Assembly: GCA_023663725.1 (NCBI GenBank)
Contig: JAMPGX010000014.1
Span: 35,890-99,889 of the forward strand
DNA: 64,000 bases
Reading direction: 5' to 3'
Origin: a bacterium
GTDB lineage: Bacteria; Bacillota; Clostridia; Lachnospirales; Lachnospiraceae
The notes under the pieces are model-generated. The model saw only the letters and a program-made list of their open reading frames with translations. It was not told the origin of the DNA and did not search any database. Position 1 is the first letter of the stretch, and each line of letters starts with the position of its first letter. The position numbers were made by a program, and so were the translations under genes. Positions 1 to 64,000 of the stretch are shown piece by piece.

Positions 1-902
1 ATGAAGTCATCTGTCAACTGCGCCCTCTTGCCAATAGCGATCTTCTCGCAGAAATGCTCTATCGTATCCTGCGTCTGCGCCACCTCGGTGCCAAACAGCG
101 AATTCCTCTTAAGCCCTGTCTTGTCCTCAATGATGATGGCGGAAACGCCCATCCTCTCCAGCGTGCGAACCGTGTAGGCAAAATGCTCCACCAGCCCCCC
201 CGTATCCCCGTCAAAGATAATAGGTTTGGTCGTCACCTCCATGATATCGTCTATGGTGCGCAAGCGCGAGGTCAAGTCCACCAGCTCTATATCCGGCTTT
301 CCCTTGGCTGTGGAATCACACAGCGAGCTTACCCACATCGCGTCAAACTGATCGAGTTCTCCGTTTCGCTCCACCACAGTCTTCTCAGCGATCAATCCTG
401 TCAGACCGCTGTGTACCTCGATGGTCTTAACGATGGGACAGAGAGGCAGCAGACGCCGCAGCCTCTTCCTGCGATATTCAGGCATACCGGCCTTTTCCCG
501 AATGCGTGCATCAATTCTCTTCACATTGTCATTGTAGGTATAAGGCACATCTATGATCTCGCCGCCATATTCCCGCAATGTCTCCTCCACCCTGTCCCGC
601 AACGCCCTCAAAGGACCACTTGTCCAGTTATCCCCGTGAATCACATAGTCCGGCCGGATACGGCGGATAACTTCATCATAGCTGATCTCGTCCTGCGTGA
701 CTATCTGGCTGATCCCTGGAATCTCCGATACCATTCTGACTCTCTCCTCAAAGGAGACCGTGGGAAACCGATTGAAACGGATCATAGCGGCGTCGCTCAG
801 GATACCGACTACCACTTTCCCCCGCTCCATCGCCTTATAAAGAATATTTAGATGCCCCTCGTGAATTACATCCGTGCAAAAACAAGTATATACGGTCTTC
901 AT
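1..902 (-). CDS. pepM: Bifunctional nucleotidyltransferase / phosphoenolpyruvate mutase (3'-truncated by window edge)
   Basis: The minus-strand frame reads from an ATG at 902, 45 bases after the phnW stop, with AGAGGA upstream, and is open to base 1; about 300 residues are visible. Residues 1-130 are a HIGH-family cytidylyltransferase domain (H14-E-G-H17, later IHGDNW at 88-93). Residues 160-300 are the start of a phosphoenolpyruvate mutase domain of the isocitrate lyase superfamily: DGDTGG (231-236) and EDKTGLKRNSL (259-269), which matches the EDKxxxKxNS signature. The mutase converts PEP to phosphonopyruvate, the entry step of nearly all phosphonate biosynthesis; the fused domain probably attaches CMP to the final phosphonate. 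It is co-transcribed with phnW. The C-terminal part of the TIM barrel lies outside the window. Confidence 0.9.
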   Translation of the reverse strand, partial: MKTVYTCFCTDVIHEGHLNILYKAMERGKVVVGILSDAAMIRFNRFPTVSFEERVRMVSEIPGISQIVTQDEISYDEVIRRIRPDYVIHGDNWTSGPLRALRDRVEETLREYGGEIIDVPYTYNDNVKRIDARIREKAGMPEYRRKRLRRLLPLCPIVKTIEVHSGLTGLIAEKTVVERNGELDQFDAMWVSSLCDSTAKGKPDIELVDLTSRLRTIDDIMEVTTKPIIFDGDTGGLVEHFAYTVRTLERMGVSAIIIEDKTGLKRNSLFGTEVAQTQDTIEHFCEKIAIGKRAQLTDDF

Positions 903-947
903 CTCTTCTCTGTCCTCTCTTATCCTGCCGCTTTCCGCCGCAGGGTT

Positions 948-2117
948 CTATCCCTGTATGCCCGCCGTCACTGCATCGACTTGCGCCGCGTACTGGATGG
1001 GAATGGATACCTGATACTGCTGCAACGCCTCACGAAGCACCACAAAGAAATCTCTGATATCCTGCTCATCTATGGCGCCCAGTGCACACAGACGGAACGT
1101 GTTGGCCTGGGCAACCTTGCCGGGATAGATCGTAAAGCCTCTCTCATAGCAGTAATCGTGAATTTTCTCAAAATCCCAGTTTGCATCATCCGGATAAAGC
1201 ACGGAAACCACCAGACCTGCCTGCCATTCCCTCCTGATCAGATCCCTGAAGCCCAACTCCTCCAGCCCCCGATGGATAGCCTGAAACACCCTGGTATGCC
1301 GATTCCATTTTGCCTCTTCCCCCTCAGCAAAATATTCCTTCAGAGCCTGCCGAACCGCATAGATCGTCTGAACTGGCGGCGTAAAGTGCATCTCTCCCGT
1401 CCTCTCAAAGCAGTCATACTGCAAGAACAGATTACAATAATAGGAGCGCTTAGGATAAGAACGAGATTGCTCTATGATTTCTCTCTTCCCAATGACAAAG
1501 GATAGGCCTGTCATGGCCATCAGACCCTTCTGAGCGGAAGCCATGCAGAAATCCATGTTCTCCGCCTCGATATCTATCGGGCGCATCGCCAGAGTGGAGG
1601 TAGTATCCACGATGAACACAGCGTGATATTGATGCGCCAGCGCCCCGATCTCCCTGACCGGATTGAGAATGCCCGTACCCGTCTCATTGTGCGTGGCATA
1701 TACCAGCGCAATGTCCTCATTCTCCGCCAGAGTCCGCTCCACCTGCCCTAAATCGGGAAGCTGATCGGACGGAAACCGCAGATTGATATGAGGCAGGCCG
1801 TAATACTCACAAATCTCCACCGCCCTGGCGCTATAAGCCCCATTATTTACAATCAGAACACGCCCTCCCTCAGGCAGCAGAGAATTGAGGCAGATATCCA
1901 TATTGATCGTACCGCTTCCACAGAAAAGAACGGACGTATACTTTTCCTGGTCTCCGTGGACGATCCTTACCAAATCCTCCCGAAGCTCCTTCATCATGCA
2001 GGCGAATTCCTTCTCCCTCGGACAGATATCCGGCACCACCTGAGCCAGCTTAACCGTGTCCGTTGTGGTAGCCGGCCCCGGATTCAGCAGAATATTGCGT
2101 TTAATTGGATAATTCAT
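948..2117 (-). CDS. phnW: 2-aminoethylphosphonate-pyruvate transaminase
   Basis: A fold-type I PLP aminotransferase of 389 residues. The N-terminus LLNPGPATTTD is typical of the PhnW/serine-pyruvate transaminase family, and the PLP lysine is K197 in SAQKG, with D171 and the H143-N-E-T segment as expected for the cofactor site. It interconverts phosphonoacetaldehyde and 2-aminoethylphosphonate; beside a PEP mutase the biosynthetic direction is likely. An in-frame start 30 bases upstream (2147) would translate the AAGGAG ribosome binding site, so I chose ATG at 2117. It is the first gene of the phnW-pepM operon and has a good vegetative promoter. The related activity alanine-glyoxylate transaminase is less likely given the neighbour. 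Confidence 0.9.
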   Translation of the reverse strand: MNYPIKRNILLNPGPATTTDTVKLAQVVPDICPREKEFACMMKELREDLVRIVHGDQEKYTSVLFCGSGTINMDICLNSLLPEGGRVLIVNNGAYSARAVEICEYYGLPHINLRFPSDQLPDLGQVERTLAENEDIALVYATHNETGTGILNPVREIGALAHQYHAVFIVDTTSTLAMRPIDIEAENMDFCMASAQKGLMAMTGLSFVIGKREIIEQSRSYPKRSYYCNLFLQYDCFERTGEMHFTPPVQTIYAVRQALKEYFAEGEEAKWNRHTRVFQAIHRGLEELGFRDLIRREWQAGLVVSVLYPDDANWDFEKIHDYCYERGFTIYPGKVAQANTFRLCALGAIDEQDIRDFFVVLREALQQYQVSIPIQYAAQVDAVTAGIQG

Positions 2118-2170
2118 AATAGCTTGATCTCCTTTTTGAAGACACATCCGACGTCAATTGCTGTGTTTAC

Positions 2171-2199
2171 AGTATATCTTTTTTTTTATAGAGCGTCAA
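2171..2199 (-). promoter_or_regulatory. Vegetative (sigma-A) promoter of phnW-pepM
   Basis: On the minus strand TTGACG (2199-2194) and TATACT (2176-2171) are separated by exactly 17 bases. This would start transcription about 45 bases before the phnW ATG. A second, weaker element resembling a sigma-28 site (AAAA-N15-ACCGATAA, 2244-2218) lies just upstream. Confidence 0.75.
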
Positions 2200-2373
2200 C
2201 AGCCGTACAAACATTTATTATCGGTCGAATTTACAGCACATTTTTCGCTATCCATTTTTTCCGACCTATGGTAATATATAGACATAACTGGCTTTGCGCA
2301 GTCCGGACATGTATCCGAAACTATCGGACCGCGAGACCAATTGTGCATTTTTCTGGGAAAGTGGAAAAGAATT

Positions 2374-3045
2374 ATGAATGTATCAGAACAATATCAGGAA
2401 ATATCAAGGCTAAAGCAGGAGATCAATGTCCGCCTCTCCCACGGAACCGATTATGCGGCCATCAAGAAATTGGCACAGTTCCTCGCTGAGAATCCTAACT
2501 ATCAGAAATTGTACAAGCTTGAAAATCAACTGATTAAATTGCAACATTTTCTGACGATCTGGCGTGAAGAGCAGGAAAGGATGACCGGACAGGTAAAAAC
2601 TGACAATATATTCTATCAGATTAACTCTCTTGACGAATTAGAGCAGAAGTACTGTCGGATAGAATATTACGGCCTGCGAATAGAGAATCATGTCCCGGAA
2701 CCCTATTGCAGTCAATTACTGGACTGGCTTCTGGAGCACAGGGTCAGCGGCATTGCCCTGGGAATCATCATCAGAAACAGAACGGAGAAGGGCATGGAAA
2801 ATATATTATGCGTTGCTCGGGAGTTAAAACGAAAGATGGATTTGCCCAATGCGGTTTATCTGCTGCAATATGCCCGTGAGAAATACCCTGGCGTGGAAGC
2901 GTTTCTTCTGGAAGAGGCGGATTGCTGGATGCAGGTCGGACAGTGGAGATCGGCTCTTTCGCTATTACAAAAGCTTGAAACTCCTACGGCAGAGATACTG
3001 GAAATTATGACAGAATTGCGACAGGTGATCGAAAATGATGAATGA
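2374..3045 (+). CDS. TPR-like helical protein of unknown function
   Basis: I do not recognise a specific family. The 223-residue product is predicted to be entirely helical. A charged N-terminal third (MNVSEQYQEISRLKQEINV) precedes a C-terminal segment with TPR-like spacing (ELKRKMDLPNAVYLLQYARE, then EEADCWMQVGQWRSALSLLQ). ATG 2374 is preferred over 2341 because the GGAAAAGAATT leader sits just upstream. The next gene, a glycosyltransferase, overlaps its end by 11 bases, so the two are translationally coupled. Helical repeat proteins next to glycosyltransferases are common in flagellin-glycosylation loci, where they can act as scaffolds; that role is inference. Confidence 0.65.
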   Translation: MNVSEQYQEISRLKQEINVRLSHGTDYAAIKKLAQFLAENPNYQKLYKLENQLIKLQHFLTIWREEQERMTGQVKTDNIFYQINSLDELEQKYCRIEYYGLRIENHVPEPYCSQLLDWLLEHRVSGIALGIIIRNRTEKGMENILCVARELKRKMDLPNAVYLLQYAREKYPGVEAFLLEEADCWMQVGQWRSALSLLQKLETPTAEILEIMTELRQVIENDE

Positions 3046-3694
3046 ACATAAATTCTGCTTTATTATATGCACCAACAACGAGCTACAGCTGGAGGAATGC
3101 ATCCTATATATCAAACTCCTGCACGTCCCCGAAGGATATCAGACAGAGCTGCTCACAATCCGGAATGCCGTCTCCATGACCTCTGGCTACAACGAGGGAA
3201 TGAGAGCCTCAGATGCAAAATACAAGATCTATCTTCATCAGGATAGTTTTATCGTGGAGCCCTTTTTTCTGGATAAACTGCTGCAATTATTTCAACAGGA
3301 CAAGAGCATCGGCATGATAGGCACATTGGGAACGGAACATCTGTCCCCTGATGGCATAATGTGGCATGAGGACAGATGCGGGGACGCCTATCTATTGGAC
3401 CAGCATGGGGGAAGCCACATCAATCAATTCACACAGGGCTATCGGGAAGTCGAGGCGTTAGATGGACTGTTGATGGCCACTCAATATGATCTTCCCTGGC
3501 GTGAGGATATCTTTCAGGACTGGCATTTTTATGATGTATCTCAGTGCATGGAATTTCGCCGGTCCGGTTATAAGGTCATTGTGCCCGGGCAGGAAAAGAA
3601 TTGGGTCATCCACAGCTGTGGAATATGCTCTCTGTTGCATTATGAGGATGACCGCAGGCTTTTGCTTCAGACCTATCCCGAGATATGCGGCTGA
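3035..3694 (+). CDS. GT2-fold glycosyltransferase, StrF/Glyco_tranf_2_5-like
   Basis: A 219-residue GT-A type glycosyltransferase. The N-terminal strand FCFIICTNNE, the segment SGYNEGMRASDAKYKIYLHQD (position of the DXD-like metal/nucleotide site, HQDSF) and the late EALDGLLMATQYDLPW and DWHFYDVSQCMEF blocks match the family formerly named after StrF. No membrane segment is present. It overlaps the upstream helical protein by 11 bases and its 3' end overlaps the convergent BCCT gene by 22 bases. It probably adds a sugar to the flagellin glycan; donor and acceptor are unknown. Confidence 0.8.
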   Translation: MMNEHKFCFIICTNNELQLEECILYIKLLHVPEGYQTELLTIRNAVSMTSGYNEGMRASDAKYKIYLHQDSFIVEPFFLDKLLQLFQQDKSIGMIGTLGTEHLSPDGIMWHEDRCGDAYLLDQHGGSHINQFTQGYREVEALDGLLMATQYDLPWREDIFQDWHFYDVSQCMEFRRSGYKVIVPGQEKNWVIHSCGICSLLHYEDDRRLLLQTYPEICG

Positions 3695-5244
3695 TGCCCA
3701 TTGCTAACGCTTTCCTGTTCCGACTCTTCTCTGTACTTCTTCGCGTCCTTCAGAAAACTGACTGCGATTAACACAATAACCATCCCAATGGGAAATGCCG
3801 TCACAATGCTCACAGATTGAAGATTTCCCATAGAACTCTCCGCGAACAGCAGGGCGACAGGCAGCAGAATCAGCAGAACGCACCACATCAGCTGGATCAG
3901 CTTGTGCGGCTGCCTGCCATCTTCAAGCCTGCGATAGCTGTAACAGGACGCAGTCAGCGCAATAGAGTCAAAAGAGGTCGCATAGAAGGCCACCATTGTA
4001 ACCAAGACAAGCGCCATCATAAATGTGCCACAGGGCAATGAGCGGATCACTTCAACGATGAGACCATACAGATCACCTGTCTCAACATACAGCGCCACAT
4101 AATCCCTGACACCGCTCATCTGCTTTCCCAGGGAATAGTTACCTAGCACGATGAAGCTGGTCAGCGTGGAGCCCACGCCAAATCCATAGCCTCCAAGGAT
4201 CGTCTGACGCACAGTCCTGCCCTGAGAAATACTGCCTATAAAAAACGGGGCTGCCACGCACCAGACCATCCAATAAGCCCAATAATATACTGTCCAGTTC
4301 TGCGGGAAAGCGGATGTCCGCAGTGGATCAGTAAAGGTTGCCAGTTCAAAGAAGTGTTGAACCATCCTCCCAAAGGAGCTCAGCCCCGTCTCTATTATAT
4401 ATCTGGCTTCTCCGCCAAATAGCAGGACATAGGCCAGCAATCCAAAAAACAGATAAATGCAGGCTCTGGCAAGCAGATGTATCCCCTTAAACCCATGTAG
4501 AAGCGAATAAGTATATATCACGCAGGTGACAATCAGAATAACCGTGTTGATCACAGCATTGTCAACCTCCATATGAAAAAGCTCCCTGATCATGACAGTC
4601 ATCAGAGGCGTGGCAATGCTGAACGTAGTTGCCGTTCCCGCCAGCAAAGCAAATACTGCCAGCAGATCAATCAGCCTGCCGACAATGCCATCTGTGTGTT
4701 TACCCAGGAGCGGCCGACAAGCCTCAGAGTACCTCTGACGCCCTCTCTTCCTCACATGAAGCATAAAGCCAAAAGCAACCGCCAGTACCAGGTAAAAGCC
4801 CCATGGGATAAAGCTCCAGTGGAACTGGGGATATACTCCAGCCCAGTCCTGAATGCTCCCCATCTCCGCCAGATGCGGATCCGAGGCAACCATAATCCAC
4901 TCAGAGAACGAATAAAACAGGATATCCGCGGCAAGCCCACAGGTAAACATCATGGAGCCCCATGCGAAAAAAGAGTATTTCGGCCGCTCGCCCTGCGCTC
5001 CGAGAACAATATCCCCATATCTGGAGGCCGCGAGAAACAGTGACAGCAGGAAGATTCCCAAGCCGATCACCAGATAATACGCGCCAAGGGTATCGCCGAA
5101 AAAAAAGCGGACCTGGCTCAGCGCGACATTGGACTGTTCTGGGAACAGAAAAAATACCACGCACAACGCCACTATGATTCCCAGTGGCACTATCGTTATC
5201 ATCCAGTCAAGCTCTCCATGTTTACTATACTTTTTCCTATCCAT
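3673..5244 (-). CDS. BCCT-family betaine/choline/carnitine transporter
   Basis: A 523-residue polytopic membrane protein with about 12 hydrophobic segments. The hallmark BCCT tryptophan stretch is present in YYWAYWMVWCVAAPFFIG, followed by SQGRTVRQ, the usual loop. These transporters import quaternary amines by sodium or proton symport. The gene follows licC by 3 bases and licA precedes licC, so its likely substrate is choline (or a related amine) for activation by LicA and LicC. It replaces the LicB-type permease of classical lic operons. Substrate identity cannot be read from sequence. Confidence 0.85.
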   Translation of the reverse strand: MDRKKYSKHGELDWMITIVPLGIIVALCVVFFLFPEQSNVALSQVRFFFGDTLGAYYLVIGLGIFLLSLFLAASRYGDIVLGAQGERPKYSFFAWGSMMFTCGLAADILFYSFSEWIMVASDPHLAEMGSIQDWAGVYPQFHWSFIPWGFYLVLAVAFGFMLHVRKRGRQRYSEACRPLLGKHTDGIVGRLIDLLAVFALLAGTATTFSIATPLMTVMIRELFHMEVDNAVINTVILIVTCVIYTYSLLHGFKGIHLLARACIYLFFGLLAYVLLFGGEARYIIETGLSSFGRMVQHFFELATFTDPLRTSAFPQNWTVYYWAYWMVWCVAAPFFIGSISQGRTVRQTILGGYGFGVGSTLTSFIVLGNYSLGKQMSGVRDYVALYVETGDLYGLIVEVIRSLPCGTFMMALVLVTMVAFYATSFDSIALTASCYSYRRLEDGRQPHKLIQLMWCVLLILLPVALLFAESSMGNLQSVSIVTAFPIGMVIVLIAVSFLKDAKKYREESEQESVSNGHQPHISG

Positions 5245-5247
5245 TCC

Positions 5248-5964
5248 TTAATCCTCGATATATCTCTGATATCTGCCATCCAGCGCCGCCAGTTCCTCCA
5301 GGCTGTCCACCTCGATGACGTCTCCGGACTGCATGGGCCGGATGCCCAACTCAAAGTCCTCCGGATGGCAGAACATTGCCACATCATCCCAATAGATCTG
5401 CCGATTCTGTCGGACCTCAAACTCCAGCTCCAGATATGTCCGCAGCTTCCTCCCATCCTCCGCGCTCCAACGGGAGATACTGTATAACTGCCAACCGCCC
5501 CTTCCGCCCGTCCGACTACAGGATGTGACAATGCCATCCATCACAGTCTGCAGCCATTCATCCGTATTGCCATCCACCCAGACGCTGTTATAGCCTGAGC
5601 GCTCGAACTCTGGTGAAAGAATCCGCGGATTGCGTATGATCTGATCCCCGTCAAGAATGATCACATCCTCAAGGTGTTCTCTCGCCACATAGAGCGACGC
5701 GATATTATTACAGGTATCATACCATGGATTATCAATCAACTCTATCCCCGGATATTCTCTCCGCAGGCTCTCAAACTGCTCCTTCCGATAACCCACAACG
5801 ATATAGAGCTCCGTAATTCCATGACCGCGCAGGCCCTGAATGATCGTGTCAATCATCCGCACACCATCCACCCTCACCAAAGGCTTGGGAATCTCCAGGG
5901 TTACTGGCCGTAGTCTTTTTCCAATTCCCGCGGCCATGATAATCGCACGTTTCACCCTATGCAT
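5248..5964 (-). CDS. licC: LicC-like phosphocholine cytidylyltransferase
   Basis: A 238-residue sugar-phosphate nucleotidyltransferase fold protein. The signature MAAGIGKRLRPVTLEIPKP (10-28) holds the nucleotide-binding G-x-G-x-R and the PK lysine; LDGDQ and the late YWDDVAMF and VIEVDSLEEL match LicC, where acidic residues bind magnesium and choline. It should make CDP-choline from CTP and phosphocholine. The frame is open to 6066, but ATG 5964 follows a GGGGAG site and begins with the family N-terminus. It overlaps licA by 8 bases, so coupling is tight. A nucleotidyltransferase for another small phosphoamine cannot be excluded. Confidence 0.8.
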   Translation of the reverse strand: MHRVKRAIIMAAGIGKRLRPVTLEIPKPLVRVDGVRMIDTIIQGLRGHGITELYIVVGYRKEQFESLRREYPGIELIDNPWYDTCNNIASLYVAREHLEDVIILDGDQIIRNPRILSPEFERSGYNSVWVDGNTDEWLQTVMDGIVTSCSRTGGRGGWQLYSISRWSAEDGRKLRTYLELEFEVRQNRQIYWDDVAMFCHPEDFELGIRPMQSGDVIEVDSLEELAALDGRYQRYIED

Positions 5965-6898
5965 CGACTTCTCCCCCCGCCGCTTCACCTCTACCTCCCT
6001 GTTCCTCCCTGACGACTCTGTAGTAGTCCTTCGCATACTGATATTGTGAGAGTGCATACCCTCCAAACTCTACTCCGCACTGTCTTTTATATTCACACCA
6101 GTTACTCCATAGGAGTCCGCAGGCGGCAATATAACAGTATATCTTGACTCTGATATCATCGCCGCATCCCTCTGAAAAATACGCCGCTATGAGCCTGTCA
6201 ATCTGCGGCCTGTCGTACATGGAATAGACGGCAAACATAGCCACATCTATATGTGGATCGTACATCGCCGCATATTCCCAGTCAATCAGACGCACGTCCA
6301 CATCCTCGCCGCTCTCCATAATCAGAAAGTTGTCGGCGACCGCGTCTATATGGGCGAGCGCTTTCTGTCCGGCATGCGCGTCTATAAAAGGCTTCAGCGA
6401 GCGTACATTTTCCTTGGTGACAGAATAGTCTTCATAGACAGAGCTGGCGCCATCCCACAGCGACTCATAAAAGTCAATCTGCCCAAACAAGTCAAATTCA
6501 AACTCTACCGTCAGCTTCATCTCATGAAGCTCCCGAAGCCGCCTCATACATCTCCACACATCATCCGGCCTCCGTGCGTCACACACCCGTGCGCCATCCC
6601 AATACTCCGCAATCTTACAGCCATTATCCCCGTTCATATAGACAATGTTATCGCTGATGCCCTTGCCCGCAATCACACGATATACGTCCGCCTCCTGCCT
6701 GCGATCAATCAGACGATCGGTTCCCTCCCCCGGAATACGGACTATATATTTTTTCCCATCGCAGACAAAAAGAAAGGAATGGTTCGTCATCCCCTTTTTC
6801 AAGACCATCATCTCCGACACGCGCTCCGCCGGGACATGAAGCGCCTCGCACACACTATTGATGGCGTATGCTCTAAGTTGATCCTCATGAATACCCAC
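5957..6898 (-). CDS. licA: LicA-like choline/ethanolamine kinase
   Basis: A 313-residue kinase of the aminoglycoside phosphotransferase/choline kinase superfamily. It has the ATP-site N-terminus (KKGMTNHSFLFVCDGKKYIVR), the catalytic loop HIDAVADNFL (H-x-D-x4-N) and the metal motif LIDWEYAAMYDPHIDVA. It phosphorylates choline (or ethanolamine/a derivative) as the first step of the CDP-choline route. Translation begins at GTG 6898 after a perfect GGAGGAG site. I see no convincing promoter between it and fliC1 and only a hairpin, so it may be read through from the flagellin gene. Confidence 0.85.
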   Translation of the reverse strand: MGIHEDQLRAYAINSVCEALHVPAERVSEMMVLKKGMTNHSFLFVCDGKKYIVRIPGEGTDRLIDRRQEADVYRVIAGKGISDNIVYMNGDNGCKIAEYWDGARVCDARRPDDVWRCMRRLRELHEMKLTVEFEFDLFGQIDFYESLWDGASSVYEDYSVTKENVRSLKPFIDAHAGQKALAHIDAVADNFLIMESGEDVDVRLIDWEYAAMYDPHIDVAMFAVYSMYDRPQIDRLIAAYFSEGCGDDIRVKIYCYIAACGLLWSNWCEYKRQCGVEFGGYALSQYQYAKDYYRVVREEQGGRGEAAGGEVDA

Positions 6899-6945
6899 TT
6901 CGCAGTCTCCTCCGTTTCATAACGGCATATTTTCTGACATTCATA

Positions 6946-6977
6946 GGCCAGCTTCATGGAAAACCATAAAGCTGGCC
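6946..6977 (-). terminator. Hairpin after fliC1 (no U tract)
   Basis: GGCCAGCTT pairs with AAGCTGGCC, extended through a wobble and ATGG/CCAT around a 4-base loop. The 14-pair stem is strong, but neither strand has a run of T after it, so it may act as an RNA-processing or stability element that lowers but does not block expression of licA-licC-BCCT. Confidence 0.6.
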
Positions 6978-6984
6978 TGATGTG

Positions 6985-8457
6985 CTATCCCAGCAAAGCC
7001 AAGACTCCCTGATTATTATTATTCGCCTGTGTCAACATAGCTATTCCGGCCTGCTCCAGGATATTGTGGTTGGCATACTCCACCATGAGCTTCGCCATAT
7101 CTGAGTCCCTGACAGCAGATTCTGCCGCCTGCGTATTTTCCACTATATTGTCCAGATTCGCAATAGTATGCTCCAGCCGATTCTGGTATGCACCCATTCT
7201 GCTGCGCTCCTCGCTCACAAACTTTGTCGCCGTCTTGAAGCTGGAGATCGCTTGGCGCGCCTTGGCCTGAGTGCCTACGTCAACCCCTCGTATCTTCAGA
7301 GTGACTGTGGAGATAGACGGGAGCTCTATCGCCATCTCATGTCCCTCCTCCGCTCCGACCTGCAGAACCACCCAGTCAACCTTGGCCAGCTTGTCGGCAT
7401 CGTCCACAGAATAGGCGGTACCGGGGGCAAATTTCCCGTATTCTCCCCTTGCCTTTATATTGTCATAAGTTGCATTTGACCACCCTGGCCATGTCACAGC
7501 AGTGTCAGCCGACGATTTGATGGATAGAGACTCTCTGGATCTGTCATCATATATTATTAACTTCTTATTCGCCAGATCCACCGTCAAATTGGTGTAATGA
7601 TTCCGAGGATTACCCCCGTCAGTCGCAGCCACAATACGGTTCAGCAGCTCGTCGGCGGTAGTTACGTCTTTGAGACCTACATTATAGATATAATGGCTGC
7701 CGCTTTGCTCCTTGCTGTTGCCGGAATCCAGCGTAAATTTAATACTGTAGTGATTGGTGCAGGTACAGCAGGTGGTATGGAACCCGTTGTTCTCCAGCTC
7801 CTTCAATTGCTGCTCGCTCCCTGTAAATTGAGAGAAATCCAAAGTCGCCGCCTCATGATTGATCGTCGCCGTTCCATTTGACGTTGTTGTGCTGCCATCC
7901 GCGTTCGTAGTCGTCATCACATAATTCTTCGTAGTTTGATGTATCTCCGACATCACGCCCGAAGTAGAACCCTGTCCTACCCAGGCCGGCAGTCCCCCTG
8001 CGATAATCACCTGAGAATTGCCCTCCGGCAGAGGAACATCCTTCCCCTTCAGCACCGGAATCTCATTGAATGTAGCCTTGTCCGAAATAGCGTCAATCTC
8101 CTCCTTGAGCTGCGCGATCTCGCGCTGGATATACGACCGATCCTCATCTGTGAGGCTGCCATTGGCCGCCTTGACGCTGAGCTCTGTTCCGCGGTGCAGC
8201 ATCTCATGCACCTCGGCCATCGCTCCGTCCGCAATCTGTACCATTGAGATGCCATCCTGCGCATTGAGCGACGCCTGCGCAAGACCTCTGATCTGTCTCC
8301 TCATCTTCTCTGAGATAGCAAGCCCAGCCGCATCATCCGCCGCCCTGTTTATCCTGTAACCAGATGACAATCGCTCGGATAATTTATCCCGCCGTTTGCT
8401 GGTGCCAGTATACATTCTATTGGCATTCATAGCCAATAAATTATGCTGTATTACCAT
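6985..8457 (-). CDS. fliC1: Flagellin, large form with expanded central domain
   Basis: A 490-residue flagellin. The conserved N-terminal D0/D1 (MVIQHNLLAMNANRM, then LSSGYRINRAADDAAGLAIS) and C-terminal D1/D0 (RLEHTIANLDNIVENTQAAE to GIAMLTQANNNNQGVLALLG) flank about 240 variable surface-exposed residues (150-395). That region is Ser/Thr/Asn-rich, giving many candidate O-glycosylation sites, and carries an unusual C-C-T-C motif at 230-233. ATG 8457 follows AAGGAGGAAAGAA; an upstream in-frame start at 8481 has no such site. A sigma-28 promoter lies 60 bases upstream. The protein is secreted by the flagellar export apparatus without a signal peptide and polymerises into the filament. Confidence 0.95.
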   Translation of the reverse strand: MVIQHNLLAMNANRMYTGTSKRRDKLSERLSSGYRINRAADDAAGLAISEKMRRQIRGLAQASLNAQDGISMVQIADGAMAEVHEMLHRGTELSVKAANGSLTDEDRSYIQREIAQLKEEIDAISDKATFNEIPVLKGKDVPLPEGNSQVIIAGGLPAWVGQGSTSGVMSEIHQTTKNYVMTTTNADGSTTTSNGTATINHEAATLDFSQFTGSEQQLKELENNGFHTTCCTCTNHYSIKFTLDSGNSKEQSGSHYIYNVGLKDVTTADELLNRIVAATDGGNPRNHYTNLTVDLANKKLIIYDDRSRESLSIKSSADTAVTWPGWSNATYDNIKARGEYGKFAPGTAYSVDDADKLAKVDWVVLQVGAEEGHEMAIELPSISTVTLKIRGVDVGTQAKARQAISSFKTATKFVSEERSRMGAYQNRLEHTIANLDNIVENTQAAESAVRDSDMAKLMVEYANHNILEQAGIAMLTQANNNNQGVLALLG

Positions 8458-8483
8458 TTCTTTCCTCCTTGAAAAACGCACTT

Positions 8484-8493
8484 GCTTCCTTGC
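8484..8493 (-). promoter_or_regulatory. Possible CsrA-type GGA site in fliC1 leader
   Basis: The leader contains GCAAGGAAGC about 25 bases before the ribosome binding site AAGGAGGA, the same arrangement as in the fliC2 leader. Paired AAGGA sites of this kind are bound by CsrA in the Bacillus hag leader; assignment here is inference. Confidence 0.4.
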
Positions 8494-8515
8494 ATGGTAA
8501 ATTATACCATTTAAT

Positions 8516-8543
8516 TTATCGGATGAAAGACTGGATAAATTTA
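8516..8543 (-). promoter_or_regulatory. Sigma-28 promoter of fliC1
   Basis: On the minus strand TAAA (8543-8540), 16 bases, then TCCGATAA (8523-8516). This matches the SigD/FliA consensus and predicts a leader of roughly 50 bases. Confidence 0.75.
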
Positions 8544-8574
8544 TAGCTTGGTCATGGATTTGAAATATAGTTCA

Positions 8575-9867
8575 CTATATATCTCGTTCCCGCTCTCGGA
8601 GGAATTCCCCATACAGAGGACAAATATATTGATCTATCTCGTATAACTTTAATGTACTCAGCACATCCTCCCAGTTTATCACCGCCAAAGCCATCACCAG
8701 TACAGCGTTCTCCTTTTGACAGCTGTACTCCTCTACACCGTATACCCTTTTGCCAAACATCATTGCTTTATTTTCTGATGTGTCCGTTACTACAAATCCC
8801 TCAAAAGGAATACCATTATTGAGAAAATAATTCGCCACTACCTGCCCATACCATCCAGCCCCATATATGTATATAGATTTAGACTGAGTCAATTCTACCA
8901 TTGCGTTTTGGAACTCCTCCTCATATCCCAACACCATGATATTGACCATTCGCTCCAACTCATTCAAATATCTGTCATATCCGTTCCCTAACTCCTCCTT
9001 AGCTGCTCTCATTAAGGCTTTGAACTCCTCTGAGCCAATCTTCCTTCTTGCTAAAACATCTACAAAGCCATGATGCCCTCGCGTCTCATATACCCCTAAA
9101 TAGAATTGATATTTTCCATCTGTATATTGATTATATTGATCCATAAATCTTGAGAATTGTGCCCGCCAGATCAATAACTTTTTTAAATCTCTATCCGAAC
9201 GCTTGGACCAGGAGCCATCAGCCCCAAATCTGTATACGCTCATTATTCTATCCATATAATACATTTTCCCTTTTGTAAATGCGAAGAAATCTGTGGGTAC
9301 ATCCCCAACCTCTCTGCACTCCAGAAAAATACCTTCTAATATAAATGCATCCTTCCTATGCATTTTAGCTGCTGTTGCAATAGGAGGAAAACGCCTGTCA
9401 AGCACATCCCTCGCTTCGAGATCTCTGCTCCGATCAAAATTATTCTGTACATCAAGGCGATTATTTTTGCATCTCCACATAATCGCATTATGAACAACAC
9501 ATGAGTATTCCGGGTGTGCCTCTAAAAAATCAGCCTGAATTTGTAGCTTGTGGCGATCTATCCAAAAATCATCTCCCTCGCAAAACGCAACATACTTACC
9601 TCTGATCATCGGGACCAGGAGTTGTTGCGTAATCTTCACTCCCTTACTCCATTGATTTTCCTTTTCATAAACTATTCGAAAAACATCTGGATATTTCGCC
9701 TCATACTCCTTTAATATTACTTGCGTCCCATCAGTCGACGCGTCATCATGAATGATATATTCAACCTCGAAATCTGTTTCCTGCATCAATAAGCCTTCCA
9801 GCATATCCTGTACATAGTCAGCCTGATTATAAGTCAGACATATCACGGTAACTAACGGCTGTGACAT
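8575..9867 (-). CDS. GT2 glycosyltransferase with C-terminal Rossmann-like domain
   Basis: A 430-residue protein. Residues 1-240 are a family 2 GT-A domain (LVTVICLTYNQADYV, DDASTDGT, and the metal/nucleotide site EGDDFW). Residues 315-425 form a second domain with a dinucleotide-type loop, IYIYGAGWYGQVVANYF, followed by GFVVTD. Similar C-terminal or N-terminal domains occur in four other products of this operon. ATG 9867 follows AAGGAGGGAG. It is the last gene of the 19-gene operon and a paralogue of the enzyme at 20630-21628. Its likely role is sugar transfer in flagellin glycan assembly. Confidence 0.85.
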   Translation of the reverse strand: MSQPLVTVICLTYNQADYVQDMLEGLLMQETDFEVEYIIHDDASTDGTQVILKEYEAKYPDVFRIVYEKENQWSKGVKITQQLLVPMIRGKYVAFCEGDDFWIDRHKLQIQADFLEAHPEYSCVVHNAIMWRCKNNRLDVQNNFDRSRDLEARDVLDRRFPPIATAAKMHRKDAFILEGIFLECREVGDVPTDFFAFTKGKMYYMDRIMSVYRFGADGSWSKRSDRDLKKLLIWRAQFSRFMDQYNQYTDGKYQFYLGVYETRGHHGFVDVLARRKIGSEEFKALMRAAKEELGNGYDRYLNELERMVNIMVLGYEEEFQNAMVELTQSKSIYIYGAGWYGQVVANYFLNNGIPFEGFVVTDTSENKAMMFGKRVYGVEEYSCQKENAVLVMALAVINWEDVLSTLKLYEIDQYICPLYGEFLRERERDI

Positions 9868-9901
9868 ATTCTCCCTCCTTTTCTTTGAGTCGTTCTCGCC
9901 A

Positions 9902-10972
9902 CTATAAGAGCAGTTCCTGCTTTTCCACTATAATCTTTATATATTCCTCTTTCTTATCGCGCATGACCTCCAATCCACTCAATAATTCTTCAAAATCAAA
10001 TCTATGTGTAATGTATTTTTCCGGACATATTTTGCCATTCCGAAGCCTATCCAACACATAGTGCCAGTCATCATCCGCGTCATGTGTAAAGGAAGAATTC
10101 CAGCTTCCCTGAACAGTCAACTGGTTCCTCAGAATTTTCCAATAAATATTCTTTTCTAGTATGATATTAGAAACTGGATTGCCTACAAGCTGTACGACCC
10201 CTCCGGGCGCTACACTGTCAATCCCCTCACTGATCGTTTCATTCTTGCCAACACACTCAAAATATACATCCACTCCCTGCCCATCCGTCCGGTCCATCAG
10301 CCATTCATGCGGAGACATGCTCCTACTGTCACAGAAATCTTTATCTGGCAGGCCAAGCTCAATAGCAGCCTTATGTTGTATATCCTTGTTTCCCACCACA
10401 AAGACATTTGAAATATCTGCTTCCTTTAGAAACATTGTCAGCCATATTCCAATTGCCCCCAATCCACAGACCGCCACCTTAGCTGACGGAATCAGACTCT
10501 TCAACAAAGCATGCCTCATAGCATGCACGGCCACAGCCATAGGCTCCATAATTGCAGCCTGCCCATAGGTCACAATATCTGGCAATTCCAGCAGATTCCA
10601 TTGTGGCACTGCCACATACTCTGCAAATCCTCCATTCCTTCTTGAGCCTAGATAACTGTATTCACGGCATAGCTCATAATGTCCTTCACGACAAGGGATG
10701 CACTTTCTGCAGGGTATCAATGGAAAGATGCACACTCTCTTGCCCATCCAGCTTCTGTCGGCATACCTGCCCACATCCACTACTTTTCCTGAAAACTCAT
10801 GACCTACTATCAAGGGATAGTAATAGGAACCTGTCTGAAAGATTCTCGGTATATCCGAACCGCAGACCCCTGCTGCATGTATCTCAATCAAGACATCATT
10901 ATCCATTAGAGGCGGAATCGCTACATCTTCATATCTCAGATCATTGATATCATGTAAAACATATGCTTTCAT
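9902..10972 (-). CDS. Zinc-dependent medium-chain dehydrogenase, TarJ/polyol-phosphate dehydrogenase-like
   Basis: A 356-residue MDR-family alcohol dehydrogenase. The catalytic zinc site is in GVCGSDIPRIFQ and VGHEFSG; the structural zinc site is CRKCIPCREGHYELC; the NAD(P) loop is VCGLGAIG. The closest functional context is the TarJ/sorbitol dehydrogenase group that reduces ketopentose phosphates to pentitol phosphates, because a TarI/IspD-like cytidylyltransferase and a pentulose-phosphate epimerase lie two and three genes upstream. ATG 10972 (after TGAGGAATAAA) is preferred over 10984. Substrate is inferred from context. Confidence 0.8.
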   Translation of the reverse strand: MKAYVLHDINDLRYEDVAIPPLMDNDVLIEIHAAGVCGSDIPRIFQTGSYYYPLIVGHEFSGKVVDVGRYADRSWMGKRVCIFPLIPCRKCIPCREGHYELCREYSYLGSRRNGGFAEYVAVPQWNLLELPDIVTYGQAAIMEPMAVAVHAMRHALLKSLIPSAKVAVCGLGAIGIWLTMFLKEADISNVFVVGNKDIQHKAAIELGLPDKDFCDSRSMSPHEWLMDRTDGQGVDVYFECVGKNETISEGIDSVAPGGVVQLVGNPVSNIILEKNIYWKILRNQLTVQGSWNSSFTHDADDDWHYVLDRLRNGKICPEKYITHRFDFEELLSGLEVMRDKKEEYIKIIVEKQELLL

Positions 10973-10985
10973 TTTATTCCTCATC

Positions 10986-12020
10986 TCAATATTTCATCTC
11001 CAATTTGACATACGCCAAATATTGTCCCAATGAACAAATCCCCTCCTGCACCAGCTGTCTTTTGTCCAGATAGTGTTTTACTGCCTGCAATGAATCTTTT
11101 AACATCGGCTTGATCCAACTCCCTTGCCCTGATTCCCTGTCTATTTTTAAGAAATAGTTGTTTAAACGCATAACCCAATAAATGTATTGATTATCTCCAC
11201 ACCAGCTCATGAATTTCCACTGGTTCTCCTTGATGGAATATTCATAATCGATGGGATACTCGCTAAAAACACTATATTGTCCAGTTTCCATAGAATATAT
11301 GAAAATTTCATTTCCAAGTCCTGGCATCATCCAGATGTGCTTTTTCGTTACACATAATCTGGTACATATATATTTATCCTGCACTGATACAATAGGGATA
11401 AAATTGTCTGTCATCTTATACACTGTGTTACCGGCCAATGCATATATAGTACCGTTTGCATAAGTTATGTTGGAGATATCGTCGGGTAATGTTATATGCT
11501 TGATTGAATCTATCTGGTAATGATTCAGGTTATACCGAATGCCAACCTTATGCATGCGATTAATCAAAAACATACTATCTCCGCAAAAACATCCTGTGTC
11601 AAAGATATATCCATCGCCACTATATGGTATATCGATGGTATACCTCTGCGTTGTTTTCGAGCGGGAATCAAATACTACTACAGCCGCCACATCACGGAGA
11701 AAAAAGAAAAGTCTTTCTCTATAGCGACACATACTTACAAATCGCTTATCATAACATCCCAGATCATGATAAATGATCGTATTGCCTTCTAGCTTTGATT
11801 CCGCAATCCACGCTCCATTTGCATCCACAGCATATATCGCATCATTGATCACAGTAATATATGTCACCTTACTTTTTAAGGCGTCTCTTTGCATTACATC
11901 AACTTCTCCATTGGATAGATCTACCTGAAGAAAAGCGCCACTATTTTCTGCTATATAGAGCATCTTATTATTATGCATACAACAACAATTGCCTTGTATA
12001 AATTCAATATCACTTTTCAT
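10986..12020 (-). CDS. Predicted beta-propeller protein of unknown function
   Basis: I do not recognise a named family. The 344 residues contain about seven irregular repeats of a short hydrophobic strand followed by a turn and a second strand, for example MLYIAENSGAFLQVDLSNGE, AIYAVDANGAWIAES, TIYALAGNTVYKM and YIYWVMRLNNYFLKIDRESG, consistent with a propeller of WD/kelch/NHL type. There is no signal peptide or membrane segment. ATG 12020 follows GGAG at 9 bases; a GTG at 12056 is also in frame. It sits inside the glycan operon between the cytidylyltransferase and the dehydrogenase, so it is presumably part of the same pathway or senses its product. Confidence 0.7.
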   Translation of the reverse strand: MKSDIEFIQGNCCCMHNNKMLYIAENSGAFLQVDLSNGEVDVMQRDALKSKVTYITVINDAIYAVDANGAWIAESKLEGNTIIYHDLGCYDKRFVSMCRYRERLFFFLRDVAAVVVFDSRSKTTQRYTIDIPYSGDGYIFDTGCFCGDSMFLINRMHKVGIRYNLNHYQIDSIKHITLPDDISNITYANGTIYALAGNTVYKMTDNFIPIVSVQDKYICTRLCVTKKHIWMMPGLGNEIFIYSMETGQYSVFSEYPIDYEYSIKENQWKFMSWCGDNQYIYWVMRLNNYFLKIDRESGQGSWIKPMLKDSLQAVKHYLDKRQLVQEGICSLGQYLAYVKLEMKY

Positions 12021-12060
12021 GTATCCGTTCTCCAATCCCTCATGATAACAGATCACGCAT

Positions 12061-12777
12061 TTACACCGTTTTCTCTAACACCTTCTGCCGAAAACGCTCT
12101 AAGTCAGCCTCCGTTGTGATTTTGAAGTTCCCCTCATCACCATCTATCATAACAATGTCAAGTCCTGCCATAACAGCTGGTTCCGTAGAACCGTTGACCC
12201 TTAATAACTGCTCCGAGGAAAGCGCCCTGTTTGCATGGTAATAGACTCCCAGCCGAAATACCTCCGGCGCTTGTCCCGCAAAGACTTTTTTCCTGTCAAG
12301 CAGGGAATCCACCCGCTTTCCATCGCAGCTGAGATAAACTGTATCCTTCATCGACAACACCGGCATTACCCCATCGTGTTCGCCGATTCTGGCAAAGCAT
12401 GCCTTTATAAATTCCTTCTCTACAAGGGGTCTCGCCGCATCGTGAATCATTATACAGCTATCGTCAGGCGCATATTGTTTCACGTCCTCCAAACCATTCA
12501 AGATCGAAAGCTGTCTGTTTTTCCCCGGTCTCGAAAACCCTTTAAGCTTGTGTAAATATTGATTGTGCCCCATACTTTGTCTGATAAAGGCATGCCATGC
12601 ATCATCCGCCACAATCTGTATCGCGTCTATAACATCATTGTCCAAAAACTTTTCAAGGCTATAGGCTATAACCGGCTTCCCCTGCACCGCCAAATATTGT
12701 TTGGGAATATTGCTGTGAAGCCGCACCCCTGTCCCTCCTGCCAATATAATCGCCGTATTCACACCATTTGCCCCCAT
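12061..12777 (-). CDS. IspD/TarI-family cytidylyltransferase
   Basis: A 238-residue CTP-dependent nucleotidyltransferase. It has TAIILAGGTGVRLHSNIPKQY (the IspD/TarI nucleotide loop), IMIHDAARPLVEKEF and the late MIDGDEGNFKITTEADL (D-x-x-NFKIT is the family's C-terminal signature). With a dehydrogenase and a pentulose-phosphate epimerase around it, it more likely makes a CDP-pentitol (ribitol, arabinitol or xylitol) for a glycan than the isoprenoid intermediate made by IspD. The ATG at 12777 lacks a clear ribosome binding site; GTG 12762, eight bases after GGGGG, may be the true start. Confidence 0.8.
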   Translation of the reverse strand: MGANGVNTAIILAGGTGVRLHSNIPKQYLAVQGKPVIAYSLEKFLDNDVIDAIQIVADDAWHAFIRQSMGHNQYLHKLKGFSRPGKNRQLSILNGLEDVKQYAPDDSCIMIHDAARPLVEKEFIKACFARIGEHDGVMPVLSMKDTVYLSCDGKRVDSLLDRKKVFAGQAPEVFRLGVYYHANRALSSEQLLRVNGSTEPAVMAGLDIVMIDGDEGNFKITTEADLERFRQKVLEKTV

Positions 12778-12782
12778 ATATT

Positions 12783-13469
12783 CTAATTCCGACCAGCCAA
12801 TTGTGCCGCCTCGCCGTATTTCCGAATTTCGGCTATTATTTCACTGTATGGCCTGTTTTTCCCAAAAAGAAGCGTAGTTCCCAGCACAAATCCGGATACT
12901 CCTTTGGGCTGAAACTGTATGATCTTATCCGCGCTGCATGCGCCATCCCAATAAACAGTAAAATCCATTTCCGCCTTCATAGATAGCAACTTGTCGATCT
13001 TTCCGCCAACATAGGGCAGATACATCTGCGCAGCATTGCCTGGATTCACCGACATGACAAGCACCTTCTTGACAATCCGAAGCATCTCGTATACTGTCTC
13101 GATGCTGGTTCCCGGATTGATGGCAATCCCCGGTACCATCCCCGCATCAATAATCTTCTGCAAAGTTGTGGATGGATGGTATTCTGCCTCCGGATGAATA
13201 TAAACTGTATCTCCTGGACGCAACTTCTTTAAAAACATATGAATGTTATTGTTGGGATGCTCAATCATCAGATGTACATCAAGAGGACTCTGGGTAGCGG
13301 TAGCTATATAGGCCATATCATTGATAGACATCGCAAAATTAGGAACATATCTACCATCCATAATGTCAATATGGAAAGAGTCTATACCAGCCTCATCCAA
13401 CTCTCTTACTTCCCTCTCCAAGTTGCCATAATTTGCGCACATCATTGATGCGTTCAATTCAAAGTACAT
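12783..13469 (-). CDS. Ribulose-phosphate 3-epimerase-like protein (divergent)
   Basis: A 228-residue TIM-barrel epimerase: HIDIMDGRYVPNFAMS (catalytic Asp and substrate loop), DVHLMIEHP and the second Asp in WDGACSA. Two conserved loops differ from the housekeeping enzyme: NPGNAAQ replaces the usual NPGFGGQ, and WDGAC replaces VDGGI, so it may act on a different pentulose phosphate or be specialised for this pathway. It would interconvert ribulose-5-phosphate and xylulose-5-phosphate, supplying the ketose to be reduced and activated by the next genes. ATG 13469 follows GAGGAGG. Confidence 0.8.
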   Translation of the reverse strand: MYFELNASMMCANYGNLEREVRELDEAGIDSFHIDIMDGRYVPNFAMSINDMAYIATATQSPLDVHLMIEHPNNNIHMFLKKLRPGDTVYIHPEAEYHPSTTLQKIIDAGMVPGIAINPGTSIETVYEMLRIVKKVLVMSVNPGNAAQMYLPYVGGKIDKLLSMKAEMDFTVYWDGACSADKIIQFQPKGVSGFVLGTTLLFGKNRPYSEIIAEIRKYGEAAQLAGRN

Positions 13470-13497
13470 TGCATTCCTCCTCGTAAGAACAGCTTCA

Positions 13498-14592
13498 CTA
13501 ACGCAAAAAGTTTTTATTAGCGTACACTATTGTATATTTTTCTCTATGTCTCTCAAAAAAATAGGTAATCAACCTCTCAGATAAAAATCCTGGATATCGG
13601 TTCATATATGTATCTTCCCGCTCCCCGCCGTGTGCTGCCACCGCATCCAAAATAGGATAAAGCCAGCTGCATAGCTCTCGCAGTACTTCTCTGCGGGCGA
13701 TAATCATGTTGCAAGGAGAATACAAATACCCCTCAAAAAACCTTTTGGCATCATCATACTCGTCCGGAAGCTCGTTTCTGAAATATTCCATCATATATTC
13801 CCAGTCGGCACTGTCATGCCTTTCCATATAATTATCCGCTATACTGGGGCCGACATACAACGGCACTGGCAGAATGACATCCACATGGTTAGCAATAATG
13901 CGCGGCACCCAGTCAACGGGCAACAGAAAATGCCTCCTGTAATGTGCCAATCCTACATAATCCTCCCTGGCATTTTTCCATACCCAATACAGGCCCGTAA
14001 GTTCACAGTATTGCCTGTTTTTATGGGATATGTTTTCCCCCTCACAATCGGTGATGACCTCCGGCGATATTCTCTGACTGGTCAACGCCGCTCCAACCTG
14101 CAGCATCGTTTCATCCTCTGTCATATGGTATTCGTCTGTCAACGGCATATCCAGAATTGAGCATGCCACATAAATTCTTGCCGTCTTGTGTGGACAGCAC
14201 ACTTCCGTCTGCAAATCGTTGACAAGCCTAAAGGTTCTTCCCATACTGCGCCAATATTTGTGGATAAATTGATTGCGAAGCCGCATATCCAGCTCCACAG
14301 TCAGAGGTATGATCTTCTTCATGCCTGCATCCCGTAGTTCCTTCACGACCTTGGGGTGATTGGCTCCACGCATACCTATATAAACGGGATAGTCCGTACA
14401 CAGGCCGCTCCCAATCAGACGAACAGGAATGCCATCCACCGTATCCTTGTTTTCTGACATATTGTCAACCAGAAACGCTTCGGTCAGGACATCGGGATAC
14501 AGATACTCCAGATACTTCCGCAATGTTCTCCCTCTGGAATGCGCACCAGCTATATATATTCTCGTTGAAGTCCTCTCCCGCCCCTCTCTCAT
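13498..14592 (-). CDS. DUF4422 glycosyltransferase with N-terminal Rossmann-like domain
   Basis: A 364-residue protein. Residues 1-110 form a Rossmann-like domain (RIYIAGAHSRGRTLRKYL, then AFLVDN) related to those of the GT2 and radical SAM proteins of this operon. Residues 135-364 are a DUF4422 domain, a family of capsule and exopolysaccharide glycosyltransferases, with the typical ELTGLYWVWKN and DYVGLAHYRRHF blocks. The ATG overlaps the stop of the upstream dehydratase gene by 4 bases (ATGA), showing translational coupling to that metabolic block. Confidence 0.8.
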   Translation of the reverse strand: MREGRERTSTRIYIAGAHSRGRTLRKYLEYLYPDVLTEAFLVDNMSENKDTVDGIPVRLIGSGLCTDYPVYIGMRGANHPKVVKELRDAGMKKIIPLTVELDMRLRNQFIHKYWRSMGRTFRLVNDLQTEVCCPHKTARIYVACSILDMPLTDEYHMTEDETMLQVGAALTSQRISPEVITDCEGENISHKNRQYCELTGLYWVWKNAREDYVGLAHYRRHFLLPVDWVPRIIANHVDVILPVPLYVGPSIADNYMERHDSADWEYMMEYFRNELPDEYDDAKRFFEGYLYSPCNMIIARREVLRELCSWLYPILDAVAAHGGEREDTYMNRYPGFLSERLITYFFERHREKYTIVYANKNFLR

Positions 14593-15458
14593 GATACTCT
14601 ATTCTCCAAAATAACAGAGGCATGCCTTGGCTCAAAACAGCAACATGGCCTCATGCATACGATCCGTACGCCGCTCGCTCTCTGCGGACCAACCTTCATA
14701 AATGTTGCCAACACCGATGTGCTCCCCCCCAGCCCGATGGGGCCAATTCCCGCTTGATTGACACGCTCCGTAATCTCACTTTCCAGCTGGCTCTGGTTCT
14801 CGTAGTCTCCCTCCACCAAGGCCTGCAACATCATTGCTGTGGCTTCATAATGAGACCTTCCAATTCCAACTGCAAGTGTACACGGCGTGCAGCCCAACAG
14901 CGTTGCCCCCTCCGTTGCCCACGAGACGATTTCATCCACTACATTGCCAATATCATGCCTGTGAAATACTCGGTATGTCTTTGCCCTGATTGCAGGTCCT
15001 CCGCCAAACATAAGTATATGCAGTCTGATCAAGTCCTCCTCAATACTTCTAATCATGATCGGCGCCATCTCCAAAGCTCCCGGGTCTTCATACAACCCCT
15101 GAGATTGATCCAGCCTATCGCACGCCTCTCCCTTAACTGCCATGGGACGTCCGGGCAGTTTTCTCAGCCCTTGCGCAATACCTTCTTTGACTGCCTCCAA
15201 TAATCCACCTGTAACCGGACAATTAGGGCCTATTTCCAGCAAAAGATGAGGAATACCTGTATCATCGCAGAGCGGGCTCCTGTTTTCTTCTGCAATCTCT
15301 GCATTTTTAAGTATTATCTCCAACGCCCACCTTGCCCGCTCGTTATCTTCCGCAGCAATCCGCCGCTGGTAAGCAGCTTTCTTATCCGCTAAGAATGTGG
15401 AACCAGCACAAACCAAGGTGTCGCACACTTTTTCAACTATCTCCTTGTAATCTTGCAT
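14589..15458 (-). CDS. Class I fumarase/L-tartrate dehydratase-type alpha subunit
   Basis: A 289-residue homologue of the iron-sulphur hydro-lyase N-terminal domain (Fumerase, PF05681). Conserved features include PLCDDTGIPHLLLEIG, where the Cys is a cluster ligand, GGGPAIRAKTYRVFHRHD, and the second cluster region LGCTPCTLAVGIGRSHYEA. It would form a heteromer with the beta subunit encoded 14 bases upstream and add or remove water from a 2-hydroxy dicarboxylic acid. The position inside a flagellin glycan operon is unusual and suggests a dedicated substrate rather than a citric-acid-cycle role. Confidence 0.85.
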   Translation of the reverse strand: MQDYKEIVEKVCDTLVCAGSTFLADKKAAYQRRIAAEDNERARWALEIILKNAEIAEENRSPLCDDTGIPHLLLEIGPNCPVTGGLLEAVKEGIAQGLRKLPGRPMAVKGEACDRLDQSQGLYEDPGALEMAPIMIRSIEEDLIRLHILMFGGGPAIRAKTYRVFHRHDIGNVVDEIVSWATEGATLLGCTPCTLAVGIGRSHYEATAMMLQALVEGDYENQSQLESEITERVNQAGIGPIGLGGSTSVLATFMKVGPQRASGVRIVCMRPCCCFEPRHASVILENRVS

Positions 15459-15472
15459 TCCGCTCCTCGTTT

Positions 15473-15976
15473 CTAATAGATGCTCTCGTCGTGCGCTGCG
15501 GCAACAATGGCAGGATATTCCCTGACTTCGATTTCATAAAAGGCCTCCATGCCCAATTCTGGAAAAGCCACAACACGACGGGATAGCGTGTTTTTCTCCA
15601 AAAGGGCAGTGACAGGGGGCATAACCGCATAGACGGAATGATATTGATTCAACAGTTCAATGGTCTTCCTCCCGATTGCCCCCTTTCCCAGATGCATTTT
15701 TACACCTGCTTGGGAAAGCATCGGAAAGCTGCTTTCTATCTCGACTTTATTGCTAGATGTAGGTCCCACTCCCGCAGCGCTGACTGCCGTGTGAAAGATT
15801 ACGCTTCCCTCCAACTCAATCCCATATTGTTCCAGCTTTCTATCCTCAATCAGCTTACAGATTCTGGGCAGGACAGCATCGCGACCACAATATATTTTCC
15901 CTGTTATCCGTATCATCTCTCCAACATGCAACCCCTGCACTACCTCATTGGAAATCGGTGTCTGTATGTTTCTCAT
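15473..15976 (-). CDS. Class I fumarase/L-tartrate dehydratase-type beta subunit
   Basis: A 167-residue protein matching the Fumerase_C domain (PF05683): GKIYCGRDAVLPRICKLIE, IFHTAVSAAGVGPTSSNKVE and KMHLGKGAIG are the usual blocks, followed by the FPELGMEAFYEIEVREYPAI tail region. It is the partner of the alpha subunit just downstream; both are of normal length and look intact. ATG 15976 follows GGAGATC; the upstream lyase ends 2 bases before it. Confidence 0.85.
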   Translation of the reverse strand: MRNIQTPISNEVVQGLHVGEMIRITGKIYCGRDAVLPRICKLIEDRKLEQYGIELEGSVIFHTAVSAAGVGPTSSNKVEIESSFPMLSQAGVKMHLGKGAIGRKTIELLNQYHSVYAVMPPVTALLEKNTLSRRVVAFPELGMEAFYEIEVREYPAIVAAAHDESIY

Positions 15977-15978
15977 GT

Positions 15979-17145
15979 TTAGATCTCCATCCCGTCTTTT
16001 TTCACTTCCGCGAAAAGTTGAATGAAACTACTTTCATTCTCTATTACACCAAATGCACGCGCACGCATATATATCTTTTCCGCCCAGTTCGTGTGAGGTT
16101 TGACTTCGTTCATCTTATTGCCGCCTTCCCCTTTAAACACGCCTCCCTCTTCGTTATGCAGAATATTGACCGCGTCCTGATATTCTTCTTTTGTCACTGC
16201 CTGCATTGCGTTAACGTATTTAATATGTGTGGGGTGTATCACCGTCCTACCGATAAACCCATTCGCCTTATCCAAAATCACCTCTCTCAGTAGTCCGTCC
16301 ACTTCCATATTGACAATGGGAATTCTCTTCAACAGGCAATCTTCAATATCATGACTGGGCAGCGCTTCAAACATCATCTGCTTACTTGCACGAAAATACT
16401 CCCACACCGGACCGGATACCACATAGTCATTGTTGCGCCCAAAAACATTAATAATATCTGACAGAATCTCACGTACTGTCAGAATGTCATAGATTGAATA
16501 GTCCACTCCCCTTCTCACGCCAAAGCAGGAGGAAAAGTCCGTTGCTCCAACACGCACCTGCAACACGATATCCTTATATTGCTCCAGAATCTTCCGGATT
16601 CCAATCAATTCGTCCATTCGCGTCTCTTTTAGAGCAACCTCCACGTCCTCTATTATAGGCATTGCGTATATAATTTCATCAAACTTTTTATTCAGGTTTT
16701 CTAAATACTCCAAATATGCGCTGCCATTACGAGTGTTAAACTTAGGGAAATTAATTCCTGTCAAAACCCGCACCTGGTGTTTTGTCAACTGTTCCGCAAA
16801 ACGCTCAAACTGCTGTTGATTTCTGACGCGACAGAAAATCAGCGGAATATCCTCATATGACAATACTCCGCCATCCAACGCGTCTGCAAGCCTGTCCAAA
16901 GTGTTAAGCACATTTTGCTCCGCCTGTTCCACCTGATCTTCCGGACATGCGTCCTCAAAGCAAAATACCATGGAAGTAAGCTCCGGTATCTGACGACCCA
17001 ATATTTTATCTGCGAAATCCTTAGTACCCGGCATGTAGATTGTGGCGCCCAGACAGTATTGAAGAAAACTCTTATCGGTATATTTGTTGAATTCCTCTGG
17101 CTCAACCACAAAGCTGAAGCCTGGACTATATTTGTGATGTCTCAT
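15979..17145 (-). CDS. CitE-like C-C bond lyase (HpcH/HpaI superfamily)
   Basis: A 388-residue TIM-barrel protein of the citrate lyase beta/HpcH-HpaI superfamily, closest to the C-C_Bond_Lyase group. Supporting blocks are ATIYMPGTKDFADKI, TSMVFCFEDACPEDQVE (acidic metal-binding site), YAMPIIEDVEVAL, VRVGATDFSSCFGVRRG and GFIGRTVIHPTHIKYVNA. Such enzymes cleave or form bonds in 2-keto acids, often acyl-CoA or oxaloacetate-derived. In this operon it lies between a fumarase-type dehydratase and a phosphonopyruvate-decarboxylase-like enzyme, suggesting a short acid-building pathway. The substrate is unknown. Confidence 0.75.
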   Translation of the reverse strand: MRHHKYSPGFSFVVEPEEFNKYTDKSFLQYCLGATIYMPGTKDFADKILGRQIPELTSMVFCFEDACPEDQVEQAEQNVLNTLDRLADALDGGVLSYEDIPLIFCRVRNQQQFERFAEQLTKHQVRVLTGINFPKFNTRNGSAYLEYLENLNKKFDEIIYAMPIIEDVEVALKETRMDELIGIRKILEQYKDIVLQVRVGATDFSSCFGVRRGVDYSIYDILTVREILSDIINVFGRNNDYVVSGPVWEYFRASKQMMFEALPSHDIEDCLLKRIPIVNMEVDGLLREVILDKANGFIGRTVIHPTHIKYVNAMQAVTKEEYQDAVNILHNEEGGVFKGEGGNKMNEVKPHTNWAEKIYMRARAFGVIENESSFIQLFAEVKKDGMEI

Positions 17146-17151
17146 CTTTTG

Positions 17152-18045
17152 TCACCTCACAGCCCCTTTAGGAGACTGTTTTGCCTCCGGATAATATTCA
17201 TCAATGACCCTTTTTACCAAAGAAACCTGTTTTGCCCTCTTTTTTGCATCGTCAGCAGTAGAGTCCCAGCTGTGAGTAGCCGCAACAGAACCGCCTGTCT
17301 TCAAATAAATCGGCGCCGCTACCCGTATCATCTCAGGCACTTCATAATGACGTATGAACCCCCCCGTTGACTTGGGATTTTCCGTATGAATGTCTATCGG
17401 AATATCTATTGCCTGACGCATAGCCGCCAACATCTGCAATTGAATATCTCTCACGGGATTGACGGAATTAGCTCCCAGCATTTCAAGAACCTTTGCTGAA
17501 CACGGATTTCCATGTCCCATATGGGCCGAGATTTTAAAGTGACAGTCCTCTGGGATCTCACCTGCATTTCTCATCTCATTAAGCAGCCATAGGCAGCCCT
17601 CATCATATACGAGAAAGGATCTGCAGCCAAAGCCCGCCGCTCTCTTCACATCCTCCACCGCCCGTACAATCTGTTCCTGTCCCCGCAGACGATATCCCAT
17701 TCTAACCCCTTCCGGCGTATTCACCGAAGCGCTGGTATCCGTAGTAGCCCTAGGGCCGATAGCCAGTATCAAATCCGTCTCCGCTTGCCTGGCCAGCCTG
17801 ACCATCTCCATGATCTCATTGTCAGTGAGCATCATGATGCCTTTCGTCTGAGTTACACGGTGAAGCACTATCCCATATTGATCCATCGCCTCCAAAAGCG
17901 CTTCCATAACCTTGGGACCCTGGATTCCAGGAACCTCAAATCGGTATTGCCCTCCGTCACTAAAACGCTTTTCTGAAGTCGGCAGATCATACGCATCTCC
18001 CGATGGCAAGCCAATTGTCTGTAAAAATTCTCGTGTTTTCCGCAC
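17152..18045 (-). CDS. Predicted TIM-barrel enzyme of unknown function
   Basis: I do not recognise the specific function. The 297-residue product alternates strands and helices as in a TIM barrel. It has conserved-looking charged loops (LILAIGPRATTDTSAS, FLVYDEGCLW, FKISAHMGHGNPCSAKVLEM, DIPIDIHTENPKSTGGF, YLKTGGSVAA). Homologues are sometimes labelled U32-type peptidase, but the U32 signature is not evident. The start is GTG 18045 after GGAGAGG; the upstream decarboxylase stop lies 21 bases away. It is flanked by the CitE-like lyase and the decarboxylase and probably handles an intermediate of the same pathway. Confidence 0.65.
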   Translation of the reverse strand: MRKTREFLQTIGLPSGDAYDLPTSEKRFSDGGQYRFEVPGIQGPKVMEALLEAMDQYGIVLHRVTQTKGIMMLTDNEIMEMVRLARQAETDLILAIGPRATTDTSASVNTPEGVRMGYRLRGQEQIVRAVEDVKRAAGFGCRSFLVYDEGCLWLLNEMRNAGEIPEDCHFKISAHMGHGNPCSAKVLEMLGANSVNPVRDIQLQMLAAMRQAIDIPIDIHTENPKSTGGFIRHYEVPEMIRVAAPIYLKTGGSVAATHSWDSTADDAKKRAKQVSLVKRVIDEYYPEAKQSPKGAVR

Positions 18046-18066
18046 TTTCCATCCCTCTCCTTCAAT

Positions 18067-19191
18067 TTATTTCCGCAATTCATTCTGAAACTCTTCAATC
18101 AGGTTCCCATATGAAACCTTCAAAGGAGGAAGTTTGCCCTTAAGTCCCTTGTGAATCCGCATGTCTATGAAGAATGGACCTTTGCTTGCCTCAAACTTCT
18201 TCAGCGCCTTCACCAGAGCTTCCTCCGTCTCAACGACCGCCCCCACGGTCCGATATCCCGCCCCTTCCGCTATCTTTGTAAGATCCACAATATGACCCGC
18301 TGACGGCTGGCCTCCCACAGATTCATGCGCTCCATTGTTCAATACGACATGAAGCATATTGGAGCTCTTTATTTTACCCGCCATCGTAAACGCTCCCATA
18401 TGCATCAACGCGGCCGCATCTCCATCAAGACATACCACAAGCCGCTCACTGTCTCCCAGCGCCAGCCCCAACGCAACAGAGGACGCATGTCCCATAGAAC
18501 CCACATTTAAAAAGTCATGCTCATGCCCCTCGCCTCTCTTCTCCCTCAAAAAGAATAATTCCCGCGTAGCTCTACCTGTTGTAGCAACATATACCGCATC
18601 GTCCGGCAGTGTTTCAAGAATGATTTCTATCGCATCCTCTCTGCTCAGCGGATATTTTTTGTCAGTAATATTTTCTTTTTCAACTGCTGCAAACATACCT
18701 TTTGTCCCGATAATCGCAACGGGCTTTCCATTCTCCCGAGCCTCGGATACTGCACAGGCCATCTGCTTCTCAATCCTGTCTGCCGCTGCTATCTCATATG
18801 GAATCCCCCACAGTTCAAGAAGCTTAAGCGTCACCTCGCCCTGCTTTATATGTTGTGGATGGTCATCCGTCCCCGGCTCGCCTCTCCATCCAATCAGAAG
18901 GAGCATAGGAACTCCATATACATGAGAATCAGCCAGAGAGAGCAGTGGATTCATCGCATTTCCCATACCAGAATTCTGCATATACACCAGAGGGATTTTT
19001 CCAGTAGCAAAGTAATACCCTGATGCAATGGCAATGGCATTCCCTTCGTTGGCAGCAATTATATGCTTATCCTGTGGTATATGCTCCAACAGGCTATTGC
19101 AAAATCCATTTAAATAGGAGTCCGGTACACCGGTAAAAAAATCCACTCCCTGCTGCCGCAAAATACTTAATAATTTATTCTGATCCATCAT
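18067..19191 (-). CDS. ppd: Phosphonopyruvate decarboxylase-like TPP enzyme
   Basis: A 374-residue thiamine diphosphate enzyme. The N-terminal PYR domain has FTGVPDSYLNGFC and NEGNAIAIASGYY (the activating glutamate). The C-terminal PP domain has the TPP/magnesium motif LDGDAAALMHMGA ending at VVLNNGAHESVGGQP. This pattern is that of AepY/Ppd, which converts phosphonopyruvate to phosphonoacetaldehyde; sulfopyruvate decarboxylase is the closest alternative. It fills the step between PepM and PhnW encoded 16 kb away. ATG 19191 follows GGGAG; an upstream frame extension to 19230 overlaps the preceding gene. Confidence 0.85.
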   Translation of the reverse strand: MMDQNKLLSILRQQGVDFFTGVPDSYLNGFCNSLLEHIPQDKHIIAANEGNAIAIASGYYFATGKIPLVYMQNSGMGNAMNPLLSLADSHVYGVPMLLLIGWRGEPGTDDHPQHIKQGEVTLKLLELWGIPYEIAAADRIEKQMACAVSEARENGKPVAIIGTKGMFAAVEKENITDKKYPLSREDAIEIILETLPDDAVYVATTGRATRELFFLREKRGEGHEHDFLNVGSMGHASSVALGLALGDSERLVVCLDGDAAALMHMGAFTMAGKIKSSNMLHVVLNNGAHESVGGQPSAGHIVDLTKIAEGAGYRTVGAVVETEEALVKALKKFEASKGPFFIDMRIHKGLKGKLPPLKVSYGNLIEEFQNELRK

Positions 19192-19219
19192 ATTCTTTTT
19201 CTCCCAACCAAACGAAAGC

Positions 19220-20614
19220 CTACTGTTCATCTGGGACGCACTTCGTCAGCTCCCTCACTGAGATCAATTGCCCAAAGAATCCCCTGAAATGGAAATCCTT
19301 TGTAATCTGATTCATAAAATTATAGTTCAATATCAGCATTGCATCTGAGTTATCCGGCACATAGTCACACATTCTCTGCACACTCTGTCCACATCTGCTC
19401 TTGCTATGAACATCCCTTGCCAGAAAGCCTTTGATTACGACATCCGTCTTCGCCAATATATGGTATAGTACGGTGGCAAGCTCCATATCCCCATATATGT
19501 ACAGTTTTGTCACATTCATTTGATGAAGCTTCTCCTGCAACAGTTGTGATGCCTCTCCACAGTTCAAAAGGCGCTCCGTTATCTCCATATGCTCCTTATA
19601 AATATATGCCGGATGAGGCCTGTTTTCATGTAGATTGCGCGCTCCCCAAAAATAGATTCTGGGATCCTGCAGAGCCGGATTATTTAACATCTCTAGATAT
19701 TCCCTGTGGTAAGGATGAGATGGATTCAAAACATCCTTAAACCAGTAATCATCCTGCGACAGCATGAACCATCTGTAGAGCGGCTTCGCAATAACCTCAT
19801 CGGCGTTAAATTCCTCAATACAACGTTTTGCAAATTCTGGAAATTCCCAGAAATTTCTTTCCTGTAATACAATGGAAATACGAACCCAATTGATCTCTCC
19901 CTTATATCTCAATTCCCGTATAAATCCCAAATTGTGCATCACCTGCTCGTAACTGTCATGTCCTCCGTTCAGGTACTTGAACGTAGTTCTCACAAAGCTG
20001 TTGGGCGTAATAGTAACATACACAGGATATTGAGCCAGATGCTTTATACGCTCCCAGTGCGCCTCGTCAAAGAAGGCGCCGTTTGTCTCAAACCCTATTT
20101 GACATTTTTCATTCTCAGGATGTAATTGCTCCAACATATTCATCAGATAGGGGCTTGCAAAGCAATCTCCATTTCCATCTGTGAGAATCTTTACCGTTTC
20201 CTTTCTGTTTAAATACGGCAGTATTTTGTCCAGAATGACATTCAGTCTTCTTTTGTATTCCTCATCCGGAGTAAAGACTTGATTTCTGCAGGATGGACAA
20301 CTATGATTACATATGAAATCACATGCCACGCTGTACTTAGTTGGAAGCTCCTCGGGCATGACCCGCATAGCCTCCTTCTCCTCAATTTCAGGCAGGGAAT
20401 TGTTTTCCAAAAAAGGACAGGAAGATTTTCTGCAGAATTCAAAATTTCCATGCCTAATCGCTTCCCTTATTTTATTCGCATTTTCACTATTCCATACTGT
20501 TTCCAGACTTTGCTCCACTAGATTGCCCAGGTTGGCGTCCGTCCAAGCACATAGCCGGCACCCCCCGTTCGGGTCCAGATGTAGGGAGTTAAACGGCCTA
20601 TCACAAAACTTCAT
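19220..20614 (-). CDS. Radical SAM protein with N-terminal SPASM-like cysteines and C-terminal Rossmann-like domain
   Basis: A 464-residue enzyme. The radical SAM cluster is C102-x3-C106-x2-C109 (CNHSCPSC). Extra cysteines C4, C19, C22, C61 and C66 lie before it, an arrangement like a SPASM auxiliary-cluster domain moved to the N-terminus. The barrel shows DGNGDCFASPYLM and FETNGAFFDEAHW. Residues 365-460 resemble the Rossmann-like domain of the neighbouring glycosyltransferases (LYIYGDMELATVLYHIL, then IKGFLARD). It is a paralogue of 24385-25767. It may dehydrogenate, epimerise or couple a sugar, amino-acid or peptide substrate; which is unknown. Confidence 0.8.
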   Translation of the reverse strand: MKFCDRPFNSLHLDPNGGCRLCAWTDANLGNLVEQSLETVWNSENANKIREAIRHGNFEFCRKSSCPFLENNSLPEIEEKEAMRVMPEELPTKYSVACDFICNHSCPSCRNQVFTPDEEYKRRLNVILDKILPYLNRKETVKILTDGNGDCFASPYLMNMLEQLHPENEKCQIGFETNGAFFDEAHWERIKHLAQYPVYVTITPNSFVRTTFKYLNGGHDSYEQVMHNLGFIRELRYKGEINWVRISIVLQERNFWEFPEFAKRCIEEFNADEVIAKPLYRWFMLSQDDYWFKDVLNPSHPYHREYLEMLNNPALQDPRIYFWGARNLHENRPHPAYIYKEHMEITERLLNCGEASQLLQEKLHQMNVTKLYIYGDMELATVLYHILAKTDVVIKGFLARDVHSKSRCGQSVQRMCDYVPDNSDAMLILNYNFMNQITKDFHFRGFFGQLISVRELTKCVPDEQ

Positions 20615-20629
20615 CCTCAGTCCTCCTCG

Positions 20630-21628
20630 CTACAAATTGACGATTCTGTCCTCTTTCAAAATTTTCCATTGGTATAATTTTATAAGCACAGTCTTTATTA
20701 CATATCCTATGTATGTTAAAGTCTCTCCACTATACCTCACAATCTTCAGGATTATACAAAAGTTCTCCCTGGTGGGATACCGCATAAATATTGCGACGCT
20801 TCCTGCCAGCCGATCTTTTTTCACACCACATAAATCCAGAGAAATGCCCTTGTTGACTTTCGCCCAATGCTCCAGCCTGCGCATCATCAGGAAATCCTCC
20901 GCCTTTAGATTTTTATGTCCCTGTACCGACATAAAATTCTTCTCCCTATCAGAAACCCTGTATCTATAACACCCAACCACATCCGGCATACAATATATAT
21001 TCCCCTCTACGACCTCCATCAGCAAATGCGTTCTATCTGATACGCGCTTGGATGCTTTATATACAATGGAATAGTCTTTTTCGCTTTGCCGAAACAGATT
21101 CCTCGAGGTTTTTGTCATGCTATGACCCGGAACCTCCCACCGCTCATAATCCGCTAACGTATAAACTTCTTTATCAAACTTCCAGAATACCGTTCTCGAA
21201 GGAATCGTATTCTCCTCAATTGGATCGTCGTTCCCATCCACAACCCTGCAGCGATGACATACTCCCACATATTCAGGATGCGTTTCCAGAAAATCCACAT
21301 CTTTCTGAATGCGCAAGTCATCACACCAATAGTCATCCCCCTCACAGCCTGCAACATATTTTCCCCTCGCATGAATATCCAATGAATACGCGTTTTTTGT
21401 ACACCCTACATTTCTTTTATGGTGAATCACCCGAATGATATCAGGATACTTTTGGGCATATCCGTCTACGATTTCTCGGGTAGAATCTGTTGAACAATCT
21501 TCCCCAATCAATATCTCATATCTGTATTCCGTCTTCTGAGACAAGATGCTCTCAATGGCCTGGACTATATATTTTTCATGATTATACGCCAATATTTTGA
21601 CAGTGACCATAATCTCACTTGTGTTCAT
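20630..21628 (-). CDS. GT2 glycosyltransferase
   Basis: A 332-residue family 2 enzyme: MVTVKILAYNHEKYIVQAIE, GEDCSTDSTRE and the metal/donor site GCEGDDYW. It is paralogous to the N-terminal half of the enzyme at 8575-9867 but lacks the Rossmann-like extension, carrying instead a basic C-terminal helix region (about 270-332). The start ATG overlaps the MmgE/PrpD stop by 4 bases and follows GGTGGAG. It probably adds one residue of the flagellin glycan. Confidence 0.85.
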   Translation of the reverse strand: MNTSEIMVTVKILAYNHEKYIVQAIESILSQKTEYRYEILIGEDCSTDSTREIVDGYAQKYPDIIRVIHHKRNVGCTKNAYSLDIHARGKYVAGCEGDDYWCDDLRIQKDVDFLETHPEYVGVCHRCRVVDGNDDPIEENTIPSRTVFWKFDKEVYTLADYERWEVPGHSMTKTSRNLFRQSEKDYSIVYKASKRVSDRTHLLMEVVEGNIYCMPDVVGCYRYRVSDREKNFMSVQGHKNLKAEDFLMMRRLEHWAKVNKGISLDLCGVKKDRLAGSVAIFMRYPTRENFCIILKIVRYSGETLTYIGYVIKTVLIKLYQWKILKEDRIVNL

Positions 21629-23064
21629 ACAGCTCCACCTTCCCGTTTATACTGGTTGAGCAGTTGAGAAATAGACTCAAAAGCATCCTCTTGTCTTACA
21701 TTTCTACAGTTTTCTATCAATCGGTCACATTCCATGGGAAGTAATACGTTATCAGCACACATTCTAACCTTCTCTGCCATTTCCTCCCAGGTCAACAAAT
21801 ACTTCCCCTCTCCCCTTGGTATTTGTACCCAATCCTCCTCTGTTTTTCCATTTTCCATGTAAACTCTGATATTTGCGCCCCGAATTCCCTGTTGACGATT
21901 TTCCAGAGAGGCGTCCTCTATAATTCTTATTTTATCTATCAATCCCCACACCTCTTGCCCTGCCGTTTCCACAACGAGATCTGACAGAGTAAATCCTCCA
22001 GTTATCAATGCTACCGCCGTGGCATAGCATATGGAGAATTTCGCCTCCTCAGCCGATCTCGGACGACATATACCGCCTGCTGACCGTATTGCGCTCGGGT
22101 ATGTATAAATATCTATTCTTTGTATCTGACTCGGAACTTCTATCGTATCCCATATTCTTTTTCTCAACGCTAATACGGCGTCAATGCAGCTATGCGTATG
22201 CCTGCATGTTGGATAGAGCTTCAGATAACTCTCACTGATTGTGAATTTCGTCCCCAGGCCCTGAAAGATAATATTTTCGTCTATCTCCTCCGCAAAGGCG
22301 TTAAACCATCCCTTGCAGCTCTCCAGCGGAAATTCCGGCCCTATCAGTCCTTTCCCCGCCAGCACTGCGGAAAACACCCCTATTCGCGCAGCATTTGCGG
22401 CATTGATAGGCTTACATGCCTGCCCACTTTCGTCTATCACCAACAGACCGCTCGCTTGGAGTGCGGCCAGCGAAATGGCATTATAGATTCCCTCTTCGCT
22501 GAGCCCAAGCAGCTTTGCGCAGGCGGCGCCAGCGGCAATTCCACCCGCCACCCCTGTGGCATGAAAGCCTTTTTGGTACAATCCCGGCTGAGCGGCACCG
22601 GCAATCCGATTGAATACCTCATATCCCACATTGGCGGCCAATAGTATTTCTCTCCATGTCACACTCAGTTTCTCTCCCAATGCAAATACCGAGGAAAAGA
22701 CAGACGTACCAATATGTCCCGCCGATATTCGATTCCCATCATCCATATCTGCACCATGCGCATACATGGCATTTAGGTATGCGGCACTTTCTGCCGGAAA
22801 CTTAACCTGATCAAATAATACCGATGCCTGCCCTTTACCTCCCATTTCCTTAAAGTACTCCAAATTAATCCTGTTAAATACGCGATTCACCTTATAGCCT
22901 GCGAAGCATGCCGCATAATAATCTGCAATAAACAGCTTTGTCCTCTCGACAACTTCACTGTCCAGCATATCAGCATTTAACTCAGATATAAACTTGCTCA
23001 AACAATGTGTAATATGATCCATATTCATTCCCAAGCTTTTACCTAGATTTGTGCCATACCGCAT
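21625..23064 (-). CDS. MmgE/PrpD-family dehydratase or isomerase
   Basis: A 479-residue protein of the MmgE/PrpD family (2-methylcitrate dehydratase, cis-aconitate decarboxylase, iminodisuccinate epimerase). It has the helical N-terminal domain with AHGADMDDGNRISAGHIGTS, the glycine-rich GYEVFNRIAGAAQPGLYQKGFHATG, and the small C-terminal domain beginning around residue 290 (YPTCRHTHSCIDAV). It should act on a tricarboxylic or similar acid. Together with the fumarase-type subunits and the CitE-like lyase it forms an acid-metabolism block within the glycan operon. The start is uncertain: ATG 23064 lacks a good site; ATG 23022 is better spaced from TTGGGA. Confidence 0.8.
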   Translation of the reverse strand: MRYGTNLGKSLGMNMDHITHCLSKFISELNADMLDSEVVERTKLFIADYYAACFAGYKVNRVFNRINLEYFKEMGGKGQASVLFDQVKFPAESAAYLNAMYAHGADMDDGNRISAGHIGTSVFSSVFALGEKLSVTWREILLAANVGYEVFNRIAGAAQPGLYQKGFHATGVAGGIAAGAACAKLLGLSEEGIYNAISLAALQASGLLVIDESGQACKPINAANAARIGVFSAVLAGKGLIGPEFPLESCKGWFNAFAEEIDENIIFQGLGTKFTISESYLKLYPTCRHTHSCIDAVLALRKRIWDTIEVPSQIQRIDIYTYPSAIRSAGGICRPRSAEEAKFSICYATAVALITGGFTLSDLVVETAGQEVWGLIDKIRIIEDASLENRQQGIRGANIRVYMENGKTEEDWVQIPRGEGKYLLTWEEMAEKVRMCADNVLLPMECDRLIENCRNVRQEDAFESISQLLNQYKREGGAV

Positions 23065-23067
23065 TTA

Positions 23068-24360
23068 CTATATCAAATCCGTGTTAAGCATATCACATAT
23101 CAGGTTCTCTCCCGCTTCGTTTTCTATTATCAGCTTATCCTGTATGAATCGCAGAGCTTCCTTCTCCTTATCTCTGGTTTTGCACAGGATACATATTTCC
23201 GCATATCGCCTTCTGAGATCACTACATGCAGGAACATTATCACCTTCCACATATCGGGGGGAAAACGTTACCACAGCTTCATGAGATGTTATTTCTTCCA
23301 CTCCATATATCTTATGAATTCTCCCCGGTTTCAGAGTCGGGCACAGCTGCATAATTCTCATGCCATACAAATGCGAAATATCCGCTTCCTGAATGATGTT
23401 CTCAAACTTCCCCGTGATAGCAAACTGGACCAGCATCTGAATCAAATCTATTTTGGTTGCGAGCTGAAAGAGTCTCTCATATTCTCCTCCCGAAAACCGA
23501 TATCCTGGGTCATATAGACGGATCGTATCTCCATCCACAAAGCCCTGGAAGAAAACAGGGCCATTTGTAATGCCTATCCCTTTTAACATGCGGATAACTC
23601 TGTCATGAACATTGTTCCAATACATCGCCGCATGCTTTGAGGGACTCGCGGAAGCTATAGCCACTCTGTCCAGCCCCCCGTCCTCCCCGCCGACATACCG
23701 ATCTCCAGTTCGCACAAGAATAGCCTTTCCCTCCATAAACAGATAGGACGCGGTAAAGTCCTCTTTCTTTTCCATATACTTTTCTATTACAACATCACCG
23801 GAAGCTGACTCTTTATATGCATATTCTACTGCTGGACCAAGCTCCGCCGCCGCGCGGCACACGGTCTGTCCTCTTGACCCTCTGCTGTCTGCCGGCTTTA
23901 CCAATACCGGCAATATTTCCTCAATACAGCCGCTTGTCTGGTACACTTCCAGTTCTTGGAGCGAATATGTATCAATGATGTCCACTCCGTACTTCCTACA
24001 GCATTCTTTGAAGGCCACTTTGTCTGTCAATATGCGGAACTGCTCTTTAGTCCCAAAACAGGGAACACCAAGCCTTTCGCATATAGCCTGATACGGCACC
24101 TGGCAGGGATCCAGAGAAATGCTGATCACTCCATGAATATGCTCAGCTCTGCAGAAACTCACTATTCCATCCACATTCTTCACGTCATACATTAGCGCCA
24201 CGTCTGCCATCTCTTTTGCCGGAGAACTCTCCAGATAGTCTGTCACATACGCTGTCAACCCTAATCTATGCGCCGCTTCTACCACCTTGCAGTGCTGAAA
24301 GCTGCCACCCAGGATCAAAATGCGTTTCCCTGCACACGTTGAGGCAAATGAATTATTCAC
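23068..24360 (-). CDS. ATP-grasp carboxylate-amine ligase
   Basis: A 430-residue ATP-grasp protein. An N-terminal Rossmann-like domain (RILILGGSFQHCKVVEAAHR) precedes the ATP-grasp core with LPVLVKPADSRGSRGQTVC, VVIEKYMEKKEDFTASYLF and the late FQGFVDGDTIRLYDPGYRFSG, where the metal-binding acidic residue lies. The order is that of carbamoyl-phosphate-synthetase-like/L-amino-acid ligases. It probably forms an amide or peptide bond on an intermediate of this pathway. GTG 24360 is five bases after GGGAGGAG; the frame extends to a TTG at 24375 but that would overlap the ribosome binding site. Confidence 0.85.
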   Translation of the reverse strand: MNNSFASTCAGKRILILGGSFQHCKVVEAAHRLGLTAYVTDYLESSPAKEMADVALMYDVKNVDGIVSFCRAEHIHGVISISLDPCQVPYQAICERLGVPCFGTKEQFRILTDKVAFKECCRKYGVDIIDTYSLQELEVYQTSGCIEEILPVLVKPADSRGSRGQTVCRAAAELGPAVEYAYKESASGDVVIEKYMEKKEDFTASYLFMEGKAILVRTGDRYVGGEDGGLDRVAIASASPSKHAAMYWNNVHDRVIRMLKGIGITNGPVFFQGFVDGDTIRLYDPGYRFSGGEYERLFQLATKIDLIQMLVQFAITGKFENIIQEADISHLYGMRIMQLCPTLKPGRIHKIYGVEEITSHEAVVTFSPRYVEGDNVPACSDLRRRYAEICILCKTRDKEKEALRFIQDKLIIENEAGENLICDMLNTDLI

Positions 24361-24384
24361 GTCAGCTCCTCCCAACTTTCCTGA

Positions 24385-25767
24385 TTACAGCAACTCTCTG
24401 ACCGTGATGATTTTGCCCTCATAACCCTCATCGCGAAGATCCCTTACGATCTCGTTATAGGAGCCCAGAACCGTCACAAGAATAGTATCCACCTCAGACA
24501 GATCTTTTCCCCATATACCCCGAATCGGGAGATTTCTGCATGTCTTGCAGCTTCCAGCATTACCCTTTCGCTTATCAATGAAGAACTCTATGTTGATTCC
24601 CTCTGCCCTGGATATCACATCATAACACATTTCCCCATATATCCATGCGCTGTAGATTGCAAGCTTATGGACCTCCTGCTCACGGAATTTGTTCGTCAAA
24701 TATTCCCCTGTATTCTCCTTCTGCAGCAGGTTATAGAATAGCTTCACAAAGACATCACTGTATACCGCCGGATGTCTCCTCGCATCTCTGTCATGATTTT
24801 CCTCTGTCCAGTCCCAAACCTTCGGATGCTTCAGAATCGGATCTTGCATGACCTTCAGATAGTTCTCGTGATGCGGGTGAAGCGGATTCAGAACATTCTT
24901 ATACCAATACCCCTCCGCATCCAGACAGAACCATCTGTTTAACGGCTTGATTTGAATCGTATCAGGATCATACTCTTCCAGACAGGTACGAATAAACGAA
25001 GGAATTTCGCAATAGTTGCTCTCCTGTACTACCATATTGATCCTGAAGCTCGCTATCTTTCCCTCTTTTCTCAATCCACTGATGAATTTTAAATTCCTTT
25101 TGCATGCTTCCAGGCTGTCGTGTCCTCCTGATAAATATCTATAAGTATAGCGTTCAAAGCTATTGGGCGTAATCGTAAAATTAATAGGATATTGATGCAA
25201 CTGCGAAATTGCCTCCCAGTGCTTTTCGTCCAACATAACCCCATTGGTCTCAAAAGAAATATGGAATTCAGGGTCTTCAGGCTTTAGCTCCTGCAAGAAC
25301 TCCATGATAAACGGGGATGCAAAACAATCTCCCATGCCGCAAGTAATAATAAATTTAGCCTTATTTGCAAAAGGCAACACGGCCTCCTTGAGCTTTTTCA
25401 TCCGCTCTATATAAGCTTCGTCCGGATGAAAAAAGCTACTACGGCAGGAAGGGCATGTATGATTACAAAACTTGTCATAAGATATATTCATTTCTATCGG
25501 TGTCGGCGTGGGCTGATAATTTTTCCCAATTTCATCATCAATCTCTTCCAGCCTGCCACTGGCACAGTAAGGACATTCTTCCTTTCTGCAATACCGAAAG
25601 CTTCCATCACGAATAGATTCTCTTGCTTTTTCCGCCTGTTCGTTCATCCACAAATCTTCCAAAGAACTTTCCAGCGGATTACCTAATAATAAATCCATCC
25701 AAGAACATGTTTTAACATAGGTCTCCTTTACATACATCTGCTCAAACGGCCTTTTACAAAATAGCAT
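24385..25767 (-). CDS. Radical SAM protein with N-terminal SPASM-like cysteines and C-terminal Rossmann-like domain
   Basis: A 460-residue paralogue of 19220-20614. The radical SAM motif is C101-x3-C105-x2-C108 (CNHTCPSC) and extra cysteines are C4, C21, C60, C65 and C68. The barrel has CGMGDCFASPFIMEFL and FETNGVMLDEKHW; residues 365-460 are a Rossmann-like domain (KLAIYSAWIYGEMCYDVI, then IEFFIDKRKGNAGSC). Its ATG directly follows the AsnB stop and the GGAGG site lies inside the end of asnB, so the two are coupled. The presence of two non-identical copies suggests two sequential or alternative radical steps. Confidence 0.8.
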   Translation of the reverse strand: MLFCKRPFEQMYVKETYVKTCSWMDLLLGNPLESSLEDLWMNEQAEKARESIRDGSFRYCRKEECPYCASGRLEEIDDEIGKNYQPTPTPIEMNISYDKFCNHTCPSCRSSFFHPDEAYIERMKKLKEAVLPFANKAKFIITCGMGDCFASPFIMEFLQELKPEDPEFHISFETNGVMLDEKHWEAISQLHQYPINFTITPNSFERYTYRYLSGGHDSLEACKRNLKFISGLRKEGKIASFRINMVVQESNYCEIPSFIRTCLEEYDPDTIQIKPLNRWFCLDAEGYWYKNVLNPLHPHHENYLKVMQDPILKHPKVWDWTEENHDRDARRHPAVYSDVFVKLFYNLLQKENTGEYLTNKFREQEVHKLAIYSAWIYGEMCYDVISRAEGINIEFFIDKRKGNAGSCKTCRNLPIRGIWGKDLSEVDTILVTVLGSYNEIVRDLRDEGYEGKIITVRELL

Positions 25768-27690
25768 TTAATTTATCCTCCTTTTTTCTAAAAACATTTG
25801 GCACCATGTCTCCAAGCCAATTGCCCTCCACATACTTGTAAACTCCATGTTACTGATTGTTTCTGCATGTTCAAATAATTGTTTCACATACTCTGCACTA
25901 ATCAAACCCCTATTGTGCATATTGGGATAGATCATATCGTGGAAATATTCCCTGAAGCTTTTTGATGTCACCATCGTTCTTTTGTCCAATGCCATAATCT
26001 GCTTTTTTCTATATGCAAAATCACGGCCAAAATATTTCGCCACTATTTCTTTAAAGATGTATTTCCCCTGAACCCATTCCAACGGATTTTGAGATAAGTT
26101 AACCGGCGAACAATCCGCAAATCTGATCAACATATCTTCGGGCAGACACATTACATGATCGACCACTTCATTATCCAAAAGGGGGACTCTATTTTCTATG
26201 GAACTTGCCATAGTCATCTTATCCTGCCTCAGTAACGCTTCAGGCAAACGCTCAAAAATCTCAAACTTTAAGTGTTTCGTAAAATTTGAGCCTGTGAAGC
26301 GGTTAAATATGTCCACTTGTTCCTGAATTAATTTCTCTGTATCATTCCAACCTATAGAAGTGAGGTTGGTAATCGTCTGGTCAGTCATCACCGCATACTG
26401 TGCGTAGCTGTCATAGCTTCTTAGACTACCGCCGCTGTTTTTCTGCAAAAAAGGCTGAAAGACACCTGTTGCAAATCGGCTATAGCCTCCTGCAATCTCA
26501 TCGGAGCCCTCACCGCTCAGCAGCACTGTCACATATTCTCTGGCCCGCTCTGCCAATTTCATAAAGCATACGAAAAAGGGTTGATAAACCGGTGCATCAT
26601 TGTGCCAGATCATGCGCTCATAATGATTTACAAAGTAATCTTCCTCTACGGTAAATTTATGCAAGTCCAGACATAGACGATTACCGACATGATCTATATA
26701 TTTTTCCTCGCCTATCACCCCTTTCTCATCTATAATGGAGACGGCATCATTTAAATTATCACCTCTACGTTGATTGGCAAAATAGCTGACCAGCGTAGAG
26801 TCAATCCCACCAGATAACTGACAACCAACTTTAACATCACTGACCATTTGCCTGGAAACCGCTCTGGCGATAATGTCCTCTGTTGCTTCCATCGCGTCCT
26901 CTATAGAATGGTACTTTTGTTCATTTCTCACATATTGATCCAGATTATAATAGTTCCATTTCTTAATCCCCCCATTATAGGTAACCCGCAGCGCCGTTCC
27001 CGGTTCCACTAAAAATGCATTTTGCAACAGAACTTTTTCGCTTGGTCTGGAAAAGATGAGCCTTGCATTAAACGCGTCCAAATCAAGCCTGCGTTCAAAA
27101 TCCCTTAACTGAATGATGCTTTTAAGCTCGGATGCAAATGCCACTCTGTTATTGTATAATGCATAGTATAGCGGCTTGATTCCATATCGGTCTCGCGCCA
27201 TCATCACACAATTGTATCTCAAGTCCGTTATGACAATCGCAAACATCCCGTTTAGCTTGGGTAGCATTTGCTCAAAGCCATATTCAAGATACAAATTCAT
27301 GATTACTTCCGTATCTGTAGAACTTCTGAACTGATATCCCATATCTATCAGCTGCGCTCTTAGTTCTGCGTCATTGTATATCTCACCGTTGAACGCAAGG
27401 ACCACCTTCCCGTCAAGTGCTGTCATTGGCTGATGTCCCTCCAGCGATAAGTCCTTTATGCTCAGCCTGTTGAATCCGATGATTCCATCTATAGGATTCC
27501 TCAGATCGATTCCGGCAGTTTCCACTGCCGAATATGACTTACCGGTTTCAAAGCATATCGCACACACCCCTGTATCATCCGGTCCTCTATGCTTCTGAAC
27601 ATGAACTGCACATTGAAAATCACTTAATATCTCTTGATCAAATCTCTTTGCTGAATGATTGAGATTGATTAATCCGGCTATCCCGCACAT
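25768..27690 (-). CDS. asnB: AsnB-type glutamine-dependent amidotransferase
   Basis: A 640-residue class II (Ntn) amidotransferase. After Met removal Cys2 (MCGIAGLIN) is the glutaminase nucleophile; FNRLSI, FNGEIYN and SSTDTEV complete that domain. The synthetase domain has the ATP pyrophosphatase loop LSGGIDSTLVSYF and LLSGEGSDEIAGGY. ATG 27690 was chosen over 27708 because the cysteine must be residue 2 and GGGAGGAAG precedes it. Homologues in O-antigen and flagellin loci amidate sugar carboxylates (for example WbpS-like proteins), which fits here better than housekeeping asparagine synthesis. Confidence 0.85.
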   Translation of the reverse strand: MCGIAGLINLNHSAKRFDQEILSDFQCAVHVQKHRGPDDTGVCAICFETGKSYSAVETAGIDLRNPIDGIIGFNRLSIKDLSLEGHQPMTALDGKVVLAFNGEIYNDAELRAQLIDMGYQFRSSTDTEVIMNLYLEYGFEQMLPKLNGMFAIVITDLRYNCVMMARDRYGIKPLYYALYNNRVAFASELKSIIQLRDFERRLDLDAFNARLIFSRPSEKVLLQNAFLVEPGTALRVTYNGGIKKWNYYNLDQYVRNEQKYHSIEDAMEATEDIIARAVSRQMVSDVKVGCQLSGGIDSTLVSYFANQRRGDNLNDAVSIIDEKGVIGEEKYIDHVGNRLCLDLHKFTVEEDYFVNHYERMIWHNDAPVYQPFFVCFMKLAERAREYVTVLLSGEGSDEIAGGYSRFATGVFQPFLQKNSGGSLRSYDSYAQYAVMTDQTITNLTSIGWNDTEKLIQEQVDIFNRFTGSNFTKHLKFEIFERLPEALLRQDKMTMASSIENRVPLLDNEVVDHVMCLPEDMLIRFADCSPVNLSQNPLEWVQGKYIFKEIVAKYFGRDFAYRKKQIMALDKRTMVTSKSFREYFHDMIYPNMHNRGLISAEYVKQLFEHAETISNMEFTSMWRAIGLETWCQMFLEKRRIN

Positions 27691-27704
27691 ATATCTTCCT
27701 CCCA

Positions 27705-28826
27705 TCAATTCGTTGTTGCCTGCTCCAACAAATTGATAATATATTCGATTTGTTCAAACTCTATATCATCCCAAAGCGGAAGTGTAAGAATCTCCTTGCC
27801 CAACTGTCTGGCTACCGGCAATTCAGCTAATTTATATTTATTTCTAAAGCAAGCCTGATCCGCTGTCAATGGATAGAAATATTTTCGTGCAAAAATATCA
27901 TGCTCTACATACATATCGTATACTTCATCCCTGCTCATTGGAAAATCAGAAGTAATTCTCACTGGAAGATACGCGTAGTTTTTTGCCTCGTTCTCCTCTT
28001 GGGCGACCAGTTCGATGCCTCTGATCTTCAAAAGCTTACGCACATAAAATTCATATCTTTCTTTTCTATGCTTCAGAACGTCATCTATATGCTTTAAATT
28101 ACACAATCCCATGATTGCACAGAATTCATTCATCTTCGCGTTGGCTCCGACTCCAACCACAAGCTCCTCTCCTCGGATACCAAAATTTTTCAGATCATAT
28201 AGCTTCTCATAATATCTGCTGTCCTTAAACGTTACCGCCCCGCCCTCAATAGTGTTAAACACTTTTGTAGCGTGAAAGCTAAATACAGATGCATGCCCAT
28301 AGCTTCCTATCCCCTTACCCTTATACTTCACTCCAAAGGCATGTGCGGCATCATATATAACCTTGAGATTGTATTTACAAGCAATCCTGTTTATCTCCTC
28401 AATATTGCACACGTTTCCATATACGTGTACCGGCACAAACGCCACCGTATGTTCTGTGATCAGATCCTCCAACTGAGTTTCATCTATTGTTCCATCGCAC
28501 AATTTCACATCACAAAAAACAGGTTTTAATCCGTTTCTGACAATTGCATGTGTCGTAGAAATAAAAGTAAACGGCGTCGTGATGACTTCTGCCCCCTTGG
28601 GAAAGTCCATCATCTGAATCGCCATTTCCAATGCCATATGTCCATTTACCATCAGAGACAATTCTGGGACGTCGAGATATTCTTTCAGCTGCTGTTCCAG
28701 TTCCTTATGATAAACCCCCATATTGGTTAACCAGTGTGTATTCCATAAGGGCTTGATTGCATTTATGTATTCCTCATATGGAGGCATAGAAGATTTAGTT
28801 ACAAGAATCTTTTCATTTTGTCCCAT
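27705..28826 (-). CDS. DegT/DnrJ/EryC1/StrS-family aminotransferase
   Basis: A 373-residue PLP enzyme. K188 in FSFHATKVFN is the PLP lysine, DAAHAFG (159-165) binds the cofactor, and VNGHMALEMAI with TPFTFISTTHAI give the usual phosphate-binding loops. Members transaminate nucleotide-activated or free keto sugars during synthesis of rare amino sugars. The gene ends 14 bases before the AsnB start. The ribosome binding site is weak. A gap of 92 bases without a promoter separates it from the upstream licD gene. Confidence 0.85.
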   Translation of the reverse strand: MGQNEKILVTKSSMPPYEEYINAIKPLWNTHWLTNMGVYHKELEQQLKEYLDVPELSLMVNGHMALEMAIQMMDFPKGAEVITTPFTFISTTHAIVRNGLKPVFCDVKLCDGTIDETQLEDLITEHTVAFVPVHVYGNVCNIEEINRIACKYNLKVIYDAAHAFGVKYKGKGIGSYGHASVFSFHATKVFNTIEGGAVTFKDSRYYEKLYDLKNFGIRGEELVVGVGANAKMNEFCAIMGLCNLKHIDDVLKHRKERYEFYVRKLLKIRGIELVAQEENEAKNYAYLPVRITSDFPMSRDEVYDMYVEHDIFARKYFYPLTADQACFRNKYKLAELPVARQLGKEILTLPLWDDIEFEQIEYIINLLEQATTN

Positions 28827-28918
28827 GATACTTTATCCGTCATCCTACCTTTCCTGATTGTACTGCAAGATTCATCCCATAATTAATTCCATACTATCAT
28901 CCGCTTAACATTTATCTA

Positions 28919-30370
28919 TCAGTCATCCATATTCTGTATCATGATATGCTTTCTGGTCAGTTGAAACGGCTGCAAGATAGCATTCATATCCCCATAATAG
29001 GCATCGCACTGTTTCACTGCCCTATCCACATTGTCCGTCTCATCGCAGATCCCCCATCCCGCCTTCTTATAACCGTCAAGTATCGTCTGATAGCGCATGG
29101 CCAATTGAGGAGATACGCCCTTTAGTCTCTCCGCCATATTTCGCTGCGGTCTCCACCACAAGACGATATCATCTCGCGCCGCCTCAAAAGTACTTAACAC
29201 CCTCTCAAGTTTGTCCAGCGCTTTCTTCTGATGTGCAAGAAACACAGAAATATCATTGACAAACAGTACAATTTTTTTGCGCTGTTCGTCCCCGTTTATC
29301 ACTTTAGATTCCCAGGTGGACGGCAGAGAGATGTCTTCCTCTCCGGTCATTATTGCGTCCAAAGGCACTGACAACTCCGGTAGCTCCGGCCAATTGCCCC
29401 GATCCCTGTAAGCCTTTCCCAACTGGCGCAGCTGCTTGACAAAATAGGGATAATCATGTTGTCCCGGATTTTTCACCTTAACCTTGTAATTCTTATAGAT
29501 ATTGCGAAGCACCTGCTCATACCCGCAGGGAATCGGAAGCATAACGCTCTCAAATGTCGCGCTGTATGCTTCTGCAAACCATTCCTTGGGAAACTTTTTC
29601 TCAGGCCAACGTACATAATCAATAAAGTTTGTCAGATAATCGCTCTCCTCTTCCCCATATAACATGGCTATATAGTTTGCCCATTTAGAGAACTCCGAGG
29701 CAAGCTCATCCCAGCTTTCCTCCTCTACCAGCTGCCAGCGGATGTCTGCGCCACAGTTCTGCGTCAAATATTCAATTCCCTCCCGAATCTCCTTTATATA
29801 GGCGTCCCTCTCTTCTGACAGAGCCTCTGCATTCTCGTACTCCCCATCCTGCAGACGGCAGGCTACCTGCGCGCCTCTCAAGGCTATCGCTACCAAATTT
29901 TCCTGTATTACCTGCGCCTCCTCATTGCGCGGCAGATAATCCAGTGGAAAGATATCCACGCCAACCGAAAACGGACATCCATGATATTGTTTCAGCCACT
30001 CTTCTTCCAGATGGATGTGATCGCTGTTTTGAACAAGCATAAGAAACTGTCCATATCCCTCCGGCGCAAGAGAACTCTTCACACAATATCCTTCCGGCAA
30101 TTCTCTGGGCAGCACCTGCACCAATTTATTATAATCCCCTCTCTTCACCCAGATATCCAGATCGTCATCCCATGGAACAAACCCCTCATGTCGGATAGCG
30201 CCCAACAGCGTGCCATATGCCGCATACCAGGTTATGTCATGTCTGTCACAGACCTCCGCAATCCTCTGTAGCACCTCCAGTCCCGCCGCCCATGCTGCCT
30301 TGATCGATTTATCCACATAGAAGCCTTCTCTGATCTCCTGTTCAAAAAAGCCCTCCTGAAATTCCAGCAT
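28919..30370 (-). CDS. LicD-family phosphotransferase with a C-terminal GT-B-like domain
   Basis: A 483-residue protein. The N-terminal LicD domain has YGTLLGAIRHEGFVPWDDD followed by LDIWV, the nucleotidyltransferase-fold active site that transfers phosphocholine or similar groups from CDP-carriers to glycans. Residues 360-483 form a separate domain (KKIVLFVNDISVFLAHQ, IVLWWRPQR, DAYYGDMNAILQPF, KHIMIQN) that resembles half of a TagF-like polyol-phosphate transferase. ATG 30370 follows GGGAAGGGG; the frame runs on to 30451 but would then translate a terminator hairpin. It is the first gene of the 19-gene operon and is under a sigma-28 promoter. Confidence 0.8.
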   Translation of the reverse strand: MLEFQEGFFEQEIREGFYVDKSIKAAWAAGLEVLQRIAEVCDRHDITWYAAYGTLLGAIRHEGFVPWDDDLDIWVKRGDYNKLVQVLPRELPEGYCVKSSLAPEGYGQFLMLVQNSDHIHLEEEWLKQYHGCPFSVGVDIFPLDYLPRNEEAQVIQENLVAIALRGAQVACRLQDGEYENAEALSEERDAYIKEIREGIEYLTQNCGADIRWQLVEEESWDELASEFSKWANYIAMLYGEEESDYLTNFIDYVRWPEKKFPKEWFAEAYSATFESVMLPIPCGYEQVLRNIYKNYKVKVKNPGQHDYPYFVKQLRQLGKAYRDRGNWPELPELSVPLDAIMTGEEDISLPSTWESKVINGDEQRKKIVLFVNDISVFLAHQKKALDKLERVLSTFEAARDDIVLWWRPQRNMAERLKGVSPQLAMRYQTILDGYKKAGWGICDETDNVDRAVKQCDAYYGDMNAILQPFQLTRKHIMIQNMDD

Positions 30371-30397
30371 CCAAAACCCCTTCCCGGCAAAAGAAAA

Positions 30398-30419
30398 GCC
30401 TTCGTTGCAAAACGAAGGC
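30398..30419 (-). terminator. Intrinsic terminator/attenuator in the leader of the glycan operon
   Basis: In minus-strand orientation GCCTTCG, an 8-base loop and CGAAGGC are followed by TTTTCTTTT. It lies downstream of the sigma-28 promoter at 30487-30514 and 28 bases upstream of the licD ATG, so transcripts from either upstream promoter must pass it to reach the operon. Confidence 0.75.
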
Positions 30420-30486
30420 ATACTGAAAACAAACCCTATAACTGCCTCCATGCAAATTGTCGATTAATCCTATAATCTCAAAATGT

Positions 30487-30514
30487 ATATCGGCTGCTTG
30501 TCACAAAATATTTA
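30487..30514 (-). promoter_or_regulatory. Sigma-28 promoter of the 19-gene glycan operon
   Basis: TAAA (30514-30511), 16 bases, then a perfect GCCGATAT (30494-30487) on the minus strand. Predicted start is near 30480, about 110 bases before the first gene. Confidence 0.8.
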
Positions 30515-30567
30515 GCGAATTTTACTCACAAAGCCATCTGCATGCTGTGAAAATTCTGGAAACACAC

Positions 30568-30873
30568 TCAATCCCAGCGCCCTGTCTCCAAAGCGCTCAA
30601 CATCCTCTTCCCACACGCGGGACAACAGATCTGTTGCAAATCCTCGATCGGACGCGCCCCTCCTCCGCAGTCAGGGCACACACCGACATACCGGTCGCCG
30701 CTATCGCTATCAGGAAAACTCAGCACAGGAACGCTCACGATACCGCTGCAGCCGTCGCACACTGCCAGCTGAAATCCAAAATCAAACACCGGACACTCCG
30801 AGCCTCCGGCCTGTAGCATTATGGCGTTTTCTGTGTCCTTCGGGAACAAAGGCGCTACCCTTTCCAATGTCAT
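30568..30873 (-). CDS. Small zinc-ribbon protein of unknown function
   Basis: A 101-residue acidic protein with three CxxC knuckles: CDGC near residue 39, CPDC near 66 and CPAC near 84. This is enough for one zinc ribbon plus half of another. I do not recognise a named family. ATG 30873 is preceded by GAGG at about 8 bases, and a sigma-28 promoter lies 32 bases further upstream, so it should be expressed with late flagellar genes. The opposite strand has an overlapping open frame (30457-30816) with no such support. Confidence 0.7.
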   Translation of the reverse strand: MTLERVAPLFPKDTENAIMLQAGGSECPVFDFGFQLAVCDGCSGIVSVPVLSFPDSDSGDRYVGVCPDCGGGARPIEDLQQICCPACGKRMLSALETGRWD

Positions 30874-30904
30874 ATCAACGACCTCACTTCTGACATTGTA
30901 ATAT

Positions 30905-30932
30905 ATATCGGCAGATAACGTTGGCTACCTTA
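30905..30932 (-). promoter_or_regulatory. Sigma-28 promoter of the zinc-ribbon gene
   Basis: TAAG (30932-30929), 16 bases, then perfect GCCGATAT (30912-30905) on the minus strand. One mismatch from the -35 consensus. Confidence 0.7.
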
Positions 30933-30976
30933 GTCTTTTTAGCGATTCTGATTGCAGACAAGCTCCTCTGCACATA

Positions 30977-31005
30977 TTGCCAATAGCCTTATCACAATTT
31001 ACTAT
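30977..31005 (+). promoter_or_regulatory. Possible vegetative promoter of the CgeB-licD operon
   Basis: TTGCCA (30977-30982) and TACTAT (31000-31005) with a 17-base spacer. A perfect TATAAT occurs further on (31042-31047) but has no clear -35 partner, so the assignment is tentative. Confidence 0.35.
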
Positions 31006-31083
31006 CAGTATGAAAATCCGGCTTTCTTTTCTGTACATTTAATGATATAATCTATCTATATATTCAGAGAGGAAGCAAGGATC

Positions 31084-32289
31084 GTGGACTCATTTAATCA
31101 TCTGCGACACAGCAGAATATTATTCATGGACTGGAACTGTTACGGAGGGCAATATATGAAGGCAGCTCTGCAGAGCTGCGGAGCAAATCTGTCTCTTTAT
31201 CCATTTTCGCCAAGAACAGGCCGAAATAACGAAACCTTCGAAACTGACCTGGCGACGGCGATCCGTTCATTTTCCCCTCAGTTTGTCTTTTCATTTAATT
31301 ATTTTCCTGTTATTTCCAAGGTATGCAATACGGTGGAGGTCACATATGTTTCCTGGGTATACGATAATCCTCTCGTCTCTCTGTACTCCTATACGCTTGC
31401 AAATCCATGGAACAGAGTATTTCTCTTCGACAAACAGGAATATTTATTCTTCCGCGCCAACGGAATTGACACGGTGCATTACCTTCCGCTGGCCGCCGCT
31501 CCTGAGGCGCTGGGAATTGATGCCTCCTCCGAAGAGCTTTGCCAGACATACCAGGCTGATATTTCGTTTGTGGGCTCTCTGTACACCGAGTCCAAACACC
31601 AGTTGTATCATCGTCTCAAGGACCTTCCCGACCACACACGGGGATATCTCGACGCCATCATGCAGGCCCAGAAGCATATCTATGGCACCTCGCTGATCGA
31701 GGAGCTGCTGAGCGACGAGATTCTTGCCGACCTGCGAAAAGCATGCCCATGTCCCCCCAACCCAGAGGGCGTGGAGACAGAAGGCTATCTCTACAGCAAT
31801 TATTTCCTGCTGCGCCAGATTACCGCAATAGAGCGTCAGGAGTTGATACGGGAAATCTCCCGCAGACATCCCCTGCACATATACACCAATGACGCGTCAT
31901 ACACCTGTTCCGGATGCGTTAACCATGGCCCTGCTGACTACTATAAAGTGGCGCCCTATGTATTTTATCACAGCAAACTCAATCTGAATATCACGCTGCG
32001 CAGTATCAAAAGTGGTATTCCTCTGAGAGCCTTCGACATTATGGGCAGCCAGGGCTTTCTCCTGACCAATTATCAGGAGGATTTTCTGGACTGCTTTGTT
32101 CCTGACGAAGACTTTGTCTACTATACAGATGTCAATGATCTGCTGGACAAGATTGACTATTACTTATCACATGAAAGCGAGCGAAAAGAGATAGCCAGAA
32201 ATGGGTATGAGAAGACCCTGCGTGAACATACCTACGAAAAACGGATTCCTATTCTATTCAGCGATTCCTTAGAGAAAGGCGGAGTGTAA
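31084..32289 (+). CDS. CgeB-like glycosyltransferase
   Basis: A 401-residue GT-B type protein resembling the CgeB/DUF3880 plus Glyco_trans_1_2 architecture. The first half (ILFMDWNCYGGQYMKAAL, VFSFNYFPVISKV, VTYVSWVYDNPL) holds the acceptor-side Rossmann domain. The second half has VFYHSKLNLNITLRSIKSG, IPLRAFDIMGSQGFLLTNYQ and FVYYTDVNDLLDKIDYYL, the donor-side signature. Members of this family occur next to flagellin genes in motile Clostridia and are suspected flagellin glycosyltransferases. The start is GTG 31084 after GAGAGGAAGCAAGGA. It leads a three-gene forward operon with two licD genes. Confidence 0.8.
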   Translation: MDSFNHLRHSRILFMDWNCYGGQYMKAALQSCGANLSLYPFSPRTGRNNETFETDLATAIRSFSPQFVFSFNYFPVISKVCNTVEVTYVSWVYDNPLVSLYSYTLANPWNRVFLFDKQEYLFFRANGIDTVHYLPLAAAPEALGIDASSEELCQTYQADISFVGSLYTESKHQLYHRLKDLPDHTRGYLDAIMQAQKHIYGTSLIEELLSDEILADLRKACPCPPNPEGVETEGYLYSNYFLLRQITAIERQELIREISRRHPLHIYTNDASYTCSGCVNHGPADYYKVAPYVFYHSKLNLNITLRSIKSGIPLRAFDIMGSQGFLLTNYQEDFLDCFVPDEDFVYYTDVNDLLDKIDYYLSHESERKEIARNGYEKTLREHTYEKRIPILFSDSLEKGGV

Positions 32290-32290
32290 T

Positions 32291-33211
32291 ATGGCTTATT
32301 TTCCCAAAGATTATTTTCAGGGTGAAACCCGTGACGGCTTCTATATCGAGCCTATGATGAAATGCGCATGGGCTGCGGAGATTGAGGTTCTGGAGGTTGT
32401 CGCGGAGATCTGCGAAAAACATAATATACGATATTTTGCAGATTTCGGCACATTGCTGGGCGCCGTGCGTCATAAAGGCTTTATCCCCTGGGATGACGAT
32501 ATGGATATCTCCATGCTTAGAGATGACTATGAACGCTTTTTGAGAATAGCACCCGCGGAACTGCCGGAGGGCTGGCATGTACATAGCATCTATGATAATC
32601 CTTATCACAATCAGCTGCATGCGATTGTGAAAAATACAGATAAGCTTGATTACTCTCCCGAACATCTGAGGCGTTTTCACGGTTGTCCTTACTCTGTTGG
32701 CCTGGACCTCTATCCTCTGGATGTGCTGGCCCCTACGTTGGAAGAAGATCAGGCCATATGCGAACTGCTCAAAATATTGCTCCATACCGTGCAGCTGTAT
32801 GAGGAAGATCCAGCACAAACGCTTGAATTGTTGTCTGAAATTGAGTCGTTATGTGATGTGAAGTTTGACCAAAATAATAATCCTAAAAATCAACTGTTGT
32901 TGTTGGCAGATCAGTATTGCCAACTATATAACCACACAGGTAACGATATGATTTCTTACTATGTTTCCCACGCCGATCCCGATTACCTGCTGGATCTGTC
33001 AATCTCCTGGTACAGAGAGCAGATTCTTCTGCCCTTTGAAACTACTTTCATCATGGCTCCTGCCGGATATGATCAGATATTACATGCGAACTATGGAGAT
33101 TATATGACGCCTGTGCGCGGCACACAGGCACATGATTATCCGTTTTGGAAGAAACAGGAACAGATATTGGCTGAGGTTTGGAACAACATGCATGAAGGAG
33201 GAGCATTATGA
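32291..33211 (+). CDS. LicD-family phosphotransferase
   Basis: A 306-residue LicD protein with the catalytic block FGTLLGAVRHKGFIPWDDD then MDISML, and the C-terminal NYGDYMTPVRGTQAHDYPFW segment shared with its neighbour. It starts one base after the CgeB stop (GGAG six bases before ATG) and overlaps the next licD by 4 bases. LicD proteins transfer phosphocholine or related headgroups from CDP-bound donors; the donors encoded nearby are CDP-choline, a probable CMP-phosphonate and a CDP-polyol. Confidence 0.85.
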   Translation: MAYFPKDYFQGETRDGFYIEPMMKCAWAAEIEVLEVVAEICEKHNIRYFADFGTLLGAVRHKGFIPWDDDMDISMLRDDYERFLRIAPAELPEGWHVHSIYDNPYHNQLHAIVKNTDKLDYSPEHLRRFHGCPYSVGLDLYPLDVLAPTLEEDQAICELLKILLHTVQLYEEDPAQTLELLSEIESLCDVKFDQNNNPKNQLLLLADQYCQLYNHTGNDMISYYVSHADPDYLLDLSISWYREQILLPFETTFIMAPAGYDQILHANYGDYMTPVRGTQAHDYPFWKKQEQILAEVWNNMHEGGAL

Positions 33212-34158
33212 TTGAATTTGATGAAAGTTTCTTTTTGGGGGAAACGCGCAACGACTTCTACATTGAACCCATGATGAAGCGCGCTTGGGCTGCTCAGATG
33301 GAGGTCCTGCAGGTTGTACAACAAATCTGCGTAAAATACGGGCTCCGATATTTCGTATCCGACGGAACTCTGTTAGGGGCGGTTCGCCACCATGGATACA
33401 TCCCCTGGGATGACGATCTGGACATTTGCATGCTCCGCGAGGACTATAATCAGTTCTTGTCTCTGGCGCCTGCGGAGCTTGTGGCCCCATACTACATTGT
33501 GAGTCCCTATACCTCGAATGAGTATGATATGACCTTTTCCCGAATCAATAATTCTAGAGCCATTGAATATTCCGTCCAAAGACTTGCGGCTTTTCACGGC
33601 TTCCCTTATATTGCCGGTATTGATATCCTGCCTCTGGATACCATACCAGAAGATGAGAGTGAAAGGGAAACTTTTTTCCTGCTTTATTCCACCATCATGA
33701 CTTGCTGTAAGAAATACAGGGAAGAACCCTCCGAGATTACAGATATGCTTAATGATATAGAAGATCTATGCCATATGAAGATTAACAGGAACGGCAATAT
33801 TCTGAATCAGCTATGCCGCCTTGGAGATACGCTCAGCCAAGCCTACCGTGGGGATTCCAGCCCCTATGTGTCCAGGATGGCCTTCTATAACGAAGAAAAG
33901 TCTCTCCTTCGGAGGGAATGGTATGCAGACTGCGTCTGGCTACCCTTTGAGAACATCAGCGTTCCCGCCCCTTCCGGCTACGACCATATCCTAACGGCCA
34001 TCTACGGAGACTATATGACTCCTGTACGCGGCGTTGCATCGCACGAGTATCCATTCTATAAGAAACAGAGAAAAGTGATGGTAGAGACAATCGCCAGTCG
34101 AATCTATCACGGAGAGGACCCTCTATTAGGAAACAAAGCTATTGAAAAAGGGGACTGA
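33208..34158 (+). CDS. LicD-family phosphotransferase
   Basis: A 316-residue LicD protein, an obvious tandem paralogue of the preceding one: both begin with a GETRxxFYIEPMMK block and end with YGDYMTPVRG. Its active-site segment is DGTLLGAVRHHGYIPWDDD. Divergence in the central third (SPYTSNEYDMTFSRINNSR against NPYHNQLHAIVKNT) suggests different acceptors or headgroups. Its stop codon lies inside a bidirectional terminator shared with the convergent fliC2. Confidence 0.85.
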   Translation: MIEFDESFFLGETRNDFYIEPMMKRAWAAQMEVLQVVQQICVKYGLRYFVSDGTLLGAVRHHGYIPWDDDLDICMLREDYNQFLSLAPAELVAPYYIVSPYTSNEYDMTFSRINNSRAIEYSVQRLAAFHGFPYIAGIDILPLDTIPEDESERETFFLLYSTIMTCCKKYREEPSEITDMLNDIEDLCHMKINRNGNILNQLCRLGDTLSQAYRGDSSPYVSRMAFYNEEKSLLRREWYADCVWLPFENISVPAPSGYDHILTAIYGDYMTPVRGVASHEYPFYKKQRKVMVETIASRIYHGEDPLLGNKAIEKGD

Positions 34159-34173
34159 CAAATGTCAGTCCCC
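34150..34173. terminator. Bidirectional terminator between licD and fliC2
   Basis: A perfect 10-pair stem, GGGGACTGAC and GTCAGTCCCC, with a 4-base loop, followed by TTTT on the plus strand and TTTTT on the minus strand. Confidence 0.9.
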
Positions 34174-34202
34174 TTTTGGTAGTTATTACATTGTTTCTGT
34201 CA

Positions 34203-35024
34203 TTACTGCAGTAAGGAAAGTACGCCCTGGTTAGCCTGATTAGACTGTGCCAGCATAGCCTGACCTGCCTGAGCCAGAATATTGTTGTTGGAGTACTTAA
34301 CCATCTCAGAAGCCATATCGGTATCACGGATACGGGACTCAGCTGCTGTGGTGTTCTCAACAACGTTATCCAAGTTGCTGATGGTGTGCTCCAGACGATT
34401 CTGAATAGCACCCAGGTTAGCACGCTGCTCACTCAGAGTCTTGATTGCCTTCTTAACAGAAGTGATCGCTGTCTTAGCCTTGCTCTGGGTACCTACAGAA
34501 ACTGTGGCAATACTCAGACCAGCTGTACCCAAGCTTGCAATGGTAACATTGATCGCATTGCTAGCGGTTCCCTCAGCACCTACCTGAAGTCCTACCTTGG
34601 AGAAAGAACCATCCAGCAGCATCTTCTCGTTGAAAGTGGTGGTCTCCTGTACACGGTCGATCTCGGAAAGCAGATTGTCAACTTCCTTCTGGATGTACTG
34701 CAGATCGTCGGAAGACTGGTTCGTGCCGTTAGCAGCCTTAACTGCCAGCTCGTTCATTCTCTGCAGCATATCATGCACTTCATTCAGAGCACCTTCTGCT
34801 GTCTGTACGCAGGATACGCCATCCTGTGCATTCAGGGAAGCCTGGGACAGACCTCTCACCTGACGTCTCATCTTCTCACTGATAGCCAAGCCAGCAGCGT
34901 CGTCAGCTGCACGGTTGATCTTGTAGCCGGAAGATAACTTCTCGGTGGATTTGGACTGGCTAGATGCTGTCAAGCCAAGCATTCTGTTAGAGTTTACTGC
35001 GCGTAAGTTGTGTTGTACTACCAT
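34203..35024 (-). CDS. fliC2: Flagellin, short form
   Basis: A 273-residue flagellin consisting essentially of D0 and D1. The N-terminus MVVQHNLRAVNSNRML and LSSGYKINRAADDAAGLAIS and the C-terminus RLEHTISNLDNVVENTTAAE to GQAMLAQSNQANQGVLSLLQ are canonical; only about 60 residues lie between. It is likely the major filament protein, being driven by two tandem sigma-28 promoters and preceded by AAGGAGGAATATATT. Compared with fliC1 its codon use is more biased, as expected for a highly expressed gene. Confidence 0.97.
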   Translation of the reverse strand: MVVQHNLRAVNSNRMLGLTASSQSKSTEKLSSGYKINRAADDAAGLAISEKMRRQVRGLSQASLNAQDGVSCVQTAEGALNEVHDMLQRMNELAVKAANGTNQSSDDLQYIQKEVDNLLSEIDRVQETTTFNEKMLLDGSFSKVGLQVGAEGTASNAINVTIASLGTAGLSIATVSVGTQSKAKTAITSVKKAIKTLSEQRANLGAIQNRLEHTISNLDNVVENTTAAESRIRDTDMASEMVKYSNNNILAQAGQAMLAQSNQANQGVLSLLQ

Positions 35025-35049
35025 AATATATTCCTCCTTGAATTTTTTA

Positions 35050-35067
35050 CGCCGCTTCCTTGCGGCG
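35050..35067 (-). promoter_or_regulatory. CsrA-type hairpin in fliC2 leader
   Basis: CGCCGC and GCGGCG form a six-pair stem that displays AAGGAA in its loop, about 20 bases before the ribosome binding site AAGGAGGA. A GGA in a hairpin loop together with a second at the ribosome binding site is the arrangement bound by CsrA in the Bacillus hag leader. Confidence 0.5.
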
Positions 35068-35211
35068 GATATTTGCTTGCCGTTCCTTCGATTCGCACGT
35101 ATCGTTCTCCCGGCAAATGTTACTGTAATCTCCTCCTGATTGTGCGGATCAGTTCTTGATTACATTGGGGGTAAGCTCTGAACTTTCGTTCATTTGCTTT
35201 ACTTGTTATGT

Positions 35212-35238
35212 ATATCGGTGGCTTTTTGGAAAACTTTA
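35212..35238 (-). promoter_or_regulatory. Sigma-28 promoter 1 of fliC2
   Basis: TAAA (35238-35235), exactly 15 bases, then ACCGATAT (35219-35212). Leader length would be about 180 bases. Confidence 0.85.
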
Positions 35239-35302
35239 GAGGCTATAGAAAAATTTTTCTATTTTTTGCTTCTGCGCTTCCCCTGTCCTTCCGACATATA
35301 CT

Positions 35303-35329
35303 ATATCGGTGGATCTCGAAAATACTTTA
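35303..35329 (-). promoter_or_regulatory. Sigma-28 promoter 2 of fliC2
   Basis: TAAA (35329-35326), exactly 15 bases, then ACCGATAT (35310-35303). The TAA of the -35 element is also the stop codon of the upstream XRE gene. Confidence 0.85.
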
Positions 35330-35824
35330 GGGCTTCTGTGCATTTTCTCCCAAGGTCTGTTTCAATTGCTCAATTTCCTGCGCCTGCTGGTCTATCAACT
35401 GCTTCTGGCGCTCCAGCTCCTGCCTCTGACGTTCGAGAACCTGCTTCTGGCGGCTGATCAGACGATTCTTCTGAGGCACCTCCTCATCACAGGTCTTTAC
35501 CATATTCAGATATCTGGTCAACTGTCTGCGGCCCGCGTTCGAAAGCTCAAGCATGGTATTCAGGGCCGTACCGATCGTGTAGTTACCCACCAGCTCCACG
35601 TTGAGACTGTCTATTGATATCGTGTTGTCCGTCAGCTCCAGCAGATAGTCCGTCGTAACGTGAAAATATTCGGCAAATTTGCATAAGGTCTGCAGATCCG
35701 GATAATGTATGCCGTTTTCGTAATTGGAGATCGTACCGATGGATACGCCAAGGTATTCCGCCAACTGCTTTTGATAGATTCCTCTTTCTGATCTGAGCTG
35801 AAATAATCTTTCGCCAAAGTTCAT
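35327..35824 (-). CDS. XRE-family regulator with coiled-coil tail
   Basis: A 165-residue protein. Residues 1-66 are a Cro/C1-type helix-turn-helix (QLAEYLGVSIGTISNYENG). A middle segment (66-110) has TLNxMLELSNAGRRQLTRYL character, and residues 120-160 form a Q/E/R-rich coiled coil (RQKQVLERQRQELERQKQLI) likely to mediate oligomerisation. It is a tandem paralogue of the gene 21 bases upstream and lies immediately before the fliC2 promoters, so control of flagellin or of the island is plausible but unproven. Confidence 0.8.
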   Translation of the reverse strand: MNFGERLFQLRSERGIYQKQLAEYLGVSIGTISNYENGIHYPDLQTLCKFAEYFHVTTDYLLELTDNTISIDSLNVELVGNYTIGTALNTMLELSNAGRRQLTRYLNMVKTCDEEVPQKNRLISRQKQVLERQRQELERQKQLIDQQAQEIEQLKQTLGENAQKP

Positions 35825-35845
35825 AATGTCCTTATCCCCCGTATC

Positions 35846-36337
35846 TTAGTCCTGATTCTCTTCCGCCCCCTCGCGCTGCTGCTCTAATTGTTCCTTGAGC
35901 CTGCCAATCTCTCTGGCCTGACGCACGATTGTACGCCCCTGCCGCTCGATCATCTGCTTCTGTCTGTTGAGCATCTGATTCTTGCGGGGAAGCTCTTCAT
36001 CACACGTCTGAATCATCGTGAGATATTTGACTATCTTCTTGCGGCTGGAACGCGGCAATGCCGCAATGGTGTTCAGGACGCTCCCTATTGTGTACCCGTC
36101 CGCCAATTCGATGTTCAGGCAATCAACGGACAAGGTATTGTCGGTAAGATCCAGCAGATAATCCGTCGTGACCTGAAAATACTCAGCAAACTTACACAAG
36201 GTATCCAGATCTGGAAGGTGGATGCTATTCTCATAATTAGAAATCGTGCCAATAGACACCTGCAGATATTCCGCCAATTGCCTCTGATAGATACCTCTTC
36301 CTGTTCTCAGCTGATAAAGCCTTTCTCCAAAATTCAT
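35846..36337 (-). CDS. XRE-family regulator with coiled-coil tail
   Basis: A 163-residue paralogue of the following gene with nearly identical helix-turn-helix (QLAEYLQVSIGTISNYENS) and the same layout, but a diverged coiled coil (RQKQMIERQGRTIVRQAREI). ATG 36337 follows AGGAG. The two proteins may form heteromers. A vegetative promoter and two perfect palindromes lie in its leader. Confidence 0.8.
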   Translation of the reverse strand: MNFGERLYQLRTGRGIYQRQLAEYLQVSIGTISNYENSIHLPDLDTLCKFAEYFQVTTDYLLDLTDNTLSVDCLNIELADGYTIGSVLNTIAALPRSSRKKIVKYLTMIQTCDEELPRKNQMLNRQKQMIERQGRTIVRQAREIGRLKEQLEQQREGAEENQD

Positions 36338-36350
36338 GCAAACTCCTATC

Positions 36351-36368
36351 TGCCCGCTTTAGCGGGCA
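36351..36368. promoter_or_regulatory. Palindrome in XRE operon leader (possible operator)
   Basis: TGCCCGCTTTAGCGGGCA is an uninterrupted 18-base dyad just upstream of the ribosome binding site. It could be an autoregulatory site for the XRE pair or an RNA hairpin. Confidence 0.4.
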
Positions 36369-36381
36369 TTTATATCAGGAT

Positions 36382-36399
36382 GTGAAAATTTATTTTCAC
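36382..36399. promoter_or_regulatory. Second palindrome in XRE operon leader (possible operator)
   Basis: GTGAAAA, TTTA, TTTTCAC: an AT-rich dyad of 18 bases, 13 bases beyond the first palindrome and downstream of the promoter. Confidence 0.4.
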
Positions 36400-36446
36400 G
36401 CGGACTCCCACGTATATAATTCTCCCGCCTACAAATCCCTAGCATT

Positions 36447-36475
36447 ATTATAATACATTTTAAGGCCTTTATCAA
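36447..36475 (-). promoter_or_regulatory. Vegetative promoter of the XRE pair
   Basis: TTGATA (36475-36470) and a perfect TATAAT (36452-36447), spaced by 17 bases, giving a leader of about 100 bases. Confidence 0.8.
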
Positions 36476-36518
36476 CTGAATTTTTACAATTTATTACCAA
36501 ATTATACTTAAAATTCAA

Positions 36519-36552
36519 AAATCCCCCGAAACTTGTCGTTTGCGGGGGATTT
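36519..36552 (-). terminator. Terminator after rpsI
   Basis: AAATCCCCC and GGGGGATTT pair around a 16-base loop, with T residues following in the minus-strand direction. It ends the truA/rplM/rpsI transcript. Confidence 0.85.
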
Positions 36553-36565
36553 AAAACTGTAATTA

Positions 36566-36961
36566 TTATCTCTTGGAGAACTGAGGCGCACGTCTTGCAG
36601 CCTTCAGGCCATACTTCTTTCTCTCCTTCATACGGGGGTCTCTTGTCAGATATCCAGCCTTCTTCAGCGTGGGTCTGTAATCGGCGTCTGCCTGCAGCAG
36701 CGCTCTCGCCACACCGTGTCTGATGGCGCCGGCCTGACCAGTGTATCCGCCGCCCTTTACATTGACGATTACGTCAAACTTATCAACTGTCTCCGTAGCT
36801 ACCAGAGGCTGGCGAACGATGACCTTCAAGGTCTCCAGACCAAAGTAATCATCCATATCTCTCTTATTGATTGTCACATCACCCTTGCCGGGTACGAGGT
36901 ATACTCTTGCGATGGACTTCTTTCTTCTACCGGTTCCGTAGTATTTCGCTGTCTTAGCCAT
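36566..36961 (-). CDS. rpsI: 30S ribosomal protein S9
   Basis: 131 residues, full length. The N-terminal [16 protein letters not shown] and the C-terminal [21 protein letters not shown] region are diagnostic; the C-terminal SKR tail reaches the P-site tRNA in the 30S subunit. It is in the usual pair with rplM, which ends 28 bases upstream, and is followed by a clear terminator. Confidence 0.98.
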
Positions 36962-36988
36962 GATCTTATTTATTCTCCTTTCCGTCCC

Positions 36989-37417
36989 TTAGAATGTCAG
37001 CACTTCAGGCTTCTGAGCAGCATGCTTGTGCTCAGGTCCCGCATATACATGTAGCTTGGTGTACATCTGTCTTCCTAAGGGTCCCTTGGGCAGCATACCC
37101 TTGACCGCCAGCTCAATCACCTGCTCAGGCTTCTTGGCCAGCTTCTCCTTCAGAGGAGTCTCCTTCATGCCGCCTACATAGTCGGAATGATGATAATATA
37201 CCTTCTGCTCCAGCTTCTTGCCTGTGACCTTGATCTTCTCCGCGTTGATCACGATCACATAGTCCCCGCAATCCATATGAGGGGTAAAAATCGCCTTGTT
37301 CTTACCTCTGAGCACCTTGGCAACCTCAGAAGCCAGACGACCTAAGGTCTGATCCGCAGCATCTACTACATACCACTTTCTATCGATTGTGGCTGGACTA
37401 GCCATAAATGTTTTCAT
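36989..37417 (-). CDS. rplM: 50S ribosomal protein L13
   Basis: 142 residues. [36 protein letters not shown] and [12 protein letters not shown] are conserved L13 blocks. ATG 37417 lies seven bases after GGAGG; the in-frame GTG one codon upstream is not needed. L13 is an early assembly protein of the large subunit. A perfect-consensus promoter and a leader of about 190 bases precede the gene, which suggests autogenous control. Confidence 0.98.
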
Positions 37418-37606
37418 CACATTACCTCCGTATTACATTGTCCATAGACTTGTTAGTCGACTTCTTCTCTTCCCTGGCCGCAGATGTCCGGCCACAGCCT
37501 GAGGAATTCCAAAGCCTGATTTATTTGCTTTATCCTGATGCCTTGTCGGGGCTTTGACTCGGCGCAGGAGAACTACCGCCAAACGGCGAACGAAGTCCGT
37601 CACAGT
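37418..37606 (-). promoter_or_regulatory. Structured leader of rplM-rpsI
   Basis: About 190 untranslated bases between the promoter and the ATG, with several dyads, including TGGCCG/CGGCCA. Leaders of rplM in Firmicutes bind L13 or act in feedback control; membership of that RNA family is inference and was not checked by covariance. Confidence 0.45.
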
Positions 37607-37611
37607 GATAT

Positions 37612-37640
37612 ATTATAGTCCAGGTTCGTCCGGCTGTCAA
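37612..37640 (-). promoter_or_regulatory. Consensus vegetative promoter of rplM-rpsI
   Basis: TTGACA (37640-37635), 17 bases, TATAAT (37617-37612): a perfect match to the sigma-A consensus. Confidence 0.9.
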
Positions 37641-37657
37641 TATGGTTTTTACATTTT

Positions 37658-38422
37658 TTACTGATATTCATATCTCACCAGCGTCAGCCCATGGGCCGGA
37701 GCCGTCGGGCCGGCCATGCGGCGGTCGCAGGCCGTCAGGATCGCCTTGATATCCTCCGGCCTGCGTTTGCCCTGTCCTACCTCCATCAGAGTTCCGGCAA
37801 TGATCCGTACCATGTTGTAGAGGAAGCCTCCGCCGCAGACACGTATCACGAGTTCCGGTCCCTCCTCCTCCAGCTCTATGGAATATATGCGCCGGACCGT
37901 GCTCTCCACCTGCGCTCCCGTCTGACAGAAGCTCTTAAAATCATGCTCCCCCACCAGGTATTGCGCCCCCTGTCGCATAGCGTCCACATCCAGCTTATAA
38001 TAGGTAAAATACGTGTAAAGTCTTCTGGTAGGCATGGCGAAAGTGCCTCTGTATATCCGGTATTCATAAGTCTTACGGCTCTCCACACGGCGGGGATGCC
38101 AGTCTGCTGGCACTTCACGAGAATCCTGTACCCGAATATCCTCCGGCAGGCGCTGATTCAGCGCATAGGAAATCTTGTCCGCTGGCATCCGTGCTACCGT
38201 GTCGAACACCGCGACATTGCCCAGCGCATGCACGCCGGCATCCGTGCGGCTTGCGCCGATGACCTGTATAGGTTCCTGCAGAAGCTGTGAGAGACAGCGA
38301 TTCAGCTCCCCTTCAATCGTCACCCCATTATCCTGCAACTGCCAGCCATGATAAGCCGTTCCATCATAGGCAACGATGAGTAGCACTCTCTTTTTATCCA
38401 TATCTCCGCCCATTATCCACAC
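37658..38422 (-). CDS. truA: tRNA pseudouridine(38-40) synthase
   Basis: About 250 residues. LLIVAYDGTAYHGWQLQ is the family N-terminus, GASRTDAGVHALGNVAVFDT holds the catalytic aspartate, and SFCQTGAQVESTVRRIY and GGGFLYNMVRIIAGTL complete the fold. It isomerises uridines 38-40 in tRNA anticodon stems. The start is uncertain: GTG 38422 has GGAG five bases upstream, ATG 38404 begins the conserved part, and the frame is open to 38461. It follows ecfT, the usual clostridial order. Confidence 0.93.
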   Translation of the reverse strand: MWIMGGDMDKKRVLLIVAYDGTAYHGWQLQDNGVTIEGELNRCLSQLLQEPIQVIGASRTDAGVHALGNVAVFDTVARMPADKISYALNQRLPEDIRVQDSREVPADWHPRRVESRKTYEYRIYRGTFAMPTRRLYTYFTYYKLDVDAMRQGAQYLVGEHDFKSFCQTGAQVESTVRRIYSIELEEEGPELVIRVCGGGFLYNMVRIIAGTLMEVGQGKRRPEDIKAILTACDRRMAGPTAPAHGLTLVRYEYQ

Positions 38423-38488
38423 ATTTTCTCCGCTCTTTTTATACAACCTCCAAGACTTCACCCTGTGTGAAGCGCCGCGGCAAGTGGC

Positions 38489-39289
38489 CTACAGCAGCAC
38501 TCCAAGCGCCACCTTGCAGATCAGATACAGCGCGATACACAGATATGCCAGCCGATCCCTGCGCTGATAAATCAGGGGTTTCATCTTGGTCCGCCCCTCG
38601 CCGCCGCGGTAGCAGCGGGCTTCCATGGCCATAGCCAGGTCATTGGCTCTGCGGAAAGCGGAGATAAACAGCGGGACCAGCAACGGCACCATCGCCCTGG
38701 CACGCCTCCACAGATTACCGCTCTCAAAATCCGCACCCCTGGCAATCTGCGCCTTCATAATCTTGTCTGTCTCCTCCAGCAGAATAGGGATAAAACGCAG
38801 GGCAATGGACATAATCATAGCCACCTCATGAACGGGTACTCTGAAAAATTTCAGCGGACGAAGCCCCTTCTCCATTCCGTCCGTCAGATGATTAGGGGTG
38901 GTTGTCAGCGTCATGATGGATGAGCCGATGATCAGAAAGCACAGGCGTACAGCCATGAATACGGCATTATGCAGCCCCTCCTGGGTAATGGTCAGCTTCC
39001 AGAGACTCACCAGTTCTTCGCCGGGAGTCAAAAACAGGTTGAATACCACCGTAATCAACAGCAGGAACAAGATGGCCTTCATGCCCCTGACCATAAACCG
39101 AAAGGGAACATGAGAAAGACCGATCACCAGCGCCAGAAACAGCGCTGCCAGCAGATAACCGGCAATATTTTCATATATAAATAGGGAAACAATATACAGC
39201 AGGGTTCCCGCCAGCTTCACCCGTGGGTCGAGCCGATGGATGACAGACTCCGTCTGATAATATTGTCCCAGGGTAATATCTCTCAGCAT
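38489..39289 (-). CDS. ecfT: Energy-coupling factor transporter transmembrane protein EcfT
   Basis: 266 residues with about six hydrophobic segments. The start LGQYYQTESVIHRLDPRVKL is characteristic, and the two cytoplasmic A-R-G type coupling helices are represented by AQIARGADFESG and AMEARCYRGGEGRT. It connects the EcfA ATPases to various vitamin-binding S components. ATG 39289 follows GGAGTCTAAAG, overlapping the end region of ecfA2. Confidence 0.95.
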   Translation of the reverse strand: MLRDITLGQYYQTESVIHRLDPRVKLAGTLLYIVSLFIYENIAGYLLAALFLALVIGLSHVPFRFMVRGMKAILFLLLITVVFNLFLTPGEELVSLWKLTITQEGLHNAVFMAVRLCFLIIGSSIMTLTTTPNHLTDGMEKGLRPLKFFRVPVHEVAMIMSIALRFIPILLEETDKIMKAQIARGADFESGNLWRRARAMVPLLVPLFISAFRRANDLAMAMEARCYRGGEGRTKMKPLIYQRRDRLAYLCIALYLICKVALGVLL

Positions 39290-39291
39290 CT

Positions 39292-40176
39292 TTAGACTCC
39301 CTGTGCATCGTCGGCCGCTTTCGTTGTCGAAAGGCCTAATGCCTGCATGATCTCATCCGCTGCCTCCTGTATCGTGGCTGCAGTGGCAGCTACTGGCAGG
39401 CCGTTTTTCTTCAGCGTGCGTAGGATATAAGTGATCTGAGGAGCGCCCAGACCGATCTCCTCCAGTTCCCGATAACGTCCAAATATGTTCTTGGGAATAT
39501 CATCATAGACAATTCTGCCATGATTCATCACAATAATCCGGTCAACATACTCCGCCACGTCCTCCATGCTGTGACTGACCAACAGAATCGTCATCTGTGT
39601 CTCCGACTGCAGCTGCTTAATCTGATCCAGTATCTCCCTGCGACCCTTGGGATCCAAACCCGCGGTGGGTTCATCCAGAATCAGGACCTCAGGCTTCATG
39701 GCCAGCACACCGGCAATGGCAGCCCGACGTTTCTGCCCGCCGGATAACTCAAAGGGAGACTGAGAATACAACTCTTCCGGCAAGCCCACCCTGCGCAGAG
39801 CGTCGTAGGCCAACCGCTCCACCTCTTTCTTATTCAGTCCCATATTCTTCGGACCGAAGCATACATCTGAGAACACATCAGCCTCAAAAAGCTGATGCTC
39901 CGGATACTGGAATACCAGCCCTACCTTGCTGCGAAGCTCTCTTTTATCGTAATCTTTGGCATCAATGTCCTTATCCTGAAAATAGATATGGCCGCTGGTG
40001 GCTTTGAGCAATCCGTTCAGATGTTGCATCAGTGTGGACTTACCCGAGCCGGTGTGACCGATGATCCCGATAAACTGGCCCTGGGGAATGTCCAGACACA
40101 CATCGTCCAGGGCCTTGCGGGGCAATGGCGCATCTGGATCGTATATATAACTCACATGATCAACCCTCAGTGTCAT
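39292..40176 (-). CDS. ecfA2: Energy-coupling factor ATP-binding protein EcfA2
   Basis: 294 residues. Walker [11 protein letters not shown] loop [13 protein letters not shown] signature LSGGQKRR and Walker [13 protein letters not shown] are all present. ATG 40176 follows AGGAGG and overlaps the last 17 bases of ecfA1; the frame extends to 40224 without a site. With EcfA1 and EcfT it forms the shared module powering uptake of vitamins and metals. Confidence 0.95.
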
Positions 40177-41068
40177 GGCTTCCTCCTGCTTCGACACATT
40201 CCCTCTCCTTTTCTGGCCATTCATAGCGCTTCAACGCATCCGCCAGCTCGTCAGCCGACAGAATCCCCTTGGGAAGCCTGAGCCCTCTTCGCTGCAGTTC
40301 ATAGGCCAGCAATGTCACCTGCGGCACATCCAGACGCAGTTCCTTCAATTTCTCCACCTGAGAGAATATCTCACGCGGCGTGCCTTCCATGGCAATCTGC
40401 CCATGATCCATAACATAGACATGATCCGCGCAGACCACCTCTTCCATAAAATGCGTGATCAGGATCACCGTGACCTTCTCCGCCCTGTTCAATTCCCTGA
40501 CCGCGCGGATTACCTCTTTCCGGCCGCTGGGGTCCAGCATGGCCGTCGGCTCGTCCAGCACGATGCACTGTGGATGCATGGCGAGCACGCCCGCGATGGA
40601 TACCCGCTGCTTCTGTCCTCCTGAAAGCTTATTGGGAGAGTGGCTGCGGTACTGATACATATCCACCGCATGCAGGCTCTCCTCCACTCTCCTCCAGATC
40701 TCCTCGGTGGGAACTCCCAGGTTCTCGGGGCCAAAGCCCACATCCTCCTCCACCAGCTGGCCGATAATCTGATTGTCGGGATTCTGAAATACCATACCCG
40801 CCCGCTGGCGAATCGCCCAGATCCGTTCCTCCTGCCTGGTGTCCATGCCGTCCACCCATACAGTGCCCTCCGTGGGCTGCAGAATCGCATTCATATGCTT
40901 GGCCAGAGTAGACTTGCCGGAACCATTGTGTCCGACAATGGCGACAAAGCTCCCCCGCCGTACGCGCAGAGACACATCGTCAACCGCCTTGATGCTGCCG
41001 TTTACATTGCCCTCATCATCGCGTTTCATATATTCATATACCAGGTTCTTGGTTTTCACAATACTCAT
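40160..41068 (-). CDS. ecfA1: Energy-coupling factor ATP-binding protein EcfA1
   Basis: 302 residues. Walker [11 protein letters not shown] loop VFQNPDNQI, signature LSGGQKQR and Walker [12 protein letters not shown] are intact. ATG 41068 lies nine bases after GAGG. The gene has its own vegetative promoter, separated from rplQ by a divergently oriented peptidase gene; in most relatives it directly follows rplQ. Confidence 0.95.
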
Positions 41069-41089
41069 GAATCTGTACCTCAAATACCT

Positions 41090-41118
41090 ATTCTACTAGA
41101 CTTGAATGATATTTACAA
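41090..41118 (-). promoter_or_regulatory. Vegetative promoter of the ecf operon
   Basis: TTGTAA (41118-41113), 17 bases, TAGAAT (41095-41090). It stands back to back with the promoter of the M15 peptidase, only 7 bases apart. Confidence 0.7.
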
Positions 41119-41125
41119 TAAAAAA

Positions 41126-41153
41126 TTGAAAAAACCTCCGGATATGCTATAAT
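41126..41153 (+). promoter_or_regulatory. Vegetative promoter of the M15 peptidase
   Basis: TTGAAA (41126-41131), 16 bases, TATAAT (41148-41153). Confidence 0.75.
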
Positions 41154-41205
41154 AAGTAAAACGCTTCGCGTTTAACTTATAAGCCACCACGCCATATATC
41201 CGGAG
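41136..41205 (+). repeat. Nested inverted repeats in the M15 peptidase leader
   Basis: An outer perfect dyad, CTCCGGATAT (41136-41145) and ATATCCGGAG (41196-41205), encloses an inner hairpin of 12 pairs with one mismatch (41153-41179). The left outer arm sits in the promoter spacer and the right outer arm covers the ribosome binding site, which suggests regulatory meaning. Confidence 0.6.
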
Positions 41206-41212
41206 AATAGAC

Positions 41213-42163
41213 ATGAATCATCAGCGGAATATACTGCTAAAAGGACTCGCTGCTATTGCGGCAGTGATTGTAATATGCTTCAGCATCAGCAAGCTTATTG
41301 GTATCGGCTCTCCGACACTGGATGACCTGGCCAAAGAATATCCACAGCCCACGGCCTCCCCCAGCGCGGACAGCGAACCCTCAGAGGAAAGCAGCTCTGC
41401 CACTGTAACTGAACCCGACAATACTGCATACCCTATAGAAACCCCTATGGAATCGAGCGACGCTATGTCAGCAGAACATCCACTGGACAATTCTCCCATC
41501 GCAGATATCCCTACTCTGACTGGAGCTTCTCTGAATGGGGAACAGATGGCATATGCACGGATTACCTGGAAGGATGGTTTCTACTATGAGCCTCTCTCAG
41601 AAGCCCTGGCCATGCATATCACAGGTATATCCTATCCCGAAGATATTGAGGATCCTGCGATCGCCCTTATGGACCTGTCCTATGTCCATGTGCTTCATTA
41701 TAACTTTGAGGGGGAATCCGCCGAAGGAGAACTGATCTGCAATCAGGCCATTGCTCAGGACCTGGTAGAGATCTTCTGGGAGCTCTATCAGGCGGAGTAT
41801 CAGATCGAAAGGATCCGCCTCATTGACGAATACGGCGGAGATGACGATCTGTCTATGGAGGATAACAACACCTCCTGCTTCAACTACCGGGTAGTGTCAG
41901 GTTCCACCAGCCTCTCCAAGCACGCCTACGGACTGGCTATTGATATCAATCCCCTGTATAATCCCTATATCACCTACAATAAAGATCAAACCTTCAACGT
42001 ATCCCCCGCCGCTGGAGAAGAGTATGCTGACCGCAGCAGGACTTTCCCCTACAAGATCGACGAGAACGATCTGTGCTACCGCCTTTTTAAAGAGCGCGGC
42101 TTCACCTGGGGCGGCGACTGGAATTCCTGCAAGGATTATCAGCATTTTCAGAAAACGCCGTAG
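41213..42163 (+). CDS. Membrane-anchored M15-family peptidase (D,D-carboxypeptidase-like)
   Basis: 316 residues. One N-terminal membrane segment (ILLKGLAAIAAVIVICFSI) is followed by a Pro/Ser/Glu-rich linker (40-100) and a C-terminal VanY/Peptidase_M15_4 domain. Zinc and catalytic residues are in SKHAYGLAIDINP and WGGDWNSCKDYQHF. It likely trims peptidoglycan stem peptides at the cell surface. ATG 41213 follows CGGAG. It is the only forward gene between the alpha operon and ecfA1 and looks like an insertion into this otherwise collinear cluster. Confidence 0.87.
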   Translation: MNHQRNILLKGLAAIAAVIVICFSISKLIGIGSPTLDDLAKEYPQPTASPSADSEPSEESSSATVTEPDNTAYPIETPMESSDAMSAEHPLDNSPIADIPTLTGASLNGEQMAYARITWKDGFYYEPLSEALAMHITGISYPEDIEDPAIALMDLSYVHVLHYNFEGESAEGELICNQAIAQDLVEIFWELYQAEYQIERIRLIDEYGGDDDLSMEDNNTSCFNYRVVSGSTSLSKHAYGLAIDINPLYNPYITYNKDQTFNVSPAAGEEYADRSRTFPYKIDENDLCYRLFKERGFTWGGDWNSCKDYQHFQKTP

Positions 42164-42179
42164 TCTCTCAAACTCTTAG

Positions 42180-42201
42180 GGGGCAAAAGTGACTTTGCCC
42201 C
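42180..42201 (+). terminator. Terminator after the M15 peptidase
   Basis: GGGGCAAA pairs with TTTGCCCC around a six-base loop, followed by TTGTATTT. Confidence 0.75.
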
Positions 42202-42223
42202 TTGTATTTCATGCTATATATTA

Positions 42224-42256
42224 AAAAAGGAATCCGCGCGAGGCAAATTCCTTTTT
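42224..42256 (-). terminator. Terminator after rplQ (symmetrical)
   Basis: AAAAAGGAAT and ATTCCTTTTT pair around 13 bases; T tracts occur on both strands, so it can also stop readthrough from the convergent peptidase gene. Confidence 0.8.
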
Positions 42257-42295
42257 CAACATTCTATAGCGTTAAATGTATTTACAACACACCCG

Positions 42296-42901
42296 TTATA
42301 CCAGTTCCAGAATAACTTCCAGCGCGGCGTCGCCCTTGCGCTGACCAACCTTAATTATTCTGGTATAACCACCCTTGCGATCCGCATACTTGGGGGCATA
42401 CTCGTCAAACAGCTTTGCCACCAGATCGATCTCCTTAGTATTGCGCTTCCTACCGGCAGCCTCCTTGGGCACCTCTACAACAGGATATAGAACCTTCAGC
42501 ATCTGACGGCGAGCGTGAAGTCTGCTGGGCAGGTCCTTCTTAATCTCCTTCTGCACCTCATCGTATACAGTCACGGTCATACCGTTCTCGATACGCAGAA
42601 TCTTGCCATCCTTATCGCGATGAGTCTCGGACAATACGGCCTTGGTGTCTCTGTCGACAATCTGCTTCACACGCTTGCCATCCTTGTCCTTGCGAGCAAC
42701 CTTGGCAGTCACGGTAACCGTTTCATAATTATCCTTCTCCTTGATGGCCAGAGCGATAAGCCCGTCTGCGATCTTCTGCACTTCCTTGGCTTTCGCCTCG
42801 GTGGTAACGATTCTACCGTGAGCGATCAACGCCGTCACCTGATTGCGGAGCAATGCTTTTCTCTGGGAAGAAGTTCTACCCAATTTTCTGTACTTTGCCA
42901 T
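42296..42901 (-). CDS. rplQ: 50S ribosomal protein L17, with internal insertion
   Basis: 201 residues, against about 115-130 in most bacteria. The conserved N-terminus ([18 protein letters not shown]) and C-terminus ([20 protein letters not shown]) are intact. About 65 extra residues (57-124) containing two KDxDGK-like hairpins lie before the normal RLHARRQ segment, with a smaller Lys/Arg-rich insert near 140-158. L17 sits near the exit tunnel, so the insertion probably projects from the ribosome surface. It closes the alpha operon. Confidence 0.97.
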
Positions 42902-43083
42902 AATTCATTTCCTTTCTCCATTCATGGTACATCCGGCCACGCACTTTGGACTTACATACCGGATGCAATACAATATCCACTAAGGTTACCGTCCCCCTCA
43001 CGCCCCTCGGCCTTACTGTGGGGAACACAAACATATACAACTCAACTACTTTATAGGCCCTTAAAGAATCGCCCTGGGCTACT

Positions 43084-44040
43084 TTAATCTTCACTGGGAT
43101 TTAACTGCAGGCCCAATTCCTTGAGCTTTGCCAACACTTCCTCGAGGGACTTGCGCCCAAGATTACGAACCTTCATCATATCCTCGGAAGTCTTGTTGGT
43201 CAGTTCCTCGACGGTATTGATACCTGCCCTCTTCAGACAGTTGTAGGAACGAACGGAAAGCTCCAGCTCGTCAATACTCATCTCCAGAACCTTTTCCTTC
43301 TCGTTGTCTTCCTTTTCTACCATCACTTCCGCATTCTTTGCATTCTCAGACAGATTGATGAAAAGGCTTAGATGCTCACTGAGCACCTTGGCCGCCAGGC
43401 TGACTGCCTCATCCGGTACCAGTGTACCGTTGGTGTGAACATCCAGAGTCAGCTTATCATAGTCTGTAATCTGGCCTACACGGGTATTCTGTACCGTCAC
43501 GTTCACCCGCTCTACCGGTGTATAGATAGAATCAATCGCAATTACACCGATGGGCAAATCGTCACGTTTGTTCTTTTCAGCGCTTACATAGCCTCTGCCT
43601 TTGGTGATGGTAAGCTCCATATACAGCTTGGTGTTCTTGCCACTCAGAGTCGCAATCACCAGCTCTGGATTAAGTATCTCGATATCCTGGTCCACCTGGA
43701 TATCAGATGCCTTTACCACACCTTCACCCTCATACTCGATATACGCGGTCTTCACCTCATTCGTCTCGCTGTTATTCCTGATCGCCAGACTCTTGATATT
43801 CATGATAATCTCCGTCACATCCTCCTTCACTCCGGGGATGGAACTGAACTCATGCAACACACCTTCAATCTTGACCTGACTTACCGCTGCTCCAGGCAGG
43901 GATGAAAGCATAATTCTTCTCAAAGAGTTGCCAAGCGTAATTCCATAGCCTCTCTCCAAAGGCTCCACTACGAATTTACCGTATTTTCTATCTTCCGAGA
44001 TCTCCGCGACCTCAATATTTGGTCTTTCAAAATCGAACAC
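43084..44040 (-). CDS. rpoA: DNA-directed RNA polymerase subunit alpha
   Basis: 318 residues. [20 protein letters not shown] and [17 protein letters not shown] mark the assembly domain; the C-terminal domain (255-318: [36 protein letters not shown]) contacts upstream DNA and activators. The frame is open to 44088, but GTG 44040 lies nine bases after GGAGG and starts at the conserved N-terminus. Confidence 0.97.
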
Positions 44041-44149
44041 TGCAAATACCCTCCTTTTTTGACCCCTGCCCTCAATTGCCATGATCAAACACCGCTTTCA
44101 CGACATGGCGGCATATGGCCGCAAGAACGGCCTGGAGTATGGTAGTGGC

Positions 44150-44743
44150 TTACTTAGAATACAACTCGACAATCAACATCTCGTCTACCGGCACATCAAT
44201 CATCTCTCTGGTAGGAAGATTCTTGATGGTGCCCTTGAATGCTTCTATATCAACGTCCATCCACTCAGGCACCAGTCTTCCTCCGGTCACCTCCAGAATA
44301 TCCTTAAAACGCTGCAAGGACTTGGAGTTCTCCTTGACCTCGATCACGTCTCCAGCCTTGACCAGATAGGAAGGAATATTTACAACCTTGCCGTTTACTG
44401 TGATGTGCTTGTGGCCTACAACCTGACGAGCTTCCCTTCTGGTTCTGGCAAAGCCCATCCTGAACGCTACATTGTCCAGTCTGCTCTCCAGCATAACCAT
44501 CAGGTTCTCACCGGTCATTCCCTTCATTTTGTCAGCCTTCACATAATAGTTATGGAAAGGCTTCTCCAGCACGCCATAGATAAACTTAGCCTTCTGCTTC
44601 TCACGCAGCTGCAGGCCGTACTCACTGACCTTCTTGCCTGCTCTCGCATTGGTTCTGTTGGATTTCTTGTCATAACCCAAGTAGGAAGGCTCCAGGCCCA
44701 ATGCTCTGCATCTCTTTAATACGGGTACACGATTAACTGCCAT
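44150..44743 (-). CDS. rpsD: 30S ribosomal protein S4
   Basis: 197 residues. It has an RCRALGLEPSYLGYDKK-type N-terminus without the zinc cysteines found in some S4 proteins, and the S4 RNA-binding domain LESRLDNVAFRMGFARTRRE. S4 nucleates 30S assembly and commonly represses the alpha operon. 136 bases without a gene separate it from rpsK. Confidence 0.97.
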   Translation of the reverse strand: MAVNRVPVLKRCRALGLEPSYLGYDKKSNRTNARAGKKVSEYGLQLREKQKAKFIYGVLEKPFHNYYVKADKMKGMTGENLMVMLESRLDNVAFRMGFARTRREARQVVGHKHITVNGKVVNIPSYLVKAGDVIEVKENSKSLQRFKDILEVTGGRLVPEWMDVDIEAFKGTIKNLPTREMIDVPVDEMLIVELYSK

Positions 44744-44879
44744 CTCTATTCTTCTCCTTTAACTATAGTTGTTTACAATACTGATAGCATAACCTGCGCT
44801 ACAAGTACCTTCTTCCAACTGCTCTACTACTACCTCTTAAGCGCATATGCGCTTGTCGGATTCCATGATTTCCCTGACA

Positions 44880-45272
44880 CTAGACACGTCTGCGCTTGGG
44901 CGGACGACATCCATTATGGGGAACCGGAGTCACATCGCGGATACTTGTCACCTCCAGGCCACAGGCAGACAATGCCCTGATTGCAGCCTCACGTCCTGAA
45001 CCAGGCCCCTTCACAAACACGTCCACAGTTTTCAGCCCATGTACCAGAGCCGCCTTAGTCGCCGTCTCTGCTGCCATCTGCGCAGCGTATGGAGTAGATT
45101 TCCTTGAACCTCTAAAACCAAGACCACCGGCACTTGCCCAGCTCAAGGCGTTGCCTTCAGCGTCAGTCAGCGTAACAATTGTATTGTTAAAGGAAGACTG
45201 AATATGTGCCTGTCCGCGTTCAACGTTTTTCTTGACACGTTTCTTTGTTACTTTCTTTGCAACTTTTGCCAT
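44880..45272 (-). CDS. rpsK: 30S ribosomal protein S11
   Basis: 130 residues: [40 protein letters not shown] and [12 protein letters not shown] are diagnostic. It forms part of the platform of the 30S subunit. It lies 47 bases after rpsM. Confidence 0.98.
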
Positions 45273-45319
45273 TTTAAACTAACCTACTTTCCTCAAATTC
45301 ATTGTCCTGAGAAGCAATA

Positions 45320-45691
45320 TTACTTCTTCTTGTTTGCAACGGTACGCTTGGGACCCTTGCGGGTTCTGGCGTTGTTCTTCGTATTCTGGCCGCGAACGGG
45401 CAACCCCTTGCGGTGACGGATGCCGCGATAACAGCCAATCTCCTGAAGTCTCTTGATGTTCAGCGCGGTCTCTCTGCGGAGATCACCCTCCACCATAATA
45501 CCCAGCTTCTCGATAGTCTCACTGATCTTCTTCACTTCCTCATCAGTCACGTCTCTTACACGAGTATCAGGATTTACACCTGCCTCAGCTAAGATTTTGT
45601 TGGCGCTTACTCTACCGATACCATAGATGTAAGTCAATCCAATTTCGATTCGTTTTTCCCTAGGTAAGTCAACACCTGCGATACGAGCCAT
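45320..45691 (-). CDS. rpsM: 30S ribosomal protein S13
   Basis: 123 residues: [40 protein letters not shown] and the basic tail [17 protein letters not shown]. It contacts the tRNA in the P site and the 50S subunit. ATG 45691 follows GGAGG. The preceding 330 bases hold no gene. Confidence 0.98.
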
Positions 45692-46021
45692 TTACATTTC
45701 CTCCATTTTCTTTGCGTTTTCTAAATTCTAACGCCGCGTACTCATCTGGTCCATTCATGTACGCCAGTTACTAATTGATTGGGGCTCTCACCCAATCGGA
45801 CGCTTATTTGTTACTGCTCCGATCTTCCCCGAATGCTCTGTTCCCCAGTCCGCCGCAATCCCATGCCTCAGCCTGTTGTCCGGGTAACCAAGAAGTAATC
45901 TCCGTAAGCCCTATCCCAGTTCTATGATAATCAGTCCGCCCCAAGGCAGGCTGGTTCAGCCGCACATAATAACCGGACAAGAACTCACATACCTGATCGA
46001 TATACCGTGATCAGGCGGTGA
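45692..46021 (-). other. 330-base gap between rpmJ and rpsM with secondary structure
   Basis: No open frame with a ribosome binding site is seen. Stable dyads include CCTGATC/GATCAGG (45992-46015) right after rpmJ and GATTGGGG/CCCAATC (45778-45798). In most Firmicutes rpmJ and rpsM are under 100 bases apart, so this may be a regulatory RNA in the alpha operon. Confidence 0.4.
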
Positions 46022-46135
46022 TTATCCCTGCCTCTGCTTGTGTTTCGGATTTTCACAAATAACTCTGATACGTCCTTTTCTCTTGATGATTTTGCACTTT
46101 TCGCAAATCGGTTTTACTGATGATCTAACCTTCAC
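46022..46135 (-). CDS. rpmJ: 50S ribosomal protein L36
   Basis: 37 residues, read from GTG 46135 after AGGAGGG. The zinc ribbon is C11, C14, C27 and H32 (CEKC then CENPKH), the zinc-binding C+ form. The core is [14 protein letters not shown] with [19 protein letters not shown]. It lies between infA and rpsM as in other Firmicutes. Confidence 0.96.
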
Positions 46136-46246
46136 GTTAAACCCTCCTTTCAAAAAAGACCGTTTTACATTATATCATGCACTTCCAGGTATTGCAAGTA
46201 CTTTTGTTGTAAAAATTATCTTTTTTCCTGTATTCATACATCTGGA

Positions 46247-46465
46247 TTATTTATCTCTCCAGATAATGCGTCCCTTGGATAGATCATAGGGGGACAGTTC
46301 GAGAGTGACTCTGTCACCTGGCAGGATACGAATGAAGTTCTGACGCAGTTTGCCGCTGATATGCGCCAACACCCGATGTCCATTCTCCAGTTCGACCTGG
46401 AACATGGTATTGGGCAGCTTCTCCACCACCGTGCCTTCGATCTCGATCACATCACTTTTTGACAT
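46247..46465 (-). CDS. infA: Translation initiation factor IF-1
   Basis: 72 residues, exactly the usual length, an S1-like OB fold: [40 protein letters not shown] and RIIWR. It blocks the ribosomal A site during initiation. ATG 46465 follows AAGGAG. The MITE-like repeat lies directly upstream. Confidence 0.98.
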
Positions 46466-46503
46466 ACATTTTCTCCTTTCAAGATTTATGCTACTTTAGG
46501 CGT

Positions 46504-46699
46504 TTGCGAAAGCCAGTTACTTTGCGAGTGTCATTGTGCACATTGTACATTCCAACGCAAGCACGCTCTCGCTCCGTTCTCACCGTAGCGGTACATAAGA
46601 TGCTAAAATACAGCATCTAAGTACCGACGGCTCGAAAGGGCATTGCTTATGGAATATACAATATGCACAATTCGGTACTAGCAAAAGACAGTTTCGCAA
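46504..46699. repeat. MITE-like palindromic element upstream of infA
   Basis: A 196-base stretch bounded by TTGCGAAA and TTTCGCAA. The arms are imperfectly complementary over about 48 bases, and a strong inner hairpin (GGTAC, AGATGCT/AGCATCT, GTACC, 46590-46626) fills the centre. The left arm recurs nearly identically at 63949-64000. A further partial copy follows at 46705-46765. No coding capacity. Confidence 0.7.
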
Positions 46700-46755
46700 T
46701 TGGCTATTTATGCTACTTAAGCGTTTGCGAAACTCGGTACTGGCAAAAGGCTGTT

Positions 46756-47028
46756 TCACAATTGTCTACTATGCTCCGCCATATATTGTTTGATGGCGTA
46801 TTTTATTTCGTGGTCATATATTTTTCCCTGTTGGAGCAGGCGGTTCAGAAGTTCGGTCTCCACTGTGCTGCCGATGATCTGGATATGTCGGCGGTTCTTC
46901 TTTTTGGGGTGCTGCACGGTGCGCAGGCGGCCATCGCTGAGATAGACGTATGCGCCTTCCTCTCTGACGATGACATACAGAATGCCTGAGTCATGGCCTG
47001 CACTGGCCCTTGCGAAATGACCTGTCAT
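46756..47028 (-). CDS. KOW-domain RNA-binding protein
   Basis: 90 residues. The N-terminal SAGHDSGILYVIVREEGAYVYLS contains the KOW-type G-x-D loop and resembles the L14e/L19e-like proteins encoded between map and infA in many Clostridia. The C-terminal half is basic, then helical (NRLLQQGKIYDHEIKYAIKQ). Its partner is probably rRNA or the ribosome, but the function is not established. Confidence 0.85.
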   Translation of the reverse strand: MTGHFARASAGHDSGILYVIVREEGAYVYLSDGRLRTVQHPKKKNRRHIQIIGSTVETELLNRLLQQGKIYDHEIKYAIKQYMAEHSRQL

Positions 47029-47141
47029 GTTTTACTCTCCATTTTCCTGATGAACATATTGAGTACGGCTGGGCCAGGAGACCTCCCTTTATATTACACC
47101 CTGCCCCATAGTACTTATGCGATTCTGCTTACCGCCGTGGA

Positions 47142-47894
47142 TTAATACAGGGTCAATATCTCCGGTTCGCCGTCGGTGATCAGGATTGTGTTCTCATAGT
47201 GGGCCGACAGAGAGCCGTCCTCCGTCACGACTGTCCAGTCGTCATCCATCCATACCACATCTCCGGAGCCCATGTTGATCATCGGTTCAACTGCCAGCGT
47301 CATACCGGCGCGCAACTTGATGCCCTTGCGCTTCTGGGCAAAATTAGGGATCTGAGGTTCCTCGTGCAGCGCAGTGCCTATTCCATGCCCCACCAGGTCT
47401 CGCACAATACCATATCCATATGAAGTCACATAGGCGTCTATGGCATTGGAGATGTCATACAGATAATTGCCCTCTCTGGCCATCTTTATTCCTTCAAAGA
47501 AGCTCTGTCTGGTGACGTCGATCAATTGCCGCGCCTCCGGACTGATCTCTCCTACCGCGTGAGTGCGGGCGGCGTCAGAATGATACCCCTTGTAGATCAG
47601 GCCCGCATCCAGGCTTACGATATCTCCCTCCTGCAGAATGCGGCGCTTGTTGGGAATCCCATGCACCACCTCGTTATTAACAGACACACAGATGGACGCC
47701 GGATATTTGTTATAATTCTTAAAATTAGGAATACAACCCAGCTTGCGGATCAACATGTCACCCAGAATATCAATATCCTTGGTAGACATACCGGGCCGTA
47801 TTGCCTCTTCCATTTCCTTGTGTACAATCGCCAGAAGTCTACAGGACTCCCGCATCAGTTTTATCTCTCTCTCAGACTTAATTGTTACCGCCAT
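47142..47894 (-). CDS. map: Methionine aminopeptidase, type I
   Basis: 250 residues. Metal ligands are visible in VSLDAGLIYKGYHSDAARTH, GHGIGTALHEEPQIPNF, AVEPMIN and HYENTILI; there is no N-terminal extension. It removes initiator methionine from nascent proteins. ATG 47894 was chosen over a TTG at 47900. Confidence 0.97.
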   Translation of the reverse strand: MAVTIKSEREIKLMRESCRLLAIVHKEMEEAIRPGMSTKDIDILGDMLIRKLGCIPNFKNYNKYPASICVSVNNEVVHGIPNKRRILQEGDIVSLDAGLIYKGYHSDAARTHAVGEISPEARQLIDVTRQSFFEGIKMAREGNYLYDISNAIDAYVTSYGYGIVRDLVGHGIGTALHEEPQIPNFAQKRKGIKLRAGMTLAVEPMINMGSGDVVWMDDDWTVVTEDGSLSAHYENTILITDGEPEILTLY

Positions 47895-47926
47895 ACTCAA
47901 TAACCTCTCTTCACATCGGCTACTTC

Positions 47927-48571
47927 CTACTGCTCCAAAATTGCGGTAATCGCCGCAAATACTTCTTTCATGTCCGCAGTGCCATCCACCGTCCTGAGTA
48001 TGCCCTTGGCGGCATAGAAATCAATCAGGGGCTGGGTCTGGTCATGATATACCTTCAGTCGGTTCTGTACTGTCTCGGGCTTATCATCTTCCCGCAGCAC
48101 CAGCGCCTGGCCACAGTTGTCACATATCCCTTCCTGCCTGGGCGGGATATGTTCGACATGGTAAGTCGCCCCGCAGTTAAGACAGGCCCGTCTTCCGGAC
48201 ATCCTCCGTACAATGTTCTCATCGGGCACATCCACATTGACCGCATAATCGATCTGCTCGCCCAATTTGGCAAGCGCCTGGTCCAGAACCTCCGCCTGCG
48301 GTATCGTACGGGGAAATCCGTCCAACACATATCCGTCCTTACAATCCTCCTGCGCCACACGATCCAACAGAATCTTCACCGTCAACTCGTCGGGGACCAG
48401 CAAACCCTGATCCATGTATTTCTTGGCTTCCCTCCCAAGCTCTGTGCCATTTTTAATGTTGGCCCTGAAAATATCTCCTGTGGACACATGGGGTATCCCG
48501 AACTTTTCCGCAATCATCATGGCCTGTGTCCCCTTGCCGGCGCCGGGAGCGCCCAACATAATTATCTTCAT
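47927..48571 (-). CDS. adk: Adenylate kinase, zinc-binding
   Basis: 214 residues. The P-loop is LGAPGAGKGTQA; the LID has four cysteines (CLNC and CDNC) for zinc, typical of Gram-positive enzymes; GFPRTIPQAE is also present. It equilibrates AMP, ADP and ATP. ATG 48571 follows GAGG; the frame runs on to 48607. It has its own promoter. Confidence 0.97.
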   Translation of the reverse strand: MKIIMLGAPGAGKGTQAMMIAEKFGIPHVSTGDIFRANIKNGTELGREAKKYMDQGLLVPDELTVKILLDRVAQEDCKDGYVLDGFPRTIPQAEVLDQALAKLGEQIDYAVNVDVPDENIVRRMSGRRACLNCGATYHVEHIPPRQEGICDNCGQALVLREDDKPETVQNRLKVYHDQTQPLIDFYAAKGILRTVDGTADMKEVFAAITAILEQ

Positions 48572-48627
48572 AAAATACACCTCTTCCCACCACATAGTGA
48601 TTTTCAATTTGCTGTTATAGCATATTT

Positions 48628-48656
48628 ATTTTACCTATTTCATTTGTTCTTTGCAA
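48628..48656 (-). promoter_or_regulatory. Internal vegetative promoter before adk
   Basis: TTGCAA (48656-48651), 17 bases, TAAAAT (48633-48628), downstream of the secY hairpin. Confidence 0.6.
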
Positions 48657-48723
48657 TATGATTTTCATTTTTTTCATCAATATGCCTTACAGACTATTGC
48701 AGTTTGGGTATCATATTATTGAT

Positions 48724-48773
48724 AAATCGGAATGGGTATCTATTTCGCTGAAATAAGATACCCATTCCGATTT
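48724..48773 (-). terminator. Long hairpin between secY and adk
   Basis: A perfect 18-pair stem (AAATCGGAATGGGTATCT and its complement), closed by a further ATTTC/GAAAT pairing. Only a short TTTAT follows, so it may be a partial terminator or a processing and stability hairpin dividing the supercluster. Confidence 0.7.
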
Positions 48774-48797
48774 CATATATACGGGCATATCTTTTCG

Positions 48798-50111
48798 TTA
48801 ATCATTCAAAAAGCCCTTATAATTGCGCACCAGCATCTGGGATTCAATCTGCTTCATCGTCTCCAGAATAACGCTTACAATGATGATCAGACTGGTTCCG
48901 CCAAAGGTTATTCTGGCGCCAAACAAACCGCTGAAAATAAACGGCAGTATCGCGATGATCACCAAGCCTACAGCACCGATAAAGATCAAGTAATTCAACA
49001 CCTTGGTCAGATAATCACTGGTGGGCTTACCGGGCCTGATGCCGGGAATGAAACCGCCCTGCTTCTTCATGTTATCCGCCACCATCAATGGGTTGAAAGT
49101 AATGGAGGTATAAAAGTAGGCAAAGACGATCACCAGCAGGATATACACCAGCATGCCTATGGTATAGATCGGCTGGGCCTTATTGCACCAGTATTGCTGA
49201 TCCAGATACTTGAGCACTTCTCCCCAGAAACCAGTCCCCTGATATTGCAAAAAGTTACAGATAATAATCGGGGTCTGCATGATGGAGGAGGCAAAGATCA
49301 CCGGAATAACGCCTGAGGTATTGACTTTCAGCGGGATATTCGATGTCTGTCCGCCAACCATCTTTCTGCCCTGTACTTTCTTGGCATATTGAACCGGAAT
49401 CCTGCGCACGCCAGCATTTAACACAATGACGAGCACCACCATCAGGATAATGATAGCGATAATAATACATGCCGACAAAATCGCCGTGGCTGGCGCCTTG
49501 CCAAACACAAACTGCTGGAACAAAGATGACAGATCCTGAGGAAGTCGGGATACAATGTTAATCACCAGCACAATGGAAATGCCGTTTCCAACGCCCTTCT
49601 CCGTGATTCGTTCCCCTATCCACATCATGAACGCGCTGCCAGCGGTGAGCGCGGCGATACAGGTAATAATATTCATCGCATCATACTGCACCAGCAATCC
49701 CTGCCGGCCAAAGCCAATAGCCATGGCCGCCGCCTGAATCAGAGCCAGAACCACTGTCACATATCTGGTGATGGAAGCAATCTTCTTCCTGCCATCATCG
49801 CCATCCCGCTGCATCTCCTCAAGCTTGGGAATGGCGATTGTCAAAAGCTGCATGATGATAGACGAAGTAATATAGGGATTGATATTCAGAGCCAGGATGG
49901 ACATCTGAGCAAACGAACCGCCTGTTATCGCGTCAAAAAAGCTGAATGCGCCACCCGACTGCTGCTCAAACCATGACGCAAAAAAATCTCTGTTCACGCC
50001 TGGTGTCGGCAGCTGTGATCCGAGACGGACCACAACCAACATCGCCAGCGTAAATAGGAGCTTGCTCCTTATCTCTTTGATTTTGAAGGCATTCTTCAAG
50101 GTTGTAAGCAT
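48798..50111 (-). CDS. secY: Preprotein translocase subunit SecY
   Basis: 437 residues with ten hydrophobic segments. Diagnostic blocks are LGSQLPTPGVNRDFF, LALNINPYITSSIIMQLLTI and MKKQGGFIPGIRPGKPTSDY. It forms the protein-conducting channel. Its ATG overlaps the rplO stop by one base. Confidence 0.97.
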   Translation of the reverse strand: MLTTLKNAFKIKEIRSKLLFTLAMLVVVRLGSQLPTPGVNRDFFASWFEQQSGGAFSFFDAITGGSFAQMSILALNINPYITSSIIMQLLTIAIPKLEEMQRDGDDGRKKIASITRYVTVVLALIQAAAMAIGFGRQGLLVQYDAMNIITCIAALTAGSAFMMWIGERITEKGVGNGISIVLVINIVSRLPQDLSSLFQQFVFGKAPATAILSACIIIAIIILMVVLVIVLNAGVRRIPVQYAKKVQGRKMVGGQTSNIPLKVNTSGVIPVIFASSIMQTPIIICNFLQYQGTGFWGEVLKYLDQQYWCNKAQPIYTIGMLVYILLVIVFAYFYTSITFNPLMVADNMKKQGGFIPGIRPGKPTSDYLTKVLNYLIFIGAVGLVIIAILPFIFSGLFGARITFGGTSLIIIVSVILETMKQIESQMLVRNYKGFLND

Positions 50112-50551
50112 TACATCACCTCAGCAGTTCCACCAAGTGCCTCAATCTTTTCCTTTGCGGATGCGCTGTAGGCATCTACCTTTACGTTGAGTTTCTTGGT
50201 AAGTTCCCCGTTTCCAAGTATCTTGACACCATCTCTGGGATTCTTGATTACTCCGGCTTCTTTCAATGTTTCAACGTTTACCGTAGCTCCATCTTCAAAA
50301 CGCTCTAACGCACTGACATTAATTGCCACGATCTCCTTGGTATTCCTGTTCTTGAAACCTCTCTTGGGAATACGTCTGTACAAAGGCATCTGGCCGCCCT
50401 CAAAACCGATTCTGGGAGCGCCGGAACGGGCTTTCTGACCCTTGTGTCCCTTGCCTGCGGTCTTGCCATTGCCTGAGCCATGTCCGCGACCCCTTCTAAA
50501 ATTATCGCTCTTTCTGGAGCCTTCTGCAGGTCTTAAATTGGATAATTCCAT
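50111..50551 (-). CDS. rplO: 50S ribosomal protein L15
   Basis: 146 residues: [20 protein letters not shown], the Gly-rich [20 protein letters not shown] and [18 protein letters not shown]. The start follows AAGGAGG. It abuts secY. Confidence 0.98.
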
Positions 50552-50569
50552 GTTGACACCTCCTTCTCT

Positions 50570-50761
50570 TTATGCTTCTACTTCTTCAACTTTAAGCAAG
50601 TGGCCTACCTGACGGATCTGGCCTCTGGTAGCCGCATTGTCAGGGAGGATAACCGAATGATTCAACTTTCTGAGTCCCATGGACTCCACGGTCTTTCTAT
50701 TCTTCGGCACAGCACCGATGGTGGACTTTACCAAAGTCACCTTTAACATCTTATCTGCCAT
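50570..50761 (-). CDS. rpmD: 50S ribosomal protein L30
   Basis: 63 residues: LKVTLVKSTIGAVPKNRKTV and VILPDNAATRGQIRQVGHLL. ATG 50761 lies after AAGGAG; an in-frame start at 50803 would add 14 residues not seen in the family and overlap the rpsE tail. Confidence 0.96.
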   Translation of the reverse strand: MADKMLKVTLVKSTIGAVPKNRKTVESMGLRKLNHSVILPDNAATRGQIRQVGHLLKVEEVEA

Positions 50762-50811
50762 GATAACTTCTCCTTTCATCGCTGAAGAGAACCGTCTCTT
50801 CATATCCCGTG

Positions 50812-51321
50812 TTAAGCAATAACCTCATCCACGGACTTACCGCGGTTCTTCGCAACTTCTTCGGGAGACTTAAGCTGGCAAAGGCCGCCGATGGTTGCCA
50901 GAACTACGTTCTGCTTGTTGTTAGAGCCCAGAGACTTGGTACGAATATTCTTGATACCTGCCAGCTCACAGACAATACGGGCAGGACCTCCCGCGATGAT
51001 ACCGGTACCTTCGGGAGCCCTCTTCAACAACACATTGGAGGAACCGTACTTTCCAATAAAATCGTGCGTGATGGAATTGTTCTCGTCCATAGCGATGGTC
51101 ACGAGATGCTTCATGGCATCTTCCTTACCCTTGCGGATCGCCTCGGGAATTTCTACCGCCTTGCCCAGGCCGGCGCCCACATGACCGTTGCCGTCACCCA
51201 CTACCACCAGTGCGGTAAAGCGCATATTGCGGCCGCCCTTGACGGTCTTGGCGACACGCTTGATTACAACTACCTTATCATTCAGCTCTAACTGGCTTGC
51301 ATCTATGATTGTATGCTTCAT
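50812..51321 (-). CDS. rpsE: 30S ribosomal protein S5
   Basis: 169 residues: [40 protein letters not shown] and the C-terminal [18 protein letters not shown]. It belongs to the decoding-fidelity group at the mRNA entry site. Confidence 0.98.
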
Positions 51322-51338
51322 GATATTTCCTTCCTTTC

Positions 51339-51707
51339 CTAGAATTCCAAGCCAGCTTCTCTGGCTGCGTCAGCTAATGCCGCGATCTTGCCCTGGTATA
51401 TAAAGCCGCCTCTGTCAAAAACAACCTTTGTGATACCCTTCTCGATTGCCCTCTTAGCAATGACTGTTCCCAAGTATGCTGCAGCGTCAACGTTATTGGT
51501 CTTCTCCAGCTCCGCCTTCACCGATTTCTCCAGTGTGGATGCAGATACCAGTGTGTTACCAACAGTGTCGTCGATAATTTGAGCATACATATGATTATTG
51601 CTTCTGAATACCGCAAGACGAGGTCTCTCAGCAGTGCCGCTGAAACGGTTGCGTATTCTCTTGTGCTTCTTAACACGAACTTCCTGTCTGGATTCCTTAC
51701 TAACCAT
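51339..51707 (-). CDS. rplR: 50S ribosomal protein L18
   Basis: 122 residues: [31 protein letters not shown] and [20 protein letters not shown]. It binds 5S rRNA. ATG 51707 is nine bases after GGAG; an ATG at 51713 is too close to that site. Confidence 0.97.
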
Positions 51708-51727
51708 TTTCATACTCTCCTTATCTG

Positions 51728-52270
51728 TTATTTCTTACCGGTCTTACCGACTTTACGCCTGATCGTCTCGTCAGCATACTTGATACCCTTGCCCTTGTAA
51801 GGCTCAGGTCTTCTCTTGTCTCTGATTTCAGCTGCGTATTGACCCACCTTCTCCTTGTCGATGCCCTTGACAATGATTATATTCTGTCCTTCAACAACAG
51901 CCTCGATGCCCTCGGGATCCTCCATCTCCACCGGATGAGAAAAGCCCAGAGTCAGGGTCAGCTTCTTGCCAGATTTGGCAGCTCTGTAACCTACGCCGTT
52001 TACTTCCAGCTTCTTTTCATAGCCCTGTGTGACACCAACAACCATGTTGTTGATCAGGGTTCTGGTCAGACCGTGAAGAGACTTCATCTTCTTTAAATCA
52101 TTGGGTCTGCTGACGATCACCTCAGCGCCCTCCAGCTTGATCTCCATCTCTGCGGGTAACACTCTTTCCAGAGTACCCTTAGGACCTTTTACAGTCACTT
52201 TATTATTTTCTGCAATGTCCACAGTAACACCTGCGGGAATTGCGATTGGCATTCTTCCTATACGTGACAT
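51728..52270 (-). CDS. rplF: 50S ribosomal protein L6
   Basis: 180 residues: [40 protein letters not shown] and [16 protein letters not shown]. Two tandem L6 folds near the factor-binding site. Confidence 0.98.
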
Positions 52271-52351
52271 GCCCGTACCTCCTGTTTATTATTCTATATC
52301 ACTCACTATATAGCTCAACCTTACTTGCCTTAGAAACTTTTGTTCTATCGA

Positions 52352-52753
52352 TTACCACACGAAAGCCAGCACTTCGCCGCCAACCTGCAGCTCTCTCGCC
52401 TTCTTGTCGGTGATGACGCCCCTGTTGGTGGAGATGATTGCAACACCTAGTCCGCCGAGTACTCTGGGCAACTCATCCTTGCCGGCATACACGCGCAGGC
52501 CGGGCTTAGATATTCTCTTGATGCCGGAGATAATCTTCTCGTTCTTATCCGCACCATACTTCAGAGAGATATGGATAGTCTTGAAACCACCATCCTCAAT
52601 AATATCATATTTCTTAATATAACCTTCCTCTAAAAGAATGTCAGCGATTGCCAACTTCATCTTAGAAGCAGGAACATCAACTGTATCGTGTTTCGCAGTA
52701 TTTGCGTTACGGATTCTTGTAAGCATATCTGCAATAGGATCGCTCATTGCCAT
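52352..52753 (-). CDS. rpsH: 30S ribosomal protein S8
   Basis: 133 residues: [40 protein letters not shown] and [18 protein letters not shown]8 binds the 16S central domain and often represses the spc operon. 81 bases separate it from rplF. Confidence 0.98.
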
Positions 52754-52768
52754 GATTTTTCCTCCTCC

Positions 52769-52954
52769 TTACCAACTTGCTTTCTTAACGCCGGGGATCT
52801 GACCCTTGTATGCTAACTCACGGAAGCAAACTCTGCAAATTCCGTATTTTTTCAGAACTGAATGTGGACGGCCACAAATCTTGCAACGGGTATAAGCCTG
52901 GGTGGAAAACTTAGGCTTGCGCTGCTGTTTGATCTTCATAGATGTCTTTGCCAT
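52769..52954 (-). CDS. rpsN: 30S ribosomal protein S14, zinc-binding form
   Basis: 61 residues, the short type Z form. Zinc ligands are in [20 protein letters not shown]; the C-terminus [14 protein letters not shown] is typical. Confidence 0.98.
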
Positions 52955-52968
52955 GCGAATTTACCTCC

Positions 52969-53511
52969 TTATGCTTTGGCGAAGGGCATGTTGAACAGTG
53001 TCAGTAGCTCGCGCGCCTCTTCGTCTGTCTTGGCAGTTGTCACGAATATAATATCCATACCTCTGGTCTTGTCGATCTTGTCGTACTCGATCTCAGGGAA
53101 GATGATCTGCTCCCTGATACCCAGAGCATAGTTACCTCTGCCGTCAAATGCGTTGGGGTTCACACCTCTGAAGTCACGCACACGGGGAAGAGCCAGGTTC
53201 ACGAGACGATCCAGGAACTCATACATCCTCTCACCCCGCAGAGTGGTCTTACAGCCAATATTCATGCCCTCGCGGATCTTGAAGTTGGCGATGGACCCCT
53301 TAGCCTTGGTCAATACTGCCTTCTGTCCGGTGATAGTCTCCATATCATGAACAGCGTTCTCCAACACCTTGGCGTTGTCTTTGGCTTCGCCAACGCCCAT
53401 GTTGACTACAATCTTGTTCAGCTTGGGAACTTCCATCACGTTCTTATATCCAAACTTCTTCGTCATCGCCGCGACGATCTCGTCATTATACAAATCTCTC
53501 AGTCTACTCAC
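52969..53511 (-). CDS. rplE: 50S ribosomal protein L5
   Basis: 180 residues: [40 protein letters not shown] and [19 protein letters not shown] 5S rRNA-binding protein of the central protuberance. Confidence 0.98.
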
Positions 53512-53534
53512 GTCTTTTTCCTCCTTCCCTCGAA

Positions 53535-53852
53535 TTAGTCAATCACTTCGCCAGTCTTCTTGGCGAAACGAACCTTCTTATCTCCATCCATCTTAAAGCC
53601 GACCCTTGTCGCCTGCCCCTTGTGGACCAGCATCACATTGGAGATGTCCATAGGAGCTTCCTTCTGGATGATGCCGCCGTTGGGATTGGCCTGGCTGGGC
53701 TTGGCATGCTTGGTCACCATATTGAGACCCTCCACCAGAACCTTGCCATTCTTGGGATCCACGGAGATCACCTTGCCCTCTTTATTCTTGATCTTTCTAT
53801 TGCCGGCGATCACTTTGACCGTGTCGCCTTTTTTAATCTTCATCATTGACAT
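53535..53852 (-). CDS. rplX: 50S ribosomal protein L24
   Basis: 105 residues with an N-terminal KOW motif ([38 protein letters not shown]). An early assembly initiator at the exit tunnel. ATG 53852 follows AGGAGG. Confidence 0.98.
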
Positions 53853-53864
53853 AGCCGCACCTCC

Positions 53865-54233
53865 TTACAATACTTCGGGAGCCAGGGAAACGATCTTCAT
53901 AAACTGTTTCTCGCGAAGCTCTCTCGCCACGGGCCCAAAGATACGAGTTCCTCTGGGAGTCTTGTCTTCCTTGATGATTACCGCCGCATTCTCATCAAAC
54001 TTAATGTAGGAGCCGTCCTTGCGACGGGCGCCTTTTACAGTACGGACAACTACTGCCTTGACAACGTCACCCTTCTTTACAACGCCGCCAGGTGTTGCAT
54101 CTTTAACTGAAGCAACAATCACATCGCCGATCTGTGCATATCTTCTTGTGGAGCCGCCCATAACACGAATGCAAAGAAGTTCTTTTGCACCGGTATTATC
54201 AGCAACCTTCAGTCTGGTTTCCTGCTGAATCAT
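53865..54233 (-). CDS. rplN: 50S ribosomal protein L14
   Basis: 122 residues: [40 protein letters not shown] and [18 protein letters not shown]. It forms an intersubunit bridge. Confidence 0.98.
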
Positions 54234-54266
54234 GTCAATTCTCCTTCCAAATATCTATCCACACTA

Positions 54267-54521
54267 TTATTTTGCTCTCTCTACGATCTCAACAAGTCTC
54301 CATCTCTTGTCCTTGGACAGGGGCCTTGTCTCCATCACCCTGACGGTATCGCCGATGTTGCACTCATTGTTCTCGTCATGCGCTTTCAGCTTGTAGGTGC
54401 TCTTCACCACCTTCTTGTACAAGGGATGCTTCACGCGGTTCTCAATGGCAACAACGATTGTCTTATCCATCTTATTGCTGATCACCTTACCGGTACGCTG
54501 TTTTCTCAAATTTCTTTCCAC
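54267..54521 (-). CDS. rpsQ: 30S ribosomal protein S17
   Basis: 84 residues, OB fold: [40 protein letters not shown] and [17 protein letters not shown]. Confidence 0.98.
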
Positions 54522-54549
54522 GGCTGATTCTCCTTTCTTCGTCCGCCTC

Positions 54550-54753
54550 TTACGCTCTGGCCTTCTGGCTGATCACTGTCTGGATACGGGCAATATTCTT
54601 TCTGACTTCCTTAATCCTTGCCGTGTTGTCCAGCTGGTTGGTAGCGTTCTGGAATCTCAAATTGAAAAGCTCTTTCTTGGCAGCAACCAGCTCCTGGCCC
54701 AGCTCTGCCTCAGACTTATTCCGTAAATCCTCTACATATTTATTTGTCTTCAT
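54550..54753 (-). CDS. rpmC: 50S ribosomal protein L29
   Basis: 67 residues, two-helix hairpin: [40 protein letters not shown]. It docks trigger factor and SRP at the exit tunnel. The ATG overlaps the rplP stop by one base. Confidence 0.98.
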
Positions 54754-55181
54754 TATGATACACCGCCTTCCAGATCTGCTTTCGATACGATCTTACACTT
54801 GCAGGGAAGCTTGTGCATAGCAAGACGTAATGCTTCGCGGGCATCTGCCTCGGGAACACCAGCGATCTCAAACATCACACGTCCGGGCTTAACAACTGCT
54901 ACCCAATATTCCAAAGTACCCTTACCGGATCCCATACGGGTCTCGGCAGGCTTCGTAGTTACGGGCTTATCCGGGAAAATCTTGATCCAGACCTTACCGG
55001 TACGCTTTGTATAACGGGTAAGTGCAATACGGGCTGCCTCAATCTGATTGGACTTGATCCAGCAGGGCTCCGATGCAACCAGGCCGTACTCACCATAGGT
55101 AAGGGTGTTTCCTCTTGTCGCCTTACCGGTCATGGTGCCACGAAACTGTTTACGACGCTTTACTCTCTTCGGCATTAACAT
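54753..55181 (-). CDS. rplP: 50S ribosomal protein L16
   Basis: 142 residues: [40 protein letters not shown] and [20 protein letters not shown]. It lines the A-site tRNA corridor. The ATG shares one base with the rpsC stop. Confidence 0.98.
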
Positions 55182-55840
55182 TATTTATCGCTCCCTTCCA
55201 CCGGCTCTCCTTTTGTAGGAAGAATTTCGCCTTTATAAATCCACACCTTAACTCCAACCTTGCCGTAAGTGGTATCCGCCTCGGCAAAACCGTAGTCGAT
55301 GTCAGCTCTCAGTGTCTGCAGAGGAATAGTACCCTCGCTGTAGAATTCAGTACGGGCAATGTCGGCGCCGCCCAGACGTCCGGCACATGCCGCCTTGATA
55401 CCCAGAGCGCCGGCCTTCATGGTTCTGCCCATGCAGGACTTCATGGCACGTCTGAAAGACACACGGTTCTCAAGCTGCTGCGCAATATTCTCAGCAACCA
55501 ACTGCGCATCTCTGTCCGGTCTCTTGATCTCCTTAATGTCGATCATGACCTTCTTATCCGTGATCTTGGCCAGCTCCTGCTTGGTGATCTCGATCTCGGC
55601 TCCGCCCTTGCCGATCACCACGCCGGGCTTGGCAGTATAGATAACGACCTTCACCCTGTCGGATGCTCTCTCAATCTCAATCTTGGAGATGCCTGCGCTG
55701 TATAACTTCTTTTTCAAAAACTCTCTGATGTTGTAGTCCTCTACCAGATATTCGGAAAACTCTGCATCAGCGTACCACTTGGAATCCCAATCCTTAATAA
55801 CGCCGACTCTCAGGCCGTGAGGATTAACTTTCTGTCCCAT
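55181..55840 (-). CDS. rpsC: 30S ribosomal protein S3
   Basis: 219 residues: [20 protein letters not shown], the KH-domain GxxG in [11 protein letters not shown], and [20 protein letters not shown]. It forms the mRNA entry channel. Confidence 0.98.
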
Positions 55841-55851
55841 AATTCTTCCTC

Positions 55852-56238
55852 CTATTTCTCATCCAGCACGATGGTGATATGGCTCATTCTCTTCTCAATC
55901 CTGTAAGCGCTGCCTCGTGCCCTCGGTTTTACTCTCTTCATGATCGGTCCGTTGTTGGCATAGCACTCTGCAATATACAGATTCTCGGTGTTCATGCCGT
56001 TGTTGACCTCCGCATTGGCGATTGCCGACTTCAGCAGCTTCTCGATCACGCCGGAAGCATATCTGGGGTTATACGCCAGAATACCCAGAGCGGTCTGCAC
56101 ATCCTTGCCTCTGATGGCGTCCAACACGAAGCATGCCTTCTGAACGGGGATTCTTGCATAAGACAGCTTAGCAGAGGGCCTGGTATCCTTCTGAGCGTTT
56201 CTCTCTCTCTTGATTTGACTTCTATGTCCTTTAGCCAT
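55852..56238 (-). CDS. rplV: 50S ribosomal protein L22
   Basis: 128 residues from ATG 56238 (after GGAGG); the frame is open to 56301 but without homology. [20 protein letters not shown] and [20 protein letters not shown] are diagnostic; the latter hairpin lines the exit tunnel. The sequence upstream to rpsS (56239-56392) contains no gene. Confidence 0.97.
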
Positions 56239-56392
56239 AGATTCTTTCCTCCTTTTCAAGCTAACGCATCTGCTACGGCTCTCCGACCGCATACAGACCA
56301 TTGTGAATTCCTTGAGGCGGCGCTAACCTCACAAGCCTGCCGCAAGGGTTGGCCACCCTCCCGGGCAGCCATGCGTTATCGACGCGCTTTGA

Positions 56393-56674
56393 TTACCTGA
56401 CCTTGGACTTCTTCTCATCCTTACCGTGGCCACGGTAGGTTCTGGTGGCAACGAACTCACCCAGCTTGTGGCCAACCATATCCTCCGTCACATATACAGG
56501 CACATGCTTTCTTCCGTCATGGACAGCGATTGTGTGTCCAACAAAAGAAGGGAAAATTGTGGAACGGCGGGACCAGGTCTTAATAACAGACTTCTGTCCG
56601 GAAGCGTTCATCGCATCTACCTTTTTCAGCAAACTTTCATCAGCGAAAGGTCCTTTTTTCAGTGATCTAGCCAT
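56393..56674 (-). CDS. rpsS: 30S ribosomal protein S19
   Basis: 93 residues: [40 protein letters not shown] and [15 protein letters not shown]. It sits in the 30S head next to S13. Confidence 0.98.
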
Positions 56675-56700
56675 TTATCTCTCCTCCTATTCCTATTCCG

Positions 56701-57540
56701 TTACTTGATTGCCCTGCCGTCGCGTCTTCTTACGATCAACTTGTCAGAAGACTTCTTCTTGCGGGTCTTGAGACCCAGAGCGGGCTTACCCCAAGGAGTG
56801 CTGGGGCCGGGACGTCCAATACCGGTCTTACCTTCACCACCACCGTGAGGATGGTCGTTCGGATTCATAACGGAACCGCGGACGGTGGGGCGGATACCCA
56901 TATGGCGCTTGCGGCCAGCCTTACCGATCTTGATCAGATTGTGGTCCACATTGCCGACAATGCCGACCGTTGCGCGGCATACCAGAGGAACCATTCTCAT
57001 CTCGCCGGAGGGAAGACGCAACGTTGCGTACTTGCCTTCCTTAGCCATCAGCTGTGCGCTGTTGCCGGCGGAGCGAACCATCTGGCCACCCTTGCCGGGA
57101 TGCAACTCAATATTATGAATCTGCGTACCCACGGGAATCTCGGACAGAGGCAGGCAGTTGCCCACTCTCACTTCAGCCTCGGGACCGTTCATGACCTTCA
57201 TGCCATCAGTCAGTCCCTCCGGGGCGATAATATAGGACTTGGTGCCGTCTGCATAGCAGATCAGCGCAATATTGGCAGATCTGTTAGGATCGTACTCAAT
57301 GCCGATAACTGTTGCCGGAATACCGTCCTTATTTCTCTTAAAATCAATAACTCTGTACTGTCTTCTGGTGCCGCCGCCGTGATGCCTCACGGTGATCTTG
57401 CCCTGATTGTTGCGTCCGGCATTTTTCTTCAGGGAATAGCAAAGGCTCTTCTCAGGAACAGTCTTTGTAATCTCGGAGAAGTCCGAGCCAGTCATATTAC
57501 GTCTGGAAGGTGTATAGGGATTGTATTTCTTGATTCCCAT
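56701..57540 (-). CDS. rplB: 50S ribosomal protein L2
   Basis: 279 residues: [40 protein letters not shown] and the conserved [20 protein letters not shown] needed for peptidyl transferase assembly. 127 bases without a gene follow towards rplW. Confidence 0.98.
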
Positions 57541-57667
57541 TGTTCTGTCTCCTTTTCTTCAATGATTTTTGCGCAGCGTCCATACCCGCCGCATACCATA
57601 ATCCTGTCAGGCTATATAAGCCTTAACTTTCTTTACCCCGATGGTTCGATATTCGAACTTCTCCATC

Positions 57668-57979
57668 TTACAGGCCCGCAAACAGCTCAATATCCTTGCT
57701 GTCAGCAGTGAGCGTCACAATCGCCTTCTTGGTCTTGGCGGTCTTTCCCAGAGTGGGCCCCTGTCTTCTGCTCTTATTCTTTACCTTGCCGTCGTAGTTC
57801 ATCGTGTTGACGCTCTTAACCTTTGTGCCCTCAAACATCTTTTCAACGGCTTCCTTGATCTGGGATTTGTTCGCCTGTGTATGAACCAGAAAAGTATACT
57901 TCTTCTCGCCCATACCGGCCATACTCTTCTCGGTGATAACCGGTTTGAGGATTACGTCATAGTATTTAATATCAGCCAT
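57668..57979 (-). CDS. rplW: 50S ribosomal protein L23
   Basis: 103 residues: [40 protein letters not shown] and [14 protein letters not shown]. Main docking site of trigger factor and SRP. The start overlaps the rplD stop by one base. Confidence 0.98.
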
Positions 57980-58599
57980 TACGCGTACACCTCCTCAATC
58001 TTTGCCACGGCATCCTTGGTCAGCACCAAAACGCCTGCTTTCATCACATCATATACATTAATTGCGTTCACCAGGGTAGTGTTTACCTCAGCCACATTTC
58101 TGGCGGACATAACCACATTGGTATCATTGTCAGCCAGAACCACCAGTCCCTTTTTCACCTTCAGGTTATCCATCACGTTGACAAAGTTCTTAGTCTTGAT
58201 CTCGTCAAATTTCAGTTCGTCCAGCACGATCAGCTTGCTGTCCTGTACCTTGCTGGTCAAAGCGGACTTGAGAGCCGCCCTCTTCTCTTTACGGTTCATC
58301 TTGAATGAGTAATCCCTGGGAACGGGTGCAAATACCATACCGCCGCCCTTCCACTGAGGCGCTCTGGTCGATCCCTGTCTCGCATGGCCGGTTCCCTTCT
58401 GATGCCAGGGCTTCCTGCCGCCGCCGGATACCTCAGAGCGGGTCTTCGCCTTCTGCGTACCCTGACGATTATTCGCAAGCTGCTGCACAACCGCCATGTG
58501 TACCAGGTGCTCGTTGATCTTCACACCAAATACCGCATCGTTTAATTCGATTGTACCAACTTCCTTGCCTTCCATATTATAAACAGCTACGTTTGCCAT
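57979..58599 (-). CDS. rplD: 50S ribosomal protein L4
   Basis: 206 residues: [40 protein letters not shown], the tunnel loop with [15 protein letters not shown]4 also regulates the S10 operon in some bacteria. Confidence 0.98.
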
Positions 58600-58625
58600 C
58601 TGATTGGTCCTCCTTCCGTCTTAAA

Positions 58626-59309
58626 CTATGCTTCAACCTTGACGGTCTCTTTGATGGTTACTAAAGCTTTCTTGGGTCCGGGAACAGCGCCCTTCACCAA
58701 CAGCAAATTCTTCTCGGCATCCACTCTCACGACCTCCAGGTTCTGAACCGTGACCTTCACATGCCCCATATGACCAGGCATACCCTTACCCTTGAACACA
58801 CGGCTGGGTGAGGAACACGCACCGTTGGAGCCCTGATGACGATGGAACTTGGAACCATGCTTCATGGGGCCTCTGTGCTGACCCAGTCTCTTGATCGCGC
58901 CCTGGAAGCCCTTGCCCTTGGAGATGGCGGAAGCATCCACCTTGTCGCCTGCGGCAAAGATATCCGCTTTGATCTCGCTGCCCAGTGTATACTCCTCGGC
59001 GTTATCAAACTTAAACTCTCTCACATATCTCTTGGAGCTGACGCCGGCCTTCTTGAAGTGACCCTGCTCAGCCTTGCTGACGCCATGTTTGTGAATCACC
59101 TCTTTATTGCCCTTCGCATCCTTATTGATGATCCTGTCCTTCTTATCGACGAAGCCAACCTGCACTGCGCTGTATCCGTCATTCTCTACAGTCTTAATCT
59201 GGGTCACCACACAGGGACCAGCCTGAAGCACAGTGACAGGAATCAATGTGCCGTCTTCGTTGAAGATTTGAGTCATTCCGACTTTTGTTGCCAAAATCGC
59301 TTTCTTCAT
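58626..59309 (-). CDS. rplC: 50S ribosomal protein L3
   Basis: 227 residues: [40 protein letters not shown] and [20 protein letters not shown]. An early assembly protein reaching the peptidyl transferase centre. The 212-base spacer to rpsJ is unusually long. Confidence 0.98.
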
Positions 59310-59341
59310 ATTTTCCTCCTAATTACTCTACAGCGGGACAT

Positions 59342-59500
59342 ATAGTTGCATCGGGGATGCAACTATCGCAGGTTGCGCCTGACGGCGCAACTGCAAGGTT
59401 TGCAGCGTCTCATCTTTGTGCCTGACGGCGCAACTGCAAGGCTTGCAGCATCTCATCTTGGCATTCATGCCCATACTAGTAGGGGATGGGGTGCTACCCC
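59342..59500. repeat. Palindromes and a tandem repeat between rpsJ and rplC
   Basis: A perfect dyad ATAGTTGCAT/ATGCAACTAT (59342-59366) is followed by a GCAG-TTGCGC hairpin (59368-59394) and by two copies of a 40-base unit (59377-59416 and 59420-59459, two mismatches), each holding GCGCAA and CTGCAA/TTGCAG dyads. A last small hairpin GGGGT/ACCCC (59488-59500) precedes the rpsJ stop. No coding capacity. Confidence 0.7.
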
Positions 59501-59521
59501 TGGTTACTCAAGAAAATTCCA

Positions 59522-59839
59522 TTATTTGGTCTTCATCTTGATGTCAATGTACACGCCGGCAGGCATCTCCAGCCTCTGCAGCGCATCCACCGTCTTCTGG
59601 GTCGGTGTAATGATATCGATCAGTCTCTTGTGGGTTCTCTGCTCGAACTGCTCTCTGGAGTCCTTGTACTTGTGTACTGCTCTCAGAATGGTAACCACTT
59701 CCTTCTTGGTGGGAAGAGGTACCGGTCCGCTCACCTGGGAACCATTCTTCTTGACTGTTTCGATGATCTTCTTGGCAGACGCATCAACCAGCTGGTGATC
59801 GTAAGCCTTGAGGGTGATTCTCATTACTTGACTTGCCAT
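59522..59839 (-). CDS. rpsJ: 30S ribosomal protein S10
   Basis: 105 residues: [40 protein letters not shown] and [20 protein letters not shown]. First gene of the S10 operon; also NusE in antitermination. ATG 59839 follows AAGGAGGCGGC. Confidence 0.98.
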
Positions 59840-60121
59840 AAAAAAAGCCGCCTCCTTTTCGCACTTTGGGTTGTAAGTACGACAAGCGGTGACTGTACAC
59901 TCTCCCGTGTGTGTCCTGAACCTTTGCGCAACGAACTCCGGTCCATTTCACAGCGAGGTAAAACCTTGTTTACTACTCTCACGTCGTTTCTGTCTTTCAA
60001 CAGACTTAAATCTGTACAGTGACTTGTCGTCAGTTTCCTAACTTGACATTCGCTCCACGGAAAACCTGTCCGCCATTGCTGACTGACAGCAACCTCACGC
60101 TTCATAGCTATCATGCCACAG
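59840..60121 (-). promoter_or_regulatory. Long leader of the S10 operon
   Basis: About 280 untranslated bases between the promoter and rpsJ. The palindrome ACAGACTTAAATCTGT (59999-60014) and other short dyads suggest a folded RNA. No supported open frame is present. It may carry autogenous control, as in other S10 operons, but the responsible protein cannot be told. Confidence 0.45.
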
Positions 60122-60129
60122 CAATTAGT

Positions 60130-60158
60130 AGTATACATGGGAATTAGCGGCATTGCAA
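60130..60158 (-). promoter_or_regulatory. Vegetative promoter of the S10-spc-alpha supercluster
   Basis: TTGCAA (60158-60153), 17 bases, TATACT (60135-60130). Confidence 0.8.
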
Positions 60159-60263
60159 GCCTTTTTTTGAAAATATTGTATTTTTTCGAGTACAATAAGC
60201 CTCCATATCAACTGGGAGCCAAAGAAGTCCCTGTATCTCCCGCCTGCAGCTGCCATCTTGTTA

Positions 60264-60292
60264 TTGTAAAAGCGGAAGAATAGGTGTATAGT
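60264..60292 (+). promoter_or_regulatory. Vegetative promoter of the methyltransferase gene
   Basis: TTGTAA (60264-60269), 17 bases, TATAGT (60287-60292), about 60 bases before the ATG. Confidence 0.65.
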
Positions 60293-60352
60293 AGACGCAT
60301 GGTTCTACAGCTTTTGCTCTACCTATTATTTATAGAAGAAAAGGAATCGACT

Positions 60353-61261
60353 ATGTGGATCGCAGACAAATGGAAAGACTACGAAGTGTTGGACACCTCC
60401 GCGGGAGAGAAACTGGAGCGATGGGGAAGCTATATTCTGGTGAGACCGGACCCCCAGGTACTCTGGGACACGCCTCATGTCCACGAGGGCTGGAGACACA
60501 AGAACGGCCATTACCACCGCAGCGCCAGGGGAGGCGGTGAATGGGAATTCTTTGACCTGCCAGACGAATGGACCATATCTTATCCTCTGCCCTGTCTGCA
60601 GGGCGGTGATGGGAAAACAGCTTGCAGGGACCGCCTGTGCTTCCATCTGAAGCCCTTCAGCTTCAAGCACACCGGCCTGTTCCCGGAGCAGGCCGCTAAC
60701 TGGGATTGGTTCTCTCAGTTGATCTACCGTGCAGATCGGCCCATAAAGGTACTCAATCTCTTTGCCTATACCGGCGGAGCTACTCTGGCGGCCGCCGCTG
60801 CCGGAGCCCAGGTAACCCATGTGGACGCGGCCAGGGGTATGGTGAGCTGGGCAAGAGAAAATGCTGTCGCCAGTGGCCTAGGTGAAGCTCCCATCCGCTG
60901 GCTGGTGGATGATTGCGTCAAATTCGTGGAGCGCGAGCTCCGTCGGGGCAACAGATACGACGGCGTCATCATGGACCCACCCTCCTATGGGAGAGGCCCC
61001 AAGGGAGAAATCTGGAAAATCGAAGAGAGCATCTGGAACTTTATCCAGCTAACCAGCCGGCTTCTGTCCGAAGACGCCCTCTTTTTCCTGATCAATTCCT
61101 ACACCACCGGCCTGCAGCCCGCGGTACTGTCCTACATGATGAAGCTGGCGCTGGGCGATATCCCCGGTGGCAACATTGAGGCGGACGAGCTTGGTCTTCC
61201 CGTCGCTGGCACCAATCTGCTCCTTCCCTGCGGGGCTTGCGGCAGATGGACACGAGCTTAA
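60353..61261 (+). CDS. Class I SAM-dependent methyltransferase, RlmI/RlmK-like
   Basis: 302 residues from ATG 60353 (AAAGGA seven bases upstream). The N-terminal part is a substrate-binding region (WGSYILVRPDPQVLW); the C-terminal domain has the SAM loop VLNLFAYTGGATLAAAAAGA, HVDAARGMVSWARENA and the catalytic MDPPSYGRGPKGE. The DPPSYG motif marks RNA or nucleic-acid N-methyltransferases such as RlmI and RlmK. The typical N-terminal PUA domain is absent. Target unknown, likely rRNA. It converges with the next gene with one base between them. Confidence 0.85.
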   Translation: MWIADKWKDYEVLDTSAGEKLERWGSYILVRPDPQVLWDTPHVHEGWRHKNGHYHRSARGGGEWEFFDLPDEWTISYPLPCLQGGDGKTACRDRLCFHLKPFSFKHTGLFPEQAANWDWFSQLIYRADRPIKVLNLFAYTGGATLAAAAAGAQVTHVDAARGMVSWARENAVASGLGEAPIRWLVDDCVKFVERELRRGNRYDGVIMDPPSYGRGPKGEIWKIEESIWNFIQLTSRLLSEDALFFLINSYTTGLQPAVLSYMMKLALGDIPGGNIEADELGLPVAGTNLLLPCGACGRWTRA

Positions 61262-61262
61262 A

Positions 61263-61817
61263 TCACCACGATGTAAAGGCTGTAAAAAGCCCCATTCCTA
61301 CCCCAAGGAGTACCAGCAGCAGATAAAATGCCAGTATACAACCGGCGAAGATCAGATTGGCCTTGAAATAGTTGGACTTGCTCTTCTTCTCGCCGCTGCT
61401 GAAGGCCCACACGAACACCAATATCAGATTCACACAGGGAATCATCATCAGCAGGTCTACGATCAACCACTCCTTCACCGACATGGGCTCCTCCATGTCG
61501 CCGCTATACTGGTAGGTCGGGTAGCTCTGATACTGGGGCTGCTGATAGCTGTTCTGCGTATAACCGTTCTGCTGGTAAGGGTTCTGCTGATAGGTATTCT
61601 GTTGCTGGTAGCTATCCTGCTGATACGAGCTCTGCTGATAAGGGCTCTGTTGATAATAGGGGTTCTGCCCGCTGCTCTGCTCGTATGAGCTGGCGCTGCT
61701 GTTCTGCTCATAGGGGCTGGTGCCACTGTTCTGCTCATAAGGGCTGGCGCCGCTGTTCTGTCCATAGGGACTGGTGCCGCTGTTCTGCTCGTATGGGCTC
61801 TGATTATTACTATCCAT
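61263..61817 (-). CDS. Q/Y/N/S-rich repeat protein with C-terminal membrane segments
   Basis: 184 residues. Residues 4-48 are five degenerate copies of a nine-residue unit (SPYEQNSGT), and 49-100 are short PYxQ-type repeats; the composition is prion-like. Residues 113-184 contain two hydrophobic segments (LIVDLLMMIPCVNLILVFVW and ANLIFAGCILAFYLLLVLLG). The repeats are also visible as 27-base DNA repeats and could vary in number. ATG 61817 follows AAGGAGG. I recognise no function; proteins of this layout are widespread in Lachnospiraceae. Confidence 0.75.
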   Translation of the reverse strand: MDSNNQSPYEQNSGTSPYGQNSGASPYEQNSGTSPYEQNSSASSYEQSSGQNPYYQQSPYQQSSYQQDSYQQQNTYQQNPYQQNGYTQNSYQQPQYQSYPTYQYSGDMEEPMSVKEWLIVDLLMMIPCVNLILVFVWAFSSGEKKSKSNYFKANLIFAGCILAFYLLLVLLGVGMGLFTAFTSW

Positions 61818-61889
61818 GTTATCCTCCTTACGGGTTCTTTTCTCTATCTTATCATAGGAATGTCCGCCCGTCCACTGTTGTTTTCAATC

Positions 61890-62843
61890 CTATATCTGTT
61901 CCGGATATTTGTCCCGAATAATATACGGAATCTGAGACAGCATATTGTCGATATCCTCAAACATCGCGCTCTTGGTGGTGCCCAGGCGACTTGCTGACTC
62001 AATATGCCGGACCACCTCCTGATACTGCGACTTGATCTCGTCAAAGAAATTATAGATGATCTGCAATTCGCCACGGGACTGCTCAATCACGCCGGAGATG
62101 TCCGTCTGTACCGTCGATGCCCCCTCCGCTGTCTCCGTGATCCTGTGGAACGACTCGTATGTATCGTTGACGGTCTCATAGTTCTGGTTCAGTGCCTGCT
62201 GAGACGCCGCAATGCTGCCGCTCAATTCGTTCGTGCCGCACTCCACGTCATGAACCCCCTCATCCACTTCCTCCGCCAGAATCTTGATCTCGTCCGCCAG
62301 CTCTTTGACCCGCTCCGCAACCACTGCGAACTCCTTGCCATACTCGCCGGCCCTTGCCGCCTCGATGGAGGCGTTGATGGCGATGATGTTGGTCTGGTCC
62401 GCTATGGACACGATCTTTCTCATGCACTGCTGGATGCTCTTCACGGAACCCTGGAGCTGTCCAAAGGTATGCTCCATCTCCCTGTAGGTCTCCTCCACCT
62501 GCTTGGAGGTGCTCCTCAGCTCCTCCACCTTCGCCTGAGTGTCGGACACAGTCTGGGAGATCGCCTGCCTGACCTCGGTGAATTGCCCTGCCGCCTCATT
62601 GATATTGGAAAAGGACTGCCCAAAATCCTGTAGTCTGGTCTGAAAGCTATCCGCCTTTGTCAGCACTCCGGCGAACGAGCTGCCCACCATACCCAGTTCA
62701 AACAGGGATTCCACCTCTTTGCTGACCAGGTCCTTTTTATACTCCTTCAGGCTCTCCGTCACATGCAGAATCGGATAGAGGCTTTGTTCTGTATGACATA
62801 CCTGACCGGACTTATTCCGGCGCTTATTGGAAAATGACATCAT
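61890..62843 (-). CDS. Soluble methyl-accepting chemotaxis protein
   Basis: 317 residues without membrane segments. The long coiled coil ends in the conserved signalling tip [20 protein letters not shown] followed by [14 protein letters not shown], which binds CheA/CheW. The N-terminal 60 residues are not a known sensor domain. It lies 12 bases after the FIST gene, so its input is probably provided by the FIST protein. ATG 62843 follows GGAGAATAT. Confidence 0.9.
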
Positions 62844-62855
62844 ATATTCTCCTCT

Positions 62856-63911
62856 CTATTCAAACACCACACAGGTCATGGACTGATTGACAAAGCGATT
62901 GTTATAATGCTCTCCATAACCCACCAGCCCCGCATGGCTGCCAAGCTGCGACATGTCGCGCAGATAGTCCTGCATGTAGCCCTGCTCACTGAACAGCTTG
63001 TACCGGAACAGGCAATTGACTGAGAACACCGCCGACCGCTTCGGAAAATCTGTGCATATCTTTTGGATGGTTTCTCTGGTAATGGCCCGATAATCTCCCA
63101 ACTCCAACAGGATCAGCACATCGGAATCATTGACCTGCCGGAAACAAGCCAGCGCATTGCCCGCCACCTCCTTGATGGAAATGATGCAGATGTCATCTCC
63201 ATTCAGCTTACCAAACGGATTCTTGAAGGTCTGAGTCAATATCTGTTGCTCCGTCACATGGAGAATGCTCTGATATACCTGCTTGGCGGGCTGGCCGTTG
63301 AGCGCCCCGATGACATAGTTGGCCCTGTCTGTCTGTGAAGCTATAAAACGGTAGTTTCCAAGAGGATGATAGATGTTCTCCTTATAGGTTTTCACGCGGC
63401 CCCCATGATTGCGTACCAGCGCATAGGCCACTGCGTCCTCATATACCTTGCCCCCAACGGAAACCTTACCGCCATCTCCAGTGCCGCCCACCAGAGAGAT
63501 ACCGCGGGGACCGAGCACAGTATTAACGGTGGTCAGCACACAGGCATCATTGCCCGTGCAGAAATCAATACACACCGTATCCCGTCCGGAGCCTCCTATT
63601 TTACTCAGATCCCCCTCCAAACGGCGAATATATTTCACCGGCATCGTGGACACCTGCTCCAACACATTGGCGGCTGCGCTCACTCCGTCTAAAAACGCAA
63701 TGACGGCAACCCCCGATTCCACGACGCTGGTATCATAGCCCATGCCGATACAGCCAATGCTGGGAATCCCAGGATAAAGCTTCTCCAGCGCCTTCACATG
63801 CTCCTCGAACTGAGCGCTGTTAGACAACAGCATAATAAACTGAGGATTCTTCAGACCACTCGTGGCTTCGGCAAGGTCTCCTCTCTGACTCATGGCATAA
63901 AACTGCCTCAT
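62856..63911 (-). CDS. FIST-domain sensory protein
   Basis: 351 residues with FIST N (1-200) and FIST C (215-345) domains: IPSIGCIGMGYDTSVVESGV, SLVGGTGDGG, ALVRNHGGRVKTY and FSVNCLFRYKLFSEQGYMQD are the typical blocks. FIST domains are predicted to bind small ligands, possibly amino acids, and usually occur with signalling partners. ATG 63911 follows AAAGGAGGAG. It forms a two-gene unit with the chemotaxis receptor. Confidence 0.87.
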   Translation of the reverse strand: MRQFYAMSQRGDLAEATSGLKNPQFIMLLSNSAQFEEHVKALEKLYPGIPSIGCIGMGYDTSVVESGVAVIAFLDGVSAAANVLEQVSTMPVKYIRRLEGDLSKIGGSGRDTVCIDFCTGNDACVLTTVNTVLGPRGISLVGGTGDGGKVSVGGKVYEDAVAYALVRNHGGRVKTYKENIYHPLGNYRFIASQTDRANYVIGALNGQPAKQVYQSILHVTEQQILTQTFKNPFGKLNGDDICIISIKEVAGNALACFRQVNDSDVLILLELGDYRAITRETIQKICTDFPKRSAVFSVNCLFRYKLFSEQGYMQDYLRDMSQLGSHAGLVGYGEHYNNRFVNQSMTCVVFE

Positions 63912-63948
63912 AAGACAAACTCCTCCTTTCCTGTTTACCCGATATATA

Positions 63949-64000
63949 GGCGTTTGCGAAAGCCAGTTACTTTGCTAGTGTCATTGTGCACATTGTATAC
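63949..64000. repeat. Second copy of the MITE-like arm (cut by window edge)
   Basis: 52 bases almost identical to 46498-46549, beginning AGGCGTTTGCGAAAGCCAG and ending at the window boundary. It lies immediately upstream of the FIST gene, like the first copy upstream of infA. Confidence 0.75.

Follow-up and report, generated by a model that had tools for sequence, protein, structure and literature searches.

Gene content and promoters of the island

What do the genes gathered around two flagellin genes in this Lachnospiraceae genome make, and is the product made for the flagellum? A preliminary description of the window (the whole stretch of DNA analysed, 64 kb) had placed 23 glycan-type genes beside the two flagellins, and Pfam searches and inspection of the intergenic gaps bore out this gene content. 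Nineteen genes, all on the minus strand, lie at 8575-30451 with intergenic gaps of -11 to 92 bp, and a glycosyltransferase, two LicD genes and a 101-aa CxxC-rich ORF complete the set. The range given for the island, 6985-36337, held for the flagellins and the glycan genes, but its end (35327-36337) contains only two HTH genes. Both flagellins are on the minus strand. Flagellin A (6985-8457) scored 136.7 bits with Flagellin_N and 75.4 bits with Flagellin_C (Pfam); its ORF was listed from a GTG at 8481, and an ATG with a ribosome-binding site at 8457 is the probable start. Flagellin B (34203-35024) scored 139.7 and 92.1 bits, respectively.

The first operon gene encodes the phosphotransferase LicD1 (28919-30451; PF04991, 131 bits). 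It is followed by a DegT/DnrJ-type sugar aminotransferase (27705-28826; PF01041, 302 bits), a glutamine-hydrolysing asparagine-synthase-type amidotransferase (25768-27708; PF00733, PF13537; TIGR01536 364.7 bits, cut-off 267), radical SAM enzyme 1 (24385-25767; PF04055) and an ATP-grasp ligase (23068-24375), probably an amide ligase judging from matches to CPSase_L_D2 (barely over cut-off) and to PylC-like_N and LAL_C2 (both under cut-off). Then come an MmgE/PrpD-family enzyme (21625-23064; PF03972/PF19305), a GT2 glycosyltransferase (20630-21628; PF00535) and radical SAM enzyme 2 (19220-20614; PF04055, PF13186), which has a CxxxCxxC motif at residue 102 and a SPASM-type N-terminus and is 38% identical to radical SAM enzyme 1. 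The middle of the operon encodes Ppd2, a TPP-dependent 2-oxo-acid decarboxylase (18067-19230); P297, a TIM-barrel enzyme without a family name (17152-18045); CCL, a CitE/citramalyl-CoA-lyase-like C-C bond lyase (15979-17145); and FumB (15473-15976; PF05683) and FumA (14589-15458; PF05681, 175 bits), the beta and alpha subunits of a fumarase/tartrate-dehydratase-type enzyme. The remaining operon genes encode a DUF4422 protein (13498-14592; PF14393), which we take to be glycosyltransferase-type, a ribulose-phosphate 3-epimerase (RPE) family protein (12783-13469; PF00834), an IspD/TarI-like cytidylyltransferase (12061-12777; PF01128, 113 bits), P355 (10986-12056), a Zn alcohol dehydrogenase (ADH; 9902-10984; PF08240/PF00107) and a GT2 glycosyltransferase adjoining flagellin A (8575-9867; PF00535). 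P355, a 355-aa protein without a named function, looked beta-propeller-like by eye and has a weak homologue at locus L077.

On the divergent side, three transferases at 31084-34158 (plus strand) lead toward flagellin B: a DUF3880/Glyco_trans_1_2 glycosyltransferase (31084-32289; PF13524, PF12996), LicD2 (32291-33211) and LicD3 (33208-34158), the last two with PF04991. The CxxC-rich ORF (30568-30873, minus) lies between two promoter-like sites. P297, P355 and this ORF had no Pfam match, and the first two had none in NCBIfam either. The Pfam scan found no lipid-carrier, flippase or polymerase family among the genes of the island and its left flank.

Sigma-28-type promoters had been proposed before both flagellins and the operon. 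We searched the window with TAAA-N15..17-CCGATAWW, a pattern that follows the sigma-28 consensus, and found exact sites at all three places: one for flagellin A (8515-8543, minus; TAAA-N17-CCGATAAA), one upstream of LicD1 (30486-30514, minus; TAAA-N17-CCGATATA) and two upstream of flagellin B (35211-35329, minus; at 35238 and 35329). These four sites are far over chance, as 60 first-order Markov sequences had a mean of 0.12 and a maximum of 2. With up to one mismatch there were 9 hits (one place counted twice) vs. a mean of 3.2 and a maximum of 9, so that this group is not significant. The consensus matches suggest that the island is under flagellar (sigma-28-type) promoter control.

Candidate activation routes beside the flagellins

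A complete aminoethylphosphonate cluster adjoins the island at the left and is cut by the window start. It encodes a PEP mutase fused to an N-terminal cytidylyltransferase-like PF01467 domain (1-902, minus, cut; full gene at 5496-6791 of L004; TIGR02320 414.9 bits, cut-off 319.6), with an EDKxxxxxNS motif at residue 259, and a 2-aminoethylphosphonate transaminase (948-2147, minus; TIGR03301 472.9 bits, cut-off 360.8). Outside the window it continues with an NTP transferase beside the mutase (4683-5480 of L004; PF12804/PF00483), a PntC candidate that had no NCBIfam match at E 1e-30, and Ppd1, a true phosphonopyruvate decarboxylase (3565-4686 of L004; TIGR03297 457 bits, above cut-off). The promoter of the cluster looked sigma-A-like by eye. 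At seven other loci with such a cluster (L161 and L117-L122, the latter six of the PEP mutase loci found in the genome scan) no flagellin stood beside it. A real phosphonate pathway is present, but in a separate, next-door cluster largely outside the window, and the decarboxylase of the operon probably does not belong to it.

Between this cluster and flagellin A lie, all on the minus strand, genes for a BCCT betaine/carnitine/choline transporter (3673-5244; PF02028, 389 bits), a LicC-like nucleotidyltransferase (5248-6066; PF00483/PF12804) and a LicA-like choline/ethanolamine kinase (5957-6898; PF01633, 59.5 bits), the kinase gene 86 bp downstream of flagellin A. The Lic-1 set of choline kinase, LicC-type transferase and LicD is thus present at the superfamily level. 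The kinase-LicC pair adjoined a flagellin at one of 29 loci of other genomes (L184), with only about 1.5 kb of flank visible.

The RPE, IspD and ADH genes form a trio that is conserved in other genomes, and from this context the ADH is probably a pentulose/alditol-phosphate reductase. The IspD/TarI-like protein clearly belongs to the IspD superfamily and scored 130.7 bits with the ribitol-5-phosphate cytidylyltransferase model, under its cut-off of 166. A flagellin or FliD gene was found within about 10 kb of the trio at 4 of 17 loci, these being the 17 best-scoring of 29 matches outside our genome (G208 and weaker ones left out), and at L136 the trio adjoins a flagellin. We found no description of flagellin with CDP-ribitol in the open-licence PMC literature.

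A conserved cassette and its decarboxylase

The genome has 11 Flagellin_N matches, one of them partial; because the two lowest-scoring are FlgL-like (one of these judged by eye), the island flagellins are two of about nine. The other flagellin stretches (C16, C49, C9, C33 and C30, the last ending inside a flagellin) had no matches to the island glycan genes in the parts read. Conservation of the gene set beside flagellins in other Lachnospiraceae, proposed earlier as a check, was seen in part: the operon in some version, or just the cassette described below, occurs on fliD/flagellin contigs of three other genomes (Roseburia, Butyrivibrio and another Lachnospiraceae), but the core is mostly elsewhere. 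A homologue 53% identical to the glycosyltransferase at 31084-32289 lies beside Roseburia flagellins. FliD, FliS, FliW, FlgK, FlgG-type and flagellin identities were checked with Pfam, and FlgL was named by eye.

The cassette has the gene order MmgE/PrpD, then either aldo-keto reductase (AKR) plus decarboxylase or 2-hydroxy-acid dehydrogenase, then P297, CitE-like lyase, FumB and FumA; the lyase and both Fum subunits belong to its core, and the latter are kept in the cassette loci. Its most conserved protein is P297, to which the scan found 250 related stretches. We examined the closest 80 (81-89% identity), counting neighbours at the 55 with enough flank and flagellin presence for 50, mostly longer ones. 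PF02397, DctM, LysR, AKR, 2HADH and Ldh_2 neighbours were named by Pfam, and flippase and RmlA/RmlB by eye. Because 41 of the 50 cassette genomes examined had no flagellin match, the core cassette is not flagellin-specific, and such specificity of the gene set is not supported; the core resembles a general module for surface glycans that has been recruited to the flagellum here.

Sugar-transferase, flippase or dTDP-sugar genes neighbour the cassette at 41 of the 55 well-flanked loci. A gene set found mostly away from flagella had been named beforehand as evidence against a flagellar product, and for the core this is what we observed. Together with the 41 genomes lacking a flagellin match, these neighbours favor the alternative that the operon product is a capsule unit or a polymer of the cell surface, the flagellin genes being mere neighbours and LicD decorating a wall polymer. 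We consider this unlikely, as the island has no carrier, flippase or polymerase family, a sigma-28-type promoter precedes the operon, and versions of the operon are repeatedly associated with flagellar genes. The same three grounds, and the flagellar neighbours of some of the RPE-IspD-ADH loci, support the proposal that the product decorates flagellin, although without flagellin-specificity of the core.

The exits of the cassette were of two kinds. A decarboxylase together with an AKR was present at 39 of the 55 loci, the AKR accompanying every one of the 39 decarboxylases, and at 15 of the 16 loci without a decarboxylase a 2-oxo-acid reductase was found within 7 kb. The two thus replace each other. 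Exits that exclude one another suggest a single 2-oxo acid common to both, and this makes the enzymology of the cassette tractable. Our own draft genome lacks the cassette AKR, the best hit scoring 29 bits. At 11 of the 55 loci the fetched stretch contains LysR or TRAP-transporter (DctM) genes, as would fit the breakdown of an imported tricarboxylic-type acid, co-regulated with motility by chance. However, the operon here has no transporter and mixes the cassette genes with those for glycosyltransferases, LicD and DegT, and at 36 of the 55 loci glycan-type neighbours occur without any LysR or TRAP gene. We regard breakdown as very unlikely.

The predicted structure of P297 is a TIM barrel (pTM 0.84). 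In Foldseek and VIA-align comparisons, numerous unrelated TIM barrels reached comparable Z values (CutC, 15.7; class II aldolases and RuBisCO-like proteins, about 14 each), and naming P297 by fold was abandoned. CCL has a CitE/citramalyl-CoA-lyase-like fold, and a PDB sequence search gave no name for it. The best PDB sequence matches of the MmgE/PrpD enzyme were a B. subtilis IRG1 entry and IDS-epimerase. The Ldh_2 reductase of one locus (L074) had L-sulfolactate dehydrogenase as its best model, below cut-off (272 vs. 500); because enzymes of the 2HADH and Ldh_2 families accept a wide range of 2-oxo acids, a sulfonate reading is suggestive only. Searches of the open-licence PMC literature yielded no account of the cassette.

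Ppd2 had been described as a phosphonopyruvate decarboxylase, and its NCBIfam equivalog score (TIGR03297, 422.7 bits) is over the cut-off of 312.5. This score and a PEP mutase about 17 kb away in the same genome are consistent with Ppd2 acting on phosphonopyruvate from the neighbouring mutase, the operon itself phosphonylating the flagellin glycan. In addition, three PEP-mutase-adjacent decarboxylases (L113, L153 and L154) are nearer Ppd2 than Ppd1 by BLAST, and aminoethylphosphonate has been reported on C. difficile flagellin (PMC8861647). The PEP mutase, however, has its own adjacent decarboxylase, Ppd1, which clusters with PEP-mutase-linked decarboxylases in a tree where Ppd2 lies in a clade apart from them, the cassette side being free of intruders (node support 0.65; the tree covers 14 complete PEP-mutase-adjacent ORFs, out of a larger number of loci scanned). 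Furthermore, all 16 decarboxylases on the PEP mutase side, among them those of L113, L153 and L154, carry a C-terminal arginine (R354), whereas 44 of 46 on the cassette side have proline (P369), and Ppd2 lacks the arginine. The decarboxylase beside the PEP mutase of L096 (whole gene, L243; outside the tree) was 50% identical to Ppd1 vs. 47% to Ppd2. Finally, PEP mutase was found in 8 of 51 cassette genomes (the 50 above plus G142) vs. 27 of the 294 remaining genomes sampled from the order (p 0.20). On tree, residues and co-occurrence we rejected a phosphonate role for Ppd2 despite its score, and regard phosphonylation by the operon as improbable.

Proposed flagellin glycan and related systems

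Taken together, the gene families and promoter matches suggest that the island genes probably equip the flagellum with a complex glycan that contains phosphorus in part, and we consider a flagellin-glycosylation island, as a whole, a likely explanation. Points against it are the 41 of 50 cassette genomes with no flagellin match, the scarcity or absence of flagellar neighbours for the aminoethylphosphonate cluster, the kinase-LicC pair and the RPE-IspD-ADH trio at the other loci examined, the sigma-A-like promoter of the first of these, and the AKR missing from our draft genome. Since the island showed no lipid-carrier route, cytosolic glycosyltransferases would build a short O-glycan on flagellin, to which LicD transferases would attach phospho-linked headgroups. 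Three activation routes lie together with the three LicD proteins and may supply their donors: RPE-ADH-IspD to CDP-alditol, kinase-LicC-BCCT to CDP-choline, and PEP mutase-Ppd1-transaminase-NTP transferase to CMP-aminoethylphosphonate. DegT would supply an amino sugar, which the ATP-grasp enzyme would amidate with an acid from the core cassette.

In the cassette, the MmgE/PrpD enzyme and P297 may yield an unsaturated dicarboxylic acid, which FumAB would hydrate to a 2-substituted malate; the CitE-like lyase would interconvert this with a 2-oxo acid, and the latter would be decarboxylated by Ppd2, yielding an aldehyde. For other genomes we propose that the AKR takes over this aldehyde or that the 2-oxo acid is instead reduced to a 2-hydroxy acid; in our genome the AKR step for the Ppd2 aldehyde is missing. 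Mesaconase and citramalate lyase of the methylaspartate route likewise use a fumarase-type hydratase and then a CitE-fold lyase to give a 2-oxo acid; the cassette shares this hydratase-lyase pair and extends it with MmgE/PrpD, P297 and either a decarboxylase or a reductase. It is apparently a compact, undescribed acid-making pathway that many other bacteria also have, usually with surface-sugar genes close by. That it is horizontally mobile and provides a new class of acyl/alkyl cap for surface glycans, with a modular end product that motile Lachnospiraceae use to cap the flagellin glycan, we judge evenly balanced. In the boldest form, the cassette may make a 2-oxo acid that bears a sulfonate or phosphonate group, with no PEP mutase involved.

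The type A flagellin glycan of C. difficile is GlcNAc-phospho-N-methylthreonine, part of it with 2-aminoethylphosphonate (PMC8861647), so that both a phospho-linked decoration and aminoethylphosphonate on flagellin have precedent. In that account C. difficile is pepM-negative and the source of the flagellin phosphonate is stated as unknown; here, in contrast, a flagellin gene and a complete pepM-ppd-transaminase-nucleotidyltransferase cluster are about 5 kb apart, and the gene set far exceeds the five genes of the type A cluster. In type B, the amino-sugar nitrogen of a sulfonated peptidylamido-glycan is acylated by an unusual capping acid, for which genes downstream of fliC are the presumed source (PMC5207245), and DegT with the ATP-grasp enzyme suggests, by analogy, the same acylated-amino-sugar logic here. 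The cap proposed here, however, is not known to contain taurine, and the type B description, as far as it extends, includes no cassette of the present kind.

The aminoethylphosphonate cluster resembles the Pnt pathway to CMP-aminoethylphosphonate (PntC) in its PEP mutase-PF01467 fusion, decarboxylase, transaminase and LicC-like transferase; the Pnt targets are cell-surface glycans and lipids, and 'flagell' is absent from the main text of that report (PMC6697681). The choline locus shares its kinase, LicC-like nucleotidyltransferase and LicD family with the Lic-1 phosphocholine pathway, but a BCCT transporter takes the place of LicB and the proposed target is flagellin; the targets named in the Lic-1 account are glycans, without mention of 'flagell' there (PMC10434233).

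Flagellin glycans shape motility and may shape host sensing of commensals, and in the open-licence PMC literature we found little on flagellin glycosylation in Lachnospiraceae or Roseburia. The island provides a concrete gene list for a flagellin with up to three nucleotide-activated headgroups, its neighbouring cluster is a genetic candidate for flagellin-linked aminoethylphosphonate, and the cassette, with P297 as marker, is a defined and testable orphan pathway.

Flagellin-bracketed island and its putative promoters

Contig C5, which has 99,889 bases and belongs to a 3.63-Mb draft genome, contains the window, and the island is bounded there by flagellin A (6985-8457) on one side and flagellin B (34203-35024) on the other. 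The interval holds 19 minus-strand genes separated by -11 to 92 bp, and a plus-strand DUF3880 glycosyltransferase and two LicD genes stand between the start of this operon and flagellin B. An exact sigma-28-type site was located upstream of the operon, at 30514. Scanning with a sigma-28-type consensus gave 4 exact sites in 64 kb, each beside a flagellin or the start of the operon, compared with 0.12 on average across 60 Markov sequences. The gene content, the two flagellins and the exact sites confirm that a flagellin-bracketed island exists, as the preliminary description had proposed, and we consider it fairly probable that it is a flagellin-glycosylation island. A profile search found 11 Flagellin_N matches in the genome, suggesting that flagellins A and B are two of about nine.

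Several other features of the island were noticed. Upstream of LicD1, the first operon gene, a 101-aa CxxC-rich, zinc-ribbon-like ORF (30568-30873, minus strand) is flanked by sigma-28-like sites at 30932 (one mismatch) and 30514 (exact). A 355-aa protein (10986-12056, minus strand) had no family match and appears beta-propeller-like by eye; its one weak homologue (32%), at locus L077, is beside a similar gene set. Between flagellin A and a choline-kinase-like gene there is an inverted repeat (6945-6979, minus strand) that can form a hairpin but lacks a T-run, so these two genes may or may not be co-transcribed. Other flagellins of this genome (contigs C16 and C49) are near short ORFs resembling tyrosine recombinases by eye (L158, 1542-2156 and 6022-6597; L159, 8425-9072), and these flagellins might be phase-variable or mobile.

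Aminoethylphosphonate and probable choline genes near flagellin A

The start of the window falls within a PEP mutase gene, a point absent from the preliminary description. Encoded in the neighboring stretch are a nucleotidyltransferase, the decarboxylase Ppd1 and this PEP mutase, which carries a fused PF01467 domain; an aminoethylphosphonate transaminase adjoins the cluster within the window. PEP mutase, Ppd1 and the transaminase all passed NCBIfam equivalog cut-offs. BCCT transporter, LicC-like and choline-kinase-like genes separate this cluster from flagellin A. Together with the island, these clusters place three predicted activation routes (alditol-type, choline and aminoethylphosphonate) and three LicD proteins within about 37 kb.

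By eye, the promoter of the aminoethylphosphonate operon looks sigma-A-like, and this operon's sole sigma-28-like site, at 2244, is of the one-mismatch class, which was not significant. No flagellin was found beside the cluster in seven other loci examined, nor in the stretch read of genome G334, which carries the transaminase-PEP mutase-nucleotidyltransferase-Ppd1 set. In another genome of the order (L184, 30-2370), the gene for a fused LicC-LicA-like protein of 533 aa lies about 200 bp downstream of a flagellin gene; this was the one locus, of 29 LicA loci fetched from other genomes, with such a fused gene directly after a flagellin.

Aminoethylphosphonate is reported to decorate the flagellin of C. 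difficile, a species for which that paper found no pepM (PMC8861647); type B flagellin of C. difficile carries a sulfonated, amide-linked cap (PMC5207245), and aminoethylphosphonate is activated by nucleotidyl transfer (PMC6697681). The string 'flagell' did not occur in PMC6697681 or in PMC10434233, on phosphocholine genes, and nothing relevant on flagellin together with CDP-ribitol was found in open-licence literature.

The operon decarboxylase and its cassette

The operon contains a cassette of MmgE/PrpD, the marker P297 (a predicted TIM barrel), a CitE-like lyase, FumA/FumB and a TPP decarboxylase, Ppd2 (18067-19230). Ppd2 scores above the phosphonopyruvate decarboxylase cut-off; despite this, PEP mutase co-occurrence, a tree split and residue differences led us to reject that function. 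PEP mutase occurred in 8 of 51 genomes with the cassette and, counted at E below 1e-30, in 27 of 294 further genomes from this order (p 0.20, no significant difference). In a tree of 62 sequences, the cassette decarboxylases stood apart from 14 PEP-mutase-adjacent proteins and Ppd1, with moderate support (0.65). One sequence from cassette locus L039, where a PEP mutase adjoins it, grouped with the PEP-mutase side, and by BLAST the PEP-mutase-adjacent L113, L153 and L154 were closer to Ppd2 than to Ppd1. Seven positions were near-fixed yet different between the 16 sequences of the PEP-mutase side and the 46 of the cassette side, one being arginine in 16/16 versus proline in 44/46. Ppd1 and Ppd2 are 44.5% identical. 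The phosphonate argument of the preliminary description relied on the wrong gene, Ppd2, while a true phosphonate route (PEP mutase, Ppd1 and transaminase) adjoins the island.

Cassette distribution and linkage to flagellar genes

We kept the closest 80 of 250 P297 relatives and searched 50 of these genomes, mostly those with longer contigs, for flagellin, which was present in 9 and absent from 41. Sugar-transferase, flippase or dTDP-sugar neighbors occurred at 41 of 55 cassette loci, and LysR or TRAP genes at 11 of 55, the latter loci looking catabolic. Because most cassette genomes lack flagellin and the neighbors are of the glycan, LysR or TRAP kind, we regard the core as a general module and flagellar use as one application. 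Cassettes lie right behind TRAP DctM genes in L048 (3608-13509, also with a LysR gene) and L069 (148-9217), which hints at a catabolic variant of this pathway; L024, L025 and L029 have cassettes without the CitE-like lyase.

The cassette contig, recognized by its matching length, bears flagellar genes in three of the 9 flagellin-positive genomes, all counts being from draft genomes that may mask linkage and genes alike. FliD, FliS and two flagellins of Roseburia sp. NALB_7811_12 precede homologues of the glycosyltransferase GTf1 (53%) and LicD1 (43%), then DegT and a cassette with the Ldh_2-type exit, at a distance of about 9-20 kb from the second of these flagellins. Lachnospiraceae SC0328_S13_3 has the order FliW-FliD-FliS-RPE (80%)-IspD (55%)-ADH (57%)-flagellin (77%) and, 24 kb further, LicD1 (61%) with a cassette operon much like the present one, whose MmgE gene is about 31 kb away from flagellin. 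The Butyrivibrio NALB_7823_31 cassette, in which MmgE was not found, comes about 7 kb behind a flagellin and ahead of FlgG-type, FlgK and FliD genes. Such linkage was not shown for the six other flagellated genomes (G296, G297, G298, G331, G334 and G337); the check covered one flagellin contig each of the last four, none of which was the cassette contig by length. A post hoc comparison took the 47 loci for which both a neighbor class and a flagellin search were available: those with neither export/dTDP-sugar nor LysR/TRAP neighbors were in a flagellated genome in 5/8 cases versus 3/39 for the rest (p 0.0017). At 4 of 17 fetched loci the RPE-IspD-ADH trio had flagellin or FliD no more than about 10 kb away; for another of the 17, the 4-kb contig was not long enough to judge. 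Nothing relevant to a description of the cassette was found in open-licence literature, and this orphan cassette, which is widespread and has two exits that exclude each other, is the most interesting element of the island.
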